A stretch of 64,000 bases of DNA, taken from positions 4,270,501 through 4,334,500 of the forward strand of contig NZ_CP133480.1 of the NCBI RefSeq assembly GCF_031195445.1, in the 5' to 3' direction. This document shows positions 1 to 64,000 of this stretch, piece by piece; the first letter of the stretch is position 1, and the number at the start of each line of letters is the position of its first letter. The translations under genes and the position numbers were made by a program. The DNA is from Acuticoccus sp. MNP-M23 (lineage in GTDB: Bacteria; Pseudomonadota; Alphaproteobacteria; Rhizobiales; Amorphaceae). The notes below the pieces were generated by a model, which was not told the DNA's origin, made no database searches, and worked only from the letters and a program-made list of their open reading frames with translations.

Positions 1-514
1 CCGCATCTTCGACACAATGTCTCCCCCTCTCGACACCCGCCAAGGCATCGAAGGCCATGCGCATCAGCGCCTGCCTTTACGCCTATCAATTTGTCGATTG
101 TCCTACAAACCAAAGGAGAGCGATTTGCCCGGCATTTATGCATGGCAGCAAAGCTGCTCCGGCTGCTGCCGCGCGGACACCCGTTGGATCCGCCTGCTTC
201 GCGGTGATCACGGACCTTGGAAAGTGGCAAGACTCTCGACGCAATAGGCGGCGACCGAAGCACCCGAATTTTTCGCGTTTTGCGCCGGCCTGCGGCGGAC
301 GGCTTTTTCCCGGCCGTTTACGATCCGCTAACCGATCCACCTGCATCTTGTTGTTTCAGCAAACGCAAAACACCATATATTGTGTCCGGTAGAATTCACG
401 AGCGGTGGAAAAACCCGCTCTTCCACAGGAACGAATCCCCCTGCGGGTTCCCCCAACTGCCTCGCAAGACCATCGTCGCGGCCATAGACGCCGACACCGA
501 AGACGGGATGCTTA
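1..514. other. Upstream region of nrdJ without a supported gene
   Basis: No convincing coding region is visible; the short open frames on both strands look like chance frames in GC-rich DNA. The stretch contains the NrdR box at 370-385 and a possible promoter. I looked for the conserved B12-box of a cobalamin riboswitch, which might be expected before a B12-dependent enzyme, and did not find one. Confidence 0.6.
370..385 (+). promoter_or_regulatory. NrdR box upstream of nrdJ
   Basis: The 16 bases ACACCATATATTGTGT form a near-perfect palindrome and match the NrdR-box consensus (ACAC, AT-rich centre, GTGT). NrdR is the ATP/dATP-sensing repressor of ribonucleotide reductase genes. The box overlaps a possible -10 (TATATT, 376-381) with a weak -35 (TTGTTT, 351-356). 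A degenerate partner may lie near 337-354, about three helical turns upstream, but its match is poor. Confidence 0.8.
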
Positions 515-517
515 TTG

Positions 518-3500
518 ATGCGGATCGAACGACGCTACACCAAGGACGGCAAGTCCCCCTACGACGGAATTGAATTTCGCACGGCGACCTCCGAGATCCG
601 CAATCCCAACGGATCAACGGTGTTCAAGCTCGAAAACGTGATGGTCCCGAAGACCTGGAGCCAGGTCGCGACCGACATCATCGCGCAGAAATATTTCCGC
701 AAGGCCGGCGTCCCCGCCAAGCTGAAGAAGGTGAAGGAGTCCGGCGTTCCATCGTGGCTCAACCGCTCCGTGCCCGACCAGAAGGCCATCGATGTCCTTC
801 CCGCCGACGAGCGCGATGTGGGCGAGACCGACAGCCGCGCGGTGTTCGACCGCCTTGCCGGCGCATGGACCTACTGGGGCCACAAGCACGGCTACTTCGA
901 CACCGAGAGCGACGCCCTCGCTTTCTACGACGAAGTACGCTTCATGCTCGCCACCCAGAAGGTGGCCCCCAACTCGCCGCAGTGGTTCAACACCGGCCTG
1001 CACTGGGCCTACGGCATCGATGGTCCCAGCCAGGGCCACCATTATGTCGATCCGCTGAAAAAGGTGCTGACGCGCTCGAACTCCGCCTACGAGCATCCGC
1101 AGCCGCACGCCTGCTTCATCCAGTCCGTGTCCGACGATCTCGTCAACGATGGCGGCATCATGGACCTGTGGGTCCGCGAGGCGCGCCTCTTCAAGTACGG
1201 CTCCGGCACCGGCTCCAACTTCTCGGCAATCCGCGGCTCGGGTGAAAAGCTCGCCGGCGGCGGCAAGTCGTCCGGCCTGATGTCGTTCCTGAAGATCGGC
1301 GACCGCGCCGCCGGGGCGATCAAATCGGGCGGCACCACCCGCCGTGCGGCAAAGATGGTGGTGGTCGACGTCGATCACCCCGATATCGAGGAATACGTCG
1401 ACTGGAAGGTCCGCGAGGAGCAGAAGGTCGCGGCGCTCGTCACCGGGTCCAAGGTCGTCAAGCAGCACCTCACCGCGGTGATGAAGGCCTGCGTCAACTG
1501 CGAGGGCTCGGGCGAAGATTGCTTCGACCCCGAAAAGAACCCCGCCCTCAAGCGCGAGATCAAGGCTGCCCGCCGCGCGCATGTGCCGGAAAACTACGTC
1601 CTGCGCATCATCCAGTTCGCCAAGCAGGGCTACACCAACGTCGAATTCCCCGAATACGACACCGACTGGGATTCCGAAGCCTACCTCACCGTCGCAGGCC
1701 AGAACTCCAACAACTCGGTGCGCGTCACCGATCAGTTCCTGCGCGCCGTGGAAAAGGACGAGAACTGGGACCTCACCTACCGCACCTCCGGCGATGTGGC
1801 GAAGACCATCAACGCCCGTGACCTGTGGGAGAAGGTGGGCTACGCCGCCTGGGCATCCGCCGACCCCGGCATCCAGTTCCACACCACCATCAACGACTGG
1901 CACACCTGCCCCGAGGGCGGCGAGATCAACGCGTCCAATCCGTGCTCGGAATACATGTTCCTGGACGACACGGCGTGTAACCTCGCATCCCTCAATCTGA
2001 TGCAGTTCAAGTCGGAAACCGGCGACTTCCACATCGGCCTCTTCGAGCATGCCGTGAAGCTGTGGACGATGGTGCTGGAAATCTCCGTCACCATGGCGCA
2101 GTTCCCCTCGCCCGCCATCGCGCAGAACTCTTATGACTACCGCACCCTCGGCCTTGGCTTTGCCAACATCGGCGGCCTGCTCATGGTGTCCGGCATCCCC
2201 TACGATTCGGAAAAGGGCCGCGCCATCTGCGCCGCCATCTCCGCAATCATGACCGGCACCGCCTACGCCACCTCCGCCGAGATGGCGCGCGACCTCGGCC
2301 CGTTCCCCAAGTATGAGGCCAACGCGTCCTCCATGCTGCGGGTCATTCGCAACCACCGGCGCGCCGCCCACGGCGACACCGGCGGCTACGAGAAGCTCGC
2401 GACCCGCCCTGTGCCGCTCGACAAGGCCGCCTGCCCTGACGCCAACCTCGTGGAACGCGCCGGCGCCTGCTGGGACCGCGCGCTGACGCTCGGCCAGAAA
2501 TACGGCTACCGCAACGCGCAGGCGACCGTCGTTGCCCCCACCGGCACCATCGGCCTGGTGATGGATTGCGACACCACCGGCATCGAACCTGATTTCGCGC
2601 TCGTAAAATTCAAGAAGCTGGCCGGCGGCGGCTACTTCAAGATCATCAACCGCGCCGTGCCGCAGGCGCTCCGCGTTCTCGGCTACGAGAAGGAGCAGCG
2701 CGAGGAGATCATCAACTACGCGGTCGGCCACGGCACCCTTGTCGGCGCCCCGCACATCAACGCCGAAAGCCTTGCGAAGAAGGGCCTCACCGAGGACGCC
2801 ATCAAGGCTGCCGAGGAAGCCGTCGCGCAGGCCTTCGACATCCGCTTCGTCTTCAACAAGTGGACGCTGGGCGAGGCTCTGCTGAAGCAGGTGCTGCCGG
2901 ATGCCGACCTCGACGATCCGAAGTTCGACACCCTGAAAGCGCTCGGCTTCACGCCGAAGGAGATCGACGAGGCCAACATCTACGTGGCCGGCGCGATGAC
3001 GCTGGAAGGCGCCCCGTACCTGTCCGAAGATCACATCCCGGTGTTCGACTGCGCCAGCCCCTGCGGCCGGCTCGGCAAGCGCTACCTCTCCGCCGAGGCG
3101 CACATCCGCATGATGGCGGCATCCCAGTCGTTCATCTCCGGCGCCATCTCGAAGACCATCAACATGCCGAACTCGGCAACGGTGGCCGACTGCACCGGCG
3201 CGTACGAGCTTTCGTGGAAGCTCGGCGTGAAGGCCAACGCCCTTTACCGTGACGGCTCCAAGCTCTCTCAGCCCCTCCAGGCCTCCCTCGTGGCGGACGA
3301 CGAGGAGGACATGGACGACGTGATGGCCGAGCCGATGCCCAAGCGCGTCGCAGCGGTCGCAGAGCGGATGGTGGAGCGCGTCATCGAGCGCGAAGTGGTC
3401 AACCGCAAGCGGGACTCCATGCCCGACCGGCGCAAGGGCTACACCCAGAAGGCCATCATCGGCGGCCACAAGGTGTATCTGCGCACCGGTGAGTTCGACG

Positions 3501-4369
3501 ACGGGCGCCTCGGCGAGATCTTCATCGACATGCACAAGGAAGGCGCCGCCTTCCGTGCGATGATGAACAACTTCGCCATCGCCATCTCGCTCGGCCTCCA
3601 GTACGGCGTGCCGCTGGAGGAGTACGTCGACGCCTTCACCTTCACCCGGTTCGAGCCGGCTGGCATGGTGCAGGGCAACGAGGCGATCAAGAACGCCACC
3701 TCGATCCTCGACTACATCTTCCGCGAGCTGGCCGTCTCCTACCTTGGCCGCAACGACCTTGCGCACGTGACGCCCGAGGACATCCAGTCCACCACGCTCG
3801 GCCGCGGTGTGGCGGGCGACAAGCCGCAGCCGCAGATGGTGTCCCACGGTCTCGTCCGCGGTCAGCGCTTCAAGCTGATCCGCGCCGATGCGCCCGAGGC
3901 CAAGGCGGTGGACGTGATCGCCAACGCCATCAACCGCGCCGGTGCGCAGCAGGCGGCCGCCGGCAGCAACGTCGCCACGGCCCTTGCACCGACCGAACTG
4001 GCGCCCACCGGCTCGCCCACCGGCGCCGGCTATGCGCAAGGGTCCGAGGCCCGTCAGTCGACGGCACCCGCCCCGGCCCCCGCTGGCAGCGGTGGTGGCG
4101 GCGACGCGCCGCGCTCCCCCATCGACGAGATCCGCGCCGAAGTTGCGGCACTTCTGGGCCTCGTCGAACGTCAGGCCGAAATGCCCGCGCCGGCTGCCGA
4201 GCGGCCCCCCGAGCCCCGGAAGGCCGAGAGTTCGGCGGAACGCGCGATGATGGCCCGCCTCAAGGGCTTCGAGGGCGACCCCTGCGGCGAGTGCGGCAAC
4301 TTCACCCTGGTGCGCAACGGCACCTGCCTGAAGTGCGACACCTGCGGCGGCACCTCCGGCTGCAGCTGA
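518..4369 (+). CDS. nrdJ: Vitamin B12-dependent (class II) ribonucleotide reductase
   Basis: Adenosylcobalamin-dependent ribonucleotide reductase making deoxyribonucleotides in the cytoplasm without oxygen dependence. The 1283-residue product is the long alphaproteobacterial NrdJ form. Visible features: the N-terminal segment with the first catalytic cysteine (ACFIQS), the NPCSE active-site motif in the middle, an Ala/Pro-rich linker near residues 1150-1240, and a C-terminal cysteine-rich tail (CGEC...CLKCDTCGG...GCS) typical of redox-shuttling and zinc-binding ends. ATG at 518 is preferred to the TTG at 515. The NrdR box upstream implies repression by NrdR. It is monocistronic, followed by a strong terminator. 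Confidence 0.97.
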
Positions 4370-4411
4370 ACGGGCGGGCGCCTCTGGCGCCCTTCTGCCC
4401 CCGACGCACAA

Positions 4412-4441
4412 AAAACCCCCGGCGCTTGCGCCGGGGGTTTT
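4412..4441 (+). terminator. Rho-independent terminator after nrdJ
   Basis: GC-rich stem CCCCCGGCG / CGCCGGGGG with a CTTG loop, preceded by a run of A and followed by TTTT. It starts 43 bases after the nrdJ stop. The A and T flanks on both sides make it potentially bidirectional. Confidence 0.9.
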
Positions 4442-4511
4442 GCATATTCAAGGCAAGCCGCATCCGCGATGCCATGCCCGGACAGCGCAGCGGCCACCAC
4501 CTATCCGAAAA

Positions 4512-4545
4512 AAAAGCCAGCGCGGAATTCTCCGCGCTGGCTTTT
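4512..4545 (-). terminator. Rho-independent terminator of the coiled-coil gene
   Basis: Stem GCCAGCGCGGA / TCCGCGCTGGC with an ATTC loop, flanked by A-run and T-run on either side. It lies 37 bases downstream of the minus-strand coiled-coil gene and faces the nrdJ terminator, insulating two convergent units; probably works in both directions. Confidence 0.88.
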
Positions 4546-4581
4546 GCATCACCCTGGCCGGGCGGCCCGGCGCAAAATGGC

Positions 4582-5184
4582 TTAGTTCGCGCGCTTCTGC
4601 AGACGCTTGATGCGGTCCTGCAGGTCGGCAATCTTTTCCTTGAACTCGGCAGTACGGGCGCCACGATCGCGCACCTGCTCGCGAAGCTCGGTGATCTGCT
4701 GGTTGTCGGCCCGGGCCTGCTGCTGCAGCTCGTCGATGCGCGAACGCAGATTGCCGTTCTGCTTCTCCAGGCGGCTGACCTCGTTGCGCGAGTTGTTGTT
4801 GTCGTTGGCGGCAAGCCGGCGCTCCAGCTTGTTGACATCACCCTGGAGCGTGTCGACCCGCTCGCGAAGGTTCAGGTTCTGGGACTTCAGGCGGTCCCTG
4901 GTCTCGCGCAACCGGGAGGCATTGGCGCTCGCGGAGTCGAGGTTGTTCGCCTTGCGCTCCAGATCGTTGTTTCGGCTGCGCAGGTTCTCGTTCTGGGCTT
5001 CCAGCGTCAACTTCTGCTCACGCAGGTTCCGCACCCAGGTGCGCAGCTCCGCTTCGCTGGCCTGCACGGTGATCACCGCGTCGCGTGCACCGGCCGGGAC
5101 GGCGACAGGGCCGAAAGCCTGGGCGGCGCCAGCAAGCGGCAGTGCGAAGAGCGCAGCGGCAGCGGTCGTCTTCAAGAAATTCAT
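4582..5184 (-). CDS. Secreted or periplasmic coiled-coil protein
   Basis: A 200-residue protein with an Ala-rich Sec signal peptide (MNFLKTTAAAALFALPLAG, cleavage probably after AQA near residue 23). From about residue 45 almost everything is heptad-like, rich in Arg, Leu, Glu and Asn, predicting one long coiled coil to the C-terminus. The ATG at 5184 is chosen because GGAGGGAG sits just upstream and the signal peptide follows directly. No enzymatic motif is visible, so a structural or scaffolding envelope role is only an inference. It carries its own terminator and is likely monocistronic. Confidence 0.8.
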   Translation of the reverse strand: MNFLKTTAAAALFALPLAGAAQAFGPVAVPAGARDAVITVQASEAELRTWVRNLREQKLTLEAQNENLRSRNNDLERKANNLDSASANASRLRETRDRLKSQNLNLRERVDTLQGDVNKLERRLAANDNNNSRNEVSRLEKQNGNLRSRIDELQQQARADNQQITELREQVRDRGARTAEFKEKIADLQDRIKRLQKRAN

Positions 5185-5421
5185 CGTGTCTCCCTCCGAG
5201 TGGGACCGCGCAAGCGGCGGACCCTTCATCTATCTGCACAACGCCGCTGAACCTAAGACGGTTTCCATGAACCGCAGACGAAGGCTTCGTTCATCCGGTG
5301 TTTTGGATGCTGAACGCGGACAAAAACGGCGCGAGGAACCACGACGCTAACCCCGCGCAATTGACAGACCACCGCCTGAACGCCTTCCTGCCCCCTCGCC
5401 CCCCATCCGCCGAGGCCCTTC

Positions 5422-7008
5422 GTGCAGCAAGACTTTCGCAACACCGATACCCCGTCCAACCATAGCGCCGACATTGCAATCATCGGCGCAGGCGCTGCCG
5501 GCATCACGCTGGCGCGGGCGCTGGCCGGCACCGGCGCGCGGATCGTCATCACCGAAAGCGGCGGCGCGGCACCCGGCGACAATTTCGACAGCCTCAACGC
5601 GTGCGAAGTGGCGGGGCTTCCCTTTCCGGGCGCCGAGGAGGGCCGTGCTCGGGTTCTTGGCGGTGCAACCACCTTGTGGGGCGGCCAGTCCCTCCCGTTC
5701 GATCCTGTGGATTTTACCGCGCGCGCCCATGTGCCCAACAGCGGCTGGCCGATCCCCTATGAGGCGCTGGCGCCCTGGTACACGCCCGCCGAACAGCTCC
5801 TCCACCTCGACCAGATGGCTTACGGCGCAAACGGCTGGAAATTCGTCGGCGTCACGCCGCCGCCGTTCGACCCTGCAAAGGTTGGCTGCCAGATGTCGTG
5901 GCTTTCCCACCGCAAGAATTTTGCCGCCCTTTATGGCGGCGCGCTGGCGCAGGCTGCCAACGTCACGATCCTTCTCAACGCCACGGCCACCGGGCTTGTG
6001 GCCGGCGAAGACGGACAGCGGATCGAGCGCGTCACCCTCAAGGCACCCGGCGGCCGGACCGGAACGCTTACCGCGAAAACATTTGTGGTGTGCACCGGCA
6101 GCATCGAGACGGCGCGCCTCCTTCTGGCGTCCCCATCGCCGGACGGGAGCGGGATCGCCAACCGGCACGACGTGGTGGGTCGCTATTTTCAGGACCACCC
6201 CAGCGGCCACGTGCTCGACATCGTGCCGAAGGATCTGTTTGCCTTCGCGCACCTTTACCGGCCGCACAACCGGCGCCACTACCGCCTCTTTCCCAAGGTG
6301 CCGCTGGCGCCAGAGGTTCAGGCGCAAAGCCAGGTGATGAATGCCACCGCCGAGGTGGTTTTTCAGCTCCCGCAAGGCTCGCCCATGGAGACGGCCCGCG
6401 CCTTTTACGGATCGCTGGGGGCGGGGCGGATGCCGGCCGCACGAAATTTCCGAAACCTGTTTGGCGCAGTGTCGGAATTGCCGCGCACCATGCGCGACGT
6501 TGTGGTCCGCCGCCGCTCCCCCACCGCCAGGGGCTCCACGGTGGTCCTGTGGGCGCATATCGAGCAGGCGCCCAACCCGGACAGCCGGATCACCCTGTCA
6601 GACCAGCGCGACAGCCTTGGCGAGCCTCGCGCCAGGATCGACTGGCGCCTCACCGCGCTGGAGCAGAAAACATTCAGGGTGTTCGCCGAGACCGTGCAGG
6701 GCGAGCTGGCGCGCACCGGTCTTGCCGAAGCCACGGTCCCGTCGTGGTTGCTGGGCGACGACTGGCGCGAGAATGTCACCGACTTCTATCACCAGATGGG
6801 CACGGCGCGGATGGGCACCGATCCTGCCACCAGCGTGGTGGACGACACGCAAAAAGCCCAGGACATCGACAATCTCTATGTCGCGGGCTCAGCCGTCTTC
6901 CCCACAGGCAGCGCCTCAAACCCGACGCTGACGCTCCTTGCGCTCACCTTGCGTCTTGCCGATCACCTGAAGGCGACCGGCAAGGTGCCGATCAGTTCGG
7001 CAGGTTGA
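5422..7008 (+). CDS. GMC-family FAD-dependent oxidoreductase
   Basis: A 528-residue flavoprotein of the glucose-methanol-choline oxidoreductase superfamily. The N-terminus has the dinucleotide-binding motif GAGAAG (residues 22-27). The C-terminal GMC_oxred_C region contains [10 protein letters not shown] with the catalytic His and a second FAD-contact segment ending in SNPTLT. The GTG at 5422 is the only reasonable start before the FAD motif. The substrate is not deducible; relatives oxidise sugars, alcohols or polyols. The 3' end overlaps the convergent aspS by 17 bases. Confidence 0.88.
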
Positions 7009-8767
7009 GGCGGATGTGCAGCTCGCGCAGCTGAGCGGGCGTCACGTCGGACGGGGCCTTCATCATCAGGTCCTCGGCGCGCTGGTTCATGGGGAACAGC
7101 GTCACGTCGCGCAGGTTCTCCTTGCCGCAAAGGAGCATCACGATCCGGTCGATGCCCGGCGCAATGCCGCCGTGCGGCGGTGCGCCATATTCCAGCGCCG
7201 ACAGCATGCCGCCGAACTTGTCTTCCAGCACCGACTGGTCGTAGCCCGCCAGCGCAAACGCCTTGCGCATGATTTCCGGCTTGTGGTTCCGGATTGCGCC
7301 CGACGACAGCTCGATGCCGTTGCAGACGATGTCGTACTGGAATGCGTCGATCTCCAGCGGGTCCTTGGTTTCAAGAGCCTCCATCCCGCCCTGCGGCATG
7401 GAGAACGGGTTGTGCGAGAAGTCGACCTTCTTGTTCTCCTCGTCCCACTCGAACATCGGGAAGTCGACCACCCAGCAGAACGCGAACTGGTCGTTGTCGC
7501 AAAGCCCAAGATCGTTGCCGATCTTCTGCCGCGCGACTCCCGCAAACTGGCGGAAATGCTCCGGCCGTCCTGCGGCAAAGAACACGGCGTCGCCAGCGGC
7601 CAGCCCAAGCTGTTCGCGCAGCGCCTCGGTCCGCTCCGGCCCGATATTCTTGGCCACCGGCCCGGCGCCCTCAGCTTCGCCTTCACGCCAGAAGATGTAG
7701 CCGAGCCCCTTCTGCCCCTGGCTCTGCGCCCAGGAGTTCATCCGGTCGCAGAACGCACGGCTGCCGCCGGTCTTGGCCGGGATCGCCCAGACGCGCACCT
7801 TCGGGTCCGCCTCGATCATCCCCGCAAACACCTTGAAGCCGGAGCCCGCGAAATGCTGGGTGACGTCTTCCATCTCGATGGGGTTGCGAAGGTCCGGCTT
7901 GTCCGTGCCGTACTTCGCCAGCGCCTCGCGGTACGGAATGCGCGGGAAGCCCGCCGTCACCCGCTTGCCATCGGCAAATTCCATGAAGAGGTCACGCAGC
8001 ACCGGCTCCACGGCCGAGAATACGTCTTCCTGCTCCACAAAGCTCATCTCGATGTCGAGCTGGTAGAACTCGCCCGGCGAGCGGTCGGCGCGCGCATCCT
8101 CGTCGCGGAAACACGGCGCGATCTGGAAATAACGGTCGAAGCCCGCAATCATGATCAGCTGCTTGAACTGCTGCGGCGCCTGCGGCAGCGCATAGAACTT
8201 GCCGGGGTGGAGACGCGAGGGCACCAGAAAGTCGCGCGCACCCTCGGGCGACGATGCTGTCAGGATCGGCGTCTGGAACTCGGTAAAGCCGCCTTCCACC
8301 ATCCGCCTGCGGATCGACGAGATGATCTGTGACCGCTTCACGATGTCGTTGTGCAGCGTCTCGCGGCGAAGATCCAGGAAGCGGTATTTGAGGCGCGTCT
8401 CTTCCGGGTAGTCCGGCTCGCCGAACACAGGCACCGGCAGTTCCGGCGCCGTCGAGAGCACCTCGATTTCGCGCGCGAACACTTCGATCATGCCGGTGGG
8501 CAGGCGCGTGTTCTTCACCTCGTCGGCGCGCTCCTTCACCTCGCCGTCGACGCAGATCACCCACTCGGAGCGCACGGTTTCCGCAACCTTGAAGGCCGGC
8601 GAATCGGGGTCCACCACCACCTGCGTCAGCCCGTAATGGTCACGCAGGTCGATGAACAGAAGGCCGCCATGGTCGCGGACACGGTGCACCCAGCCCGAGA
8701 GGCGCACATTATTCCCCGCATCCTCGGCGCGAAGGGTGGCGCAGGTGTGGGATCGGTAGCGATGCAT
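6992..8767 (-). CDS. aspS: Aspartyl-tRNA synthetase
   Basis: Class II aminoacyl-tRNA synthetase (591 residues) charging tRNA-Asp; bacterial-type with the GAD insertion domain. N-terminal OB-fold anticodon-binding domain ([22 protein letters not shown]), motif 2 near [11 protein letters not shown], and motif 3 near [13 protein letters not shown]. Start ATG at 8767 ([10 protein letters not shown]) is typical of the family; an upstream in-frame ATG at 8800 would add 11 unlikely residues. Whether it is discriminating or also charges tRNA-Asn depends on GatCAB and asnS elsewhere in the genome. Confidence 0.97.
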
Positions 8768-8991
8768 GTCAGGCCTCAAGGTGTGGGGTAGTGCCCGCAT
8801 TCGCCATCATGCAGCCCCCAAGTCAAGGTGCGCTGGCCAAAGCCCACCGGCTTGCGGCGCCCGAACGGCCTCGCCGCCTTGACCACACCGGCATGGATCC
8901 CCATCCTACATTTACTTGAAATTACGCAATCGTCATCTGATACGAAACAATAGTTCATATTTAATCATCTCGTTTCTTTTATGGAGACTTC

Positions 8992-9996
8992 ATGGCGACT
9001 TTCAAACCCGACACCACGTGGGTGGGCCTGCTCGGCGGCGGCGTGTCCGGCTCTATTCTTGGGGGCGGCAGCGTCTACCAGATCGACGTGTTCCACATGG
9101 GCGGCGAACGGCTTCCGGTCCGCGCGCTCGTCACCGGCAAGCGTCTCGGCCTCATGGCAGAGGTCGGCACCGCCCTGGCGGCGCTCGTCGTCACCGGATG
9201 CCGCAAGGGCTCGGAAATGGAGGGCATCACGTCCTCCGGTCTCGACTGGGAGCTTGCGGTCGGGCTGAAAGGCAGCACCCTGGCCAAGACCGGCGCCAAG
9301 CTGTTCAAGACCATGGCAGCCCAGGCTGCGGCTGGCGGCACCAACTGGGCGGTTCACGAAAGCGCCAAACGCTTCGTCCAGTGGACGATGGACGACCTTG
9401 GGGTCGTCCAGTCCGGCAAGCAGTTCAACCTCATCCCCTCACCGGTCTCCTTCGGGCTTGGCGCCGGGATCTTTTACGAGTGGCAAACGCTCAACCTTCT
9501 GGAGGGCAAGATCGGTTGGCAGTACATGTCGCCGCGCTGGAGTATCGAGAATGCCGGGGGCGACGTCTATTTCCAGCTCTGCAACATTCCCGAGCAGGAC
9601 GGCACGGCGATCAGCATCGGCTTCGGTATCGACGAAATTGGCATCGACCCCCTGATCAGCTGGGAAAAGATCAAGGGCGAAGGCCGGGTCGGCTCACGGC
9701 ACAAATATCACATCGAGGGCTACGTCTATGAGGGCTTCCTCTTCGAGCGGCGCGACGGGATGGGGTTTTCAGGCATCAACCTTTCCAACTACCGTCCCGT
9801 CGGCCAGATGCAGGAAGGGATCATGTCCATCGACCACAACAAGGATGTGGCAAAAAGCACCAAGATCACCGTCTATCCAAAAGTCTTCCGCTTCGGCAAC
9901 GTGGCCTACTGGAACGCGGACGACCGGGCCGAGGTCGAGGTCGACAGCACCGGGCGCTTTGCAAAGGTCGCCGGCAACTCGGACTTGAGGGACTGA
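8992..9996 (+). CDS. Orphan 334-residue protein, function unknown
   Basis: I do not recognise this family. The protein starts at ATG 8992 with GGAGA eight bases upstream and is preceded by an unusually AT-rich intergenic stretch. The N-terminal 20 residues are Gly-rich (VGLLGGGVSG, SILGGG), followed by a hydrophobic helix (GTALAALVVTGC) near residue 62. The rest is mixed, with repeated aromatic and Gly-rich beta-like segments and no clear catalytic signature. No canonical signal peptide. Codon use fits the host. The downstream 2H-phosphoesterase begins about 50 bases later and may be co-transcribed. Confidence 0.7.
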   Translation: MATFKPDTTWVGLLGGGVSGSILGGGSVYQIDVFHMGGERLPVRALVTGKRLGLMAEVGTALAALVVTGCRKGSEMEGITSSGLDWELAVGLKGSTLAKTGAKLFKTMAAQAAAGGTNWAVHESAKRFVQWTMDDLGVVQSGKQFNLIPSPVSFGLGAGIFYEWQTLNLLEGKIGWQYMSPRWSIENAGGDVYFQLCNIPEQDGTAISIGFGIDEIGIDPLISWEKIKGEGRVGSRHKYHIEGYVYEGFLFERRDGMGFSGINLSNYRPVGQMQEGIMSIDHNKDVAKSTKITVYPKVFRFGNVAYWNADDRAEVEVDSTGRFAKVAGNSDLRD

Positions 9997-10044
9997 GCCC
10001 CAACGGCGAAGCCTGGCATCGCGGCAGATACGGACGTGGAGGCC

Positions 10045-10548
10045 ATGGCAGACCCGATCATCCTCACCGTCCAGTTCGATGCGGCATCGGCATCATTTTT
10101 CGAAACCGCGCGCCGCACCCACTTCCCGCCGGCATTGAACAAGATCCCGGCGCACCTCACGCTGTTCCACGCACTGCCCGGTGACGATGAAACGCGCATT
10201 CTCGAGGCGGTGGCGGCCGCGGCAAACAGGGCGCCCTTCAAGGTGGCCGTGGACGGGCTCATGCCGCTCGGGCGCGGCGTGGCCTACCGCATCGCCTCCG
10301 AAAGTCTGGCCTCCGTCCGCCGCACGCTCGCGGATGCCTTTGCGGACGATCTCACCCGGCAGGACCGCGAGCGTTTCCGCCCGCACGTCACTATCCAGAA
10401 CAAGGTGACGCCGGAGACCGCCTGCGCGACGCTGGCCGCACTGTCGGACGGCTTCAGGCCCTTCACCGCCACGGCGGAGGGTCTGCAGCTCTGGTGGTAT
10501 CGCGGTGGCCCCTGGGACCCGCTTGCTGCGGTATCGTTCAGCGGCTGA
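10045..10548 (+). CDS. 2'-5' RNA ligase / 2H-phosphoesterase family protein
   Basis: About 167 residues with the two signature H-x-T motifs of the 2H phosphoesterase superfamily: HLTLF near residue 35 and HVTIQN near residue 115. Family members hydrolyse or ligate 2',5' or cyclic phosphate bonds of RNA or nucleotides; the exact substrate is unknown. ATG at 10045 is preferred on homology, but a GTG at 10036 is possible because the GGAGG at 10038-10042 is too close to the ATG. Converges on the first RTX protease gene with an 18-bp gap. Confidence 0.8.
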   Translation: MADPIILTVQFDAASASFFETARRTHFPPALNKIPAHLTLFHALPGDDETRILEAVAAAANRAPFKVAVDGLMPLGRGVAYRIASESLASVRRTLADAFADDLTRQDRERFRPHVTIQNKVTPETACATLAALSDGFRPFTATAEGLQLWWYRGGPWDPLAAVSFSG

Positions 10549-10566
10549 TCCGCAGCCCTTTGCCGG

Positions 10567-12267
10567 TCAGGCGATGAAGAAATAGTCCTCGAACACCGTC
10601 TCCGCCTGCCCCGTCAGCGTCGTCTCGACACCGCGGTAGGAAAAGATCATGTCGTTGCCGGAGACATGCAGCCGGTCCAGCGCCTCATCCTGCGTAAGGC
10701 CAAGGCCGCGCACATGGAGCTGGTCGTATTCCCTGGCATTGAAGTCCGCGATCCGGTCGTGTCCGGCCTGGGCATTCAGGACGAAAACGTCCGACCCTTC
10801 GCCGCCAAACATGACGTCTTCGCCTTCGCCGCCGACGAGGCTGTCCTCCCGCGTGCCGCCAACCAGCGTATCGTTGCCCTGCTGGCCGCTGAGGGTGTCG
10901 CTGCCCGCATCGCCGAACAGCCGGTCATTGCCGGTGCCGCCCCAGAGCATGTCATTCTGGTCACCGCCGGTCGCAACATCGTTGCCATCACCGCCGACAA
11001 GGGTGTCGTACCCGGTCTCGCCGCGCAAAAGGTCCTTGTGCGCGCCACCGTTCAAAAAATCGTCCCACGAGCCGCCGAACAGCGTGTCCTCGCCCACCTG
11101 GCCGGCCATCCGGTCCTCGCCGGGACCGCCATACATGCGATCAGAGCCGCCATTGCCCCACATGGCGTCGTGGTCGTTTTCGCCGCTTATCGTGTCGTTG
11201 CCGGAGCCGCCGCTCATCCGGTCGTCGCCGCTGCCGCCGCGCATCAGGTCCGAATGGTCGCCGCCCAGCATGAGGTCGTCGCCCGGCCCGCCGTTCAGCG
11301 TGTCCTGGTGCGCTTCGCCAAGCAGCGTGTCGTTGCCGAACTCGCCAAACAGCTTGTCTTCGCCAACCCCGCCGGAAACCATGTCGTCGCCATCTTCACC
11401 GGATGCGACGTCGTGGCCATTCTGGCCGCGCAGCGTGTCGTTGTCGTTGCCGCCGAACAGATAGTCTCCGGCGTTGCCCCCCAGCAGGAGATCGTCGCCA
11501 TTGAAACCGCGCAGGGTGTCCCACTGGGCGTTGCCGTCCAGCGTATCGTCGCCGCCCCGGCCCATCAGAAGGTCGCTGCCCACGTCGCCGCGGATCCAGG
11601 TGTCGTCGTTGACGCCGATCAGCGTATCCCCGTCGGTGGTCCCGTCCACCACCATCACGTCCGGCCCGGCGTACCAGCGCATCGTCACGCCATCGAGCCC
11701 GCGGGGCGAACCGTAGAGAGATTGCAGCGCCTGTTTGTCCAGCGACTGGTAATCGGACTTGTAGCTCCCTTCCCAGTTATAGGACATCACCGTGTACTCG
11801 GTGTTGTCGTACCGGGACTGGAGGTGGGTCACGCCGTCGAACGAATGCTTGAGGCCCACGGCATGGCCAAGCTCGTGCAGCATGATCTGAAAACCGGCGC
11901 TACCCTTGGTATAATCGCCGTAAAACCGGTTCATGCCGATCGAGCCGGACGTGCTCTGGCTCCACGGCGTGGTGTTCGGATAGTTCGCCCAGGACACCCC
12001 TTCCACATCATCGTTGTGGAAGACCGAGATCATCTCGTTGGCGCTGGACTCGACCTGCACGAACTGGATCCCGGTGGTCCGCGCCATCACCGCCATTGCA
12101 GACTTTGTCGCGTCAATCAGCTTGCGGTCGGCCACGGCATAGTTCGAACCGGAAAGATCCGAAGCACTGGCGAAGGAATAAGTAATAATTACCGGCGGGC
12201 TGTTCTCCTGGAATCCATGAAAAATTGCAAATTTTCCAGCCAGAATTCCGTCAAACACTCTAAACAA
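10567..12267 (-). CDS. Serralysin-like RTX zinc metalloprotease (copy 1)
   Basis: A 566-residue M10-type secreted protease. The catalytic domain (about residues 25-210) has the metzincin zinc motif HELGHAVGLKH at 131-141 and a Met-turn MSY at 161-163. Residues about 220-510 are calcium-binding RTX nonapeptides (GGxGxD type), followed by a C-terminal region typical of type I secretion substrates. There is no N-terminal Sec signal and only a short N-terminal extension before the protease domain, so little or no propeptide. No ABC exporter, membrane-fusion protein or protease inhibitor is encoded nearby. Paralogous to the gene upstream. Confidence 0.92.
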   Translation of the reverse strand: MFRVFDGILAGKFAIFHGFQENSPPVIITYSFASASDLSGSNYAVADRKLIDATKSAMAVMARTTGIQFVQVESSANEMISVFHNDDVEGVSWANYPNTTPWSQSTSGSIGMNRFYGDYTKGSAGFQIMLHELGHAVGLKHSFDGVTHLQSRYDNTEYTVMSYNWEGSYKSDYQSLDKQALQSLYGSPRGLDGVTMRWYAGPDVMVVDGTTDGDTLIGVNDDTWIRGDVGSDLLMGRGGDDTLDGNAQWDTLRGFNGDDLLLGGNAGDYLFGGNDNDTLRGQNGHDVASGEDGDDMVSGGVGEDKLFGEFGNDTLLGEAHQDTLNGGPGDDLMLGGDHSDLMRGGSGDDRMSGGSGNDTISGENDHDAMWGNGGSDRMYGGPGEDRMAGQVGEDTLFGGSWDDFLNGGAHKDLLRGETGYDTLVGGDGNDVATGGDQNDMLWGGTGNDRLFGDAGSDTLSGQQGNDTLVGGTREDSLVGGEGEDVMFGGEGSDVFVLNAQAGHDRIADFNAREYDQLHVRGLGLTQDEALDRLHVSGNDMIFSYRGVETTLTGQAETVFEDYFFIA

Positions 12268-12456
12268 GACTCACTCCACACATGTTGACTGTATTTTTCC
12301 CTGCGAACGCTGGGCTTACAGTCCAGACTGATGCGCAATCTATCTCTAACGCAAAATAACAAGATCCTGCAATGAAGTGTCGCCGTCGTTCTCGCCCGGC
12401 CGCCATGCACGGCGGCTCGGTGGCATAAACGCTACGCTTTTTGCAGGCGGCGTTTG

Positions 12457-14151
12457 TCAGACGATGAAGTCCGCCATGTCGAAGTTCGTGGTCGCATTGC
12501 CAAGCAGTCTGGTTTCCACGCCGCCCCATGTGAACATCATGTCATCGCCGGCAACCACTAGCCGGTTCAGCGCCTGTTCGGCGGAAATGCCGAGATCGCG
12601 GATCATCAGCCGGTCGAACTCATCCGGATCGAAATCTGCAATCGTGTCGCGGCCAGCGTTCGTGCCGAGAACGAAAATGTCCGCAGCAGCCCCGCCACTC
12701 ATCAGATCGGTACCCTGTCCGCCAACCAGCAGATCCTGTCCGTCCCCACCGTTCAGCGTGTCGTCCCACAGGTCACCAACCAGCGTGTCGGCCCCCGGAC
12801 CGCCAAAAAGCCTGTCCTTGCCGCCACCGCCCCACAATATGTCGGCGCCGCGCTCGCCCGTGAGCGTGTCGTCGCCCGTGCCGCCAAACAGGGTATCGTT
12901 GCCGTTGGCGCCGTTCAGAAGGTCGCTCCAGTCGCCGCCATCCAGAATGTCATGGCCTGCCCCGCCATTCAGGATGTCGGGCTGCTCCTGCCCTTTCAGC
13001 GTGTCGTTGCCGTCTCCGCCAAACATTCGGTCGCCGCCAGATCCGCCCCACAGCCAGTCATTTCCGGCACCGCCGGTGATGATGTCCGGCCCCGCACCGC
13101 CGCTGATGGTGTCGTTGCCTCCGCCGCCGAGCAGTCGGTCGGCACCGTCGCCGCCATGAAGCATGTCAGAGCCGCCGCCCCCATCCAGCGTATCGTTGTG
13201 GGCAAAGCCGGCCAGCGTGTCCCTGGAGTCCCCGCCGGAGAGACGATCCTTCCCGTTGCCGCCGGTCAGAAGGTCGCTGCCCTCCCCGCCGCGCAGCACA
13301 TCGTTGCCGCGCTCGCCAATCAGCGTATCGTCCCCGCGCCCGCCCACAAGCACGTCGCCAGCATCGCCGCCCCAAAGCCGGTCGTCGCCGCTGTAGCCGT
13401 ACAGCCTGTCCCAGTGTGCGTTGCCATGCAGCGTGTCGTCGCCAGCGCGCCCCACAAGCAAATCATTGCCGGACCGGCCCAGAATGCGCGTGTCGCCATT
13501 CACGCCGATCAGCCTGTCGCCCCGTGCCGTGCCGGAGATCTGCAAGATGTCAGCGCCGGCAAACCAGCGGACACCCACGCCGGCGAGCGCGCTGTCGTCC
13601 CCGTAAAGATAAGTGAGCGCGCGAACGTCCAGCGACTGATAAGCGGTCTTGTTCGGCCCCGCCCAGTCATACGACATCACGGTGTGGTTGGTGTTGTCGC
13701 GTGCCGGCGGCAGGCGCGGGCTGCCATCGAACGGGTGCTTCAACCCCACCGCATGGCCAAGCTCATGCAGCATGATCTGGAAGGCGCCCGACCCTCGCGC
13801 GTAGTTGCCATAAAAGCGGTTCATGCCGATGGAGCCGCTGGAATTTTCACCAGTCTCAAAGGTGTACGGGTAGTTCGCCCAGGAGTATCCGTCAGTATCG
13901 TCGTTGTAAAAAATGCTGATCATCTCGTCAGCAGACGGCTCGACCTGAACGAAGCGGACACCCGCAACGTCTTCCATCTTGGCCATGGCCCCTCGCGCTG
14001 CGGCCTTCAGCTTGGCGTCGGCCACCGCATAGTCGGTGCCCCGCAAATCCCCCCGGCCGGCAAACGCATAGGTGAGGATGACCGGCACGCCTTTCCCGTG
14101 AAAATTGTTCAGAGAATAAGCACCGCCCGCAAGGATCGCCTGGAACGACAT
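12457..14151 (-). CDS. Serralysin-like RTX zinc metalloprotease (copy 2)
   Basis: A 564-residue paralogue of the neighbouring protease, same strand, separated by 189 bases. Zinc motif HELGHAVGLKH at 129-139 and Met-turn VMSY at 158-161; RTX repeats fill roughly 215-500. Catalytic domains of the two copies are clearly alike (shared GSIGMNRFYG, YAVAD and QIMLHELGHAVGLKH blocks) but diverged enough to be an old duplication. Predicted to leave the cell through a type I secretion system encoded elsewhere and to fold on calcium binding outside. Confidence 0.92.
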   Translation of the reverse strand: MSFQAILAGGAYSLNNFHGKGVPVILTYAFAGRGDLRGTDYAVADAKLKAAARGAMAKMEDVAGVRFVQVEPSADEMISIFYNDDTDGYSWANYPYTFETGENSSGSIGMNRFYGNYARGSGAFQIMLHELGHAVGLKHPFDGSPRLPPARDNTNHTVMSYDWAGPNKTAYQSLDVRALTYLYGDDSALAGVGVRWFAGADILQISGTARGDRLIGVNGDTRILGRSGNDLLVGRAGDDTLHGNAHWDRLYGYSGDDRLWGGDAGDVLVGGRGDDTLIGERGNDVLRGGEGSDLLTGGNGKDRLSGGDSRDTLAGFAHNDTLDGGGGSDMLHGGDGADRLLGGGGNDTISGGAGPDIITGGAGNDWLWGGSGGDRMFGGDGNDTLKGQEQPDILNGGAGHDILDGGDWSDLLNGANGNDTLFGGTGDDTLTGERGADILWGGGGKDRLFGGPGADTLVGDLWDDTLNGGDGQDLLVGGQGTDLMSGGAAADIFVLGTNAGRDTIADFDPDEFDRLMIRDLGISAEQALNRLVVAGDDMMFTWGGVETRLLGNATTNFDMADFIV

Positions 14152-14574
14152 GACCGATTACCTTTTTCGACGGCAACAATTTATGGGCACCCACGCGCAG
14201 GATAAACCACTTGCGGCGCATCCGAGATCACGAAAATCCAGCCCGCGCCAATCTGCTCCAAATCACTGAGCGCGCCGGCATGGCGGCGGGAAAAAAAATA
14301 CGTCGTCTTGCCGCGCGCGCCACTTAAAATGCACGCATTGCGGGGTTCCGGCGGATCAAAATCTGTTATCAGCATTGGCGTCACAAGGCGCCTTCGGGCG
14401 GGCAACTGGCCTGTCTCCGGCAAAAAAGCCATCGCCGATGGCCGCCTGCACTATCCTCGCGCGCCATTGCGTCCTATATGCGAGCCGCTGTCTGGCGCGA
14501 CCAAACGCTGACCCCCTTTTAATTCACACCGTGTCTTCGCTACATACGGCCAACGCCGCGAGTAGGACTTTCCC
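14152..14574. other. Intergenic region between RTX protease and secG
   Basis: This divergent gap should hold promoters for the leftward protease gene and rightward secG. I see no open frame with plausible composition and no obvious hairpin terminator; short A-runs (around 14290-14300) are the only notable local feature. Confidence 0.5.
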
Positions 14575-15033
14575 ATGCAGACCGTCATCATCGTCATCCA
14601 CCTGATGATCGTGATCGCCTTGATCGCCGTCATTCTCCTGCAGCGCTCGGAAGGCGGCGGGCTCGGTATCGGCGGCGGTGGTGGTGGCGGGGGTGGCGCC
14701 GGCGGCGGCATGTTCTCCGCCCGCGGCAGTGCCAACCTTCTGACGCGCACCACCACCTTCCTGGCCATTGCCTTCTTCGTCACCTCGCTGGGCCTTGGCA
14801 TCCTTGCCCGCCAGCAGGCCGGCGCACCGTCCATCCTCGATGGTCTGACCGGAACCGAAAGCGGCACCCCGCTGGGCGACGGTGAAACCCGCGGCACAGG
14901 CACCGGCATTCTGGACGCGCTCCAGCCCGAAGCGGACGGCACCCCCGCCCCGCCTTCCGGTGACGCCGCTGCGCCTGAAGCACCGAGCACCCCTGCCGCG
15001 CCGACGTCTCCGCAGGTTCCCACGGGCCAGTAG
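14575..15033 (+). CDS. secG: Preprotein translocase subunit SecG
   Basis: A 152-residue inner-membrane subunit of the SecYEG translocon. Two membrane helices (about residues 3-21 and 60-80) flank a cytosolic Gly-rich loop with an uninterrupted glycine tract and the family's NLLTRTT segment. The C-terminal 65 residues are an Ala/Pro/Thr-rich tail, longer than in E. coli but common in alphaproteobacteria. secG commonly lies next to pyrG in this class; here two other genes separate them. Confidence 0.93.
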   Translation: MQTVIIVIHLMIVIALIAVILLQRSEGGGLGIGGGGGGGGGAGGGMFSARGSANLLTRTTTFLAIAFFVTSLGLGILARQQAGAPSILDGLTGTESGTPLGDGETRGTGTGILDALQPEADGTPAPPSGDAAAPEAPSTPAAPTSPQVPTGQ

Positions 15034-15060
15034 GCCCGCCGGGCGACCCCGCCCACTCCC

Positions 15061-15088
15061 GCAACCGCCCCGCTTCACGGGCGGTTGC
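15061..15088 (+). terminator. Hairpin downstream of secG
   Basis: Perfect 10-bp stem GCAACCGCCC / GGGCGGTTGC with an 8-base loop, 27 bases after the secG stop. There is no following T-tract, so it may be a weak terminator or an mRNA-stabilising hairpin. Confidence 0.5.
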
Positions 15089-15163
15089 AACGCGCCCGGC
15101 AAGATCGAGCGCGCAGGATCCGGCACCGGCCGCATTCTTCCGGCGGTCGCCAGATGTGGTCCG

Positions 15164-15703
15164 ATGCTATCCCTCGATGACCCCCGTTGGAGCGAGTTGC
15201 GGCACGCCTACGGTGATGCGGCCAATATCCCCAGCCTGCTGCGGACCCTGGCCTCATCCACCGCTCCAAAGGCGCGCGACCAGGACGAACCATGGTTCAC
15301 TCTCTGGTCGTGCTTGTGCCATCAGGGCGACGTGTTCACCGCGTCCTACGCAGCCATTCCCCACATCGTGCAGATTGCAAGCGAAGCAAGCGGTCCCGTC
15401 GACTTCGGTTTTTTCCAACTGCCAACAGCCGTTGAGGTCGCCCGGCAAACTGGCCGTGGGCCTGACATCCCCGTGCCTTTTGCGGACGATTATCATCGCG
15501 CGATCACGCAACTGGTTGAAAACGTAAGCCGCCACCGCGCCGAGGCGTGGGATCAGCCGATGCTCCTGTCAGCCGCGGCAGCGCAAGCCGTTGCCAAGGG
15601 ACATGTCGATGTCGCCGAGGCCCTGCTGAACCTCGACGCGGACTGGATCGCCAGGATCAACAGCGTCGATTTCGACGAGGCCTTCCCACGGTCAAACGGA
15701 TGA
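15164..15703 (+). CDS. Uncharacterised conserved protein (HQGDVFTASYAA family)
   Basis: A 179-residue soluble protein starting at ATG 15164. It contains a W-x-x-L-C-H-Q-G-D-V-x-x-A-S-Y-A-A-x-P motif near residues 48-68 that I recall from widespread uncharacterised proteins; helical, possibly HEAT-like. No function can be assigned. Upstream in-frame residues are proline/arginine-rich shadow of secG and are excluded. It lies between secG and an FkbM methyltransferase, in a position where these alphaproteobacteria often have pyrG directly. Confidence 0.6.
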   Translation: MLSLDDPRWSELRHAYGDAANIPSLLRTLASSTAPKARDQDEPWFTLWSCLCHQGDVFTASYAAIPHIVQIASEASGPVDFGFFQLPTAVEVARQTGRGPDIPVPFADDYHRAITQLVENVSRHRAEAWDQPMLLSAAAAQAVAKGHVDVAEALLNLDADWIARINSVDFDEAFPRSNG

Positions 15704-16025
15704 TCGAGGCTTAAGATAAGCCGACACGACCTCCCCTTCATCGAGTGGCGCATTCTGACCTGCTGCGGCCCAACTCGCCCGTAGGCGTCCCCGCATCGAT
15801 GATCCCCGCATGCTTGCGGACAAGGCTGAGAGTGCGGACCGTGTTCGCGAACGGATCCAATCCCACGGTGCCGCGCCTCCGTGTCTACGGCTCGATAGAT
15901 TTCGCGGCACATTACCCGGATTGATTGAGCGGCATGTGTTTGCGATAAAGCTATGCTGCACAGCGCTCGGCTTTTTGCTTGGCGCTCCATTTCTTTTGCA
16001 TAAATCATCATAACGCGAGCTGGGT
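15704..16025. other. Intergenic region with no supported gene
   Basis: Only short overlapping frames on both strands; composition drops in GC towards 15950-16020. No terminator with a T-tract and no RNA gene recognised. Confidence 0.5.
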
Positions 16026-17012
16026 GTGGAAACAAAATCGGACGATAATCAACGCGCGCTCGCCAGCCGGCCCTTCATGCAACTCGGGTTCAGGGCCCGG
16101 AGTGTCAAAGGACACTTGCCGATCTTCCAGAAGCTGCGGAAAGAAATGGCCTATCACGGCCCGGTCGATGTTCGCGTCCCTGGTGTCATGCCCATGACCA
16201 TGTGGGTGGAAGACGACGACAACGTTGCCCGTACCTTCTTCTATTTCGGCGAAGGGTCTTATGAATGCCTGACGATGATCCTCTTCGGGCAACTTGCAAA
16301 AACGACCCGGATGGTCTGGGACATTGGCGGTCACACCGGCCTGTTCTCGCTGGTTGCCGCCAGGTCGAACTGGGCGACCGAGGTGCACTATTTCGAGATT
16401 CTGGAGCACATTCGCGCCCGTGCCGCCGTCAACTTCGCGATATCGAACGTGGCCGACAAGGTCACCATCGTGCCCAAGGGCGTGTCTCGCGAATCGGGAG
16501 AAGTCTCGGTCTTCTTTGACGAGGCAGAGACCATGTGGACCGGCGCATCCATCGAAGCGCTGCCCAACCGGCTGAAGCGAAAGGGCGTGGTCGAGAAGAC
16601 GGTGCCGGTGACCAGCATCGACGACCACTGGGAATCGCTTGGCCGGCCGCAGGTTGGTCTCGTCAAGATCGACGTGGAGAACCACGAGGTCCCGGCTCTC
16701 CAGGGCGCCAAGGCCTTCCTCTCCCACAACAAGCCCTTCCTCGTTCTGGAAATCCTGTCGCGCGAGAACCTCATGGAGATGGTCGACGTCCTCCGCCCGC
16801 ACGGATACGCGGCGGTCTACGTGATCGACGACACCAACATCGCCATCCACGAATATTCCATGGACCTGAAGGACCACAAGGGCGACGACTACGAGTTCCG
16901 CGAGTATCACAACGTGCTGATCTCGCGCACAAAGCTGCACCGCAACTTCCGGGATCAGCTGGCGCAGGTGATCGCAGCTTCGCCCATCGGCGCCGGCGCG
17001 ATCGGCGTCTAG
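16026..17012 (+). CDS. FkbM-family methyltransferase
   Basis: A 328-residue SAM-dependent methyltransferase. The Rossmann SAM-binding motif is VWDIGGHTGLFSL (about residues 97-109), followed by an acidic ribose-contact position in the EI of YFEILEH and, at the family's C-terminal part, LVKIDVENHEVPALQGA, the typical FkbM signature. Such enzymes O-methylate glycans, polyketides or other small molecules; the substrate is unknown. Start GTG at 16026 lacks a strong ribosome-binding site; an internal ATG at 16077 is an alternative. Confidence 0.82.
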   Translation: METKSDDNQRALASRPFMQLGFRARSVKGHLPIFQKLRKEMAYHGPVDVRVPGVMPMTMWVEDDDNVARTFFYFGEGSYECLTMILFGQLAKTTRMVWDIGGHTGLFSLVAARSNWATEVHYFEILEHIRARAAVNFAISNVADKVTIVPKGVSRESGEVSVFFDEAETMWTGASIEALPNRLKRKGVVEKTVPVTSIDDHWESLGRPQVGLVKIDVENHEVPALQGAKAFLSHNKPFLVLEILSRENLMEMVDVLRPHGYAAVYVIDDTNIAIHEYSMDLKDHKGDDYEFREYHNVLISRTKLHRNFRDQLAQVIAASPIGAGAIGV

Positions 17013-17114
17013 AACCGCGCGGGCGCTGCGGCGGCCGTCCCTTTAGCGGGGCATAACCGCCCTCGATCCGGGCCGCCGCGCTTGAAGCCCGCGGCCGCCC
17101 GTGCTTTTGAGTAG

Positions 17115-18770
<1,656 letters not shown>

Positions 18771-18798
18771 CCCAGAATAATTAGGTCAGAACACGAAT

Positions 18799-19776
18799 AT
18801 GAATGACCCGAAGTACCAAATATTTGTCAGTTCTACTTACAAAGACCTTAAAGACGAACGCGACGCAATTATTCGCGCTGTGCTCGATTTAAATCACATT
18901 CCGGCAGGAATGGAGCTATTTCCTGCAACAAACGATTCTCAAATAGATTACATCTATAGGGTTATTGATGAGTGCGACTACTATATCCTAGTGATAGGCG
19001 GCAGGTATGGAAGCGTGGACGGGAACGGCATTAGTTATACTGAGAAAGAATTAAATTACGCGGAACACAAAAAGATACCAATATTGACGTTTATACACGA
19101 GGATATAAACAAAATTCAGCATGGCAACGTTGAACAAGATAAATCACAACTGGAGAAATTAATTGAATTCCGTGACCGTGCTAGCTCCGGCCGAGTTGTC
19201 AAATATTTTTCCGCTATTTCAGATCTGACAGGGAAAGTCTTTTCAGCGCTCTCTCAGGAGATGAGATCAAATCCGCAAGTTGGATGGATTCGTGGAAATA
19301 ATGCAGCCAGTGAAGACCTGATTAAAGAAGCAATTCGCAGCAAGGAGCTTGTTAAAAGCCTTTCTTCAAGAATCTCAACCCTTCGAATAAAGATAGACGA
19401 ATACGAGGCTATTGACCGAGCCAAGATCAATATCTTGTATTACGATGACTCCTACCTTCAAACCTTACGCCTCGACGGAAAGCAAGTTATTGAGCACTTT
19501 GCTGCAAGCCTTTTTGAAGGCACAAACGATGAGGAAATTAAGAGTGGAATTCACGATCTAATACACTCAAATACCGGTTCCGAATTCGATGCTCACCCAA
19601 AAAATGTCAATCAGATTAAGTTGTTCTTTAATGTTTTCGAACTTATTGAATCAAAAACTTCCCCAGATGGGGCAATCATTTATACCATACAAGACAAAAA
19701 AAGATATCTACTTAAGGCTGCATTTCTGTCAATGAGTGAGGTCAACGAGCCCTACGATTATGATATACCGTTCTAG
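18799..19776 (+). CDS. DUF4062-domain protein, likely horizontally acquired
   Basis: A 325-residue protein whose first ~110 residues match the DUF4062 pattern (QIFVSSTYKDLKDERDAI, then YYILVIGGRYGS), a TIR-like fold often found at the N-terminus of multi-domain signalling or anti-phage proteins. The C-terminal ~150 residues are not recognised; a central segment (residues 175-215) is heptad-like. The gene is strikingly AT-rich against its neighbours (AAA, ATT and AAT codons dominate), a sign of transfer. It lies 28 bases after pyrG and before a ParD/ParE pair. A defence role is inference only. Confidence 0.75.
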   Translation: MNDPKYQIFVSSTYKDLKDERDAIIRAVLDLNHIPAGMELFPATNDSQIDYIYRVIDECDYYILVIGGRYGSVDGNGISYTEKELNYAEHKKIPILTFIHEDINKIQHGNVEQDKSQLEKLIEFRDRASSGRVVKYFSAISDLTGKVFSALSQEMRSNPQVGWIRGNNAASEDLIKEAIRSKELVKSLSSRISTLRIKIDEYEAIDRAKINILYYDDSYLQTLRLDGKQVIEHFAASLFEGTNDEEIKSGIHDLIHSNTGSEFDAHPKNVNQIKLFFNVFELIESKTSPDGAIIYTIQDKKRYLLKAAFLSMSEVNEPYDYDIPF

Positions 19777-19845
19777 CTCAATCCTCACTTTGCACCCGTT
19801 TATCGACGGCGCATAGTCTAGCGAAAAATAGCGGAAGCGAGACTA

Positions 19846-20106
19846 ATGGGCAAACACACGATCCTCGTCGAGGACGACCAGGACGCGCTCCTCACGCAGC
19901 TCATCGCCAGCGGCCAGTTTCATGACGTGAGCGACGCCGTGCGCGCCGCCCTGCGGCTCCTCGAAGACGACGAAGCCAGAAGCACGGCGCTGCGCAGCCG
20001 CCTTGCGGCAGGCTACGACGAAGCCGTCCGCGGCGAACTCACCCCCGGCGCCGGCGAGGACGCCGTACACGCTGCGTTCGAGGAAGCTCGCCAGCGGCGT
20101 GCCTAA
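19846..20106 (+). CDS. parD: ParD-family antitoxin
   Basis: An 86-residue ribbon-helix-helix antitoxin. The N-terminal part (residues 5-45) has the typical pattern of ParD/CopG proteins, with FHDVSDAVRAALRLLEDDE. The C-terminal acidic half would wrap the toxin. It overlaps the downstream toxin start by 8 bases, the usual arrangement of a toxin-antitoxin operon, and is expected to autorepress the pair. Confidence 0.85.
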   Translation: MGKHTILVEDDQDALLTQLIASGQFHDVSDAVRAALRLLEDDEARSTALRSRLAAGYDEAVRGELTPGAGEDAVHAAFEEARQRRA

Positions 20107-20428
20107 GCCCTGGCGCCTGTCACAGCGCGCCAGCGCCCGCCTCGTCGAGATCGCGGAGTGGACTCTCGACACTTTCGGCGATCGTCAGGCGAGCTCGTAC
20201 GAGGCGGAAATCATCGCCCGGTGCAACGCTGTGGCAGATGGCAGGTCTCATGTTCGCAAAGCGCGCGCAGCGATCGATCCGACCCTCCCCGATGACCTTT
20301 TCCTCACACGAGCCGGCGCGCACCTCATCGTATTCATCGATCGTCCTGACGAAATCATCATCATCGATTTCCTCCACCCGAGGCAGGACATGCCCCGGCG
20401 GCTAGCCGAGATGACACGCGACCTATAG
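20099..20428 (+). CDS. parE: ParE/RelE-superfamily toxin
   Basis: A 109-residue toxin starting at GTG 20099 inside the last codons of the antitoxin. Pattern WRLSQRASARLVEIAEWTLDTFG, then a C-terminal LIVFIDRPDEIIIIDFLHPRQDM matches ParE toxins, which poison DNA gyrase; related RelE toxins cleave mRNA instead. The GTG start and overlap suggest translational coupling. Longer in-frame extension upstream is antitoxin shadow and excluded. Confidence 0.83.
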   Translation: MPKPWRLSQRASARLVEIAEWTLDTFGDRQASSYEAEIIARCNAVADGRSHVRKARAAIDPTLPDDLFLTRAGAHLIVFIDRPDEIIIIDFLHPRQDMPRRLAEMTRDL

Positions 20429-20491
20429 CACCCCGCCGCAAGCAACAATCAGATGCTTGCCCCCACAAATTTCCCGCCGCATACCAGCGGC

Positions 20492-21394
20492 GTGACCATC
20501 CTCCAAACCCTCCTCAACCCCATCCTCCCGGTCTTCGCCATCGTCGCCATCGGCTACGGGCTCGGCCGCACCGGCCACACCACCGTCGAGCAGGCGCGCG
20601 CGCTCAACCGCTTCGCGCTCACGCTGATGCTGCCCACCCTCCTCTTCGGCCTCATCGTCCGCGCCCCGCTGGAAGACTTCGAGGCGACCCCCATCGCCAC
20701 CTACGCCGCCGCCGAAGCCGTCGTCTTCGCCCTCGGCTTCGCGCTGGCGCGGTACGTCTTCCACCGCCCGCTCGCCGAAGCGCTGCTGCTCGCCATGGCC
20801 GGCATCTTCTCCAACACCGTCCTTTACGTCCTGCCGCTGTCGATCATCCTTTACGGGCAGGGCAACATCCTCCCCGTCACCGAAATCGTCACGCTGGATT
20901 CAACGCTCGTCTTCGCAAGCTTCATCATCGCGATGGAAGTCTTCGCCAAAACACGCACCAACCTCAAACGCACGCTTCTCAGCATCGCAAAGACGCCGCT
21001 CCTCATCGCGATGGCGTCCGGCCTCACGCTCAACCTCCTCGGAATCACCCTCCCCGCCCCGGTCGAGACGTTCGTGGACTTCAACGGCGGCGCGGCGGCC
21101 CCCGTCGCGTTGTTCTCGCTGGGCGTGGTCCTGTCGCAGGCCCCGCTGACGCCGGACCGCACGGTCGTCGCCTTCACCCTCATCAAGCTCGCCGTCTTTC
21201 CGCTCGCGGTGTGGGCGGGGCTTGAAATCACGTCCCCCGGCGCATCGCAGCAATATATTCTGGGCTCGGCCGGCCCCGCGGGCGCCATGGCCTTCAGCCT
21301 CGCCCTTCTCTACGGCGTCAGGACCGATGCCATCGCCAAGGTCATCATCTGGTCGAGCGTCCTCACCCTGTTCACGCTGGCCGCGCTCGCCTGA
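20492..21394 (+). CDS. AEC-family (auxin efflux carrier-like) transporter
   Basis: About 300 residues with ten predicted membrane segments in two repeats of five, typical of the bile/arsenite/riboflavin-related AEC carriers that export or import organic anions such as malonate or malate. The family N-terminus (ILQTLLNPILPVFAIVAIGYGLG) begins right after GTG 20492, so this start is preferred to ATG 20453, which would add 13 unlikely residues. The C-terminal half contains the GGAAAPVALFSLG helix-break motif. Substrate unknown. Confidence 0.82.
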   Translation: MTILQTLLNPILPVFAIVAIGYGLGRTGHTTVEQARALNRFALTLMLPTLLFGLIVRAPLEDFEATPIATYAAAEAVVFALGFALARYVFHRPLAEALLLAMAGIFSNTVLYVLPLSIILYGQGNILPVTEIVTLDSTLVFASFIIAMEVFAKTRTNLKRTLLSIAKTPLLIAMASGLTLNLLGITLPAPVETFVDFNGGAAAPVALFSLGVVLSQAPLTPDRTVVAFTLIKLAVFPLAVWAGLEITSPGASQQYILGSAGPAGAMAFSLALLYGVRTDAIAKVIIWSSVLTLFTLAALA

Positions 21395-21459
21395 CCCCCC
21401 TGGCAAAGGCCGCCAAAGCCCCCAACTCAGGGCAAGCCCTGCCCCAACGGACCTCAGCC

Positions 21460-22155
21460 ATGACCGACTACACGCTGCACTACTGGCCCTTCCCCTTCCG
21501 CGGCCAGTTCGTCCGCATCGTCCTCACCCATGCGGGCGCAAGCTGGCAGGAAGCGGACATCGGCGAGGTTGCGGACCAGCGCGCCCGCGCCCCGGCGGAC
21601 CAGCTTGTCCCCCACATGGGCCCGCCGCTCCTCACCGATCATGCGGCCGGCGTCACCCTCGCGCAGACCGGGGCGATCCTCGCCTACCTCGGTCACAAGC
21701 ACGGCCTGATGCCGGAAGACCCCGTCCGCGCCGCCCTCACCCACAAGGTCGTCGCCGACGCCAACGACGTCCTTTACGAAATGACGCGCTTCAACGGCGC
21801 GCAGATGTGGACCGATGACGCGTGGGCCGAATACCGCCCCCGCCTCACCCGCTGGATGACGATTTTCGAAGAGCTCGGCCACCGCCACGGCCTCACCCCC
21901 GTACAGGGCCACATCCTCGGCACCGAAAGTCCCGGCATTGCCGATTTTGCCACTCACGCCCTCTGGGGCGTGATGACGCGCCAGCTCCCGCCGCTGCGCT
22001 CAGCTCTGGAACAAACCGCCCCCGCCATCGCCGCCCTGTCGGACCGGATCGCAGCCATTCCCGCACAAAAGGACCTCCAGCGCCGCAGCGACGAGGCCTA
22101 TGGCAATGAATGGTGCGGCGGCCAGATCGAGGCCTCGCTGCGCAAAATCATCTGA
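21460..22155 (+). CDS. Glutathione S-transferase family protein
   Basis: A 231-residue cytosolic protein with an N-terminal thioredoxin-like domain (YTLHYWPFPFRGQFVRIVL, then a TLAQTGAILAYLG glutathione-binding segment) and a C-terminal helical domain. The YxPFRGRxxxxRxxL-like start recalls sigma-type or nematode-type GSTs. Likely conjugation or detoxification; substrate unknown. It follows the transporter gene with a 65-base gap and may share its transcript. Confidence 0.82.
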   Translation: MTDYTLHYWPFPFRGQFVRIVLTHAGASWQEADIGEVADQRARAPADQLVPHMGPPLLTDHAAGVTLAQTGAILAYLGHKHGLMPEDPVRAALTHKVVADANDVLYEMTRFNGAQMWTDDAWAEYRPRLTRWMTIFEELGHRHGLTPVQGHILGTESPGIADFATHALWGVMTRQLPPLRSALEQTAPAIAALSDRIAAIPAQKDLQRRSDEAYGNEWCGGQIEASLRKII

Positions 22156-22657
22156 ATTCGACGCCCGGCGCCGGGCGCAACTAATCCCCGCCGCCAAAAC
22201 CCGTGGCATCCTCCCTTCGCCATCTGGCTCAAGGGGGAGGCGTGTGCCGGACCGTCCGCCACGAGAGCCAGGGGCTTCGGCTGCTTTGCGAAACGGCGCG
22301 TAACGGACGCCGCGTCACGAAGCTGGCCGGGTCGAGGCCGCTGCCGCCGCCGGGGCCACCCGAACGGCGGTCGAGAGAGAGGGGCGCGCCCAATTCAATC
22401 CGCCGAAGCGGGCGGAGGGGCGAAAGCAAGGACGGGCAACAAGGCGCCCGAGCCAAGGTCCCTCCAGTGGCAGCCGGAGAGCCGGTGCGGGAAACCGCTC
22501 GCCCCGTCCACGCCGAAGGCGGGACACTGTGGGGGCAACCTCACAAATTATCTTAGCGGTTGCGCCCACAGCGTCCCGCCCTCTCCCCCATTCCACCTGC
22601 CCGCAATCCAGCGGCGCGGGCCGATCACCCCTGCCAACCCCGCGAAAGGACGGCACC
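22156..22657. other. Intergenic region with a palindromic repeat
   Basis: No supported gene; open frames on both strands are arginine-rich and look random. The one structured element is the 23-bp inverted repeat at 22518-22580, described separately. Confidence 0.5.
22518..22580. repeat. Imperfect 23-bp inverted repeat around an AT-rich spacer
   Basis: Arms 22518-22540 and 22558-22580 are complementary at 21 of 23 positions, separated by 17 mostly A/T bases. The left arm plus its next three bases (GGGACACT...GGGGGCAACCTCA) resembles the right terminal repeat of the IS3-type element at 24251-25447 (GGGACACT...TGGGGCAACGTCA). It may be a relic of IS ends or a repetitive extragenic palindrome. 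Confidence 0.65.
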
Positions 22658-23044
22658 ATGAACCACAGAAGACGCCGCGCCCGCCGCGCCGCAAAACCCG
22701 AAACAAAGGCCGCAGGCGCCCGCCGCCGCAACGCCGCCAGCGCCGCGCGCCTCATTGCTCGCAAAACGGCGCGCGAGGCCTACCGCACCGCCCGCGCCCT
22801 GCGCGAAGCCGCCCTCGTCAAAACCATGGCCGCCGAAAAAGCCGCCACCGCCGCGGCCGCCGCAAGGGAACGCCGCGACTATCGCGAACGTACAAACCGC
22901 CAGCTGGCCGCCTTGCGCGAAATCGAGGATGCCGCCCGCGCCATCACGCAAACACTCCCCGGCGGGCCTGCCCACGCCCATCCCGCGCGCCACGGCAAGG
23001 GCCCGCTTCCGAAGGCCCTTCGCTACCGCCCGCAAAAATCCTGA
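22658..23044 (+). CDS. Small highly basic Ala/Arg-rich protein
   Basis: A 128-residue protein with AAAGGA seven bases before the ATG. The N-terminus is strongly basic (MNHRRRRARRAAK), followed by a long Ala/Arg/Glu helix with coiled-coil character (about residues 30-100) and a basic tail. Composition recalls bacterial histone H1-like or nucleoid-associated proteins, but no domain is recognised and such composition also arises by chance in GC-rich DNA. Lower certainty that it is a real gene. Confidence 0.45.
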   Translation: MNHRRRRARRAAKPETKAAGARRRNAASAARLIARKTAREAYRTARALREAALVKTMAAEKAATAAAAARERRDYRERTNRQLAALREIEDAARAITQTLPGGPAHAHPARHGKGPLPKALRYRPQKS

Positions 23045-23151
23045 AACGGTCGCGCGCCGTATCCCGGCCCCGCCGACGCCCCCCGCGACACCCCGCCCCG
23101 CGAACCCGACCTGAGGCCACCGCGTTCACCTCGAAACGAACGAGGCCCCAA

Positions 23152-23844
23152 ATGACCCACACCCTCACGCTGCAATCGCGCGAAAACCTCACCCACGACG
23201 TCGTCCACCTCACCTTCGACCGTCCCGCCGGGTACGACTTCACCCCAGGCCAGGCCAATCACTGGGATCTTCCGGTCGACGGGATGCGCGACGCCGGCAA
23301 GCCCTTCACCATCACCAGCCTGCCGGACGAGAACCACCTCCAGTTCGTCATCAAGACCTACCGCGTCGCCGAAAATCCGGACCATGATGGCGGCAGCGAA
23401 CACATCGGCACGATGGAGCCCGGCGCCACGGTCGAGGTCGACGACCCCTCCGGTGACATTTCCGACAAGGGCGCCGGCGTCTTCATCGCAGGCGGCGCCG
23501 GGATCACCCCGTTCATTCCCATCCTGCGGGCAAGGGCGGCGAACAACACGCTCGAAGGCTGCACGCTCGTCTATTCCAACAAGACCGAGCGCGACATCAT
23601 CCTGCGCGAGGAATGGGAGGGAATGACCGGCCTTCAGACCATCTTCACCGTCACCGATCACGAGGGTTCCCCCTTGCCCAAGGGGCAGATCGACGCCGAA
23701 TTCCTCAAGCGGACCCTCGGCAACCTCGACCACCGCTTCTACGTCTGCGGTCCACCGTCGATGATGAAGGCCGTCATCGCCGACCTGCGCGACAACGGCG
23801 TTCCGGACGACCGCATTGTGGTCGAAACCAAGTGGCTGGAATGA
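23152..23844 (+). CDS. Ferredoxin-NADP reductase-like FAD oxidoreductase
   Basis: A 230-residue stand-alone flavoprotein of the FNR superfamily. The N-terminal beta-barrel FAD domain has the flavin-contact motif GKPFTITS (residues 46-53) and the NAD(P)-binding domain has GVFIAGGAGITPFIPIL near 104-120 and YVCGPPSMM near the end. No 2Fe-2S domain is attached, so it must pass electrons to or from a separate partner. Start ATG 23152 with GAGG upstream. Ends ahead of the tRNA-Lys gene. Confidence 0.83.
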   Translation: MTHTLTLQSRENLTHDVVHLTFDRPAGYDFTPGQANHWDLPVDGMRDAGKPFTITSLPDENHLQFVIKTYRVAENPDHDGGSEHIGTMEPGATVEVDDPSGDISDKGAGVFIAGGAGITPFIPILRARAANNTLEGCTLVYSNKTERDIILREEWEGMTGLQTIFTVTDHEGSPLPKGQIDAEFLKRTLGNLDHRFYVCGPPSMMKAVIADLRDNGVPDDRIVVETKWLE

Positions 23845-23969
23845 CGCTGCCACCCTGGTCCGGGGTCAGGATGGCGCCCGTGGCAAAAAAGCGGGGATCG
23901 CAAACCCGCAAGGCCGGAAAGGCGGGTTGAGGTTTCCCGCGCAAGAGGCTAACCCATCCCCCGACGGAC

Positions 23970-24045
23970 GCGCCGGTAGCTCAGCTGGTAGAGCATTCGA
24001 CTTTTAATCGAACGGTCCGGGGTTCGAGCCCCCGCCGGCGTACCA
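23970..24045 (+). tRNA. tRNA-Lys (anticodon UUU)
   Basis: A 76-nt cloverleaf with acceptor stem GCGCCGG / CCGGCGT (first pair G-U), D-arm GCTCAGCTGGTAGAGC, anticodon stem TTCGA / TCGAA with loop CTTTTAA (anticodon TTT at 24003-24005), T-arm CGGGG-TTCGAGC-CCCCG, and an encoded CCA end. Its 3' 48 bases plus one following base form attL of the integrated element; the gene stays intact because the element brings an identical 3' end. Confidence 0.97.
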
Positions 24046-24046
24046 A
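23998..24046 (+). repeat. attL: 49-bp repeat within tRNA-Lys
   Basis: Identical over 49 bases to 42216-42264, starting in the anticodon stem (CGACTTTTAATCG) and ending one base beyond CCA. Flanking bases differ on both sides, so the core is exactly delimited. Integration into tRNA 3' ends is the classic habit of tyrosine-integrase elements. Confidence 0.95.
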
Positions 24047-24309
24047 CCGTTTCAAAGCGTTAATCCCCTTCGCGTATCTAAGACGATATAAAAAGACGGG
24101 CTCTAAGCCGGGCAACGGGCGCTGGGCAAGGTAATAAGCAACCGTAAGGCAGAACCGAACTGTCGCAACCGGCTCCTGCGCCAGGTTCCGGCCGAGGCAT
24201 AAGCAGCAAAGTGATGTGCGCCCAATTTGGCCTAATCGGTGCAAATACCGTGACGTTGCCCCTTGGAATGTCCTCGGTCTGAACTGGACTCCGTCAGAAG
24301 GAGACGGAG

Positions 24310-24576
24310 ATGAAGAAGAGCCGCTTCAGCGAAGAGCAGATCATCGCGGTCCTGAAGGAGCATGCCGCGGGGATCGGTGTGTCGGAGCTGTGCCGCAAGC
24401 ACGGGATCAGCGACGCGACGTTCTACACGTGGCGCAAGCGCTACGGCGGAATGGAAGTGTCTGAAGCCAGGCGGCTGAAGGCGCTGGAAGATGAGAACGG
24501 CCGCCTGAAGAAGCTTCTCGCCGAACAGATGCTCGATGTGGCGACGCTGCGGGACGCTCTGGGAAAAAACTTCTGA
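24310..24576 (+). CDS. IS3-family transposase OrfA
   Basis: An 88-residue helix-turn-helix protein ([36 protein letters not shown]) followed by a leucine-zipper segment ([12 protein letters not shown]) for multimerisation; binds the IS ends and regulates transposition. Ends in a slippery heptamer A-AAA-AAC at 24564-24570, correctly phased for a -1 frameshift into the orfB frame, giving the OrfAB transposase. Confidence 0.95.
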
Positions 24577-24599
24577 CGCCCAGCGCACGGAGAGGCTTC

Positions 24600-25421
24600 G
24601 TGAGTTGGGCGATTGAAAAGAAGGGGTATTCCCAGCGGCGCGCCTGTGCCCTGATCGGGATGCATCCAAGGACTTACCGCTACCGGTCGCAGCGGCCGGA
24701 CGATGCGACGGTGCGCCAACGCCTGAAAACGCTGGCGAACGAACGGCGCCGGTTCGGCTATCGGCGGCTGCATATCCTTTTGCGGCGCGAGGGTATCGAG
24801 GTGAACCACAAGAAGCTGTTCCGCCTATACCGCGAGGAGAGGCTGAGTGTACGACGGCGCGGCGGCCGAAAACGTGCCATCGGAACGCGGGCGCCAATGA
24901 CCTTGCCGCGAGGACCAAACCAGCGCTGGAGCCTCGACTTTGTCTCCGACCAGCTCAGCGACGGGCGCCGCTTCCGTGTGCTGGTGGTGCTCGACGACTT
25001 CACCCGCCAGTGCCTGACGCTCGTTGTCGACACATCACTGTCGGGGGCTCGCGTGGCACGGGAACTCGACCGCCTGATCGTCAGTCGCGGCAAGCCGCTC
25101 ACGATCGTCAGCGACAACGGCACCGAGCTGACCTCCCATGCCATCCTCGAATGGCAGGAGGACCGCCGCGTCAATTGGCACTACATCGCGCCCGGCAAGC
25201 CGATGCAGAACGGCTTCGTAGAGAGCCTGAACGGTCGCTTCCGCGATGAGTGCCTCAACGAGCATCTCTTCCGCAGCCTTCCGGGCGCTCGCCGCATCAT
25301 TGAGGAATGGCGCACCGACTACAACCACGACAGGCCGCACACCAGCCTGGGCGGCCTCACCCCGAACGAGTTTGCAACCCGGTCCCGATGGGACCACAAC
25401 ACGAACAGAGTCCAGCTATGA
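24600..25421 (+). CDS. IS3-family transposase OrfB (DDE integrase domain)
   Basis: A 273-residue catalytic part with the retroviral-integrase-like rve domain. The DDE residues are visible in [16 protein letters not shown] and [16 protein letters not shown]; an HTH_21 region ([18 protein letters not shown]) precedes it. The GTG at 24600 is a nominal start; the active enzyme is probably the OrfAB fusion, because the -1 frame is open from the slippery site at 24564-24570 into this frame. Confidence 0.94.
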
Positions 25422-25661
25422 GCGGGGACACTTCTGGGGCAACGTCAACCGTTAGCCATGTGGGGCCGTGAGTTACCGGCACGCGCTAGAGTCGTAGGGC
25501 GATTCATTTGCGAGGCTTAACGAGCCGCAAGTCCTTGATGATTCGCTCCGCCTCGTTTAAATTATTGTGGTGGGCGGTCATGCGCCGGAATTAGCCAGAG
25601 CACCCGAACAGGCTGCAGGCGGTTATCCGCAATCATGGCCCGGGGGGCCGCTCACAGACCT

Positions 25662-26447
25662 TCATTTAAAGTGCTGGAGGACCGCGTGCTGCTGATCGGT
25701 CAAAGCCGCGCGTTCCTCGCTCGGAAGCAACTTGAGCCCATAGCTCATATAATTACCGCTACGGTGGTATAGCCGCGGCCGTAGAGCGCGGATATACGTG
25801 CCTTCGACGTTTCCATACATGTCCGGTTCGAATGCCTCAGCGACAGCCCTAGCGCCGCAGTCAGCGAGCTGAAGGGATGCTAGCCGCGAGGCCTCTGTAG
25901 CAGTGACGCTATCGATATCGATAACCGGCCAATGTATGGTGGTATCCATATTATCTCTTAAATTAAAAAGGTACGATTGAAAGTCTTTGTAGTCCATCCC
26001 ACCGCGACGGGCGAACGTGATTTGCACGCGACCGTCGCCCTCACGAACCCGGCCGCGAAAGTCTCGGCATAGCCACGAAATCCGTTCGATCAAATACCTT
26101 GTTAGATACCAATATAACTGGTTCTTCCTTGTGAACGGAGACGCTTCAGACGTGTCCTTCTTGCCCAGTACAGCCGAAAAGCGAAGCTCTTTTCTAGCAA
26201 TCGCCGCTGCAACCACCTTTTTCTGCGAGTGCGACAACTTATGAAAGTGAAGCTCTCTAGATGTCCGCCCCGCTAACCGCAAAGCTTCGTCGCGCCACCC
26301 AACAGCATCGAGCGAACGGCTTGCTCGGATGACGCACGCGGAAATTACAAGCCAGCGAGAGGCACCGCCCCGCTGACCCGGTGTCCGAAAGTCCGACAGG
26401 CCATCGTCCCCCGACTCATCAATGTAGGCGAGATAAGAGTGGGACAC
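25662..26447 (-). CDS. DUF3800-domain protein
   Basis: A 261-residue protein starting with the DUF3800 hallmark YIDESGDDG (residues 8-16) and carrying the later LQLADCGARAVAEAF segment, both typical of this RNase-H-like family of unknown biochemistry found in many mobile elements and defence neighbourhoods. Conserved acidic residues suggest a nuclease-like active site, which is inference. It diverges from the HEPN-like gene, with a 247-base gap. Confidence 0.8.
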   Translation of the reverse strand: MSHSYLAYIDESGDDGLSDFRTPGQRGGASRWLVISACVIRASRSLDAVGWRDEALRLAGRTSRELHFHKLSHSQKKVVAAAIARKELRFSAVLGKKDTSEASPFTRKNQLYWYLTRYLIERISWLCRDFRGRVREGDGRVQITFARRGGMDYKDFQSYLFNLRDNMDTTIHWPVIDIDSVTATEASRLASLQLADCGARAVAEAFEPDMYGNVEGTYIRALRPRLYHRSGNYMSYGLKLLPSEERAALTDQQHAVLQHFK

Positions 26448-26626
26448 CGAATATGCCTTGAAACATGGGGTAGGAATAAGTCCGAAATCTATAATCGACG
26501 AAAGCAGACCAGGAAGCGGGCCAATGAATTAACAGCTGTGACGATTTTCATGGACCCAACTTGTAGGAACGCTCGCCTTCCTCGCGACGATTGTTTGGGT
26601 TGGCATGCGCATTAAACGCACAACGC

Positions 26627-26648
26627 AGCGCATGGTCCATGCGCTTTT
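26627..26648 (+). terminator. Terminator-like palindrome before the HEPN-like gene
   Basis: Perfect 9-bp arms AGCGCATGG / CCATGCGCT around a single base, followed by TTT. No plus-strand gene ends just upstream, so it may be a leader hairpin or operator for the gene that starts at 26695 instead of a true terminator. Confidence 0.4.
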
Positions 26649-26694
26649 CGTTTTCGTGCTTTTGCCCCCGTCACTTTAAACCTCGGAAGATTGC

Positions 26695-27270
26695 ATGTCG
26701 AACGGATCACCGCAACCACAAAACCCAACTTGGTGGGATCATCATGAGCTGACTTTCTGGCTTTGGGCTGCTCTAAACAACGCTGACCGCTATTTTTCAT
26801 CAAGCAATGCATTCCAAGCGGCAATCGCTGATATGTTTAATAAAGACATATCTACGCGAAGCGACGTCCGCACCAACCTCGATGACTTGAAAAAGCAAAC
26901 GACCCTCGCCGGATACAATTTCGTCACCGCCATGGGCGTGTTGATAAGAGTGCTAGAGCGATCACAGTATCTGTTCCCATCGATCCAGCCTCCATACAGC
27001 CGCGCCAATCACCTTCAAAAAGAGGGAAAGCAAATCCGAAATATGATCGAGCACGCTTACGGGAAGGATGGCTATCTTTCCGGCGGAGGCCACCATAAAG
27101 ACAAGTTTGTCCGTCAGGAGGCTGGTATCACAGCCGACGCTACAAGCACCATCATAAAAGATGGTGTCCATTGGCTCGGAAACCGACTTTGTGTCGAGAA
27201 AGTGGTTGATGAGATCCGAGCAATACATGAGGAGGCTGACAAAATAGAAGCGCCGAAGGGCGACGACTAG
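26695..27270 (+). CDS. HEPN-like protein, possible RNase toxin or defence factor
   Basis: A 191-residue mainly helical protein. It contains RNMIEH at residues 115-120, which fits the R[N/D]xxxH catalytic motif of HEPN ribonucleases, placed between predicted helices as in that superfamily. No close named family is recognised. Its GC content is lower than the host's. It is one of only two element-borne cargo genes on the plus strand, which points to independent expression in the integrated state, as for typical satellite or prophage cargo. Confidence 0.5.
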   Translation: MSNGSPQPQNPTWWDHHELTFWLWAALNNADRYFSSSNAFQAAIADMFNKDISTRSDVRTNLDDLKKQTTLAGYNFVTAMGVLIRVLERSQYLFPSIQPPYSRANHLQKEGKQIRNMIEHAYGKDGYLSGGGHHKDKFVRQEAGITADATSTIIKDGVHWLGNRLCVEKVVDEIRAIHEEADKIEAPKGDD

Positions 27271-27310
27271 CGATCCATCTCTCTGGGGTTCCAAGATCCG
27301 TGACTCTACG

Positions 27311-27676
27311 TCAATCCTTAGGTCGGACATAGGGCGGCTTCGTCGCTGCGTACTGGTTCACCGCCTCGGCAAATGCGCGCAAGGCCTCATGGAAATCGGC
27401 GTCCTTATCCTCACCATGCGTGAACGGCAGCGGTAGCGGAACAGTGCCCACCCCCGCGTCCGTCTCGACCACGATAGTTACGCTTCTCGTCTCATCGACT
27501 TTGCTGCGCTGATAGCGCCAGGGCCTGACTACTACATCCACGGTGCCGCTCCACAAATTGAACCGGCACAATGCTACCACAGGTCGGGGGAGCGGATCCC
27601 GCTCCCCAGAGGCTTTTCGACCGGGTTGTTCAGAACGGCGGGCGTTGCTCTTCCGTGCCAGCGTGATGCGTGTCAT
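27311..27676 (-). CDS. Hypothetical protein of the element
   Basis: About 121 residues if started at ATG 27676, which has GGAGG close upstream and overlaps the end of the preceding minus-strand gene by 47 bases. A basic N-terminal 30 residues precede a likely beta-rich domain (VVALCRFNLWSGTVDVVVRPW, then SVTIVVETDAG). No family recognised. Overlap suggests co-translation with the gene upstream. Confidence 0.5.
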   Translation of the reverse strand: MTRITLARKSNARRSEQPGRKASGERDPLPRPVVALCRFNLWSGTVDVVVRPWRYQRSKVDETRSVTIVVETDAGVGTVPLPLPFTHGEDKDADFHEALRAFAEAVNQYAATKPPYVRPKD

Positions 27677-27992
27677 CCGCCTCCGCTGGGTATGGCGGAG
27701 TGTCAAAGTCCTCCGGCTCGTAGAGCCGAAAAGCGCCCCGCCGCCCATCGCGCTCCTCCTTCTCGGGCAGGTCTGCTTTCATGACGATCCTGTCCATCGC
27801 CTCGCTTATCAGCCTCACGAAGTCATTCGCATCAATTTCGCTCAATGCAATTGAATTCACGAAGACCCCATCTCCCGGACCCCGCCGGCTAGCAACAAGA
27901 CACCGTGATCCATGCTCGTCTTTGTAGATGTTGTGGAGACCAGATTTTTTCACAAACTTCGCCGATGCGCCGTCAAATGAGTGATCCGTCAT
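27630..27992 (-). CDS. Hypothetical protein of the element
   Basis: A 120-residue protein beginning at ATG 27992 (MTDHSFDGASAKF), with GGAG about nine bases upstream. Central part contains a regular alternating hydrophobic pattern (SRCLVASRRG, VFVNSIALSEIDANDFVRLI) and the C-terminus is acidic and Pro-rich, possibly disordered. No family recognised. The longer upstream frame has no ribosome-binding site and is excluded. Confidence 0.55.
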   Translation of the reverse strand: MTDHSFDGASAKFVKKSGLHNIYKDEHGSRCLVASRRGPGDGVFVNSIALSEIDANDFVRLISEAMDRIVMKADLPEKEERDGRRGAFRLYEPEDFDTPPYPAEADDTHHAGTEEQRPPF

Positions 27993-28119
27993 TTTTAATT
28001 CTCCTTTACTGCGATCAGCCTGGGAGCATCCCCGGCTTGCAGTCCGAAGATGCGCAGACCACGCCCAGAAGACACGCGTAAAGTTGCACGGCCGGTGGGG
28101 TGCAAAATTCTGCTTGACT

Positions 28120-28833
28120 TTACAGCTCTGCCGCCCATTCGCGAACGAGCCGATCCAGCCCCCTCCTCTTGGCGAGTTCCGGCCATGGCTCATCGGGAGA
28201 CAGATGCCGCGTAGCTTCGACCAGCGCCGCGCCTGCAAACTCGGTAAACAGCCCGCGGTCGCGCGGCAGGCCAAGGGTGTCCGTCCAGAATGTAGTCAGC
28301 GCCGGAAATGCCCGCGAGGCGATGTCCTCCGGCCGCGGGCCATCACCAAATGACTTTAACGCTCCCTTGACGAGGATCTGCGCCTCATAGATCGCCTCGT
28401 GCGCGTCTTCGTGCTCGCGACCACCGATGAGCTCCACTATCCGCGGCACGCGCTTTCCGCACCCCTCACTGATGTTTCCGCCCAGGGCCTCGTAAGCCTC
28501 CCGCAGCGCGACAGCGGCCCGCTCGACCGCGGCCTTTGCGGCTGTCCAGTCCCTGCGATCTAGGTCGCTGGAGTAGCGCGTTGAATCGTCCGTGCGTTGG
28601 CGCTCGCGGGTGGGGCGGAACCGGTTCTGGTCCGGAAACGCGGCCCGCGAGATGCCGGAGGCCAGCCGGCGCCATTCCCACTCCGTTAGCCCCGCGAAGG
28701 CGTCTATCGCCCGCCGCCGCGCTTTACCCTTCTGGCCATAGGCGGGTTGCTTGCCGGTGATGGCCGCTCGCGTGGCGTCGCGGATCGCGTCCGCGGCGGC
28801 TTTCACGGCGACGCGGTGCTCGTCTCTGTCCAT
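28120..28833 (-). CDS. Hypothetical protein of the element
   Basis: A 237-residue largely helical, charged protein (many Arg, Glu, Ala), starting ATG 28833. Contains AFAGLTEWEWRRLASGISRAAF near residue 45 and ends LDRLVREWAAEL. No recognised domain, signal peptide or membrane segment. It is the next minus-strand gene beyond the capsid gene but separated from it by more than 700 bases, so likely belongs to the accessory zone. Confidence 0.6.
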   Translation of the reverse strand: MDRDEHRVAVKAAADAIRDATRAAITGKQPAYGQKGKARRRAIDAFAGLTEWEWRRLASGISRAAFPDQNRFRPTRERQRTDDSTRYSSDLDRRDWTAAKAAVERAAVALREAYEALGGNISEGCGKRVPRIVELIGGREHEDAHEAIYEAQILVKGALKSFGDGPRPEDIASRAFPALTTFWTDTLGLPRDRGLFTEFAGAALVEATRHLSPDEPWPELAKRRGLDRLVREWAAEL

Positions 28834-29147
28834 GGCCCCGTCCTCCCCATGCCCAAGGAGGGCGATGAGACGGGCAACGGCGCAGTGGCGTCAAGGCCGG
28901 CGGTCGGCTGGCCTAGATGCGCGAGGCGTGGTGGTGGACGACGCGCCGTGGGGTGTAACAGCGGCAGAGCGGTGTTGGCTCTGCGCCCGCGTGAGGGCGC
29001 GGTAGGTGGTTCCGATCTAGGCAGAGAGTACCCCGGCGACCTGTGAGAGCTACCTCGCAGGGCTTTCCGCGACTTGTGGTGCTTGACTATGCCCTTTGCA
29101 AAGTAATTGATTCTGGTTAACGTGGATCTTTATTGAGAGGATGTTCT
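28834..29147. other. Intergenic region in the accessory zone
   Basis: No supported gene. GC content falls towards 29090-29140 just before the small zinc-ribbon gene, consistent with a promoter there. Also upstream of the leftward 28120-28833 gene. Confidence 0.45.
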
Positions 29148-29396
29148 ATGTTCGGGTTTGCAAAGTGTGGTCACTGCGGCGGGTCTGGAACAAAAATTAC
29201 CGAGATTGAGCCGGCCCAGTCGCGGTATAAACTTCTCGCTGTCTGCTGCACTCAGTGCAACGCGATTTTGGGCGTGATCGATTACCTCAACATTGGCACC
29301 GTTGTTAAGAGCCTTGAGCAAAAGGTAGACCAAGCTGATCGAAAAATTCAGTTACTTGAAACACAACTTCGCCAGCTATTGTCTAGCCAAAGGTAA
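29148..29396 (+). CDS. Small zinc-ribbon / coiled-coil protein
   Basis: An 82-residue protein with two CxxC pairs (CGHC at residues 7-10 and CTQC near 34-37) that could bind one zinc, followed by a heptad-like helix (VVKSLEQKVDQADRKIQLL). ATG 29148 with GAGAGG at an ideal distance. No named family. AT-richer than surrounding phage genes and on the opposite strand, so probably cargo. Confidence 0.6.
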   Translation: MFGFAKCGHCGGSGTKITEIEPAQSRYKLLAVCCTQCNAILGVIDYLNIGTVVKSLEQKVDQADRKIQLLETQLRQLLSSQR

Positions 29397-29575
29397 TGCT
29401 GCCTTTGCCGGGTAGGCAGATTGCGCAACCGACCAGCTGAAGGCCCCGCGCTCCAATGCACCGCGGGGCCAAGTTCCTAGAGAAAGTCGCGCCGGGGCTT
29501 CAGCATCCACGGCAGGGCAGAAACAGCGCTCGTGAATGTTGCCCGCGGTCGAACGCGGAAATCTGCCTCAGCCAG

Positions 29576-30685
29576 CTACTCGCCCGGGTTCCGGTACAGG
29601 CCGCGCCAGCCCATCGCCTTCACGCCCGCGTCGATGCGCACCTTGAACTCGACACCATCCGAGGCCCAACCCGGCTGCTGCTCGATGGTCGGCGTGTCCT
29701 GGCCGCCGAGATAGGCCACCTCGATGGTCTCAGTCGAATTCGGATCGGCGGCAAGGTACCACGCTGACGCGGAGGCGAGGTCAAGGCGCGGATCGGAGAT
29801 GACCTCGGCCATCCCGCGGACGGTGTTGGGCTTCCCGAGCGTGGCAGCCGAGTGATCAAACTCGCTGCCGACGACAACGCTGGCAGTGCCCTGGAGCCCA
29901 ACAGGCACGAGCAGGAAGCGCGGGCGCGTGCCGAAGATGCCGGCCTCTTCAGCGCTGGTCTGCACCGCCATTGACGAGCGCGCCGCATCGAGCGCCGGCA
30001 CGGACGGCACGCCCCCGCTGCCTGCGAGGTTGCCGTGGTCGGCGTGGAACAGCGGAATGCCGTCGGACAAGGCCGGGTTGCCCGTCAGGATCGCGTAGAC
30101 GAGATTGCCGATGGTCCGGCGGGCCGCGCGCCCCATCCGGTTCGGGATGCGGGTAAACACCCCGATGTCGTCGTTGATGATTGCGTGCCGGGTGATGGCG
30201 AACATCCGCCCGTATGTGGCCAGCTGAATCGTCTCGCTGCGACCGCTGAGCTGCGCGTACTTGTATTCAGCCCCCTCGGGCACCTCGCTGAGGCTGGGGA
30301 AGGAGCTGAGGTCGATCCGTGACGCCGGCCGGAAGTCCTGCAGTTCGCCCCTCGCGGTCCACAGGTGGAACGTCTCCTCAACCTCGTTGTACCCCTTCAG
30401 CATCGACTTGTTGGCGACGTTGGCGAGGATGTTGACGAAGTCGGACGTGGACTGCATTCCGCCGGCGGCCATGGAGAGCCCAAGCGCATCGGAGGCGGGG
30501 TTTGTCGACGCCTTCCCGGTCGCCAGCATCACGGCCTGCTGTGCGAGCGCCATGAGGGACATTCCGGTGTACTCGTTTTGTTCACCGCTCGGCATTCCGG
30601 AGCGGGCGAGCAGTGCGCGGGTTGCGCCCTCGCGGAAGCGGTCTCGCTGGTCGCCGGTGATGCGTGCACGTTGATGGTAGGTCAT
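29576..30685 (-). CDS. Phage major capsid protein (HK97-fold, Mu/fusion type)
   Basis: About 369 residues matching the capsid half of prohead-protease/major-capsid fusion proteins: STSDFVNILANVANKSML, then EVPEGAEYKYAQL, YGRMFAITRHAIINDDIGVF and PLFHADHGNLAG. No protease domain is attached or encoded nearby. ATG 30685 has AGGA seven bases upstream; an in-frame ATG at 30742 overlaps the previous stop (TGATG) and is a coupled alternative. It is the last gene of the structural operon, an unusual position after a tape-measure gene. Confidence 0.85.
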   Translation of the reverse strand: MTYHQRARITGDQRDRFREGATRALLARSGMPSGEQNEYTGMSLMALAQQAVMLATGKASTNPASDALGLSMAAGGMQSTSDFVNILANVANKSMLKGYNEVEETFHLWTARGELQDFRPASRIDLSSFPSLSEVPEGAEYKYAQLSGRSETIQLATYGRMFAITRHAIINDDIGVFTRIPNRMGRAARRTIGNLVYAILTGNPALSDGIPLFHADHGNLAGSGGVPSVPALDAARSSMAVQTSAEEAGIFGTRPRFLLVPVGLQGTASVVVGSEFDHSAATLGKPNTVRGMAEVISDPRLDLASASAWYLAADPNSTETIEVAYLGGQDTPTIEQQPGWASDGVEFKVRIDAGVKAMGWRGLYRNPGE

Positions 30686-30741
30686 GATTGGATCCTGTTC
30701 TGTTGGGTGGTGAGGTCGGTGGAGCGCGGGGCGGTCAGCCA

Positions 30742-31560
30742 TCAGGCCGCCCCGTCGCTGAACGAGTTGCGGATCGCACGGGAGACACCGCGCTCCAGGT
30801 GCCGCTCCATGTCGCTCGGGCTCATGTTCGGCGCACCGTGGATGTGGACGGGGCCGACTGAGATTGTCGTCGTGGACACGGCGCCCGCCGCGCCACTCTG
30901 GCTCGATGCGTTGTTGGATGGAGCGCCAGAGCCCAACGCCGCAGCCGAGTGAGGCGAGCGCGCCCGGGGCTGTAGCATCGACGCTGTCTTGACGGCGTTG
31001 AAGACGTGGCCGGGCACCTTCGGCATCAGCAGCTCGGGACCACGCTCGCCGACCAGCAGCGGAAGGCCGGCGCGGTAGGGTCCGCCCTTCGCGCGGGCCT
31101 GGACGGGGATCGAGGCAGCGGCCGAGTTGGCGTTGGCGTTGGCGGCGGCCCGTTGAGCTGTGCCCAAGGCACGGACGGCCCGTGTCGCAGAGTTGGCGGC
31201 GGTCTCGGCCGCGGTGAGGGAGCTGCTGTCAACAATCGGCTTGACCGTGATCTCCAGAGACGACCGGAGCTGATTTGCGATCCGCTCGGCCTCGGCCGTA
31301 ACCTGTCCACCGCCGGCCCGGAGCGCGGCCTGGTACTCTCCGATGCCCTTCTGGGCGGCCGGGCCTAGGGTAGCAAGTTCGGTCTGCAGCTCGCGGCTGG
31401 GTTCGCGAAGGAGAGCGTTCCCCGCGCGACCCGGGTTGGCCGCTCGGATGGCTTCAATCTTTTCCACGAGCGCCAGCGCGCGCTCCAGGTTCGGGAGATC
31501 CGCGGGTGGAACCACAGGCTCCGTCGGCCGGCCCGCGAGCGCCCCCAAAAAAGCGTTCAT
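30742..31560 (-). CDS. C-terminal tape-measure-like protein
   Basis: A 272-residue product that starts with ATGA overlapping the stop of the tape-measure gene. It carries the sequence normally at the C-terminus of long tape-measure proteins: GGPYRAGLPLLVGERGPELLMP and a histidine/glycine beta segment (VGPVHIHGAP) ending ISRAIRNSF-like. Thus the tape measure is split into two coupled reading frames. Either a real two-gene arrangement or a frameshift in an originally single gene; the tidy overlap favours the first. Confidence 0.7.
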   Translation of the reverse strand: MNAFLGALAGRPTEPVVPPADLPNLERALALVEKIEAIRAANPGRAGNALLREPSRELQTELATLGPAAQKGIGEYQAALRAGGGQVTAEAERIANQLRSSLEITVKPIVDSSSLTAAETAANSATRAVRALGTAQRAAANANANSAAASIPVQARAKGGPYRAGLPLLVGERGPELLMPKVPGHVFNAVKTASMLQPRARSPHSAAALGSGAPSNNASSQSGAAGAVSTTTISVGPVHIHGAPNMSPSDMERHLERGVSRAIRNSFSDGAA

Positions 31561-33536
31561 ATTGTTGGAGTTGGCGGCGGGGGGAGCGGCATTGACGGGA
31601 CACGGTCCGGTAGCGGCGGGCCGTAGGTCTCCCCTTCCGAGCCGAACAGGTCCTTTACCCAAACGGGAGCCTCGGGCCAGGAGATGTTCGCGATGGAGGA
31701 GGTCAGAGAAGAAATCGCGGCCTTAATCTTGTTGACGATGTTGAGTGCGCCTTGGAAGGCCCCGCGGACGGTATCGGCCGCGGACTGAAGCTTTCCGCCG
31801 ATGGTTTCGCCAATTGCTTCACCCAGGGCGCGGAACTCTTCATCGGTCCCGGACAGCGCCTCGCTGACATCTCCGATCCAGCCGGAGACCTTGTTCACCG
31901 CGTTCCCGAGGCCGTCGATGACCGCGGTGGCGGCGGGGAATGAGGTCTTGATCCCCTCTGCGATCCCGCGGAACATCTCCTTGATCCCGCTCCAATTGGT
32001 GTAGACCCACGTGCCGGCGACGGCCAGCGCGACGATAGCGGCGCCGATCCCGGAGGCGATGAGAGCGAGGCGCACGGCAACAATCGCGCCCCGGAGAACT
32101 CGGAAGGCGGCGGACACTCCCGCGATCTTCGCGGCCGAGGGGAGACCACCGATGGCGGCGGCTGCAGCGAAACCCATCATGGCCCGCTTCGCGCCCCGGG
32201 CGGCTGAGCCCAAGGGGAGAAGCGCGAAGGAAAGCGCGCGAGAGGCGGCCGTCATCGAAGCCATCCCGCCGATGGCCGCCGTCAGACCCGCCCCGCGCAT
32301 CCAGAGGAAGGACCACCGGGCAGCGACGGAGGCAACCTTCAGCGCGATGAGGGCGGAGGTCAGCGTGACGATGGTCGCGGTCAGCTCGGGGTTCCGTTCA
32401 ATCCAGAGGGAGATCGCGTTCAGGACCGGGAGAAGGTTCTGGAGGAGCGCGGTCAGGCCGGGAAGAAGCGTGTTGCCGAGGCTGATGCCGACATCTTCCA
32501 TGGCGCTCCGGAAGCGCTTCACGGCGCCTTCCCAGCCCTTCATCCGGGCAGCGGCGATCTCTTCGGCCGACACGTCCCCGATCTCGGACTTCATCTCCCG
32601 GATACCCTCGGCCCCGAGCTTGGACATGGCCAGCGCGGTCCGCATCGCGTCGATGCCGAAGATGGTCTTGGTGGCGTCAATCTTTGCTTCTTCGCTCAGG
32701 TCCCCGAGACCGTCCTGAAGTGACTGCGCGATCTCCTCCATGGACTTCATCTCACCGGAGGCGTTGAAGAATGATAGTCCATACTGCTCCATCATCTCGG
32801 CCGCCTCTTTCGACTCAGGGTTCAGTCGACTGAGAAACGTCTTGTAGGAGGTGCCCGCGTCGGAGCCGGACTTGAAGGCCGAAGAGGTCGCGGCGATGGT
32901 GGCTACAAAGTCCTCCAGTTCAACGCCCACCTGCCCAGCGACACCGCCGGCCTGACCGACGGCCAGCACGAAGTCGTTGAACGAGAATTTGGAGCGGATC
33001 GTTGCACCAACAAGCTGGTCGGCCACGCCGGGCATTTCGCCCGCCGTCTTGTTGAAGTTGGCCATGACGTCGGTCGCGAGGTCCGCGGCGTCAGAGAGGG
33101 TTGAACCCGTGGCGGCAGCGAGGTTGAGCGAGGCGGCCGTGGCACCCCCCGTGATCTGCGCGAAGTTGAGGCCGTTCTTGGCCAGCATTTCCATCGCGTT
33201 CGCTGCTTCCGTCGCGCTGAACTGCGTGTCACGGCCGAGCTGGCGCCCCATCTTTGACATGACCGCCATGTCGGAGGTCGTGCTGGAAAGGTTCGCCTGA
33301 AGACGGTTCATGGAGGCTTCAAAGGAGCCGGCGACGGAGATGGGGGCCTTGAGACCCCTGTAGAGGGCATAGCCGACGCCGGCCGCCTCAAACATGGAGG
33401 AGCGCATGCCCGCCATCGCGGCCTGGTTCCGGGCCATCTGGCCGCGAAGGCGGTCAAGGTTGCCCGAGACGGTACGCGCCCGGGCGGAGACCTTGTCAAC
33501 GAGAGTGAGGACCAGCTTGCTGTTTAAGGTTGCCAT
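31557..33536 (-). CDS. Phage tail tape-measure protein (TP901 type), N-terminal part
   Basis: A 659-residue protein starting ATG 33536. Residues about 70-330 match the TP901-family core (FEASMNRLQANLSS, FSATEAANAMEMLAKNGL, and FGIDAMRTALAMSK); about 370-530 has several hydrophobic helices typical of tape measures. In tailed phages this protein sets tail length and helps DNA entry. It ends in a Pro-rich stretch and continues functionally in the coupled downstream gene. No other tail gene is visible in the element. Confidence 0.88.
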   Translation of the reverse strand: MATLNSKLVLTLVDKVSARARTVSGNLDRLRGQMARNQAAMAGMRSSMFEAAGVGYALYRGLKAPISVAGSFEASMNRLQANLSSTTSDMAVMSKMGRQLGRDTQFSATEAANAMEMLAKNGLNFAQITGGATAASLNLAAATGSTLSDAADLATDVMANFNKTAGEMPGVADQLVGATIRSKFSFNDFVLAVGQAGGVAGQVGVELEDFVATIAATSSAFKSGSDAGTSYKTFLSRLNPESKEAAEMMEQYGLSFFNASGEMKSMEEIAQSLQDGLGDLSEEAKIDATKTIFGIDAMRTALAMSKLGAEGIREMKSEIGDVSAEEIAAARMKGWEGAVKRFRSAMEDVGISLGNTLLPGLTALLQNLLPVLNAISLWIERNPELTATIVTLTSALIALKVASVAARWSFLWMRGAGLTAAIGGMASMTAASRALSFALLPLGSAARGAKRAMMGFAAAAAIGGLPSAAKIAGVSAAFRVLRGAIVAVRLALIASGIGAAIVALAVAGTWVYTNWSGIKEMFRGIAEGIKTSFPAATAVIDGLGNAVNKVSGWIGDVSEALSGTDEEFRALGEAIGETIGGKLQSAADTVRGAFQGALNIVNKIKAAISSLTSSIANISWPEAPVWVKDLFGSEGETYGPPLPDRVPSMPLPPPPTPTI

Positions 33537-33538
33537 GC

Positions 33539-33895
33539 TCAGCGCCCCCCGTCGCTTGAGGGTCCGCCGCTCCGCTTGGATGGCGTGCGAGGCAGATGTC
33601 TGAGTGGGTGTTCCAGCCCAGCCGGGAGCACGAGGTGGAAGCAGTGTTCGCCGCTGGAGCGGAGCGTCGTGCGGATGCCGTAACCCTTCACGGTGTGGAC
33701 ATCCCAGTTCAGGGCTGCGCGCGCAGTCGATTGCGCCCAAGGGCGACGGCCGCTCGCGGTCGCGGCGATCAGCTCGGCGAGCGTCGCGCCCTTCGGCCGG
33801 GCGAGGATGTCAATCAGCGTGGCCCGCTTCGTCCCGGCGCGGCACGGCTTGACTTGTTCTAGGGGCTTAGGACGGAGGTTGCAGCCTGCACTCAT
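33539..33895 (-). CDS. DUF3489-like small protein
   Basis: A 118-residue protein with KRATLIDILARPKGATLAEL and WDVHTVKGYGIRTTL, matching the winged-helix-like DUF3489 pattern (stretches normally reading GATL..L...TGW..HTVRG). Proposed DNA-binding fold; function unknown, often in phage or plasmid context. Its ATG overlaps the previous stop (ATGA) with AAGGA upstream, and the tape-measure start follows its stop by two bases. Confidence 0.6.
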   Translation of the reverse strand: MSAGCNLRPKPLEQVKPCRAGTKRATLIDILARPKGATLAELIAATASGRRPWAQSTARAALNWDVHTVKGYGIRTTLRSSGEHCFHLVLPAGLEHPLRHLPRTPSKRSGGPSSDGGR

Positions 33896-33999
33896 TTTGC
33901 GTCGTCCTTCTGCTTTTGGGCATTCAGGAGCAGTTCGATCTCGCGAGCGGAGAGAACGAAGAGCCGGCCGAAAACAAAGTCGAGGTTATTGGAGGGCAT
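33892..33999 (-). CDS. 35-residue coupled small protein
   Basis: A short gene below usual length cut-offs: product begins MPSNNLDFVFGRLFVLSA and ends in a Lys/Asp-rich tail. Evidence that it is real: AAGGAG eight bases before ATG, a 14-base overlap with the upstream stop and an ATGA overlap with the downstream start, so it fills the only gap between two coupled genes. One amphipathic helix predicted. Possibly a small head or tail assembly partner; function unknown. Confidence 0.6.
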   Translation of the reverse strand: MPSNNLDFVFGRLFVLSAREIELLLNAQKQKDDAK

Positions 34000-34519
34000 C
34001 GTTCAGCTCCTTCTCAAGGCGCGACCAGCCCGCCTCGCCCAAGGTATCCGCGCCGGGGCAGTTGAGCAGGTCGTCTCGGATGGCGGTGCACAGCGTATGG
34101 CGGGCGGCGGCGAGGGCCGACGTGGCGCGGGCCGACGTGAAGAGGTCGATGCCGGCTGGTAGTGGAAGGCGCGCATCTGTGAAGGCTGCGACCAATGCCC
34201 GGCCGACCTCGCGACTGACGATGTCGTGCTCACTTCCGCTGAAGCAATCGGGTAGCCGACGGACGGCGCGGCGGACCTGCATACAATCGGCCTCGAAAGC
34301 ATCACATACCGCGGCGAGCGAAACGATGGTGGTGCCCTCCTGGGCGGCGTCGCGCAGGTGGGCGCAGTACCTCTGAACGGAGCTGGCCGTGTCGAACATT
34401 CCATCGGCGCGGCGCTCCAGAATGCCGGAAGCGGCGAGCGCTGAGATGCCGGCGCGGGTGAGCCCAAGCAGGTCGGCGAGCGCCAGCGCGGAACTCATGT
34501 GTGGCGGTTCCATTTCCAT
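33986..34519 (-). CDS. Nu1/TerS-like DNA-binding protein (second copy)
   Basis: A 177-residue protein with an N-terminal MerR-like helix-turn-helix (LADLLGLTRAGISALAASGILER, then FDTASSVQRYCAHLRD), the pattern of Nu1-type small terminases, and a helical C-terminal half. Related in plan to the gene upstream, whose stop it overlaps (TGATG). As no large terminase is present, it could redirect a helper phage's packaging machinery or simply act as a regulator. Confidence 0.5.
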   Translation of the reverse strand: MEMEPPHMSSALALADLLGLTRAGISALAASGILERRADGMFDTASSVQRYCAHLRDAAQEGTTIVSLAAVCDAFEADCMQVRRAVRRLPDCFSGSEHDIVSREVGRALVAAFTDARLPLPAGIDLFTSARATSALAAARHTLCTAIRDDLLNCPGADTLGEAGWSRLEKELNDALQ

Positions 34520-34995
34520 CAGTCGCCCCCCCGCCCGCCGTCGGCCGCCGAAGCAAGGCCCTGCCGGATCTCGCGGTCCAACTCGTTGATGTCGAAAGGC
34601 GACATGTTGGGGAGGCGGCTACGGACCCGCGCCGGGACATCGAGCATGGCTTTGCGGATCTGGACGAGCACCGTCTGGAAGGTCGCGATTGCGGTGTCGC
34701 AGTCGATGACATCCTGACGCTGTCGCGCGTTCTTCATCTCTTGGTGCTCGCGCTGGGAGCGGGCCAAGAGCGCGCGCTCGCGGCGGCAGTCGATGGCGTT
34801 CGGATCCGAGCTGGGAATATTATCGCGGAGACGCTGACAATATCGCCGGGTGTTCTCCTTGAGGTCGTACAGGCCACGGTCCTCTCGCTGTAAAACCCCC
34901 ATCTTGCAGAGGCGCTGAACCTGCCTCGCGGTGATGCCCAAGCAGTCGCCCAGAGCGGTGACGTTCACTTTATGTTCCTCGTGTGATGGCTGCAT
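34519..34995 (-). CDS. Phage terminase small subunit, Nu1 type
   Basis: A 158-residue protein: winged HTH LGDCLGITARQVQRLCKMGVLQREDRGLYDL split as a MerR-like motif (residues 15-45), then TRRYCQRLRD and a helical part with ALLARSQREHQEMKNARQRQDVID and MLDVPARVRSRLPNM, which match the Nu1/TerS order of segments (DNA binding, linker, large-subunit contact). Small terminases recognise the packaging site. A lone TerS without TerL is a hallmark of helper-dependent satellites. It heads the coupled structural operon. Confidence 0.65.
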   Translation of the reverse strand: MQPSHEEHKVNVTALGDCLGITARQVQRLCKMGVLQREDRGLYDLKENTRRYCQRLRDNIPSSDPNAIDCRRERALLARSQREHQEMKNARQRQDVIDCDTAIATFQTVLVQIRKAMLDVPARVRSRLPNMSPFDINELDREIRQGLASAADGGRGGD

Positions 34996-35146
34996 CGCTC
35001 CGGTTCTCCGTCTCCATGTTGGTCGCGTCGGCAGCGACCTTGTTTATAAAAAATTTTTGCGCGCCACACGCCGGGCCGTCGCACACCCGCTTGTAACAAA
35101 GTGCCTGCAGGGACCCGACCTGGGGGGTGGGGTGTGTGTCGGAGGC

Positions 35147-35779
35147 CTACGCCTCTCGCATCTCCTTCGCCGTAGCGGCGGCGTGCGTGCCCGGGGGCGA
35201 GAACTGGAAGTCAGTCCCGGACGGCTGCCACAGCCACTCGCCCGCCGCCACCGCAGGCAGCTCCAGGTCGCGCGATAGGCTGACCCCCTTCGCACTCCCG
35301 CGCGCGGTGAACTCCGGCGACGGAATTGGGGTGGCCCCCTCGGGAAGTTTCTGGTTGGCCGCGTGGATCAGCGCCTCAGCGTCATACAGCTGCCGCAGAA
35401 CACCGAGCAGCGCCCGACAGGCCGGCTCATACTCCGCCAGCGCGCGCTGCGCGTCCGCTACGCTCGCCTTCGCGGCCCTATAGGCGCGCTGCCGCTCGGC
35501 CGCCTCCTCGCGGGCCTCAGCCTCGGCGAGCAGGTCCTGCGCGCGTGCCCGGGCGGCCGTCACTCGTTCAATCCGGATCGCCTGAATGCTGATGTCCGCG
35601 TCGATCTTCTGGACCTGCGCGTCGGTCCCCGCGAGCAGCGCCTCTCCCCGGGCCGCGCGCAGCCGCGCCAGCTCGGCGTTCGCCTGCTCGATGCTCGCCT
35701 CATCGTCACCCAGAGCGACTTGAAGTTCATCCACCGACGGCGCACTCTTCTTTCTGGTGATCAGTTCAAGAAGTCTCAT
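35147..35779 (-). CDS. Coiled-coil protein of the element
   Basis: A 210-residue protein from ATG 35779 with GGAGGG nearby. Residues about 15-120 form a long Ala/Glu/Arg-rich coiled coil; the C-terminal 60 residues are Pro-rich with a short beta-like end (EWLWQPSGTDFQFSPPG). No family recognised. Lies between the primase origin region and the structural operon; a scaffolding-like role would fit its composition and position but is speculation. Confidence 0.6.
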   Translation of the reverse strand: MRLLELITRKKSAPSVDELQVALGDDEASIEQANAELARLRAARGEALLAGTDAQVQKIDADISIQAIRIERVTAARARAQDLLAEAEAREEAAERQRAYRAAKASVADAQRALAEYEPACRALLGVLRQLYDAEALIHAANQKLPEGATPIPSPEFTARGSAKGVSLSRDLELPAVAAGEWLWQPSGTDFQFSPPGTHAAATAKEMREA

Positions 35780-36388
35780 GGCTACCCTCCAGATCAATCC
35801 CTTAATACAACTTTAGGATTACGCTGGTTTGCTGCCGCCCGAAACCACTAATTCTTGTATCAAAAGGATTGGTTTGAACTTTGTATTGTTCATCTCTTTG
35901 GGCGATGCGCCGACAATGAAGCTGCACCATAGTCGATTGTTGCTGACCCCTCGCCCAGAGGTTAGCGCGCGGTCGCCAGCCAGCGATGAGACGAGATGGG
36001 TTGGAGCGGCAAGCAGCGCCTCCCCTCGCCCAGAAGAACACTCCAGAGAAATACGGAATGCTAACGGAATAGGAAACGGAAAACTCTAACCTGCTGATTT
36101 TATTAACTTTTTTATACTAAAAGAGAGATTTATTCCGTTATTCCGTTATTCCGTTTAGATTTTGGTAGAGAATGAGATGAACCCCTCGAAGGTGATTCTT
36201 CAGGAGCCGAAAAAATATCCTTAAGTAATTTTCTGCAGAGAGTAACGGAATAACGGAAAATCGGCCGGGTTTCCCCAGCCGATTCAATCACTTAACACAC
36301 TTTCCGTTTCTCTCTGCGTAACGGAATGACATCCGGCGAGAGCCGCGAATTCACTTTACGCTTCAATGCTTTACGTTAATTTTCCGTA
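35780..36388. other. Gene-free AT-rich region, probable replication origin
   Basis: No coding frame is supported. This 600-base stretch is far more AT-rich than the rest of the element and carries an array of 8-bp TAACGGAA repeats (listed separately) directly downstream of the prim-pol/helicase gene. An AT-rich block without repeats (about 36205-36235) could be the unwinding region. Origin function is inferred. Confidence 0.55.
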
Positions 36389-36389
36389 T
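36051..36389. repeat. Iteron-like array of TAACGGAA / TTCCGTTA
   Basis: Exact TAACGGAA or its complement occurs at 36062, 36133, 36141, 36243, 36251 and 36319. One-base variants occur at 36051, 36074, 36149, 36302 and 36382. Copies come in both orientations, and several abut exactly every 8 bases (36133/36141/36149 and 36243/36251). Such clusters near a replication gene are typical origin iterons. Confidence 0.75.
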
Positions 36390-38989
36390 TACCATGGTTC
36401 GTCGCTGCTCCCCCCTTGGGCAGGGGCTAACCCACCACCGATGCTCCACTCAACCTCGGCGCCGTCCTCCCAGTCAAACGGGATGCGGTTCGCCTCGCAC
36501 CACGCAGCCCGCGCCTCGGGCAGCCTCGGGAGCCAGCAGCCGCGAACCCACTCGGTGTGCACCTTCTCCTTCACCGCGGTCCGCCCGCCATTTGCCTTGA
36601 TCAGCGCACGCCCGAGCGAGCGGTTGTCCTCCCGCAGCTTGATCCTCTGCGTCCTTGCCCAACGCGCTAGGTCCTCGGTCGCGATGAACACGCTCCCATT
36701 GTCGCCGGTGAGCGTCGCCGCGCGCTCCCCGCTCAGCCACCCTTCGCGGATGACGGCCGGGGTTATGCCTCGCCACAGCAACTCGAAGACGGCCCGCTGC
36801 TCGCCCTGGAGGCCGGCGATCTTCTGGGCCATCAGGCCGGCGTTCTGCGGCACACCTCGGCGCGGATGCCAGTCGCCAAGGTCCATCTTGAGGAGGTCAT
36901 GGAGCATCGCCGCGTGGCCGCCCTCGTCCATCATCTGCCGCTTGAGGGCGGTGAAGTACACCTCGTCCTCCTTTCGGCCGCTGCCGACGTTGAACACCGC
37001 GAACCGGCGCTCATCGATCCCGGCCGGCACCGCCCAGTCCTCGTTCGCCGCGATTATGACGTGGAGGAAGTTGTCCTGCGCGGCGAGGTCCACGCCCTTG
37101 CGCTCGATGGCAAGCGTTGACTCGGTCAAGAGGCTCTTGAGCCTAGCTTCGGCCACACGGTCGCCGCTCCACACCGCCTCGTCGGCAAACAGCAGGCAGC
37201 ACTCGGCGAGGTGAGCGTTGAACCGGCCGGTGAGGTCACCCGCCTGGCAGTAGAAGGAGTGCGTGCCGAAAAGGTCCTTCATGGCCCACCCGAACATGCC
37301 CTTGCCGACGCCCTTCTCACCGACGAAGACGAGCGCCACCTCGGCCTGCTTGTCCGGGTTCTGCACCGCCCACGCCGCCCACCGCATGATGTAGCGGTCC
37401 GCTTCCCCATCGCCCGCGGCGAGGTTGTCGCGGATGTGGTCCCGCAGCATCGACCAGTCGCCAGCCCTCGGCTCGACACCAAAGCCCCGCCAGCGGTTGT
37501 AGTGCCCGTTGATCTCCTCCGGCCCGTTCGGCACAAACGTCAATCGACCATCGTACTCACGACGGTTCTTGTGGTCCAACCACCATTTCCCGAGTGGCTT
37601 CTTGATGTCGTCACCGTCCTTGTTCTGGCCGGTGACCACGAACCGGTTCTGGTAGCTTTTGACGATGTCTTCAAAGGTCTGAAGCTCAACATCCGGCCGG
37701 CCCTTCTCGTCAGTGCCAAAGGTCGCCACTACAGTCCCGCTTTTTCCGCCGCTCCGGCCGCCCCTCTTCAGCACCGCATGGCGCGCGTTCATCTCAAGCA
37801 ACTGTGGGCAATGGGCCGTCTCCCGCGCGCGCTCGATCTGCCGCGCGGCATAGGCCTGCGGCTTCGGCTGCGACAAGATGTGACCGCTGATCGCATAGTC
37901 CGGGTCAAGGATGACGGCCGCCATCTCGTCGTCCGAACAATCGGCCCGGACCATCTCGCAGAGCACACCAAAAACAGCCTCTGACCGGGAGCCGTAGCGG
38001 CCGGGCTCATCCGGATCGAACCCCTGGACGATGAGCTGCTTGACGCGAGCTGACACGCCTGCGGGGAGGTCATCGAGGCTGTTCAGCGTCGGAAGGTTGC
38101 CGCTGATCCTGACCTTGGTCGCTCCCCCGGTCGGATCGTCGTTGGACTGGACCCGAGGCGCCGCGGTGAACTGCTTCAGGCTGTAGACGCGGTCCCAGTC
38201 CTCATCGACCACGCGCGCCAGGGCCGGCTCGCGCCCCTTCGACCTCTTGCGCTCGTTGGGCACGTTGATGGTGCCGGGCAGCCGCATTATGCGGTCGATG
38301 TTGTGGCAGTGGTCGCCGCCTAGCAGGACCTCCAGCTGGATGTTGTACGCCTCCAGCTCCTCGGCCCGGCTCACGTCGCCGTCCGTGCGGTGCTCCTTGT
38401 CGAGCATCCAGAAGCCCTGATGCCCCCCTCCCGAAAAAATAATAACCGTGGGAGCGGGGTCAAACTCTTTTAGAACTTGCAGCGTCCGTTCCTGTTCGGC
38501 GGCGAAGTCCTCGCCGGCCCGCGGGTCCAAATCGACGTGCAAAGCGACCATGCTCTTCACGTCCTCCTTACTCGCCTTCTTCGTGATCGGGTTGATGGTC
38601 GGGTTCACGGTGAAGTAGAGGTTCTGCTTTCCCTGGCGCTCATCGACCCACTCGGTGAGCGCGTCCTCCTCCCCGCGCTGGAAGGTGCGGGTGTTCGTCT
38701 TGCCGGCGTCCACGATGATGGACGTGAGGACCCAGGGACCTTCCGGAGCCCAGGCCTGAAGGAAGCGGACCGCCTCGGGGGTGTTCCCCTTTATTGCCCC
38801 GCTCGCCGCATCGTCCGACAAGAATTCGGTATCGACTTCCGGCCGCGGTTCCTCTATATTTTTAGAGTAACCAGCTCCTCGGGCGGTACTGGCTACACTG
38901 TGGGTTTTGGCATAACCTGCGCTCCTCTGAACCCCGGCGGTTTCACCGCCGGGGTTTTCTTTTACAGTCTTCCCATTTTTGCTCTTCAT
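36389..38989 (-). CDS. Primase-polymerase / helicase replication protein (DUF5906 type)
   Basis: An 866-residue replication protein. The N-terminal half has archaeo-eukaryotic-primase motifs: ALHVDLD (151-155 region), SGGGHQGFW (186-194) and NIDRIMRLPG (230-239). The C-terminal half is a phage DUF5906/SF3-like helicase with Walker A GEKGVGKG (557-564), Walker B LLFADE (599-604) and VIIAANEDW (644-652). The architecture recalls the NrS-1 phage primase-polymerase. Start ATG 38989 with AAAGGA upstream. It abuts the repeat array, suggesting that it initiates replication there after excision. Confidence 0.82.
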   Translation of the reverse strand: MKSKNGKTVKENPGGETAGVQRSAGYAKTHSVASTARGAGYSKNIEEPRPEVDTEFLSDDAASGAIKGNTPEAVRFLQAWAPEGPWVLTSIIVDAGKTNTRTFQRGEEDALTEWVDERQGKQNLYFTVNPTINPITKKASKEDVKSMVALHVDLDPRAGEDFAAEQERTLQVLKEFDPAPTVIIFSGGGHQGFWMLDKEHRTDGDVSRAEELEAYNIQLEVLLGGDHCHNIDRIMRLPGTINVPNERKRSKGREPALARVVDEDWDRVYSLKQFTAAPRVQSNDDPTGGATKVRISGNLPTLNSLDDLPAGVSARVKQLIVQGFDPDEPGRYGSRSEAVFGVLCEMVRADCSDDEMAAVILDPDYAISGHILSQPKPQAYAARQIERARETAHCPQLLEMNARHAVLKRGGRSGGKSGTVVATFGTDEKGRPDVELQTFEDIVKSYQNRFVVTGQNKDGDDIKKPLGKWWLDHKNRREYDGRLTFVPNGPEEINGHYNRWRGFGVEPRAGDWSMLRDHIRDNLAAGDGEADRYIMRWAAWAVQNPDKQAEVALVFVGEKGVGKGMFGWAMKDLFGTHSFYCQAGDLTGRFNAHLAECCLLFADEAVWSGDRVAEARLKSLLTESTLAIERKGVDLAAQDNFLHVIIAANEDWAVPAGIDERRFAVFNVGSGRKEDEVYFTALKRQMMDEGGHAAMLHDLLKMDLGDWHPRRGVPQNAGLMAQKIAGLQGEQRAVFELLWRGITPAVIREGWLSGERAATLTGDNGSVFIATEDLARWARTQRIKLREDNRSLGRALIKANGGRTAVKEKVHTEWVRGCWLPRLPEARAAWCEANRIPFDWEDGAEVEWSIGGGLAPAQGGSSDEPW

Positions 38990-39073
38990 TTTGTAGATCC
39001 TTTATCTGGGCCACGTGTTGATGCATCTCTTCGCTCTCCATTTCTGAAACCCCATTTCAGCACTTCGCGTCCG

Positions 39074-39454
39074 TCACGCAAGCCCCGACACTTGTTGCTT
39101 CGGCCCGGCCCCGCGGAGCTGCTTCCGAAGTTCGACCATCGCCTCCTCCTCTGACAGCGCCTCGGCAGCCCAGCCGTCGGCCCCGCTGAAGAAGCGCACC
39201 TGCCGCTCGTCGCCCGCAAGGAGGATGACTGCGTGGAGGCGGTATCCGGCGGGGCTTGGGCTGCCGCCCCCCAATTCCCAGAACTGGGTCTCCGCCAGCG
39301 TGGCCTCGCGAATGCGGCAGCTCCGGCCCATCAGCGAGAGCCACTGCTTATCGGCGCGGATCGTGTCCTCCATCGCCTCGATGAGCTGGCGCATCACCCG
39401 CTCCTCCTTGGGCGCCACATCCTCGCTCGCAAAGATCATCGTGTCGCTCATCAT
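39074..39454 (-). CDS. Hypothetical protein of the element
   Basis: A 126-residue acidic protein starting MMSDTMIF; central part has a beta-rich segment (YRLHAVILLAGDERQVRFFSG) and a helical C-terminus. No recognised family. Located between the HTH regulator and the primase gene, separated from the latter by about 85 bases, likely within the same transcript. Confidence 0.55.
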   Translation of the reverse strand: MMSDTMIFASEDVAPKEERVMRQLIEAMEDTIRADKQWLSLMGRSCRIREATLAETQFWELGGGSPSPAGYRLHAVILLAGDERQVRFFSGADGWAAEALSEEEAMVELRKQLRGAGPKQQVSGLA

Positions 39455-39555
39455 GAATACAACTCCATTGTTCGAATGCCGATAGAACTATAGTTGTACT
39501 GTAGTTTGTCGTATAGTTCACTTTGCCGATGCTACAAGAATTAGCCTTATACAAT

Positions 39556-40296
39556 CTACTTCGATTGCCATGCCTCAAGCGCACTTCGGAGATACACGAC
39601 AGTGTTCCCCACGCGGGCGAAGGGAGGCCCTCCGCTGCCGCGCCGCCAGCTTTCGAGCCGCGACGTGCGGATGCCGAGGTGGTCCGCCGCCTCGCGGGTG
39701 ATCATGAGCTGGTCACCCCGCTGCGCCGCCTGATCCCTCGCCTCTTGGAGCGCCTCTTCGACTTTCGCCCTGGCGCGATGCCCGCTCTCGACGCACCTGG
39801 CCCGCTTGACCGCCGGCACCTCCCGGCGCGCCCGGTTCGCGGCCTCGGCCCGCTTACCAGCCGCGCTGCGGCGCTCTCGGGTCGCCTCGGCTCTGCCGGT
39901 TTCATCATCGGCAGCCGCGCGCCGCCGGCTGGCACCATCGTCTTCTGCGCGGAGTGCCGCACGGCCGGCAGCCGCAAGCGACGGTGTCGCGCTCTGGCGC
40001 TGGGACCCTCCCCCGGCAACCCGCGCTGCCAGCGCCTCGACATGGTTGATCACGTCGCGCGGTTCACGTGCGAGATCCGATCCGACCAGCTCCGTCCATT
40101 CCGCAAATGCCTTCCACAGGGCATCGGCCCGCGCGGCCTCTCGGCGTGGCAGCGCCATCTGGGCCTCGGTGATGGTCGTGATCTTCCGGCCGAGGAGCAC
40201 TACTGCACGCAGCTGAATAGCCGCCCGAAATGTCGGCGCGCTGTGCGTGAGGAAGGTCGCAGCGTGACCGGAGCTTATCCATTCATGGAAGTTCAC
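39556..40296 (-). CDS. Two-part protein with C-terminal AlpA/excisionase-like HTH
   Basis: About 246 residues. GTG 40296 is chosen: GGAGG lies eight bases upstream and the start overlaps the preceding stop (GTGA). The C-terminal 50 residues form a helix-turn-helix_17 domain (LMITREAADHLGIRTSRLESWRRG, then VVYLRSALEAW). Residues about 100-190 are a charged Ala/Arg/Glu linker, probably coiled or disordered; the N-terminal 90 residues are not recognised. Having the HTH at the end of a long protein is unusual for an AlpA regulator. Confidence 0.6.
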   Translation of the reverse strand: MNFHEWISSGHAATFLTHSAPTFRAAIQLRAVVLLGRKITTITEAQMALPRREAARADALWKAFAEWTELVGSDLAREPRDVINHVEALAARVAGGGSQRQSATPSLAAAGRAALRAEDDGASRRRAAADDETGRAEATRERRSAAGKRAEAANRARREVPAVKRARCVESGHRARAKVEEALQEARDQAAQRGDQLMITREAADHLGIRTSRLESWRRGSGGPPFARVGNTVVYLRSALEAWQSK

Positions 40297-40409
40297 CTGC
40301 ACGCCCTCCGCATCCGCGCATGAGGAAGCTCGCCAGAGGTCTGTTCCATGAACGCGTCAAGATCCGCGCGGAGCCCGTCCGGGAAACTGATGACGTATGT
40401 GAGGTTCAT
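40293..40409 (-). CDS. 38-residue coupled small protein
   Basis: Product begins MNLTYVISFPDGLRADLDAF and ends in a basic tail. Its ATG overlaps the upstream stop (ATGA) and its own stop overlaps the next start (GTGA), so it is embedded between two coupled genes. The sequence hints at a small ribbon-helix or helical DNA-binding fragment but is too short for assignment. Confidence 0.5.
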   Translation of the reverse strand: MNLTYVISFPDGLRADLDAFMEQTSGELPHARMRRACR

Positions 40410-40687
40410 TGCACCGCCCCCTGGTTCATCCAGGCGACCACGCCCGCTCGGGGGTATCGGATCGTGCGTGCGGTTGGGCGGACGAACGGCGGGCCTTCGC
40501 CCCGCTCCCTCATCGCCTCCAGCGAACGCGCGGTCTTGCCAATGATCCGCGCGACGTCAGCGGTGGTCAGGTACTCGGCAGGCGCCTGACCAAGCAACTC
40601 GGCACGCAGCTCGTCACGAAGCGTGCCGCGCATCTTCTCAACGGCGCGCTCGACGGCGCGCTCAATCTCTTCATGTGTGGTGGTCAC
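40406..40687 (-). CDS. AlpA-like helix-turn-helix regulator
   Basis: A 93-residue protein from GTG 40687. N-terminal half is a charged helix (EEIERAVERAVEKMRGTL), C-terminal half is a MerR/AlpA-type winged HTH (LTTADVARIIGKTARSLEAMRERG, then IRYPRAGVVAWM). In satellites and prophages such proteins activate the excision or replication operon. First gene of a coupled trio after the integrase. Confidence 0.7.
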   Translation of the reverse strand: MTTTHEEIERAVERAVEKMRGTLRDELRAELLGQAPAEYLTTADVARIIGKTARSLEAMRERGEGPPFVRPTARTIRYPRAGVVAWMNQGAVQ

Positions 40688-40854
40688 GGACTACCCCCGT
40701 CAGCTGAAGCCGGGTGCTTCCTCCTCCCGGCTCACAGTGACGGACGCGTGCAGCCTCGGCCGCTCTCGGGTTGCGTCCCCCCACAAGGGCATGCGGGGTC
40801 CCCCGGTCAATCGGCGCGTCCCGCTAAGGCCGGCCGGGGTTGTGTAGTCCCCTT

Positions 40855-42078
40855 CTACCTACGCGTGCGCGCGGTGGAAGGCAAGGGCGCACCCTTATCT
40901 CGCAGCAGCTGTGGGTCTCCGCCGAGGCGGCGCACATGGGTGCTGATCCGCTGCTGTTCGGCCCGGAGATGCGTCATCGCACGCAATGTGAGGTAGCCGT
41001 CATGTACGTCGCCGAATGCATGGTTCATGAGGGCCATCGAGTCAGTCTTGGGAACGCCTGCGGTGGCGGCGAACGTCCGGAAGCTCTGCCGCAGGTCGTT
41101 GCCCCAGTGGCTCAGCGTGTTGCGGTCCTCCCGCCATTCCTCGATGTGGCCGCTCTTGCTCTGCGCCGGGAAGATCCAGGGCGAGCCCGGGAACAGCACC
41201 GCGCCCGCCCGGCGAGCGAGGATCAGGCACCGCGATGCCTCGCGGCTAAGCGGAACCTTGAATGCCCGCCGCTCGCCCCCTTTTGGGCGGGGGATAAAGA
41301 GAGTGCGGCGCGCCAAGTCGATGTGCTCCCAACGGGCCTCGGCGAGCGCACCCGGCCGACTGCCTGTGAGCAGTGTTAGCGCGTGGAACGCGCGGCGGAG
41401 AGGATTGTCTAGGCGGTCGAGCTGCGCAAACCAAGCCGGGAGCGCTGCCCCGTCCAGCGCGGTCGAGCGGCGCTGCGGTGCGTCGAGCCGGACGGCCATC
41501 GCCGGGTTGTAGGCTGGTAGCTCGGGGTCGAGCCGCTGACGGAACGCGAGGTTATAGGCGCGACGGAGGGTGACGACGGCGGCCCGTGCCGCGGACTGAC
41601 CGCGGGCGGCCGCAACCTCGGCGTGCCGCTGCCGGACCTCGGCGGGGTTCTCCGACAGCCGCGCGAGCGGGACATCACGCCAGTCCGCAAGGATCCCCGC
41701 TCCCCACCGGTAGTAGGTCACCGTGTTGGTCGACCGCCGCCCAGCAGCAACGTCTGCGTCGAGGCCGGCAAACAGTTCGTCCAGCGCGCCGCCCAGGGTC
41801 AGCCGCCGCGTCTTGGGCGCACTCGCCTCGGCCAGCTCCACCCGCGCTGCCCGCGCTGCCCGCCGGGCGTCGGCGACAGTGATCTGAGGATGCCGGCCGA
41901 GCGTCTTTTTCCGCGTCACGCGCCTGCCCAAGCGGTCGATGGTGTCCACCTGCACGGTGAAGGTCTTGGTCCGCTTTCCCACGACCAGGAAGAAGCCCGG
42001 CTCCTCTTCGTGGCGGACGATAACCTGCCCCTGCTCGGCGAACGGCAGCGCCTCGATGGCGTCCTTCGTAAACTTCAC
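40855..42078 (-). CDS. Tyrosine-type site-specific integrase
   Basis: A 407-residue phage/island integrase: N-terminal DUF4102-like arm-binding part (to ~residue 90), core-binding domain, then the catalytic domain with Arg in TGSRPG (R241), NDLRQSFRT (R330), NHAFGD (H353) and tyrosine in DGYLTLR (Y362). The usual His of the HxLR motif is Asn here (N327), a tolerated variant in some integrases. Located 138 bases from attR, so it catalyses integration into the tRNA-Lys end. Ends near the AlpA-like gene, all reading leftward. Confidence 0.92.
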   Translation of the reverse strand: MKFTKDAIEALPFAEQGQVIVRHEEEPGFFLVVGKRTKTFTVQVDTIDRLGRRVTRKKTLGRHPQITVADARRAARAARVELAEASAPKTRRLTLGGALDELFAGLDADVAAGRRSTNTVTYYRWGAGILADWRDVPLARLSENPAEVRQRHAEVAAARGQSAARAAVVTLRRAYNLAFRQRLDPELPAYNPAMAVRLDAPQRRSTALDGAALPAWFAQLDRLDNPLRRAFHALTLLTGSRPGALAEARWEHIDLARRTLFIPRPKGGERRAFKVPLSREASRCLILARRAGAVLFPGSPWIFPAQSKSGHIEEWREDRNTLSHWGNDLRQSFRTFAATAGVPKTDSMALMNHAFGDVHDGYLTLRAMTHLRAEQQRISTHVRRLGGDPQLLRDKGAPLPSTARTRR

Positions 42079-42215
42079 GCCGCCCCTCCTAAGACGGATT
42101 AAAGACGGTCAGCCGTCTTAGAGGGTCGGCCACCCGCTAGCCGAAGTTAGCGCGAAAGCGGCAGAAAATCTAGCGTTTCGGGGGTGGAATTCGGTGGGCG
42201 AGTACCAGAACAGAA

Positions 42216-42264
42216 CGACTTTTAATCGAACGGTCCGGGGTTCGAGCCCCCGCCGGCGTACCAA
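42216..42264 (+). repeat. attR: 49-bp copy of the tRNA-Lys 3' end
   Basis: Identical to 23998-24046; carries the anticodon-stem through CCA part of tRNA-Lys without the 5' half, so it is not a functional tRNA. It marks the right end of the integrated element. Confidence 0.95.
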
Positions 42265-42347
42265 TCTCCCTGGCCCGTCAAGTACCGCCGCAACTCAGCC
42301 CAGCCGCCTGAGCACGAACGCCGCCACATCGCGGGGACCCGTTCAGC

Positions 42348-43976
42348 TCAACGCTTTTCCGGGCTGAGGCCGTGCGCCGCGACGAGGATTTCCGCGGCGC
42401 GTTCAGCGATGATTGCCGTCGGCGCCATCGTGTTGCCAGTCGCAATCTCCGGCATGATGGAGGCATCCGCGACGCGCAGCCCCTCCACGCCGTAAACGCG
42501 CAGCTTTCCGTCCACCACCGACATGTCGTCCCGCCCCATCTTCGCCGAGCAGCTCTCGTGAAAATAGGTGCCGGCGGCGTCGCGGATGAAGGCCTCCATC
42601 TCAGCGCCACCGAGGTTGCCCGGCATGAGTTCGCGCTTGCGATAGGGCGCGCAAAATTCAGAATTGCCGATTTCGCGGCACATCTTCACGCAAGCCACCA
42701 TTGCATCGAGGTCCGTCTGCGCGCTGAGGAAATTTGCCTCAATCAGCGGCGCGTCGCGCCAGTCGGCCGAGGCCAGGCGAACCTCCCCGCGGCTGTCGGG
42801 GCGGGCAAGGCCCGGCGCCAGCGTCCATGCGCTGGATGGGCCCTTCGGCAGATCATATTCTGCCGCCGTGATCTCGGAGCCGAAGGGGCATTCTTCCAGC
42901 ACCGGCATCAGGTCGGGCGTGGGAAGGTCCGGGCGGCTTTTGGCGTAAAAGACGAACTCCGCCGCGTTGTTGCGGGGCGGCTCCGGCGTGAAATACTCCC
43001 AGCAGCAGCCTGCCAGAAGGATGTGATCCTGAAAATTCTGCCCGACACCCGGCAGATGCTGAGCAACCTCGATCCCGTGGCGCCCCAGTTTGCCGGCATC
43101 GCCGATCCCCGACAGCATCAGAAGTTTGGGGGTGTTGATTGCGCCCGCGCTCAGGATCACTTCGCGCGACGCGGCAACGGTATATTGCCGGCCCCGGTGG
43201 ACGAAGTTCACCCCGGTCACGCGCTTGCCCTCGCGCGTCAGCGAGACGATCTCGGCGCACAGCTTCACGTCGAGATTGGGCCGGCCCATGAAGGGGTGAA
43301 TATAGGTGGCGGCCATCGAGACGCGCTCGTTGCCGTCCTGCACCAGAACGTTGGCGAGCCCGCAGCCCCCCTCGCCCTCCATTGCCGCGCCGTTGATGTC
43401 TTCGACGAAGGGAATGCCGATCGCTTCGGCGCCCTTGATCAGCCCGGCCACCAGCGGAACCGGGTCAGTGGGCTGGAGGATGTTCAGCAATCCGCCCTGC
43501 CCCCGGCGCTCGGGGTCGGGCGGACCCTGCCAGTCCTCGATCTTGCGGTAGATGCGCAGGACGTTCTCGTAGCTCCACCCCTCATCGCCGGACAGTTCGG
43601 CCCAGAGATCGTAATCGTGCTTGTGACCACGCGCCCAGATCGACCCGTTGATCGACGAGCCGCCCCCCAGGACCTTGCCCATGGGCAGCACCGGCGTGCG
43701 ACCGTTCAGGCTGTCAGCCGGCTCAGCCCTGTAGCACCAGTCGCGCTCGGACTGGATGTTGGACATCCACAGCGTGCTGTCGACCACGGACGGCACAAGG
43801 TCGGATCCGCCGGCCTCCAGCAGAAGGACCGTCACCGACGGATCTTCTGCAAGGCGTCGCGCGACAACGCAGCCGGCGGTGCCGCCGCCGCAGACGATGA
43901 AGTCGTACGTCCCGCGAAGACCATCGCTGTAGCGTTCCCGGTCGGCTTTCAGGAGAGCGGGGCTTTTCTGGTTCAT
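42348..43976 (-). CDS. GMC-family oxidoreductase (choline-dehydrogenase-like)
   Basis: A 542-residue flavoprotein: FAD-binding DFIVCGGGTAGCVVARRL near residue 25, GMC signature MGKVLGGGSSINGSIWARG near 100, second signature with SAGAINTPKLLMLSGIGD, and C-terminal YFHESCSAKMG plus NTMAPTAIIAERAAE. The catalytic His is within FHESC. It closes the importer operon, 36 bases after the acetamidase gene, which suggests oxidation of an alcohol or polyol brought in by that transporter. Distinct in sequence from the GMC enzyme at 5422-7008. Confidence 0.87.
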   Translation of the reverse strand: MNQKSPALLKADRERYSDGLRGTYDFIVCGGGTAGCVVARRLAEDPSVTVLLLEAGGSDLVPSVVDSTLWMSNIQSERDWCYRAEPADSLNGRTPVLPMGKVLGGGSSINGSIWARGHKHDYDLWAELSGDEGWSYENVLRIYRKIEDWQGPPDPERRGQGGLLNILQPTDPVPLVAGLIKGAEAIGIPFVEDINGAAMEGEGGCGLANVLVQDGNERVSMAATYIHPFMGRPNLDVKLCAEIVSLTREGKRVTGVNFVHRGRQYTVAASREVILSAGAINTPKLLMLSGIGDAGKLGRHGIEVAQHLPGVGQNFQDHILLAGCCWEYFTPEPPRNNAAEFVFYAKSRPDLPTPDLMPVLEECPFGSEITAAEYDLPKGPSSAWTLAPGLARPDSRGEVRLASADWRDAPLIEANFLSAQTDLDAMVACVKMCREIGNSEFCAPYRKRELMPGNLGGAEMEAFIRDAAGTYFHESCSAKMGRDDMSVVDGKLRVYGVEGLRVADASIMPEIATGNTMAPTAIIAERAAEILVAAHGLSPEKR

Positions 43977-44012
43977 GGAGTGTCCGATCGGAAACCTGAT
44001 GGCCGCGTCATC

Positions 44013-44954
44013 TCAATCGCGCCCGATTGCCGACTTCGGCAGGACCGTGTGAATGCCCTTGTTGCCGTCGACGAGCTGGGTGACCCGCATGTCGGCGGCG
44101 AGCGAGCACAACGTGTAGGCGTCGCGCCGGTCCATGCCGTGCTCGGTGGCAAGGAGATCGATCATCTGCCGCAGCGCCGTTTTGGCCGCGTCATCAAGAT
44201 CCGGGTCGAAGGCCATGGTGATGATCTCGCTGGCCGTTTCCGCGCGAGGCAATGAAAGCGTCATGTCCTTTCGAAGGTGGAATTCGAATGTGCCGCGCAT
44301 GGCGGTCTCCAGCGCGGTGAGGCAGACCTCGCCGTCGCCCTGCACGCCGTGCCCGTCGCCGGTGGAGAACAGCGCGCCCTCGTTCCAGACAGGCAGGAAC
44401 AGCGTCGTACCGGCCTTCAGCTCCTTGTTGTCCATGTTCCCGCCATGCTCACGCGGTTCGGCGGTGCCGATGCGGCCGTAGGCGGCGGGGGGCGCCACAC
44501 CGTAAATGCCGAAGAACGGATCGAGCGGCAGCGTCTTGCCCCAGGGGGTCTTGACCGTGCCCGCCGCAATGTCGATGGGCATGTGCAGGAGCCGGCGCTC
44601 GGGAAAATCCTCGGGCAGCGTGCCGAGCAGCGGCTCGACGACGTTCCAGCCCCAGCTCTGCCGCAGCTCGCACGAGAGGATCCGCACCTCCAGCACATCA
44701 CCGGGCTGCGCGCCGCGGACAAAGACCGGCCCTGTCAGAAAGTGCGGCCCCCGGCCGCGCTCGCACCTTTGGTGCACCTCGGGGTGTTCGGGCAGGATCT
44801 CGAACCCGGCGGGCGGCATGTCCTCCGGTTCCCCGGACAGGGTTTCGAAGGTGACGGTGTCGCCGCTGTCGATCTCCAGGACAGGGGCGCGTGCCGCATC
44901 GAAATAGCCCCAGGCAACGGTTTCCGGAGTGGCGGGAAGATTGTGATGCGCCAT
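44013..44954 (-). CDS. Acetamidase/formamidase family protein
   Basis: A 313-residue cytosolic hydrolase of the FmdA/AmdA family, which releases ammonia from short amides. Recognisable blocks: TGPVFVRGAQPGDVLEV, GGNMDNKEL and LFSTGDGHGVQGDGEV, then the DRRDAYTLCSLAADMRVTQLV C-terminal segment. It follows the inner-membrane permease with a 4-base gap, so it is part of the transport operon and implies an amide-containing or amide-derived substrate. Confidence 0.85.
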   Translation of the reverse strand: MAHHNLPATPETVAWGYFDAARAPVLEIDSGDTVTFETLSGEPEDMPPAGFEILPEHPEVHQRCERGRGPHFLTGPVFVRGAQPGDVLEVRILSCELRQSWGWNVVEPLLGTLPEDFPERRLLHMPIDIAAGTVKTPWGKTLPLDPFFGIYGVAPPAAYGRIGTAEPREHGGNMDNKELKAGTTLFLPVWNEGALFSTGDGHGVQGDGEVCLTALETAMRGTFEFHLRKDMTLSLPRAETASEIITMAFDPDLDDAAKTALRQMIDLLATEHGMDRRDAYTLCSLAADMRVTQLVDGNKGIHTVLPKSAIGRD

Positions 44955-44958
44955 GATT

Positions 44959-45783
44959 TCAGCCTTTTACCGCGCCCATGGTGAGGCCGCGGACGATGTG
45001 TTTTTGCAGGAAGAAGACGACGATCATGACGGGGATCGTCCCGACCATGCCGATGATGGCCATTTCGCCCCAGCGGACCCCCTGGGTGGTGATCAGCGAG
45101 GGGATGCCGACGGGCAGCGTTTTAACCGTCTGGCCGCCAAGGAGGAACGCGTACATGAACTCGTTCCACGCGAAGATGAAGCACAGCACTGCCGTCGCGG
45201 TGATGCCGGAGCGCAGAAGCGGCAGGAGCACCTTCACGAAGGCGCCGATGCGTGAATAGCCTTCCGTCCGGGCCGCCTCCTCCAGCTCCAACGGCAGATC
45301 CCGGCAGAAGCTCGACAGGACCCAGACGTAGAAGGAGAGGTTGAACGTCAGGTAGACGATGATGAGGCCGAGATACGTGTCGAGAAGGTCAAACTTCGAA
45401 TAGAGCAGATAATACGGGATCACGAGGCAGACCGGAGGCGCCATCCGGGTCGCGAGGACGAACAGGAACAGGTCATCGCGCAGTTTCATGCTCCGGTAGC
45501 GGGCGAAGGCATAGGCCGCAGGCGTGCCGATGATGACCACCAGCACGGTCGACGCCGCCGAGACGATCAGCGAGTTGATCAGATAGTGGTGGAACCCGTT
45601 TTCGATCATGTAGTCGAAATGCTCTAGCGTCGGGGTGAACAGCCAGACCGTCGGGCGCGCGAACATGTCCGCCTCGCTCTTGAAGGCGTAGCTCCACATC
45701 CAGAAGACCGGAAACAGGATCAGCATCGCGTAGACGACGGTGATGGTCGTGAACAGCAGGCTGCGGGATTTGGAATTTTGCAT
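44959..45783 (-). CDS. ABC transporter permease (MalG type)
   Basis: A 274-residue inner-membrane protein with six predicted helices and the binding-protein-dependent transport EAA loop (ELEEAARTEGYSRIGAFVKVLLPLL) near residue 190, contacting the ATPases. Second permease of a carbohydrate-type (CUT1-like) importer. ATG 45783 with AGGA upstream; 11 bases after the stop of the other permease gene. Confidence 0.88.
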   Translation of the reverse strand: MQNSKSRSLLFTTITVVYAMLILFPVFWMWSYAFKSEADMFARPTVWLFTPTLEHFDYMIENGFHHYLINSLIVSAASTVLVVIIGTPAAYAFARYRSMKLRDDLFLFVLATRMAPPVCLVIPYYLLYSKFDLLDTYLGLIIVYLTFNLSFYVWVLSSFCRDLPLELEEAARTEGYSRIGAFVKVLLPLLRSGITATAVLCFIFAWNEFMYAFLLGGQTVKTLPVGIPSLITTQGVRWGEMAIIGMVGTIPVMIVVFFLQKHIVRGLTMGAVKG

Positions 45784-45794
45784 CGAAGGTCCTG

Positions 45795-46736
45795 TCAGAA
45801 CACGTTCAGCCGGCGCTTCGCGATCTGATAAAAGATATTGCAGAACGCGAAGAAGATGATCCAGATGACGACGGCCAGCGCCGAGGCAGTGCCGATCTCC
45901 CAGAAGTCGAACGTGTATTTGTAGCCGAGGACCGATGGGCTTTCGGTGGTGATGCCGGGGCCGCCATTGGTCAGGATGTAGATCGTGTCATAGATCTTGA
46001 AGGCATCGATCAGCCGCAAGAGCCCGATGACGAAGAGCAGCGGCGCCAGCATCGGCAGTGTCAGGCGAAAGAAGATCTGCACCGGGTTGGCGCCATCGAC
46101 CTGGGCCGCGCGGAACGGGCTGGCCGGCAGAGCCTGCATTCCGGCAAAGAACGTCAGCACCATGAACGGCGTCCATTGCCAGACGTCGACGAAGATCAAC
46201 CCGTAAAGCGCAAGATCCGGCGAGGCGAACACCGAGGTGCCGGACAAGATCCCGAAGCGTTCGAGGATGTTGTAGGAGAAGAAACCCCAGGACCCCGCCA
46301 GCATGGTTTTCCAGACCAGGCCGACGATAATCGGCGCCATCATCGACGGGATGAACAGGAACGGGACCAGCACATTGCGAAAGCGGATGTTCTGGGACAG
46401 GACGAGCGCGCCGACGAGACCCAGCATGAATTCGATCGGGACGGCGATGGCGACGAAGAGGCCGGCAACCTTCATCGAGTTCCAGAACCGCGCATCGCCG
46501 AGCAGGGTCATGAAATTGGAGAAGCCGGCGAAATCGCCGATCTGGCCGTAGCGGGCCTCGTGCAGGCTGATCCAGCCCATGTAGAGGAACGGGAGCAGGG
46601 CAACGACGGTGAGTGTCACCATGGTCGGCGCAATCAGGGCATACGGATACCACGGGCTCTCCCGGTAGTAGTCGGCTGTCTCATCCACCGGAGCGGTTTC
46701 GGCGGCACTGCTTTGCCGGGCGGAAATCTTGGTCAT
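45795..46736 (-). CDS. ABC transporter permease (MalF/UgpA type)
   Basis: About 313 residues; start ATG 46736 (MTKISARQSS) has AAGGA six bases upstream, while the longer frame begins with unlikely Pro/Arg-rich sequence. Six to seven membrane helices, with the EAA-like segment PFRAAQVDGANPVQIFFRLTLPML. Forms the channel with the MalG-type partner. Same operon as the binding protein. Confidence 0.87.
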   Translation of the reverse strand: MTKISARQSSAAETAPVDETADYYRESPWYPYALIAPTMVTLTVVALLPFLYMGWISLHEARYGQIGDFAGFSNFMTLLGDARFWNSMKVAGLFVAIAVPIEFMLGLVGALVLSQNIRFRNVLVPFLFIPSMMAPIIVGLVWKTMLAGSWGFFSYNILERFGILSGTSVFASPDLALYGLIFVDVWQWTPFMVLTFFAGMQALPASPFRAAQVDGANPVQIFFRLTLPMLAPLLFVIGLLRLIDAFKIYDTIYILTNGGPGITTESPSVLGYKYTFDFWEIGTASALAVVIWIIFFAFCNIFYQIAKRRLNVF

Positions 46737-46804
46737 TTCGGTCCTTCGCAACCGGCCGGGTGGGCGGGAGGGCGGCAAAGGCCGCCTCCCCGCTCCGTGC
46801 AGCG

Positions 46805-48199
46805 TTACTGGATGAGGCAGGGATCGCAGATTGCGGTGACGTCCTGCTGCAGTTGCGCGGCCGCTTCTTCAGCCGTGAGCTGGCCGAGGCCGACCTGCTG
46901 GAACACCCGGTTCATCGCGTCCGAGATCTGCGCCCAACGCGGCGCTTTCGGCGTCGCCTCAATGCCGGCCATGCTTGCCTTCATCGCGTCGTAAAGGCCG
47001 CTCAGCTCTTTGCCCTTGGTCATCAGCTCGGCCCATGACCCGTCGCGGACCGGCACGCCGACACCGCTGGACAGGAGCGCTTCCTGCGTCTTCTTCTCTG
47101 CCGCCCATTGCAGGAAGAGGAAGGTTGCCTCCGGATTGTCACTGTGGCGGGAGATGAAATAGGCGGAGGGCTCGCCTGCGCTGTGATAAGCCTCGTTGCC
47201 CTCATGGGTCGGCGGTGCCCCGTAGACGAACTGGCCGTGGAGGGCGGAGGCGCCCTCGCGGTCGATCCCCAGCACGAAGTCGGAATAGGCGATCGACTGT
47301 GCCGCGATCCCGTTGCCCATGACGGTGGGAACGTCGATCAGCGAGTATTCCGCCTGTCCCGGCGGTGAGAACGCCCACAGATCGCCGTACATCTTGAGCC
47401 CGGCAATCACTTCGGGCGTGTCGAATGTCGGATGGCCATCGGCATCGAAGATGTCGCCGCCGGAATTCTTGATGAAGATCTGCCAGACCGGCACGTAGGT
47501 GCCGCCGCCATTCATGCCCTCCATGACGATCCCGTAGAAATCGCTGTCCAGGGTCTCGCCAGCCAGCGTTTCGCCGGCCGGACGGGTAAAGAACTCGGCG
47601 ATGTCGTGGAGCTGCTGGAACGTGGTCGCGGGGGCGAGCTTGTAGCCGTATTTCTCTTCGAAGGCGGCCTGCTCGTCCGGGTGGGTCAGAAGATCGTTCC
47701 GGCCCCAGTAGACCATGTTGTAATTCCAGTTGAGGAACGAATAGAGCGTGTCGTCCAGATAGGCGAGCGACTTAAATGCCGGGTCGATCAGGTCGTCAAC
47801 GTCGAACTCCGGATTGACGAGCTTCTCGTCTTTCACGAAATCTTCGATGGGCAACAGAACGCCCGCGTCCATCAGGAGCCCCACTTGCAGACTGTGCGCC
47901 ATCACGGCGTCATACTCGCCCCGGCCGGACAGCATGTCCGCCTGGCCGCGGTTGATGACCTCGAAATGGTTCATCAGCTGATAGTTGACCTTGATGCCGG
48001 TCTCTTCCTCGAACTGCGGCACGATGTCGGCAAACTGCTCCTGCAGCGGCGTCACCTCGTCGAGAATGCTGATCTCGACACCCTTGTAGGGCGCGGCGGC
48101 TTCTTCATAGGTCCAGGCGAAAGCCGGCCCGGCGGCGACCAGCGCCACCGCGCTCAGACCCGCAGCACAGCCCATTTTCAGATTCACTCTCTTCGCCAT
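46805..48199 (-). CDS. ABC transporter extracellular solute-binding protein
   Basis: A 464-residue periplasmic protein with a Sec signal peptide (MAKRVNLKMGCAAGLSAVAL..., cleavage after AFA near residue 28). The mature part matches carbohydrate-binding family 1 proteins (QFEEETGIKVNYQLMNHFEV, FLFLQWAAEKKTQEALL). A C-terminal ICDPCLIQ with two cysteines may form a disulfide. The ligand is unknown; the operon's amidase and dehydrogenase suggest a polyol or amide compound. Confidence 0.87.
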   Translation of the reverse strand: MAKRVNLKMGCAAGLSAVALVAAGPAFAWTYEEAAAPYKGVEISILDEVTPLQEQFADIVPQFEEETGIKVNYQLMNHFEVINRGQADMLSGRGEYDAVMAHSLQVGLLMDAGVLLPIEDFVKDEKLVNPEFDVDDLIDPAFKSLAYLDDTLYSFLNWNYNMVYWGRNDLLTHPDEQAAFEEKYGYKLAPATTFQQLHDIAEFFTRPAGETLAGETLDSDFYGIVMEGMNGGGTYVPVWQIFIKNSGGDIFDADGHPTFDTPEVIAGLKMYGDLWAFSPPGQAEYSLIDVPTVMGNGIAAQSIAYSDFVLGIDREGASALHGQFVYGAPPTHEGNEAYHSAGEPSAYFISRHSDNPEATFLFLQWAAEKKTQEALLSSGVGVPVRDGSWAELMTKGKELSGLYDAMKASMAGIEATPKAPRWAQISDAMNRVFQQVGLGQLTAEEAAAQLQQDVTAICDPCLIQ

Positions 48200-48264
48200 T
48201 GTCGCTCACCCTTGGTTTGTTGATGGTCGTGTTTTTCCGTCTCGCCCCGGCGCGGTGCCGGTCG

Positions 48265-49356
48265 TCAGATGGCCCGCCGCGTCGCGCCGTCGAACAGCAC
48301 GACGCCCTGATGGTCGATGGCGATGTTGAGAACCGCGTTCGCGTCGAACCGGTCGAGCCGCGGCGTCTTCATCCGGACCATGGTCCCGTCGAGCATGGCG
48401 GTGATGATCGAGTATTTGCCGAAGGGCTCCCAGGAATAGACCTCGATCTTCGCGTCCTCGCCGCCGATCTGCATGGCGGAGGGACGGATGCCGAGCACCA
48501 CATCCCGCGGGCCCTCAGCGCGGGCGCGCGCCGCCAGCTCGCCGTTCAGCATCAGGTCGATCCCGCGCGCCGCAAATGCCATCGCGCCCTCGTCCCGGCT
48601 TTCCAGCCGGCCTTCGATCAGGTTCATTGCCGGATCACCGACAAGACGCGCGACGTCCGGCGTTGCGGGGTTGAAATAGATCTCCTCGGGCGTGCCGAAC
48701 TGCGCGATCTCGCCGTCGATGATCACCGCCACGCGGTCGGCCACGGAAAGCGCTTCCATCGCATCGGGCGTGAACCACAGCGTCGGCACATCGCGCCCGG
48801 TCTGCCTGCGCCGGATCCAGCCGCGCAGCTCGTTCCTGAGTTTGGCGTCGAGGTGCGAGATCGGCTCGTCCAGAAGGTAGATCGCGGCGTCCTGCACAAG
48901 GCAGCGGCAAAGCGCGACCCGCTGCTTCTGTCCGCCGGACAATTCGCCGGGTTTGCGATGCTTCAGATGCGCAATCTGCGCAACTTCCAGAAGGGCGTCG
49001 GCACGCGCCTCGATCTCGGCGGCGTTGAGCTTGGGGCGGCTCGGGGCCTTCAACGGAAAGGCGACGTTCTGGGCGACGTTCAGATGCGAATAGAGCGCGT
49101 AGGATTCGAACATGTGCGCGGCGCCCCGCTGCGGGACGGAGAGCCTGGCAATGTTCCTGCCACCCAGCGTCACGGCGCCGGCATCGGGACGCTCAAGCCC
49201 GCTGATCATCCGGCAGGTGGTCGATTTGCCCGAACCGGAAGGGCCTGTCAGCGCGACGATCTCACCGGGGGCGATATCCAGATCCAGCGGCCCGATCTGG
49301 ACCGAATTGCCATAGCGCCGCGTCAGCCCGCGAAGATGGAGCCCGTCGTGGATCAT
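48265..49356 (-). CDS. ABC transporter ATPase with degenerate switch region
   Basis: A 363-residue ATPase with a C-terminal TOBE-like domain. Walker A GPSGSGKS (38-45), signature LSGGQ (139-143) and Walker B YLLDE (about 160-164) are intact, but the Q-loop Gln is Glu (E84, in MFESYALYSH) and the switch His is replaced by Pro (P197, in WFTPDAMEAL). So one composite site is probably hydrolysis-deficient. Its start overlaps the stop of the other ATPase gene (ATGA), implying a heterodimer. Confidence 0.88.
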   Translation of the reverse strand: MIHDGLHLRGLTRRYGNSVQIGPLDLDIAPGEIVALTGPSGSGKSTTCRMISGLERPDAGAVTLGGRNIARLSVPQRGAAHMFESYALYSHLNVAQNVAFPLKAPSRPKLNAAEIEARADALLEVAQIAHLKHRKPGELSGGQKQRVALCRCLVQDAAIYLLDEPISHLDAKLRNELRGWIRRRQTGRDVPTLWFTPDAMEALSVADRVAVIIDGEIAQFGTPEEIYFNPATPDVARLVGDPAMNLIEGRLESRDEGAMAFAARGIDLMLNGELAARARAEGPRDVVLGIRPSAMQIGGEDAKIEVYSWEPFGKYSIITAMLDGTMVRMKTPRLDRFDANAVLNIAIDHQGVVLFDGATRRAI

Positions 49357-50498
49357 GCCGCGATCTCCACGCCCGCCACAGCGTCCAGCTCCAGATTGCG
49401 TCCGCTCTCCCGGTCGAAGACGCTGATCTTGCTGTCGTCGAAGCTCAGGCAGACCCTGTCCCCCTCCCGCAGAGCGCTCGGACCGGGGACGTCGGCAAAA
49501 ATCTGGATTTCCTCGGCACCGTCCGGGGTGTCGTCCAGCGCGACCAGCAGCACATCGGTATCGCCCCGGTGTTCGCGAAAGCGCACCGCACCGGTCAAAC
49601 TCGTGGCCGTGTCGGGGCCCGCGCTGCCCTTCAGCCAGAAGGCTTCGGGCCGCAGGCCGAGCGTCACGTCCCGACCGGGCATCGATTGCAGCACGGGATG
49701 GCGGTCCGTGATCGGCAGCCGCCAGCCCGGCCCGTCAATCACCACCCCTCCGGCGGTCCGTTCGATCCGGGCATCGAGGAGGTTCATCGGCGGCTCGCCG
49801 ATGAATTGCGCCACGAAGGTGTTTGCCGGCGTGTCGTATAGCGTCTGCGGGGCAGCCACCTGCTCCAGCGCGCCGTTGTTCATTACCGCAATGACGTCGC
49901 ACATCGCGATCGCCTCGGTCTGATCATGGGTGACAAGGATCGAAGTCAGGCCCTGAAGCTGCTGCAAGCGCTTGATCTCAGAGCGCAGCTGCACCTTCTG
50001 ATCGGCGTCGAGATGGCTGAGCGGCTCGTCGAACAGGATCACTTCGGGCTTGCGCACGAGCGCCCGGCCGATCGACACGCGCTGCTGCGCCCCGCCGGAC
50101 AATTTGCGCACCCGGTCGTGCTGGATGTCTTCCAGGCGGAGCAGCTTGAGAATTGCCCCCACCCGCTTGGCAATTTCAGCCTTGGGCCGGTGAGTGACCC
50201 GGAGCGGAAACGCGATATTCTCGAAGACAGAGAGATGCGCGTAGAGGGCGTAATCCTCGAACACCATCGCGATGTTGCGGGCGCCCGGCGGCAGGGCCTG
50301 CACCTCGCGCCCGGAAAACAGGATCCGGCCCGCGGTCACATCCTCGATCCCGGCAATCATCTTCAGCGTCGTGCTTTTTCCGCATCCGGACGGGCCGAGT
50401 AGCCCCAGCATCTGGCCGGTCTCGCAATGGAGGTCGACGCCGCGCACCGCGATGAAGTCGCCATAATCCTTGACCAGCCCTTCAAGCGCGATGCTCAT
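49353..50498 (-). CDS. ABC transporter ATPase (MalK/UgpC type)
   Basis: A 381-residue ATPase from ATG 50498. Walker A GPSGCGKS (35-42), signature LSGGA (133-137), Walker B ILFDEP and an intact switch His (H191, in LVTHDQTEA); Q-loop position is Glu (E81, in VFEDYALYAH). C-terminal TOBE domain. First gene of a seven-gene minus-strand operon: ATPase, ATPase, binding protein, permease, permease, acetamidase/formamidase, GMC dehydrogenase. Expected to be the catalytic partner of the degenerate ATPase. Confidence 0.88.
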   Translation of the reverse strand: MSIALEGLVKDYGDFIAVRGVDLHCETGQMLGLLGPSGCGKSTTLKMIAGIEDVTAGRILFSGREVQALPPGARNIAMVFEDYALYAHLSVFENIAFPLRVTHRPKAEIAKRVGAILKLLRLEDIQHDRVRKLSGGAQQRVSIGRALVRKPEVILFDEPLSHLDADQKVQLRSEIKRLQQLQGLTSILVTHDQTEAIAMCDVIAVMNNGALEQVAAPQTLYDTPANTFVAQFIGEPPMNLLDARIERTAGGVVIDGPGWRLPITDRHPVLQSMPGRDVTLGLRPEAFWLKGSAGPDTATSLTGAVRFREHRGDTDVLLVALDDTPDGAEEIQIFADVPGPSALREGDRVCLSFDDSKISVFDRESGRNLELDAVAGVEIAA

Positions 50499-50933
50499 CG
50501 GCGAAGGCCCGTCCGGCCGGCAGACCATTCTGCGGCTGGCGCATGGAAGACCTCAACAACATCTTCCAAGCTCAACATCGTGCACTCTTCCCTTGCAGCG
50601 CCATCCAAATGACTGGCTGCACGGATGCAACGGGTGTGCCAACCACCAGCGCGAAACGCGCCGAGACAGATTGGCCCGGCCCCGCGCCGGGATTGCATTG
50701 ATGTCGATGCTAAAAATCGCGGATGGCGCGCGACAAGCCGCAAGTTTTCTGACACGCCGGCCGTATCGGCGGGCGGTTCAAGGGCAATTCTTCAGCACGA
50801 AGGTTGTGCACCGGGTGACGGTGTGCCGGCCCCGTCCACGCGCCGCATTGGTGCTTCACCCGTTGTGTGACCGCCGTCACGGACATCCTCGGCGGCATCG
50901 CGTATCTCTTGTTTACCAACAGGGGATCGAGCG
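50499..50933. other. Divergent intergenic region
   Basis: Separates the leftward importer operon from the rightward CBM2-like gene and should hold both promoters. No supported gene and no clear terminator or operator found by eye. Confidence 0.45.
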
Positions 50934-51227
50934 ATGACCATGACACCGTGTGACTTCGCAACCAACATCACCACCGGGATCGCAGTGCGGACCGATCTCA
51001 GCCGCCTTGAAAGCTGCAACCACCTCAGCGTCGAGGTGAGCGGCACTGTCGACGGCGCCGATGTGGACAACTGGGCCCTCGACATCCGCGTCCCGGCTCT
51101 GGTGACCGGCATCTACGGCGCAAAGTGCGATGCGGTCAGCGCAACCACCTACCGCATCACGCCGGACCCGTGGACGCGCAAGATCCCTGGCGGGCACTGC
51201 GTCCGTTTCGGCCTCATCTTCGCCTGA
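50934..51227 (+). CDS. Single-domain CBM2-like protein
   Basis: A 97-residue protein whose C-terminal 60 residues follow the pattern of family 2 carbohydrate-binding modules (WALDIRVPALVTGIYGAK, a central TYRITPDPW, then IPGGHCVRFGLIF). It has no signal peptide and no attached enzyme, so how it would meet a polysaccharide is unclear; leaderless secretion or an intracellular role are both possible. Identification is by pattern only and moderate. Confidence 0.5.
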   Translation: MTMTPCDFATNITTGIAVRTDLSRLESCNHLSVEVSGTVDGADVDNWALDIRVPALVTGIYGAKCDAVSATTYRITPDPWTRKIPGGHCVRFGLIFA

Positions 51228-51246
51228 GGCCGTCCTTCCGGGATGG

Positions 51247-52833
51247 TCAGCGCACCAGCGCCATACCGTCCTTGCGCGGGTCCGACCCTGCCGCATACAC
51301 CGCGCCGTGCCGCACGATGGCCTGCGCGCCGCCAAAGCCGAACGCCACATTGGGCGCCTCCGCCACAACCTCGTGCCCCAGCGCCCGGAGCCCTTCCAGG
51401 GTCTCTGCCGGCATGTGGTCCTCGATTGCCACCTCACGGCCGCTCAGCACCCGGAAACGCGGTGCGTCGATCGCCGTCTGGACGCCCTGCCCGAACCTTG
51501 CGATCCGCGTCACAAGCTGCGCCTGCCCCTGCGCCTGGATCGGCCCGCCCATCACCCCATACGCCATGAACGGCGCGCCATCCTTTGTGGCGAAACCCGG
51601 AATGATGGTGTGGAAGGGCCGCTTGCCCGGCGCAACGCAGTTGGGGCTCGCCGGATCGAGGGAGAACGCTGCGCCCCTGTTCTGCAAGCTCACCTGATAG
51701 CGCGGCGTGACGCAGCCGGAGCCGAATCCCTCGTAGTTGGACTGGATGAGCGATACCATCATGCCCGAGGGGTCCGCCGTCGTCAGGATGACCGTGCCAC
51801 CCTTCAGCGGCTTGCCGGTTTCGGGCGCGCCGGCCTTGCCGGGATCGACCAGTTTTGCGCGCGCATCAAGGTAGGCCGGATCGAGGAGATCCGCCGACGT
51901 GAGCTGCATCGAGCCGGGGTCCGCAACGTGCGCGTGGAGATCCGCCAGCGCCAGCTTCACCGCCTCGATCTGGAGATGGAGGGCACGCACGCTGTCCGGC
52001 TCGTCGCCAAGGTCGAGCCGGTCCATGATGCCAAGCGCGATCAGCACCGCAATCCCCTGCCCGTTCGGCGGGATCTGGTGGATGGTGAGGCCGTGCGCAT
52101 CCACGGTCAGCGGGTCGACCCAGTCCGCGCGGTGGGCGGCAAAGTCTTCCATGGTGTGCGCCCCGCCGCCCGCCTGCGACTGGGCGACAATCTCCTCGGC
52201 AATTGCACCGCGATAGAACGCCCAGCCATTGCTCTCGCCAATGAGGTCCAGCGCATCCGCCGCGCCGGGCAAGCGGAACACTTCGCCCGCCGCGGGAGCG
52301 CGGCCACCCGGCAGGAAGTTGGCGGCAAACCCGTTCTCGTGCGGCACCAGATCGGCCTGCGCTGCCCAGTTTGCGGCCGTCACCGGCGCAACGGGGAACC
52401 CTTCGCGGGCGTAGCGGGCCGCGGGCGCCATCAGATCGGCAAGGCTTCTGGTGCCGAACCGCTCGCAAAGCGCCACCCAGGCGGAGACGGCGCCGGGCAC
52501 GGTCACCACATCCCACCCGCGGGTCGGCATCGTGTCAATCCCACTGAAGCGATCCAGCGTCCATGCGGCCGGCGCCCGCCCGGAGGCGTTGAGGCCGTGT
52601 ACCGCCGTCCCGTCCCACACCAGAGCGAAGGTGTCGGCCCCAAGGCCGTTGCTGGTGGGCTCGGTGATTGTCAGCGTGGCGGCGGTTGCAATGGCTGCGT
52701 CGACTGCGTTGCCACCTTGCGCCATCACCTCAAGGCCAGCCGCAGTGGCCAGCGGCTCGGAGGTGGCCACCGCCGCCCGCCCGAAATTGGTGGAGCGCTG
52801 GCTGGGGTACAGGTTGCGTTGCGAGAAGTTCAT
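51247..52833 (-). CDS. Gamma-glutamyltransferase family protein
   Basis: About 528 residues of the Ntn-hydrolase gamma-glutamyltranspeptidase family. The N-terminal core has GGNAVDAAIATAATLTITEP; the probable autocleavage site and new N-terminal nucleophile is the Thr in KGGTVILTTADPSG (near residue 355), followed by the small-subunit core with NYEGFGSG and MGGPIQAQGQ. No signal peptide is visible, so it may be cytosolic and act on a special gamma-glutamyl or acyl substrate. ATG 52833 preferred to GTG 52857. Confidence 0.85.
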   Translation of the reverse strand: MNFSQRNLYPSQRSTNFGRAAVATSEPLATAAGLEVMAQGGNAVDAAIATAATLTITEPTSNGLGADTFALVWDGTAVHGLNASGRAPAAWTLDRFSGIDTMPTRGWDVVTVPGAVSAWVALCERFGTRSLADLMAPAARYAREGFPVAPVTAANWAAQADLVPHENGFAANFLPGGRAPAAGEVFRLPGAADALDLIGESNGWAFYRGAIAEEIVAQSQAGGGAHTMEDFAAHRADWVDPLTVDAHGLTIHQIPPNGQGIAVLIALGIMDRLDLGDEPDSVRALHLQIEAVKLALADLHAHVADPGSMQLTSADLLDPAYLDARAKLVDPGKAGAPETGKPLKGGTVILTTADPSGMMVSLIQSNYEGFGSGCVTPRYQVSLQNRGAAFSLDPASPNCVAPGKRPFHTIIPGFATKDGAPFMAYGVMGGPIQAQGQAQLVTRIARFGQGVQTAIDAPRFRVLSGREVAIEDHMPAETLEGLRALGHEVVAEAPNVAFGFGGAQAIVRHGAVYAAGSDPRKDGMALVR

Positions 52834-53041
52834 AATTTTGATCGCGGCCGTGTTCAACTTGGGTGCAGGGAATGGATAGGCTTAAAGGAGCAGGGTGGCC
52901 AAAGCCAAACGCGCATTGACATCGCGATTTTATTGGTTAGCTACACCTTTGTAGATGCTGCACCGCAGCGCCAGTGCGCGGCCCCGGTTCGATGCCCCGG
53001 CGCGCACCAAAACACGAGACACTGAAACCATTTCTGATCCG

Positions 53042-54628
53042 ATGTTCAAAGACCTCGGCCTCAGCCCCAAGGTGCTGAGTGCCGTAGAAGCCGCAGGCTA
53101 TAGCCAACCGACGCCAATTCAGGCGGAGGCGATTCCGCACGCCCTCGAAAAGCGGGACGTGCTGGGCCTTGCCCAGACCGGGACGGGCAAGACTGCCTCG
53201 TTCGTGCTGCCGATGCTCTCGCTGCTGGAGCGCGGCCGCGCTCGCGCGCGGATGCCGCGCACGCTCATTCTGGAGCCCACCCGCGAACTGGCCGCACAGG
53301 TGGCCGAAAGCTTCGAGAAGTACGGCGCCAACCACAAGCTCACCGTGGCGCTGCTGATCGGCGGCGTTTCGTTCGGCGACCAGAACCGCAAGATCGACCG
53401 CGGCGCCGACGTGGTGATCGCCACCCCCGGCCGCCTGATGGACCACATGGAGCGCGGCAAGCTGCTGCTCCAGCAGATCGAGATCCTGGTGGTCGACGAG
53501 GCCGACCGGATGCTCGACATGGGCTTCATTCCGGACATCGAGAAGATCTGCAAGCAGCTCCCGGTCACGCGCCAGACCCTGTTCTTCTCGGCGACGATGC
53601 CGAAGGAGATCCAGTCGCTGGTTGACCGCTTCCTCCACAATCCTGTGCGCGTGGAAGTATCGAAAACCTCCTCCGCGGCAGAAACCGTCGAGCAGGCGTT
53701 CGTGAAGTCCGGCAGCGCCGCGTCCGAGAAGCGCGAGACGCTGCGCCGCCTCCTGAAGGCCGAAACCGAGCTCACCAACGGCATCATCTTCTGCAACCGC
53801 AAGCGCGACATCGGCACCCTGTTCCGCTCGCTGGAGCGGCACGGCTTCTCCGTCGGCGCCCTCCACGGCGACATGGACCAGCGCTCGCGCATGGCGACGC
53901 TGGACGGGTTCAAGAAGAACCAGATCACGCTCCTGGTCGCGTCCGACGTGGCGGCCCGCGGCCTCGACATTCCGGAAGTCAGCCACGTCTTCAACTATGA
54001 CGTGCCGCACAATTCGGAGGATTACGTCCACCGCATCGGCCGCACGGGCCGTGCCGGCCGCTCCGGCAAGGCGTTCACCATTGCCGCGCCGAAGGAAGAC
54101 GCCAAGCTGATCGCCGGCATCGAAGAGATGCTGAGCCTGAAGGTGCCGTGGCTGGACGAGCCGGAAGATGTTGCCGCCGCCGCAGTTCCGGCGCCCGCGT
54201 CCAGCGAGACGCCTGCCCGCGAAGAGCGCGCCAAGCGGCCGCCGCGCACTCGGTCGCGCAAGCGCACCGCCGAGACGGAAACCGTCGAAGCCGCGCCGGA
54301 AGCAGAAGCCCCCGCCGCTGCGCCGGCAGAGACGCCCGCTGAAGCGTCGGCACCCGAACCGTCCCCGAAGCCGAAGACGCAAGGGCGTGGACGGCGGAAA
54401 CCGGAAGCGCCGAAAGAGCAGCCGGTGGAGCAGGCCCGGCCGCAACCGCAGGCACAAGCCGAACCCGCGCAAAAGTCGGATACGAACCGCAATTCCCGCC
54501 GTGGCAACCGCCGGCAGGACGACGACGGCGACAGCCGCGTGCCCTTCGAGAAGACGCCCTACGTCCCGGCGTTTCTGCTGCGCCCGTTCCATGTGCGCCG
54601 CGACAGCGGCAAGGATACGGCCGAATAG
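53042..54628 (+). CDS. DEAD-box RNA helicase, RhlE type
   Basis: About 528 residues from ATG 53042 (MFKDLGLSPKVL). All RecA-fold motifs are present: Q motif QPTPIQ, Walker A AQTGTGKT, PTRELA, TPGR, DEAD (VVDEADRMLDMGF), SAT (SATMP), ARGLDIP and HRIGRTGRAGR. The C-terminal ~140 residues are Pro/Ala/Glu and then Arg-rich and disordered, a usual RNA-binding tail. Remodels structured RNA, for example in ribosome assembly or mRNA decay. The symbol rhlE is likely but not certain. Confidence 0.93.
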   Translation: MFKDLGLSPKVLSAVEAAGYSQPTPIQAEAIPHALEKRDVLGLAQTGTGKTASFVLPMLSLLERGRARARMPRTLILEPTRELAAQVAESFEKYGANHKLTVALLIGGVSFGDQNRKIDRGADVVIATPGRLMDHMERGKLLLQQIEILVVDEADRMLDMGFIPDIEKICKQLPVTRQTLFFSATMPKEIQSLVDRFLHNPVRVEVSKTSSAAETVEQAFVKSGSAASEKRETLRRLLKAETELTNGIIFCNRKRDIGTLFRSLERHGFSVGALHGDMDQRSRMATLDGFKKNQITLLVASDVAARGLDIPEVSHVFNYDVPHNSEDYVHRIGRTGRAGRSGKAFTIAAPKEDAKLIAGIEEMLSLKVPWLDEPEDVAAAAVPAPASSETPAREERAKRPPRTRSRKRTAETETVEAAPEAEAPAAAPAETPAEASAPEPSPKPKTQGRGRRKPEAPKEQPVEQARPQPQAQAEPAQKSDTNRNSRRGNRRQDDDGDSRVPFEKTPYVPAFLLRPFHVRRDSGKDTAE

Positions 54629-54761
54629 GCGGCCATATTCCCGCGCGTGCTGTGGATGTTAACCGACCATTAACCTAGATCGTCAACCTTGATTGCCATG
54701 GGTTCGCGCCACCGCGCGGACCTCCAAGCGCCCCCTTCAATGGTCGCATGAGGCAGAGACA

Positions 54762-55613
54762 ATGGCACAGACGCTCCCGATCCCGGCCGCCCCGCGTGAC
54801 TTGCGGACGGAAGGCTCGTTCGCCGCCGCCCTCAGCGAAGAGATGGCCGCATCGCCGCTCAGAGCCATTGAAGGCGGTGGCTCTAATACGCTGAATGCAC
54901 CGGCTGACAGGCCCGCACGCATTGCAGGACGCAGCAGACCTGGCCTGCGAACCACCCAGGCCATGCCCCGCTCCATCGTGGCCCTCCCCTTCGACAATCC
55001 GGACGACAGTGCGGTCGAAGACAATGAACCGGCAGCGTTCAAGACCGGCACATGGCAACCGATCCGGGCCGACCGCGGCCTTGAGCCGGCGGCTCCCATG
55101 GCGTCGCGCCAGGCGCCCGTCCCTTCCGAGCGCCTGCTGCTGCTGCGTGACATCCGGCGCGCATGGATGGGATCGGCGTTCAAGCGCGTGCCGCATACGC
55201 TGGTCATCACCTCGGTCCGGCTGGCACGGGTGCCGGGCGCAAACGCCCCGTCGGCGGAGAATCTTCTGCACCGGACCAACCGTGCGCTTGCGGAGGCGTT
55301 GCGGGAACTTGGGGTGCTTTACACGCTGACCGACACCACCAATGGCATGCTGATGGCGGACAAATCCGTCCGGCAGGCAACGAAGATTGCCGAAGCCATC
55401 GAGAAGGCCATCGGAGCGCGGGTGTCGGACGCAACGTCGTCGCCGCTGATCTTTGCGGCGGGTGTGGCGGCAATCCACCGGGACGATGACCCGGTGGCAG
55501 CGCTGTGCCTCGCAGAGCGCTGCCTGGCTGTTGCAGAGCGAGAGGGTCAGTCCGCCGTCATCGCCGAATCTGACCCGCAGATGCGCCGGGCCGCAGCCGG
55601 CCAGCGCGCATAG
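54762..55613 (+). CDS. Hypothetical protein with possible degenerate GGDEF domain
   Basis: About 283 residues from ATG 54762. The first ~135 residues look disordered. Residues 140-270 have the layout of a nucleotide-cyclase fold (RLLLLRDIRRAWMG, then an LVITSVRLARVPG strand and a C-terminal DPVAALCLAERCLAVAEREG helix) but lack a GG[DE]EF signature, so an inactive GGDEF-like fold is the most I would propose. Separated from the helicase by about 130 bases. Confidence 0.5.
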   Translation: MAQTLPIPAAPRDLRTEGSFAAALSEEMAASPLRAIEGGGSNTLNAPADRPARIAGRSRPGLRTTQAMPRSIVALPFDNPDDSAVEDNEPAAFKTGTWQPIRADRGLEPAAPMASRQAPVPSERLLLLRDIRRAWMGSAFKRVPHTLVITSVRLARVPGANAPSAENLLHRTNRALAEALRELGVLYTLTDTTNGMLMADKSVRQATKIAEAIEKAIGARVSDATSSPLIFAAGVAAIHRDDDPVAALCLAERCLAVAEREGQSAVIAESDPQMRRAAAGQRA

Positions 55614-55634
55614 CGCTGGCTCAACGCCGCGCGG

Positions 55635-55985
55635 TCAGCCAGCGGCCTTCAGTTCGACCGATTCGCCGCAGCCGCAGGCGGACACCTGATTGGGGTTCTG
55701 GAAGACGAAGCCGGCGCGGAATTTCGTGACCTCGTAGTCCATGCGCGAACCGAGCAGATAAAGCGTCGCCATCTTGTCGACGAACACGCGGGCGCCGTCC
55801 CGCTCGACCACCTCGTCCTTGGGGTCGACCTCGGCAACGGCGGCCATGGTGTACTCCATTCCCGCACAACCGCCCTTCTTGATGCCGACCTTCAGGCCGG
55901 CGAGCGGCGGCTCCTGCGCGGACATTATTTCGCAAACCCGGTTCACGGCTTCATCGCTCAACGTCATCACGGCGGGACGGGGCAT
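55635..55985 (-). CDS. Iron-sulfur cluster carrier, HesB/IscA (SufA) family
   Basis: A 116-residue A-type carrier with the three conserved cysteines in GGCAGMEY and ACGCGES. Accepts clusters from the SufBCD scaffold and passes them to apo-proteins. ATG 55985 lies 11 bases after the DUF59 gene stop. Last gene of the SUF operon. Confidence 0.92.
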   Translation of the reverse strand: MPRPAVMTLSDEAVNRVCEIMSAQEPPLAGLKVGIKKGGCAGMEYTMAAVAEVDPKDEVVERDGARVFVDKMATLYLLGSRMDYEVTKFRAGFVFQNPNQVSACGCGESVELKAAG

Positions 55986-55996
55986 GGCAAAGTCTC

Positions 55997-56377
55997 CTAG
56001 AACATGTCGAGGGCGACACGGGCCTCGTCGGACATGCGTGACGGATCCCATGGGGGATCGAACACCATGTTGACCTCGACGCCGGCAATTCCCTCGACGG
56101 TACCGATCGCATTTTCCACCCAGCCCGGCATTTCGCCGGCAACCGGGCAACCTGGCGCGGTGAGTGTCATGTCCACCTTGATCGAGCGGTCGTCCTCGAT
56201 GTCGACACGGTAGATCAGGCCCAGTTCGTAGATATCGACCGGGATTTCCGGGTCGTACACGGTCTTCAGTGCAGCGACGATATCGTTGGTGATCCGGTCC
56301 AGCTCCTCCGTCGGGATGGCCGATTCTTCGGCCTCGGCGACGGCATCCACCTTTGCGTTCTCGGCGACGGCATCCAT
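55997..56377 (-). CDS. SUF-associated DUF59/MIP18-family protein (SufT-like)
   Basis: A 126-residue Fe-S maturation factor. DUF59 core: VYDPEIPVDIYELGLIYRVDI with its invariant DPE, and the conserved cysteine in LTAPGCP. AAGGAGA precedes ATG 56377. Acts in transfer or assembly of clusters; located 10 bases after sufS, the usual alphaproteobacterial order. Confidence 0.92.
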   Translation of the reverse strand: MDAVAENAKVDAVAEAEESAIPTEELDRITNDIVAALKTVYDPEIPVDIYELGLIYRVDIEDDRSIKVDMTLTAPGCPVAGEMPGWVENAIGTVEGIAGVEVNMVFDPPWDPSRMSDEARVALDMF

Positions 56378-56387
56378 GACGCTCTCC

Positions 56388-57623
56388 TTACGCAAAGAAT
56401 CTATGGGATTTTTCGATCGCCGCTGCAAGGCGGTCCACGTCATCCCTCGTATTGTACATGGCAAACGAAGCCCGGCAGGATGCGTTCACGCCAAAATATG
56501 TCATCAGCGGTTCGGCGCAGTGGGAGCCTGCCCGCACGGCCACGCCCTCACGGTCGAGGATGGTGGCAACGTCGTGCGGGTGCGCGCCCTCGAGATTGAA
56601 CGCGAAGACTGCACCCTTGCCCGGCGCATCGCCGTACAGCGTGAGGGCATTGATGCCGCGCAGCCGCTCGCGCGCATAATCGCGCAGGTCCATCTCATGG
56701 GCATGGATCGCATCCCAGCCGACGCCGTTGGCGTATTCGATGGCAGCGCCAAGGCCGATGGCCTGCACGATGGGCGGCGTGCCGGGTTCGAAGCGGTTGG
56801 GCAGGCCCGCATAGGTGATGGTGTCGCGGCCGACGGAGGCGATCATTTCCCCGCCGCCCATGAAGGGCGGCATCGCCTCAAGGAGCGACCGGCGGCCATA
56901 GAGGGCGCCAATGCCGCTGGGGCCATAGATCTTGTGCCCGGTGCAGGCGAAGAAGTCGCAATCCAGCGCCTGAACGTCGACCCTGCCATGGGCGGCGGAC
57001 TGGGAGCCGTCGACCATCACCACCGCGCCCTTGTCGTGGGCAAGGCGCGCGATTTCGGCAACCGGGTTCACGGTTCCGAGCACGTTGGACATGTGGACGA
57101 CGGCAACGAGCCTGGTGCGCTCCGAAAGCGCCGCCTCCAGCCCGTCCATGTCGAGCGAGCCGTCCTCGGTGAGTTCGACCCACTTGAGGACAGCGCCCTT
57201 CTCCTCGCGCAGCTGGTGCCAGGGAACGATGTTGGAATGGTGCTCCATGACGGAAAGCACGATCTCGTCGCCCGGCTCGATCAGCGGCCGCAGGTAGGCC
57301 TGCGCCACGAGGTTGATCGCCTCGGTTGAGGAGCGGGTGAAGATCACCTCCTCCGCACTCGGCGCATTGAGGTGCGCGCGGACGATCTCGCGCGCGCCTT
57401 CGTAGGCCTCGGTGGAGCGGTTGGCGAGCGTGTGCAGGCCCCGGTGGACGTTGGAATAATCCTCGCCGTAGGCCTTCACGATGCGGTCCAGCACCGCCTG
57501 CGGCTTCTGCGACGACGCTGCACTGTCGAGGTAGGTCAGCGGCTTGCCGTGAATCTCCTGCTTGAAGATCGGGAAGTCGGCACGGACCTTCTCAATGTCG
57601 AAGCTGCGCAACGCGGCATCCAT
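56388..57623 (-). CDS. sufS: Cysteine desulfurase SufS (group II)
   Basis: A 411-residue PLP enzyme releasing sulfur from cysteine as a persulfide. PLP-lysine in TGHKIYGPSGIGALYG (near residue 230), catalytic cysteine in AGSHCAEPLM (near residue 370). Short Cys-loop marks group II, which normally needs SufE. The ATG follows the sufD stop directly (TAG-ATG). Confidence 0.95.
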   Translation of the reverse strand: MDAALRSFDIEKVRADFPIFKQEIHGKPLTYLDSAASSQKPQAVLDRIVKAYGEDYSNVHRGLHTLANRSTEAYEGAREIVRAHLNAPSAEEVIFTRSSTEAINLVAQAYLRPLIEPGDEIVLSVMEHHSNIVPWHQLREEKGAVLKWVELTEDGSLDMDGLEAALSERTRLVAVVHMSNVLGTVNPVAEIARLAHDKGAVVMVDGSQSAAHGRVDVQALDCDFFACTGHKIYGPSGIGALYGRRSLLEAMPPFMGGGEMIASVGRDTITYAGLPNRFEPGTPPIVQAIGLGAAIEYANGVGWDAIHAHEMDLRDYARERLRGINALTLYGDAPGKGAVFAFNLEGAHPHDVATILDREGVAVRAGSHCAEPLMTYFGVNASCRASFAMYNTRDDVDRLAAAIEKSHRFFA

Positions 57624-58934
57624 CTAGGCGGCCTCCGCGGTCACGCCAAGCGCTTCGCCCAGCGCTGCGCGCAGAACGTCGGCCAGCTTTTCGGCCAGCG
57701 CCTCGTCGCTCACCTTGTCGAGCCCCTCGACCAGAAATGCCTCCACCAGCATCCGCCGGGCCGCTGCCAGCGGAATGCCGCGGGCGCGCAGGTAGAAGAC
57801 CGGCTCCTCGTCCAGATCGCCGGACGTTGCACCGTGACCGCACTGGACGTCGTCGGCAAAGATCTCCAGCTCCGGCTTGTTCACCACCTCGCCGTCATCG
57901 TCGAGATAGAGCGCGTTGGACATCATCTTCGCATCGGTCTTCTGCGCGCCGGGATCGACGATGATCCGGCCCTGGATGATGGCCGTGCCGCCGCTGCCAA
58001 CCGCGGTGCGGAACACTTCCGACGATTGGCAGTCCAGCGAGTTGTGGCGCATCACCAGCGTGTTGTCCGCATGGCGTTTGCCAACGGCAACGGTGGCGGC
58101 GCGGAAGTTGGTGTCCGCCTCGTCGCCATGCACATGGGCGAAGATCTGGTTGCGGTTGAGGCCCTTGCCCGTAGAGAGGGTCGTGTGGTCGAGCCTGGTG
58201 TTCTCGGCAATGCGCAGGTGATGGGTGGAAAAGAGCGTCGTGCCGTCGCTGGCGCCTTCCACAATCCGCGCCCACTCCAGCGATGCGCCCGCACCCAGCG
58301 TGATTTCCGCCAGATGGTTGCCCACGCCGTCCTCGCCGCCGATGAACCGCTCGACCACATTGGCCTGTGCCCCATCAGCCAGGAACACTGCAAGGCGGCC
58401 CATGGTCAGCGTAGCGGGGGACATGATGTGGACGATCTCGACCGGCGCACCGGCAATGCCGTCGATCCGCAGGACCGCACCGCCTTCAAAGAGGCTGATG
58501 TTGGCGAGCGTCAGGGCATCGTCGTGCGCCGCGACCAGCGCGCCGATATCAGCGCTGTCGTCGTCCGGCTCGAGGATCGAGGTGAGCGCCACCCCGCCCG
58601 GTGCCGTCGAGTGTTCGGCCACAAGGCGGCCATTGGCCAGAACGATGCGTGCAGCGCCAGCCGTCAGCGGCGGGTTCGCGGCAAGCGCGGTCTCGATATC
58701 GGCTTCCGACATGACGCCGGCCGCTGGCGGCAGCGTGCGCAGCCGGGCCTTGAGGTCGGTGTAGCGGTAGGCTTCCACGCGCCGGTGCGGCAGGCCGGTC
58801 TCGGCAAAGCGCGCAAAGGCGACGCGGCGCGTTGCATCGAGCGGCGCTTCGGTGAAGCCGTCGGCGCGGGTCTCGAACAGGTCGCTGAGGGTGCGCTCAG
58901 CGGCCGTGGGCTGAACGGGAACCGGAGTGGCCAT
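57624..58934 (-). CDS. sufD: Fe-S cluster assembly protein SufD
   Basis: About 436 residues; beta-helix partner of SufB in the SufBC2D scaffold. Conserved C-terminal segment with CGHGATSGDLDEEPVFYLRARGI and a long beta-rich core. ATG 58934 overlaps the sufC stop (TGATG). Confidence 0.94.
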   Translation of the reverse strand: MATPVPVQPTAAERTLSDLFETRADGFTEAPLDATRRVAFARFAETGLPHRRVEAYRYTDLKARLRTLPPAAGVMSEADIETALAANPPLTAGAARIVLANGRLVAEHSTAPGGVALTSILEPDDDSADIGALVAAHDDALTLANISLFEGGAVLRIDGIAGAPVEIVHIMSPATLTMGRLAVFLADGAQANVVERFIGGEDGVGNHLAEITLGAGASLEWARIVEGASDGTTLFSTHHLRIAENTRLDHTTLSTGKGLNRNQIFAHVHGDEADTNFRAATVAVGKRHADNTLVMRHNSLDCQSSEVFRTAVGSGGTAIIQGRIIVDPGAQKTDAKMMSNALYLDDDGEVVNKPELEIFADDVQCGHGATSGDLDEEPVFYLRARGIPLAAARRMLVEAFLVEGLDKVSDEALAEKLADVLRAALGEALGVTAEAA

Positions 58935-59692
58935 CACGCGGCCTCCATGAACTCGGCGTAGCCCGTGGATTCCAGCTCTTTGGCCAGCTCGGGCCCGCCC
59001 GAGCGGACGATCTTGCCGTGCGCCAGAACGTGCACATGGTCCGGCTCGATATAGTCGAGCAGACGCTGGTAGTGGGTGATGATGAGGAACGACCGCTCGG
59101 GGCTGCGCAGCGCGTTCACGCCATCCGCGACAATGCGCAGAGCGTCGATGTCGAGGCCCGAGTCCGTTTCGTCGAGCACGGCGAGCTTGGGCTGAAGCAG
59201 CGCCATCTGCATGATCTCGTTGCGCTTCTTCTCGCCGCCGGAGAAGCCGACATTGATCGGCCGGCGCAGCATTTCCTGCTTCACGCCGAGCTTTTCGGCG
59301 GCGGACTTCACCACCTTCATGAACTCGGGCGTGGTCATCGCGCCCTCGCCGCGCGCCTTGCGCTGGGCGTTCATGGCGGTCTTGAGGAACGTCATCGTGG
59401 CGACGCCGGGGACCTCGACCGGGTACTGGAAGGCGAGGAAGATGCCGGCGGCCGCGCGCTCTTCCGGGCTCAGCTCCAGAAGATCGCTGTCCATGAACTT
59501 CACGGAGCCTTCGGTGACATCGTAGCCGTCCTTGCCGGCGATGATGTTGCCGAGCGTGGACTTGCCTGCCCCGTTCGGGCCCATGATGGCGTGCACTTCA
59601 CCCGGCCAGATCTCCAGGTCGAGACCCTTCAGGATCTCACGGGTGGTGTCGCCGTCCTCGACGCTGGCGTGAAGGTTCTCGATTGCAAGCAT
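58934..59692 (-). CDS. sufC: Fe-S cluster assembly ATPase SufC
   Basis: About 252 residues, soluble ABC ATPase of the SufBCD scaffold. Walker A GPNGAGKS, the SufC-type signature FSGGEKKRNEI and Walker B LAVLDETDSGLD. MLAIENLHA at 59692 is the family start; the TTG at 59704 is rejected. Confidence 0.96.
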   Translation of the reverse strand: MLAIENLHASVEDGDTTREILKGLDLEIWPGEVHAIMGPNGAGKSTLGNIIAGKDGYDVTEGSVKFMDSDLLELSPEERAAAGIFLAFQYPVEVPGVATMTFLKTAMNAQRKARGEGAMTTPEFMKVVKSAAEKLGVKQEMLRRPINVGFSGGEKKRNEIMQMALLQPKLAVLDETDSGLDIDALRIVADGVNALRSPERSFLIITHYQRLLDYIEPDHVHVLAHGKIVRSGGPELAKELESTGYAEFMEAA

Positions 59693-59783
59693 TGCGATTT
59701 CCAAGTCAGCGGCCGGAGCCGCGCCAATGTGGTATGGCGCGGCGAATGCCGCGCCTGTCTCATCTTGATCGGGCCGGCGCTGC

Positions 59784-61307
59784 CTAGCCGACGGAGCCTT
59801 CGAGGCTCACGCCGATCAGCTTCTGCGCCTCGACCGCAAACTCCATCGGGAGCTGCTGGATCACGTCGCGCACGAAGCCGTTGACGATCAGCGCGACGGC
59901 CTCTTCCTCGTCGATGCCGCGGGCACGGCAGTAAAAGAGCTGGTCGTCGGAGATCTTCGACGTGGTCGCCTCATGCTCGAACTGCGCCGTGCCGGTTTTC
60001 GATTCCACGTAGGGGATCGTGATTGCGGCGCAGGTTTCACCGATCAGCAGCGAGTCGCACTGGGTGTAGTTGCGTGCGTTCTTCGCCTTGCGGTTCGCCT
60101 GGACGAGGCCCCGATAAGTGTTCACCGACTTGCCGGCCGAGATGCCCTTGGAGATGATCCGGCTCGACGACCCCTCGCCCAGATGGATCATCTTGGTTCC
60201 CGAATCGATCTGCTGGCGGCCGTTTGAGATGGCGATGGAGTAGAACTCGCCCCGGCTTTCCTTGCCGCGCAGGATGCACGACGGGTATTTCCAGGTGATG
60301 GCCGAGCCGGTCTCCACCTGCGTCCACGAGATCTTCGCCCGGTCGCCCCGGCAGTCGCCGCGCTTGGTGACGAAATTGTAGATCCCGCCCTTGCCCTCGG
60401 CATCGCCGGGGTACCAGTTCTGCACGGTGGAATATTTGATCTCGGCGTCGTCCAGCGCAATCAGCTCCACCACGGCGGCGTGAAGCTGGTTCTCGTCGCG
60501 CTGCGGTGCAGTGCAGCCTTCGAGGTACGAGACGTACGAGCCCTTGTCGGCGATGATGAGCGTGCGCTCGAACTGGCCGGTGTTCTGCTCATTGATGCGG
60601 AAGTAAGTGGAAAGCTCCATCGGGCAGCGCACGCCCGGCGGCACGTAGACGAACGAGCCGTCGGTGAACACGGCGCAGTTGAGCGTCGCGAAATAATTGT
60701 CCGACACCGGGACGACGGAGCCCAGATACTTCTTCACCAGCTCCGGATGCTCGCGGATCGCCTCGGAGATCGAGCAGAAGATCACACCGGCCTTGGCGAG
60801 TTCCTTCTTGAACGTCGTCACCACGGAAACCGAATCGAACACGGCATCCACCGCGACGCGGCCATAGCCGTTCTGGTTGCCGTCATCGTCGGCATCAAGG
60901 TCGGAAGGTTCGCCCTGCTTGCGGACGCCGGCCAGAATCTCCTGCTCCTTCAGCGGGATACCCAGCTTTTCGTAGGTCCGCAAAAGTTCGGGGTCCACCT
61001 CGTCGAGCGACTTCGGCCCCTCGCTGAGCTTGGGGGCGGAGTAATAATAGAGATCGTTGTACTGGATCTTGGGATAGTGGACGGTCGACCATTCCGGCTC
61101 GTCCATCGTCAGCCAGCGTTTATAGGCCTCGAGCCGCCATTCGAGCATCCACTCGGGCTCGCCCTTTTTGGCGGAGATGAAGGCGATCACCTCTGGCGAA
61201 AGGCCCTTTGGCGCCTTGTCGGACTCGATATCGGTGACGAAACCGTACTTGTACTTGTCGACGTCGATCGCGGCAACGCGGTCGATCGTCTCCTGAACTG
61301 CTGGCAT
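59784..61307 (-). CDS. sufB: Fe-S cluster assembly protein SufB
   Basis: A 507-residue scaffold protein with the family blocks [35 protein letters not shown] and, near the C-terminus, [28 protein letters not shown] lies just before ATG 61307. Follows the group I desulfurase gene by 21 bases; leads into sufC. Confidence 0.97.
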
Positions 61308-61328
61308 TCTTTCTCCCTCCAGACGGGT

Positions 61329-62498
61329 TCAAAGCCCGTAGGTTGGACCTCTTCTAGCTATAGAGCGCCCTTCCATTGGCACAATCACGTCGCGCAATGC
61401 CAACAAAAAACGCTGGAACGCCGCCTCCGCCCCCGCTGGCCCGGCGCTGACCCTCAGCGCCGTGCGGGCCACCGCTTCGGGTACCCCCATTGCGGCCAGC
61501 ACATGGCTCGGTTTCACGCTGCCTGACGAGCAGGCCGCCCCGGACGAGACGGCAACCCCGGCCATATCGAGGCCGATGAGACTGATTTCGGCCGGAATTT
61601 CACCCGGTGAAAAAAGGCTCGTGTTGGGCAGACGCGGTGCTCCCTTGGCGAAGATGTTGGCCTTCGGGAACGTTTCGGCAAGGGCTGCTTCGAATTGGTC
61701 GCGGGCAAACCGTGTGTCGGCCCAGCCGTCGGCGTTTGCCGCGGCCGATTTCAGCGCAGCGCCCAGGCCCGCGATGGCCGCCACATTCTCCGTGCCGCCG
61801 CGGGCGCCCCGCTCCTGCCCGCCGCCGGAAATTAGCGCAGGAACCGTCGCCATGCCCCGGCGGACCAGCGCGCCCACGCCGGTCGGCGCACCGATCTTGT
61901 GGCCGGACACGGTCACGAGGTCGGCCACAAGGTCGGCGTCCGCCACCCGGCCGAAGGCCTGCACGGCGTCGGTGTGGAAGACACCGCCCGCCGCCCGCAC
62001 AAGCCGCGCGATCTCGCCGAGGGGCTGGAGCACCCCCGTCTCGTTGTTGGCCGCCATGATGGAAACCAGCGCCGGTGTCCCGTCCAGCGCCTGCAACAGC
62101 GCATCGAGGTCGACAACGCCCTCCGCATCCACCGGCACGACGGTGATGGCGTCCGGCGCAAAGCGGCCGCCGGCGCTCACGGCAGGGTGCTCGACGGCCG
62201 AAACGATCAGGCGCTCGGCCGGGCCGCCCGCGCCGCACACCGCGCCCGGTGAGAGGGCCATGGCGTTGGCTTCCGTGCCGCCGCTGGTAAACGTGACCGC
62301 CTCCGCCGACACCCCGAAGCGCTGCCCGAGCTGGCGCCGCACCGTTTCCACCAATGCGCGGGCCGCCCGCCCCTCTGCATGGACGGAGGACGCGTTGCCG
62401 CCTGCGGTCATCGCGTCGATGGCAGCGGAGCGCGCGGCGGCATTGAGGGGCGCCGTTGCATTCCAGTCCAGATAGAGCCGGTCAGGGTGCTGCGGCAT
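61329..62498 (-). CDS. Cysteine desulfurase, IscS/NifS type (group I)
   Basis: About 389 residues. N-terminal YLDWNATAPLN, PLP-lysine in SGHKIGAPTGVGALV (near residue 195), and the catalytic Cys in the long flexible loop SSGAACSSGSVKPSHVL typical of group I. Start ATG 62498; TTG 62501 rejected. First visible gene of the SUF operon; supplies sulfur in addition to SufS. No IscR-type regulator lies in front of it; a divergent hydrolase gene starts about 200 bases upstream. Confidence 0.93.
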   Translation of the reverse strand: MPQHPDRLYLDWNATAPLNAAARSAAIDAMTAGGNASSVHAEGRAARALVETVRRQLGQRFGVSAEAVTFTSGGTEANAMALSPGAVCGAGGPAERLIVSAVEHPAVSAGGRFAPDAITVVPVDAEGVVDLDALLQALDGTPALVSIMAANNETGVLQPLGEIARLVRAAGGVFHTDAVQAFGRVADADLVADLVTVSGHKIGAPTGVGALVRRGMATVPALISGGGQERGARGGTENVAAIAGLGAALKSAAANADGWADTRFARDQFEAALAETFPKANIFAKGAPRLPNTSLFSPGEIPAEISLIGLDMAGVAVSSGAACSSGSVKPSHVLAAMGVPEAVARTALRVSAGPAGAEAAFQRFLLALRDVIVPMEGRSIARRGPTYGL

Positions 62499-62696
62499 CA
62501 ATTCGTGTCCACCTCATGTTCGAAATGCTTGATTGTAGGCTTTGACATGATGGATAACCCCGCCTCACGCCATGTCCGGCCAAGTTGCGGCAATGCCGTT
62601 CGGACAGGGGTTCAGCTTTAATCGGATCTTGAGCGGATCATCCGGGCGTCCCGCAACGGTCTCGCCCGAACCGCGCATGAGAGCAATGGGTCGCAC

Positions 62697-63350
62697 ATGC
62701 CTGAAGTCATCTTCACCGGGCCAGCCGGTCGCCTGGAGGGCCGCCTGCAGCCGTCTACGGACCGGCGCGCGCCTCTCGCGATCGTTCTGCACCCGCACCC
62801 GCACTTCGGCGGGAACATGAACCACCAGATCATCTACAATCTGTTCTACATGTTCAAGGAGCGGAACTTCACGGTTCTGCGCTTCAATTTTCGCGGCGTC
62901 GGCCGCAGCCAGGGCGAGTTCGATCACGGGGCGGGCGAGCTGGCGGACGCTGCCTCCGCGCTGGACTGGATGCAGTCGGTCCACCCCGACGCGCGCGGCT
63001 GCTGGATTGCAGGCTTCTCGTTCGGCGCCTGGATCGGGATGCAGCTTCTGATGCGCCGGCCCGAGGTGCAAGGCTTCATGTCCATCGCGCCGCCCGCCAA
63101 CCTGCACGACTTCTCGTTCCTTGCGCCCTGCCCGTCCTCCGGCCTCATCGTCCACGGCGACCGCGACCGTGTGGCCATCCCCAAGGATACGCAGACCCTC
63201 GTCGACAAGCTGAAGGCGCAGAAGGGCATCGTGATCGACCACACCATCATGCCGGGCGCCAACCACTTCTTCGATGGCCAGGGCGACCAGCTGTTGAAGA
63301 TCTGTTCTACCTACCTGGACGGCCGGCTCGCCACGGACAACGCCGCCTGA
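62697..63350 (+). CDS. Alpha/beta hydrolase (DUF/serine hydrolase-like)
   Basis: A 217-residue single-domain hydrolase of the family with N-terminal VLHPHPHFGGNMNH and FNFRGVGRSQG. Nucleophile Ser in GFSFGAW (near residue 106), acid in IVHGDRDRV and His in GANHFFDG. Probably an esterase or acyl hydrolase with unknown substrate. Transcribed away from the SUF operon. Confidence 0.85.
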   Translation: MPEVIFTGPAGRLEGRLQPSTDRRAPLAIVLHPHPHFGGNMNHQIIYNLFYMFKERNFTVLRFNFRGVGRSQGEFDHGAGELADAASALDWMQSVHPDARGCWIAGFSFGAWIGMQLLMRRPEVQGFMSIAPPANLHDFSFLAPCPSSGLIVHGDRDRVAIPKDTQTLVDKLKAQKGIVIDHTIMPGANHFFDGQGDQLLKICSTYLDGRLATDNAA

Positions 63351-63356
63351 TCGGCT

Positions 63357-63380
63357 GCGGCCCCTGCATCCGGGGGCCGC
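63357..63380 (+). terminator. Hairpin between convergent genes
   Basis: Stem GCGGCCCC / GGGGCCGC with an 8-base loop between the hydrolase stop and the anmK stop. No T-tract follows, so termination strength is doubtful. Confidence 0.4.
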
Positions 63381-63383
63381 GCC

Positions 63384-64000
63384 CTAATCCGCCGGAAAGG
63401 ACGTCGCGCCGCCGGTCAGCGGCGCGCTTACCCCGGTGGTGCCCGGAAAGGTCAGTGGCAAGCCACGCAGGCTGCGCACGGCGAGATAGGCAAACGCCTC
63501 GGCTTCCATGAATTCGGCGGAAAAACCCGCCGCATCGGCCGACCGGACCGGAACGCCCAGCGCATCCTCGATGAAGCCGATCATGGTCCGGTTCATAGTC
63601 CCCCCGCCCGCTGCAATGACCGTGACCGGACGGGCCGGAAGCTGGCGCACGCCGGCCGACAGAGCTTCGGCGGAAAAGCGGGTGAGTGTCGCAATCCGGT
63701 CCGCGAAACCAAGCTGCGCGACGGGTGCCGGCGAGAAAGCGTCGCGGTCCAGCGATTTGGGCGGCGCCAGCGCGAAATAATCGTTGTCCATCAGCCGTGC
63801 CAGCGCAGCCTCGTCCACCGTGCCGGATGCGGCGAGGCTGCCGCCCTCGTCATAGGCCTTGCCGACTTCGGCCATGGCATCGTCGATCAGCGCGCTGGCG
63901 GGGCCGGTGTCGAAGGCAATCAGCGTATCCCCGTCGATGAAGGTGACGTTGGCGACCCCGCCAAGGTTGATGACCAGAACCGGACCGGCAAGGCCCGCGC
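63384..64000 (-). CDS. anmK: Anhydro-N-acetylmuramic acid kinase (C-terminal part, cut by window edge)
   Basis: The C-terminal ~205 residues of AnmK, which phosphorylates 1,6-anhydro-MurNAc during cell-wall recycling. The frame stays open to the window end; visible blocks are LVINLGGVANVTF, TGPASALIDD, YDEGGSLAASG, and the C-terminal AAGGGTMN and MEAEAFAYLAVRSLRGLPLTFPGTTG. The N-terminal half lies outside the window. Confidence 0.92.
   Translation of the reverse strand, partial: AGLAGPVLVINLGGVANVTFIDGDTLIAFDTGPASALIDDAMAEVGKAYDEGGSLAASGTVDEAALARLMDNDYFALAPPKSLDRDAFSPAPVAQLGFADRIATLTRFSAEALSAGVRQLPARPVTVIAAGGGTMNRTMIGFIEDALGVPVRSADAAGFSAEFMEAEAFAYLAVRSLRGLPLTFPGTTGVSAPLTGGATSFPAD

Follow-up and report, generated by a model that had tools for sequence, protein, structure and literature searches.

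A probable phage satellite at a tRNA-Lys gene of Acuticoccus sp. MNP-M23 with a protease-less capsid gene and a split tape-measure gene

An 18.2-kb element, bounded by perfect 49-bp direct repeats at a tRNA-Lys gene of Acuticoccus sp. MNP-M23, is very probably a phage satellite. It lies within the 64,000-nucleotide stretch of DNA analysed here, referred to as the window (Table 1). The explanation favoured, with modest confidence, is that the element belongs to a family of tRNA-integrating satellites with an integrase, an AlpA regulator and a primase, and that an operon for the takeover of helper assembly has been added to this backbone.

Table 1. Features of the element and its integration site, in window coordinates
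Feature	Position	Strand	Basis
tRNA-Lys(TTT), integration site	23970-24045	+	ARAGORN, Rfam RF00005
attL, 49-bp repeat	23998-24046		100% identical to attR
IS3-family insertion, 4-bp target duplication	about 24251-25447	+	ends read by eye; transposase matches
DUF3800 protein, low-GC3 cargo	25662-26447	-	Pfam PF12686; GC3 0.59
Low-GC3 cargo ORF, 191 aa	26695-27270	+
ORF, 237 aa	28120-28833	-	no match in family scans
Rightward ORF	29133-29396	+
Major capsid protein without protease half	29576-30742	-	phrog_133/4523 E about 1e-114, PF25209
Tape measure C-terminal part, second frame	30742-31560	-	ATGA overlap with first part
Tape measure, first 659 aa (TP901/PhageMin_Tail)	31557-33536	-	TIGR01760 E 2e-60, PF10145, phrog_28
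DUF3489 small protein, directly upstream of tape measure	33539-33895	-	PF11994, phrog_7790
Possible 35-aa ORF	33892-33999	-	by eye; overlaps TerS2 and DUF3489 gene
TerS2	33986-34519	-	phrog_57 over residues 4-63 only
TerS1, Nu1-like small terminase	34519-34995	-	phrog_57 E 8e-29, PF07471 E 1e-7
ORF, 216 aa, coiled-coil-like by eye	35147-35797	-	no family match above curated cut-off
AT-rich stretch with six WTTCCGTTA iterons, candidate replication origin	36062-36327
Primase-helicase	36389-38989	-	phrog_1829 E 2e-58, DUF5906
AlpA-like HTH regulator 2	39556-40302	-	phrog_66 E 5e-5; HTH_17 just under Pfam cut-off
AlpA-like HTH regulator 1	40406-40687	-	HTH_17 E 3e-8, phrog_66
Tyrosine integrase beside attR	40855-42078	-	phrog_1 E 3e-27, PF13356; PF00589 just under cut-off
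attR, 49-bp repeat	42216-42264		100% identical to attL

The island, its backbone and its relatives

PICI- and P4-like satellites are small att-bounded islands with an integrase at one end, an AlpA regulator, a primase by the origin, a partial structural gene set and packaging by a helper. The element is likewise a small island with att repeats and its own integrase at one end, it has an AlpA-type regulator and its own primase adjoining a predicted origin, and its structural gene set is incomplete as judged by probes and by family scans that covered part of the short ORFs. The attL repeat coincides with the 3' end of the tRNA gene, the sole match in an Rfam scan; by estimate rather than by shuffling, an exact match of 49 bp within 20 kb is not due to chance. 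The initial annotation had described both the repeats and the adjacent integrase, which were verified, as well as AlpA-like regulators and a primase-helicase, which family scans recovered with the second AlpA HTH_17 match just below the Pfam cut-off. The motif WTTCCGTTA occurs six times in the window, always within the candidate origin (0.25 copies expected), where GC content falls to 31%.

No internal stop is found in the capsid, TerS1, TerS2, primase or integrase frames. The genes had been called nearly all leftward; this holds for the listed core genes, all on the minus strand, although two ORFs (26695-27270 and 29133-29396) run rightward. An IS3 copy sits inside the element at its left end. 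PADLOC gave no match for the DUF3800 protein, and no defence family was matched among ten element ORFs (capsid and tape measure outside the scan) bar one match at E 0.005. This sole PADLOC match, to the 216-aa protein, was set aside as weak.

Relatives of the primase, collected with an alignment query, comprise 103 listed loci, from genome contigs (the best 80 of 89) and viral contigs (23); 50 of 397 genomes of the order matched, including its own. A related integrase lies just upstream of the primase in 34 of the 103. In seven of these 34 loci (L192, L199, L205, L206, L225, L268 and L366), exact repeats of 43-56 bp at a tRNA gene delimit elements of 9.8-12.2 kb; of the remaining 27, ten show nothing longer than repeats of 14-24 bp and 17 show no repeats, several of these loci being incomplete. 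The closest integrase found is at 52% (L192, a 12.1-kb element at tRNA-Thr), followed by 49% (L238) and 42% (L216). The proposal of a satellite at tRNA-Lys has therefore held up, its backbone being common to seven bounded tRNA elements and 27 further integrase-primase loci. For the backbone, the contrary case, with every relative a full-length prophage in this position, was not encountered. The same tRNA-Lys yielded no relative, and an empty integration site was not recovered, the flanks being matched only apart in nine relatives.

The seven bounded elements share the integrase, the primase, their orientation and a tRNA site with repeats. They differ from the present element in being smaller, and an AlpA match is absent from some of them; among their genes are TerS or TerL-like ones, and the capsid and tape measure have no match in any of them. 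Two also have restriction-modification cargo that is not seen here, the 1172- and 1183-aa ORFs (L366, L205) being restriction-modification enzymes. Among all 103 primase loci, the capsid, tape measure and TerS of the element found no match; in 63 loci the sequence extends 9.5 kb or more from the start of the primase, far enough for a capsid gene to show as it does here, and the other 40 are too short for a full verdict. Hand-chosen ORFs near the related primases (101 of 188, from 25 of the 34 loci) matched 37 families, 12 of which, each in at most one member, stand outside the families listed. Eight large ORFs scanned by name, five of them new to the scan, gave no capsid or tail family match.

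A search for the same gene order in other genomes, as the initial annotation suggested, found no second copy of the configuration in genome and viral contigs, with tape measure, primase, capsid, TerS1 and integrase as queries. It is a single copy, and recurrence under selection is consequently not supported. The tape measure matched 35 of the 397 order genomes, its own included (best other 42%). In viral contigs it found seven loci as a single query and 278 relatives as an alignment, of which the best 80 were kept, while the capsid found at least 587 relatives among 600 stretches (best 80 kept); TerS1, integrase and primase as single queries found no relative there. One viral contig with primase, capsid and tape-measure matches (L126) was rejected as a sibling, being prophage-like with TerL and portal.

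A compact operon of packaging and particle genes

The second gene set on the minus strand runs, compactly, from TerS1 through TerS2, the possible 35-aa ORF and the DUF3489 gene to the tape measure in its two frames and the capsid gene. Starts and stops overlap between TerS1 and TerS2, between the two tape-measure parts, and between the second part and the capsid gene (TGATG). Here the capsid gene comes after the tape measure, whereas it comes first in all five distinct phage loci that have both (L040, L053, L055, L126 and L306). This reversed order, together with the overlaps, argues at the level of sequence for an assembled operon rather than a plain prophage remnant. Phage gene order kept around deletions, the mark of a deleted prophage, was not found. 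The DUF3489 gene was considered as a tail chaperone and rejected, since its Pfam match is to a different family.

Of the two TerS-like proteins proposed initially, both match phrog_57, the second only over residues 4-63; TerS2 appears as an N-terminal TerS DNA-binding part with a divergent remainder. TerS1 matched 10 of 385 class genomes, including its own; the weakest, G043, lies outside the fetched loci. In nine fetched loci, TerS is followed by TerL in eight, a portal gene is present in all nine, and the capsid family of the element in seven. TerS1 and capsid relatives co-occur in this way in prophages with lambda-type packaging genes, which are the probable source of both.

The capsid protein reported earlier is present, but it corresponds to the capsid half alone of a fused protease/capsid protein. 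It aligns to positions 299-667 of 668 in the fusion family and to 292-652 of 652 in the NCBI fusion model (NF045540/NF045541, partial), falling below the whole-protein cut-off of that model because half is missing. An AlphaFold model searched with Foldseek indicates an HK97-type fold; most of the segment preceding the shell domain is missing and a short stretch is left. In relatives, 82 of 85 complete capsid frames are at least 500 aa long (some places counted twice), and a ClpP domain lies upstream in 70 of 86 other capsid loci when probed with that of a same-genus genome (G001). The other 16 have frames of 603-808 aa that extend 240-438 aa upstream of the match, and these probably represent fusions in which the protease part is diverged or of another kind. 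Three loci taken as stand-alone capsid genes (L104, L112 and L124) were rejected, a ClpP domain lying directly upstream in each.

The same-genus genome holds a prophage of TerS-TerL-portal-capsid type, with a capsid 64% identical to that of the element. As for a cos site shared with a helper, blastn of the element against the region of this prophage returned, besides the capsid gene, three matches of 21-28 bases (E 0.05). Relative to the capsid of that prophage, dN/dS is about 0.27, with synonymous sites near saturation. The capsid branch lies within the range of ten phage branches compared, and its greater length than its sister's (0.325 vs 0.204) makes some relaxation of selection possible.

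The reported tape measure is also present, but split into two overlapping frames; it is a single frame in all 18 comparable loci. The second frame is open throughout, and three-base periodicity runs through the first frame and then through the second. The split may reflect decay or a mistake in the genome assembly. Among 106 frames of relatives, 73 are 642-979 aa, 23 exceed 1000 aa and 10 are broken short. Taken together, the two parts (659 and 272 codons) lie within this spread of lengths, and their predicted length therefore does not indicate a shorter tail.

Probes and family scans agree with the initial annotation that large terminase, portal and protease are lacking, and a morphogenesis set of capsid and tape measure only is correct as gene content. 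In tblastn against the window, ClpP-domain, TerL and portal probes from a related prophage gave nothing credible (best E 0.67, 1.6 and 3.7), and scans matched no tail assembly chaperone or baseplate hub family, although a diverged chaperone could escape them. A search of the genome for one family of GpA-type TerL found none, and the genome thus shows no obvious helper of its own.

Comparison with known satellites

Each half of the combination has precedent. Cos-type satellites with Ccm carry the cos site of their helper, and their capsid homologue enters helper shells and alters the size of these. In SaPIbov5, according to the available text of PMC8569155, the satellite protein Ccm is a homologue of the helper capsid (24% identity) which keeps an N-terminal delta domain that is cleaved and that the authors think important. 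As in SaPIbov5, the element has a capsid homologue with a predicted HK97-type fold and no satellite protease identified. It differs in its unrelated host group, in a capsid of the protease-fusion family that is 64% identical to a prophage copy, in lacking most of the segment ahead of the shell domain while Ccm keeps its delta domain, and in having a tape measure and two TerS genes as well.

The PLE of Vibrio cholerae has its own tape measure while most tail genes are absent, and chimeric tails have been shown; the legend of Extended Data Fig. 10 in the same source lists further satellites, including cf-PICIs, with putative tmp genes (PMC12987554, available text). The element also encodes a tape measure, though one split into two frames, without most tail genes, but whereas PLE is described there as carrying a chaperone for tail assembly and a baseplate hub protein, neither was recognised here.

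cf-PICIs are set apart by definition through their fuller capsid modules. These comprise capsid, protease, portal, connectors and both terminase subunits (PMC10690885, available text); the element has only capsid and TerS of this set, and protease, TerL and portal probes and family scans found none of the protease, portal, connectors and TerL. An E. coli element in a prophage large-terminase gene (L405, L406) also combines an integrase and a primase with a capsid gene of the protease-fusion family that stands alone, but it keeps the protease half, has no tape measure inside and occupies a prophage site rather than a tRNA gene. The 16.8-kb Pseudomonas satellite AH14b has an integrase, an AlpA-like regulator, a primase and a stray homologue of a tail-assembly gene; as far as the available text of PMC4936722 goes, no terminase or capsid gene was identified in it, unlike here, and its particles contained helper proteins only. 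The capsid-plus-tape-measure satellite had been put forward as without a known counterpart: a limited literature search found no satellite operon reported to pair a lone capsid gene with a lone tape measure, but the head and tail halves each have a forerunner (PMC8569155, PMC12987554, in the text available).

Competing explanations and a possible role

The capsid and tape-measure genes might instead be recent, decaying and functionless passengers, acquired by recombination with a prophage in a satellite that integrates and replicates. The split tape measure, the IS3 copy, the somewhat long capsid branch and the absence of either gene from the 103 related loci (with the 40 short ones) would suit this, as would the AH14b tail-gene homologue, undetected in particles (PMC4936722, available text). 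It is nevertheless rather unlikely, given the intact capsid, TerS, primase and integrase frames, the capsid dN/dS of about 0.27, the periodicity continuing across both tape-measure frames, and overlapping starts and stops in a gene order that deletions alone could not reach from the usual phage order.

It is less probable still that the two proteins serve interference only, ruining the heads and tails of the helper as dominant-negative decoys and so protecting the host, with no satellite particles formed. Satellites and prophages are known to block the assembly of tails or virions (PMC11364771, PMC10884400, available text), and a capsid without its fused protease would fit; against this, tandem TerS and replication genes suggest packaging, and the defence scan of ten ORFs yielded only its one weak match. 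Derivation by deletion from a full temperate phage once at this tRNA-Lys, with loss of TerL, portal, protease and most tail genes, is already weakened and very improbable: TerS1 and capsid do come from one phage lineage in which they are normally linked, and L126 joins a primase match to TerL, portal, capsid fusion and tape measure in prophage-like order, but the bounded backbone relatives are themselves small elements and the tape measure stands on the wrong side of the capsid gene.

If the element is instead a satellite with an added takeover operon, as favoured here, an active helper would lead AlpA to trigger excision, and the primase would replicate the element from the iterons. TerS1 would bring the GpA-type TerL of the helper to satellite DNA, while TerS2, with its DNA-binding part only, may compete with the helper TerS. 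The helper would provide TerL, portal, protease, tail tube, baseplate and lysis. The protease-less capsid would co-assemble with the protease/capsid fusion of the helper and alter the shell as Ccm does, a role by analogy for which the case is evenly balanced. Replacement of the helper tape measure by that of the element, giving chimeric tails like those of PLE, is a more tentative analogy. Weighing against this explanation are the single copy, the split tape measure, the capsid branch longer than its sister's, the loss of most of the pre-shell segment in contrast to the delta domain kept by Ccm, the AH14b tail-gene homologue undetected in particles, the one-family TerL search that found no helper candidate in the genome, and the failure to recover an empty site in nine relatives. 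It is possible that the element sets both head and tail size. The fullest version, in which the operon reprograms both particle ends through a helper-dependent protease-less capsid, a two-polypeptide tape measure and a DNA-binding-only TerS paralogue that biases packaging, is doubtful.

Were this reading true, one small element would join the rebuilding of the head, known from Ccm of SaPIbov5, with that of the tail, known from PLE, outside Staphylococcus and Vibrio. Its protease-less capsid would provide a natural means of testing if shell size is determined by the fused protease and linker half. A further suggestion from the element is that a minimal satellite family may grow through the gain of single helper genes rather than whole modules.

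Boundaries and gene content of the element

The element is enclosed by perfect 49-bp repeats that bound 18.2 kb and the left of which is the 3' end of tRNA-Lys, and its integrase starts next to attR and reads inward. These repeat and tRNA coordinates bear out the initial annotation, which had placed an 18-kb element at this gene. Family scans agreed with the gene content given there: besides the integrase and the primase-helicase they recognised AlpA-like regulators and TerS-like proteins, two of each, as well as a capsid protein and a tape measure of the TP901 type. The reported lack of large terminase, portal and protease genes also held: tblastn with probes from a related prophage gave no credible match to TerL, portal or ClpP domain in the window. 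This configuration was found in one copy. A candidate replication origin lies downstream of the primase: an AT-rich stretch in which all six WTTCCGTTA sites of the window are clustered, where 0.25 would be expected in the window.

Locations of features in the window and in related loci
Feature	Location	Strand
Low-GC ORF, 325 aa	18799-19776	
tRNA-Lys	23970-24045	
Left repeat (attL)	23998-24046	
Low-GC3 cargo ORFs	25662-27270	
Capsid	29576-30742	minus
Tape measure, second part	30742-31560	
Tape measure, first part	31557-33536	
DUF3489 gene	33539-33895	
TerS2	33986-34519	minus
TerS1	34519-34995	minus
Primase-helicase	36389-38989	minus
Integrase	40855-42078	minus
Right repeat (attR)	42216-42264	
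Type-ISP restriction-modification cargo	L205:16364-19915; L366:13128-16646	
Methylase part of Type-ISP cargo	L199:8650-10755	
TerL-like gene, ~460 aa	L225:13355-14740; L232:13833-15236; L172:6017-7378	
Prophage of same-genus genome G001 (L048, L049)	G001:C23:636000-675800	
E. coli satellite-like element	L405:5159-15036 (NZ_CP027454.1)	

From TerS1 down to the capsid gene the genes are tightly packed. TGATG junctions join TerS1 to TerS2 and the second tape-measure part to the capsid gene, and an ATGA overlap joins the two tape-measure parts. Two bases separate the DUF3489 stop from the start of the tape measure; a possible 35-aa frame spans the gap between TerS2 and DUF3489. TerS1 matches its family across nearly its full length, TerS2 only over residues 4–63.

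The left end carries an IS3-family copy and low-GC3 cargo. The cargo ORFs (a DUF3800 protein and one of unknown type) lie between the IS3 copy and the remaining element, with no PADLOC match. Outside the element, the 325-aa ORF lies in an AT-rich dip at 19–20 kb and looks recently acquired; its neighbour is presumably a CTP synthase gene.

Capsid and tape-measure proteins

Matches of the capsid protein to protease/capsid fusion families are confined to their second half. Among 85 complete relatives, 82 have frames of 500 aa or more, and in the remaining three a ClpP domain lies immediately upstream; frames of 603–808 aa occur in 16 loci with no ClpP-probe match, which partly overlap the 85. 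Aligned with 12 relatives, the protein has no protease part and little of the linker segment, but retains the stretch starting DRFREGATRALL. Its AlphaFold model (38 sequences; mean pLDDT 81.6, pTM 0.76) matched HK97-type shells, encapsulins and phage capsids in Foldseek at probability 1.00, with TM-scores of 0.33–0.47 by query length, among the 50 matches listed.

Compared with the copy in the G001 prophage, identity is 64% (dN 0.275, dS ~1.0 over 360 codons, synonymous sites being saturated) and 72% across 885 bp of DNA; the tree branch of the window protein is 0.325, that of its sister 0.204. Six of 10 genomes of the host's family, its own included, have a capsid match, one of them (G008) weak (28% over 127 residues). 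No second copy was found elsewhere in the host genome.

The tape measure occupies two frames of 659 (counted from its ATG) and 272 codons, and three-base periodicity shifts from one to the other near 31600. Both parts share one frame in 18/18 loci matching both, a count that includes places fetched twice (L012/L041, L016/L053, L023/L052). In a tree with 11 relatives the nearest are L271–L273. The split may reflect a real fission, decay of the gene or an error in the assembly; the first of these is consistent with the exact ATGA overlap, which does not prove it.

Related satellites and the probable helper

The primase search gave 103 loci (the best 80 of 89 genome loci and 23 viral-contig loci), 34 with an integrase match just upstream. 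Seven of these (L192, L199, L205, L206, L225, L268, L366) have exact repeats of 43–56 bp at a tRNA gene, bounding 9.8–12.2 kb; repeats were 14–24 bp in 10 others and absent from 17. TerS1, TerS2, tape measure and capsid matched none of the 103 at E 0.001, 63 of which reach far enough. Among 101 ORFs scanned from 25 of the 34 loci, nine had a match to TerL families and eight to phrog_309, a TerS family; no capsid family was matched, save by the window protein entered as first row (25 of 37 families listed).

The large ORFs of L205 and L366 are restriction-modification enzymes of Type ISP, of which L199, also bounded, carries the methylase part. L225, L232 and L172 have a TerL-like gene; family scans recognised no capsid gene in them.

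Nine TerS1-relative loci were fetched from eight genomes; the L398 TerS, from a separate TerS1 search, fell below the threshold of this comparison. TerS is followed by TerL in eight of the nine, a portal is present in all and the window's capsid family in seven. Because these genes occur together, TerS1 and the capsid point to one lambda-type packaging lineage. No GpA-type TerL was found in the host genome. The G001 prophage combines lambda-type TerS-TerL-portal-fusion head genes with tail genes that, judged by eye, resemble those of contractile tails.

A parallel case comes from E. coli, where the large-terminase gene of a prophage is interrupted by a satellite-like element (L405, L406). The element carries integrase, primase and SSB genes and a single protease/capsid fusion gene, and the host prophage has its own fusion of the same capsid family plus portal and tail genes. 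Of 5426 complete E. coli genomes, 96 contain at least 80% of a 3.7-kb probe and 1788 show some match. One repeat scan gave a 112-nt direct repeat, 71% alike, flanking the capsid gene, and no clear att pair.

Function and origin of the gene set

TerS generally recruits TerL, and tape measures set tail length. Each half of the set has a precedent: SaPIbov5 Ccm, a capsid homologue, is described in PMC8569155 as occupying pentamers to give small shells, and PLE tape measures, in PMC12987554, as part of chimeric tails. No report of both in one element was found in the open-licence literature searched. Three considerations argue against a function of the capsid/tape-measure set: the split tape measure, the lack of sibling elements and the AH14b satellite, whose tail-gene homologue was not found in particles according to PMC4936722.

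As to origin, the capsid gene precedes the tape measure in all phage loci with both (L040, L053, L055, L126, L306; L068 and L310 are L040 again), L053 being exceptional in its order capsid, TerS, tape measure. In the element the order is reversed, the tape measure lying ahead of the capsid, so deletion alone cannot yield it. This reversal, with the integrase-AlpA-primase backbone shared with other satellites, supports a satellite that would have assembled its gene set out of helper genes.
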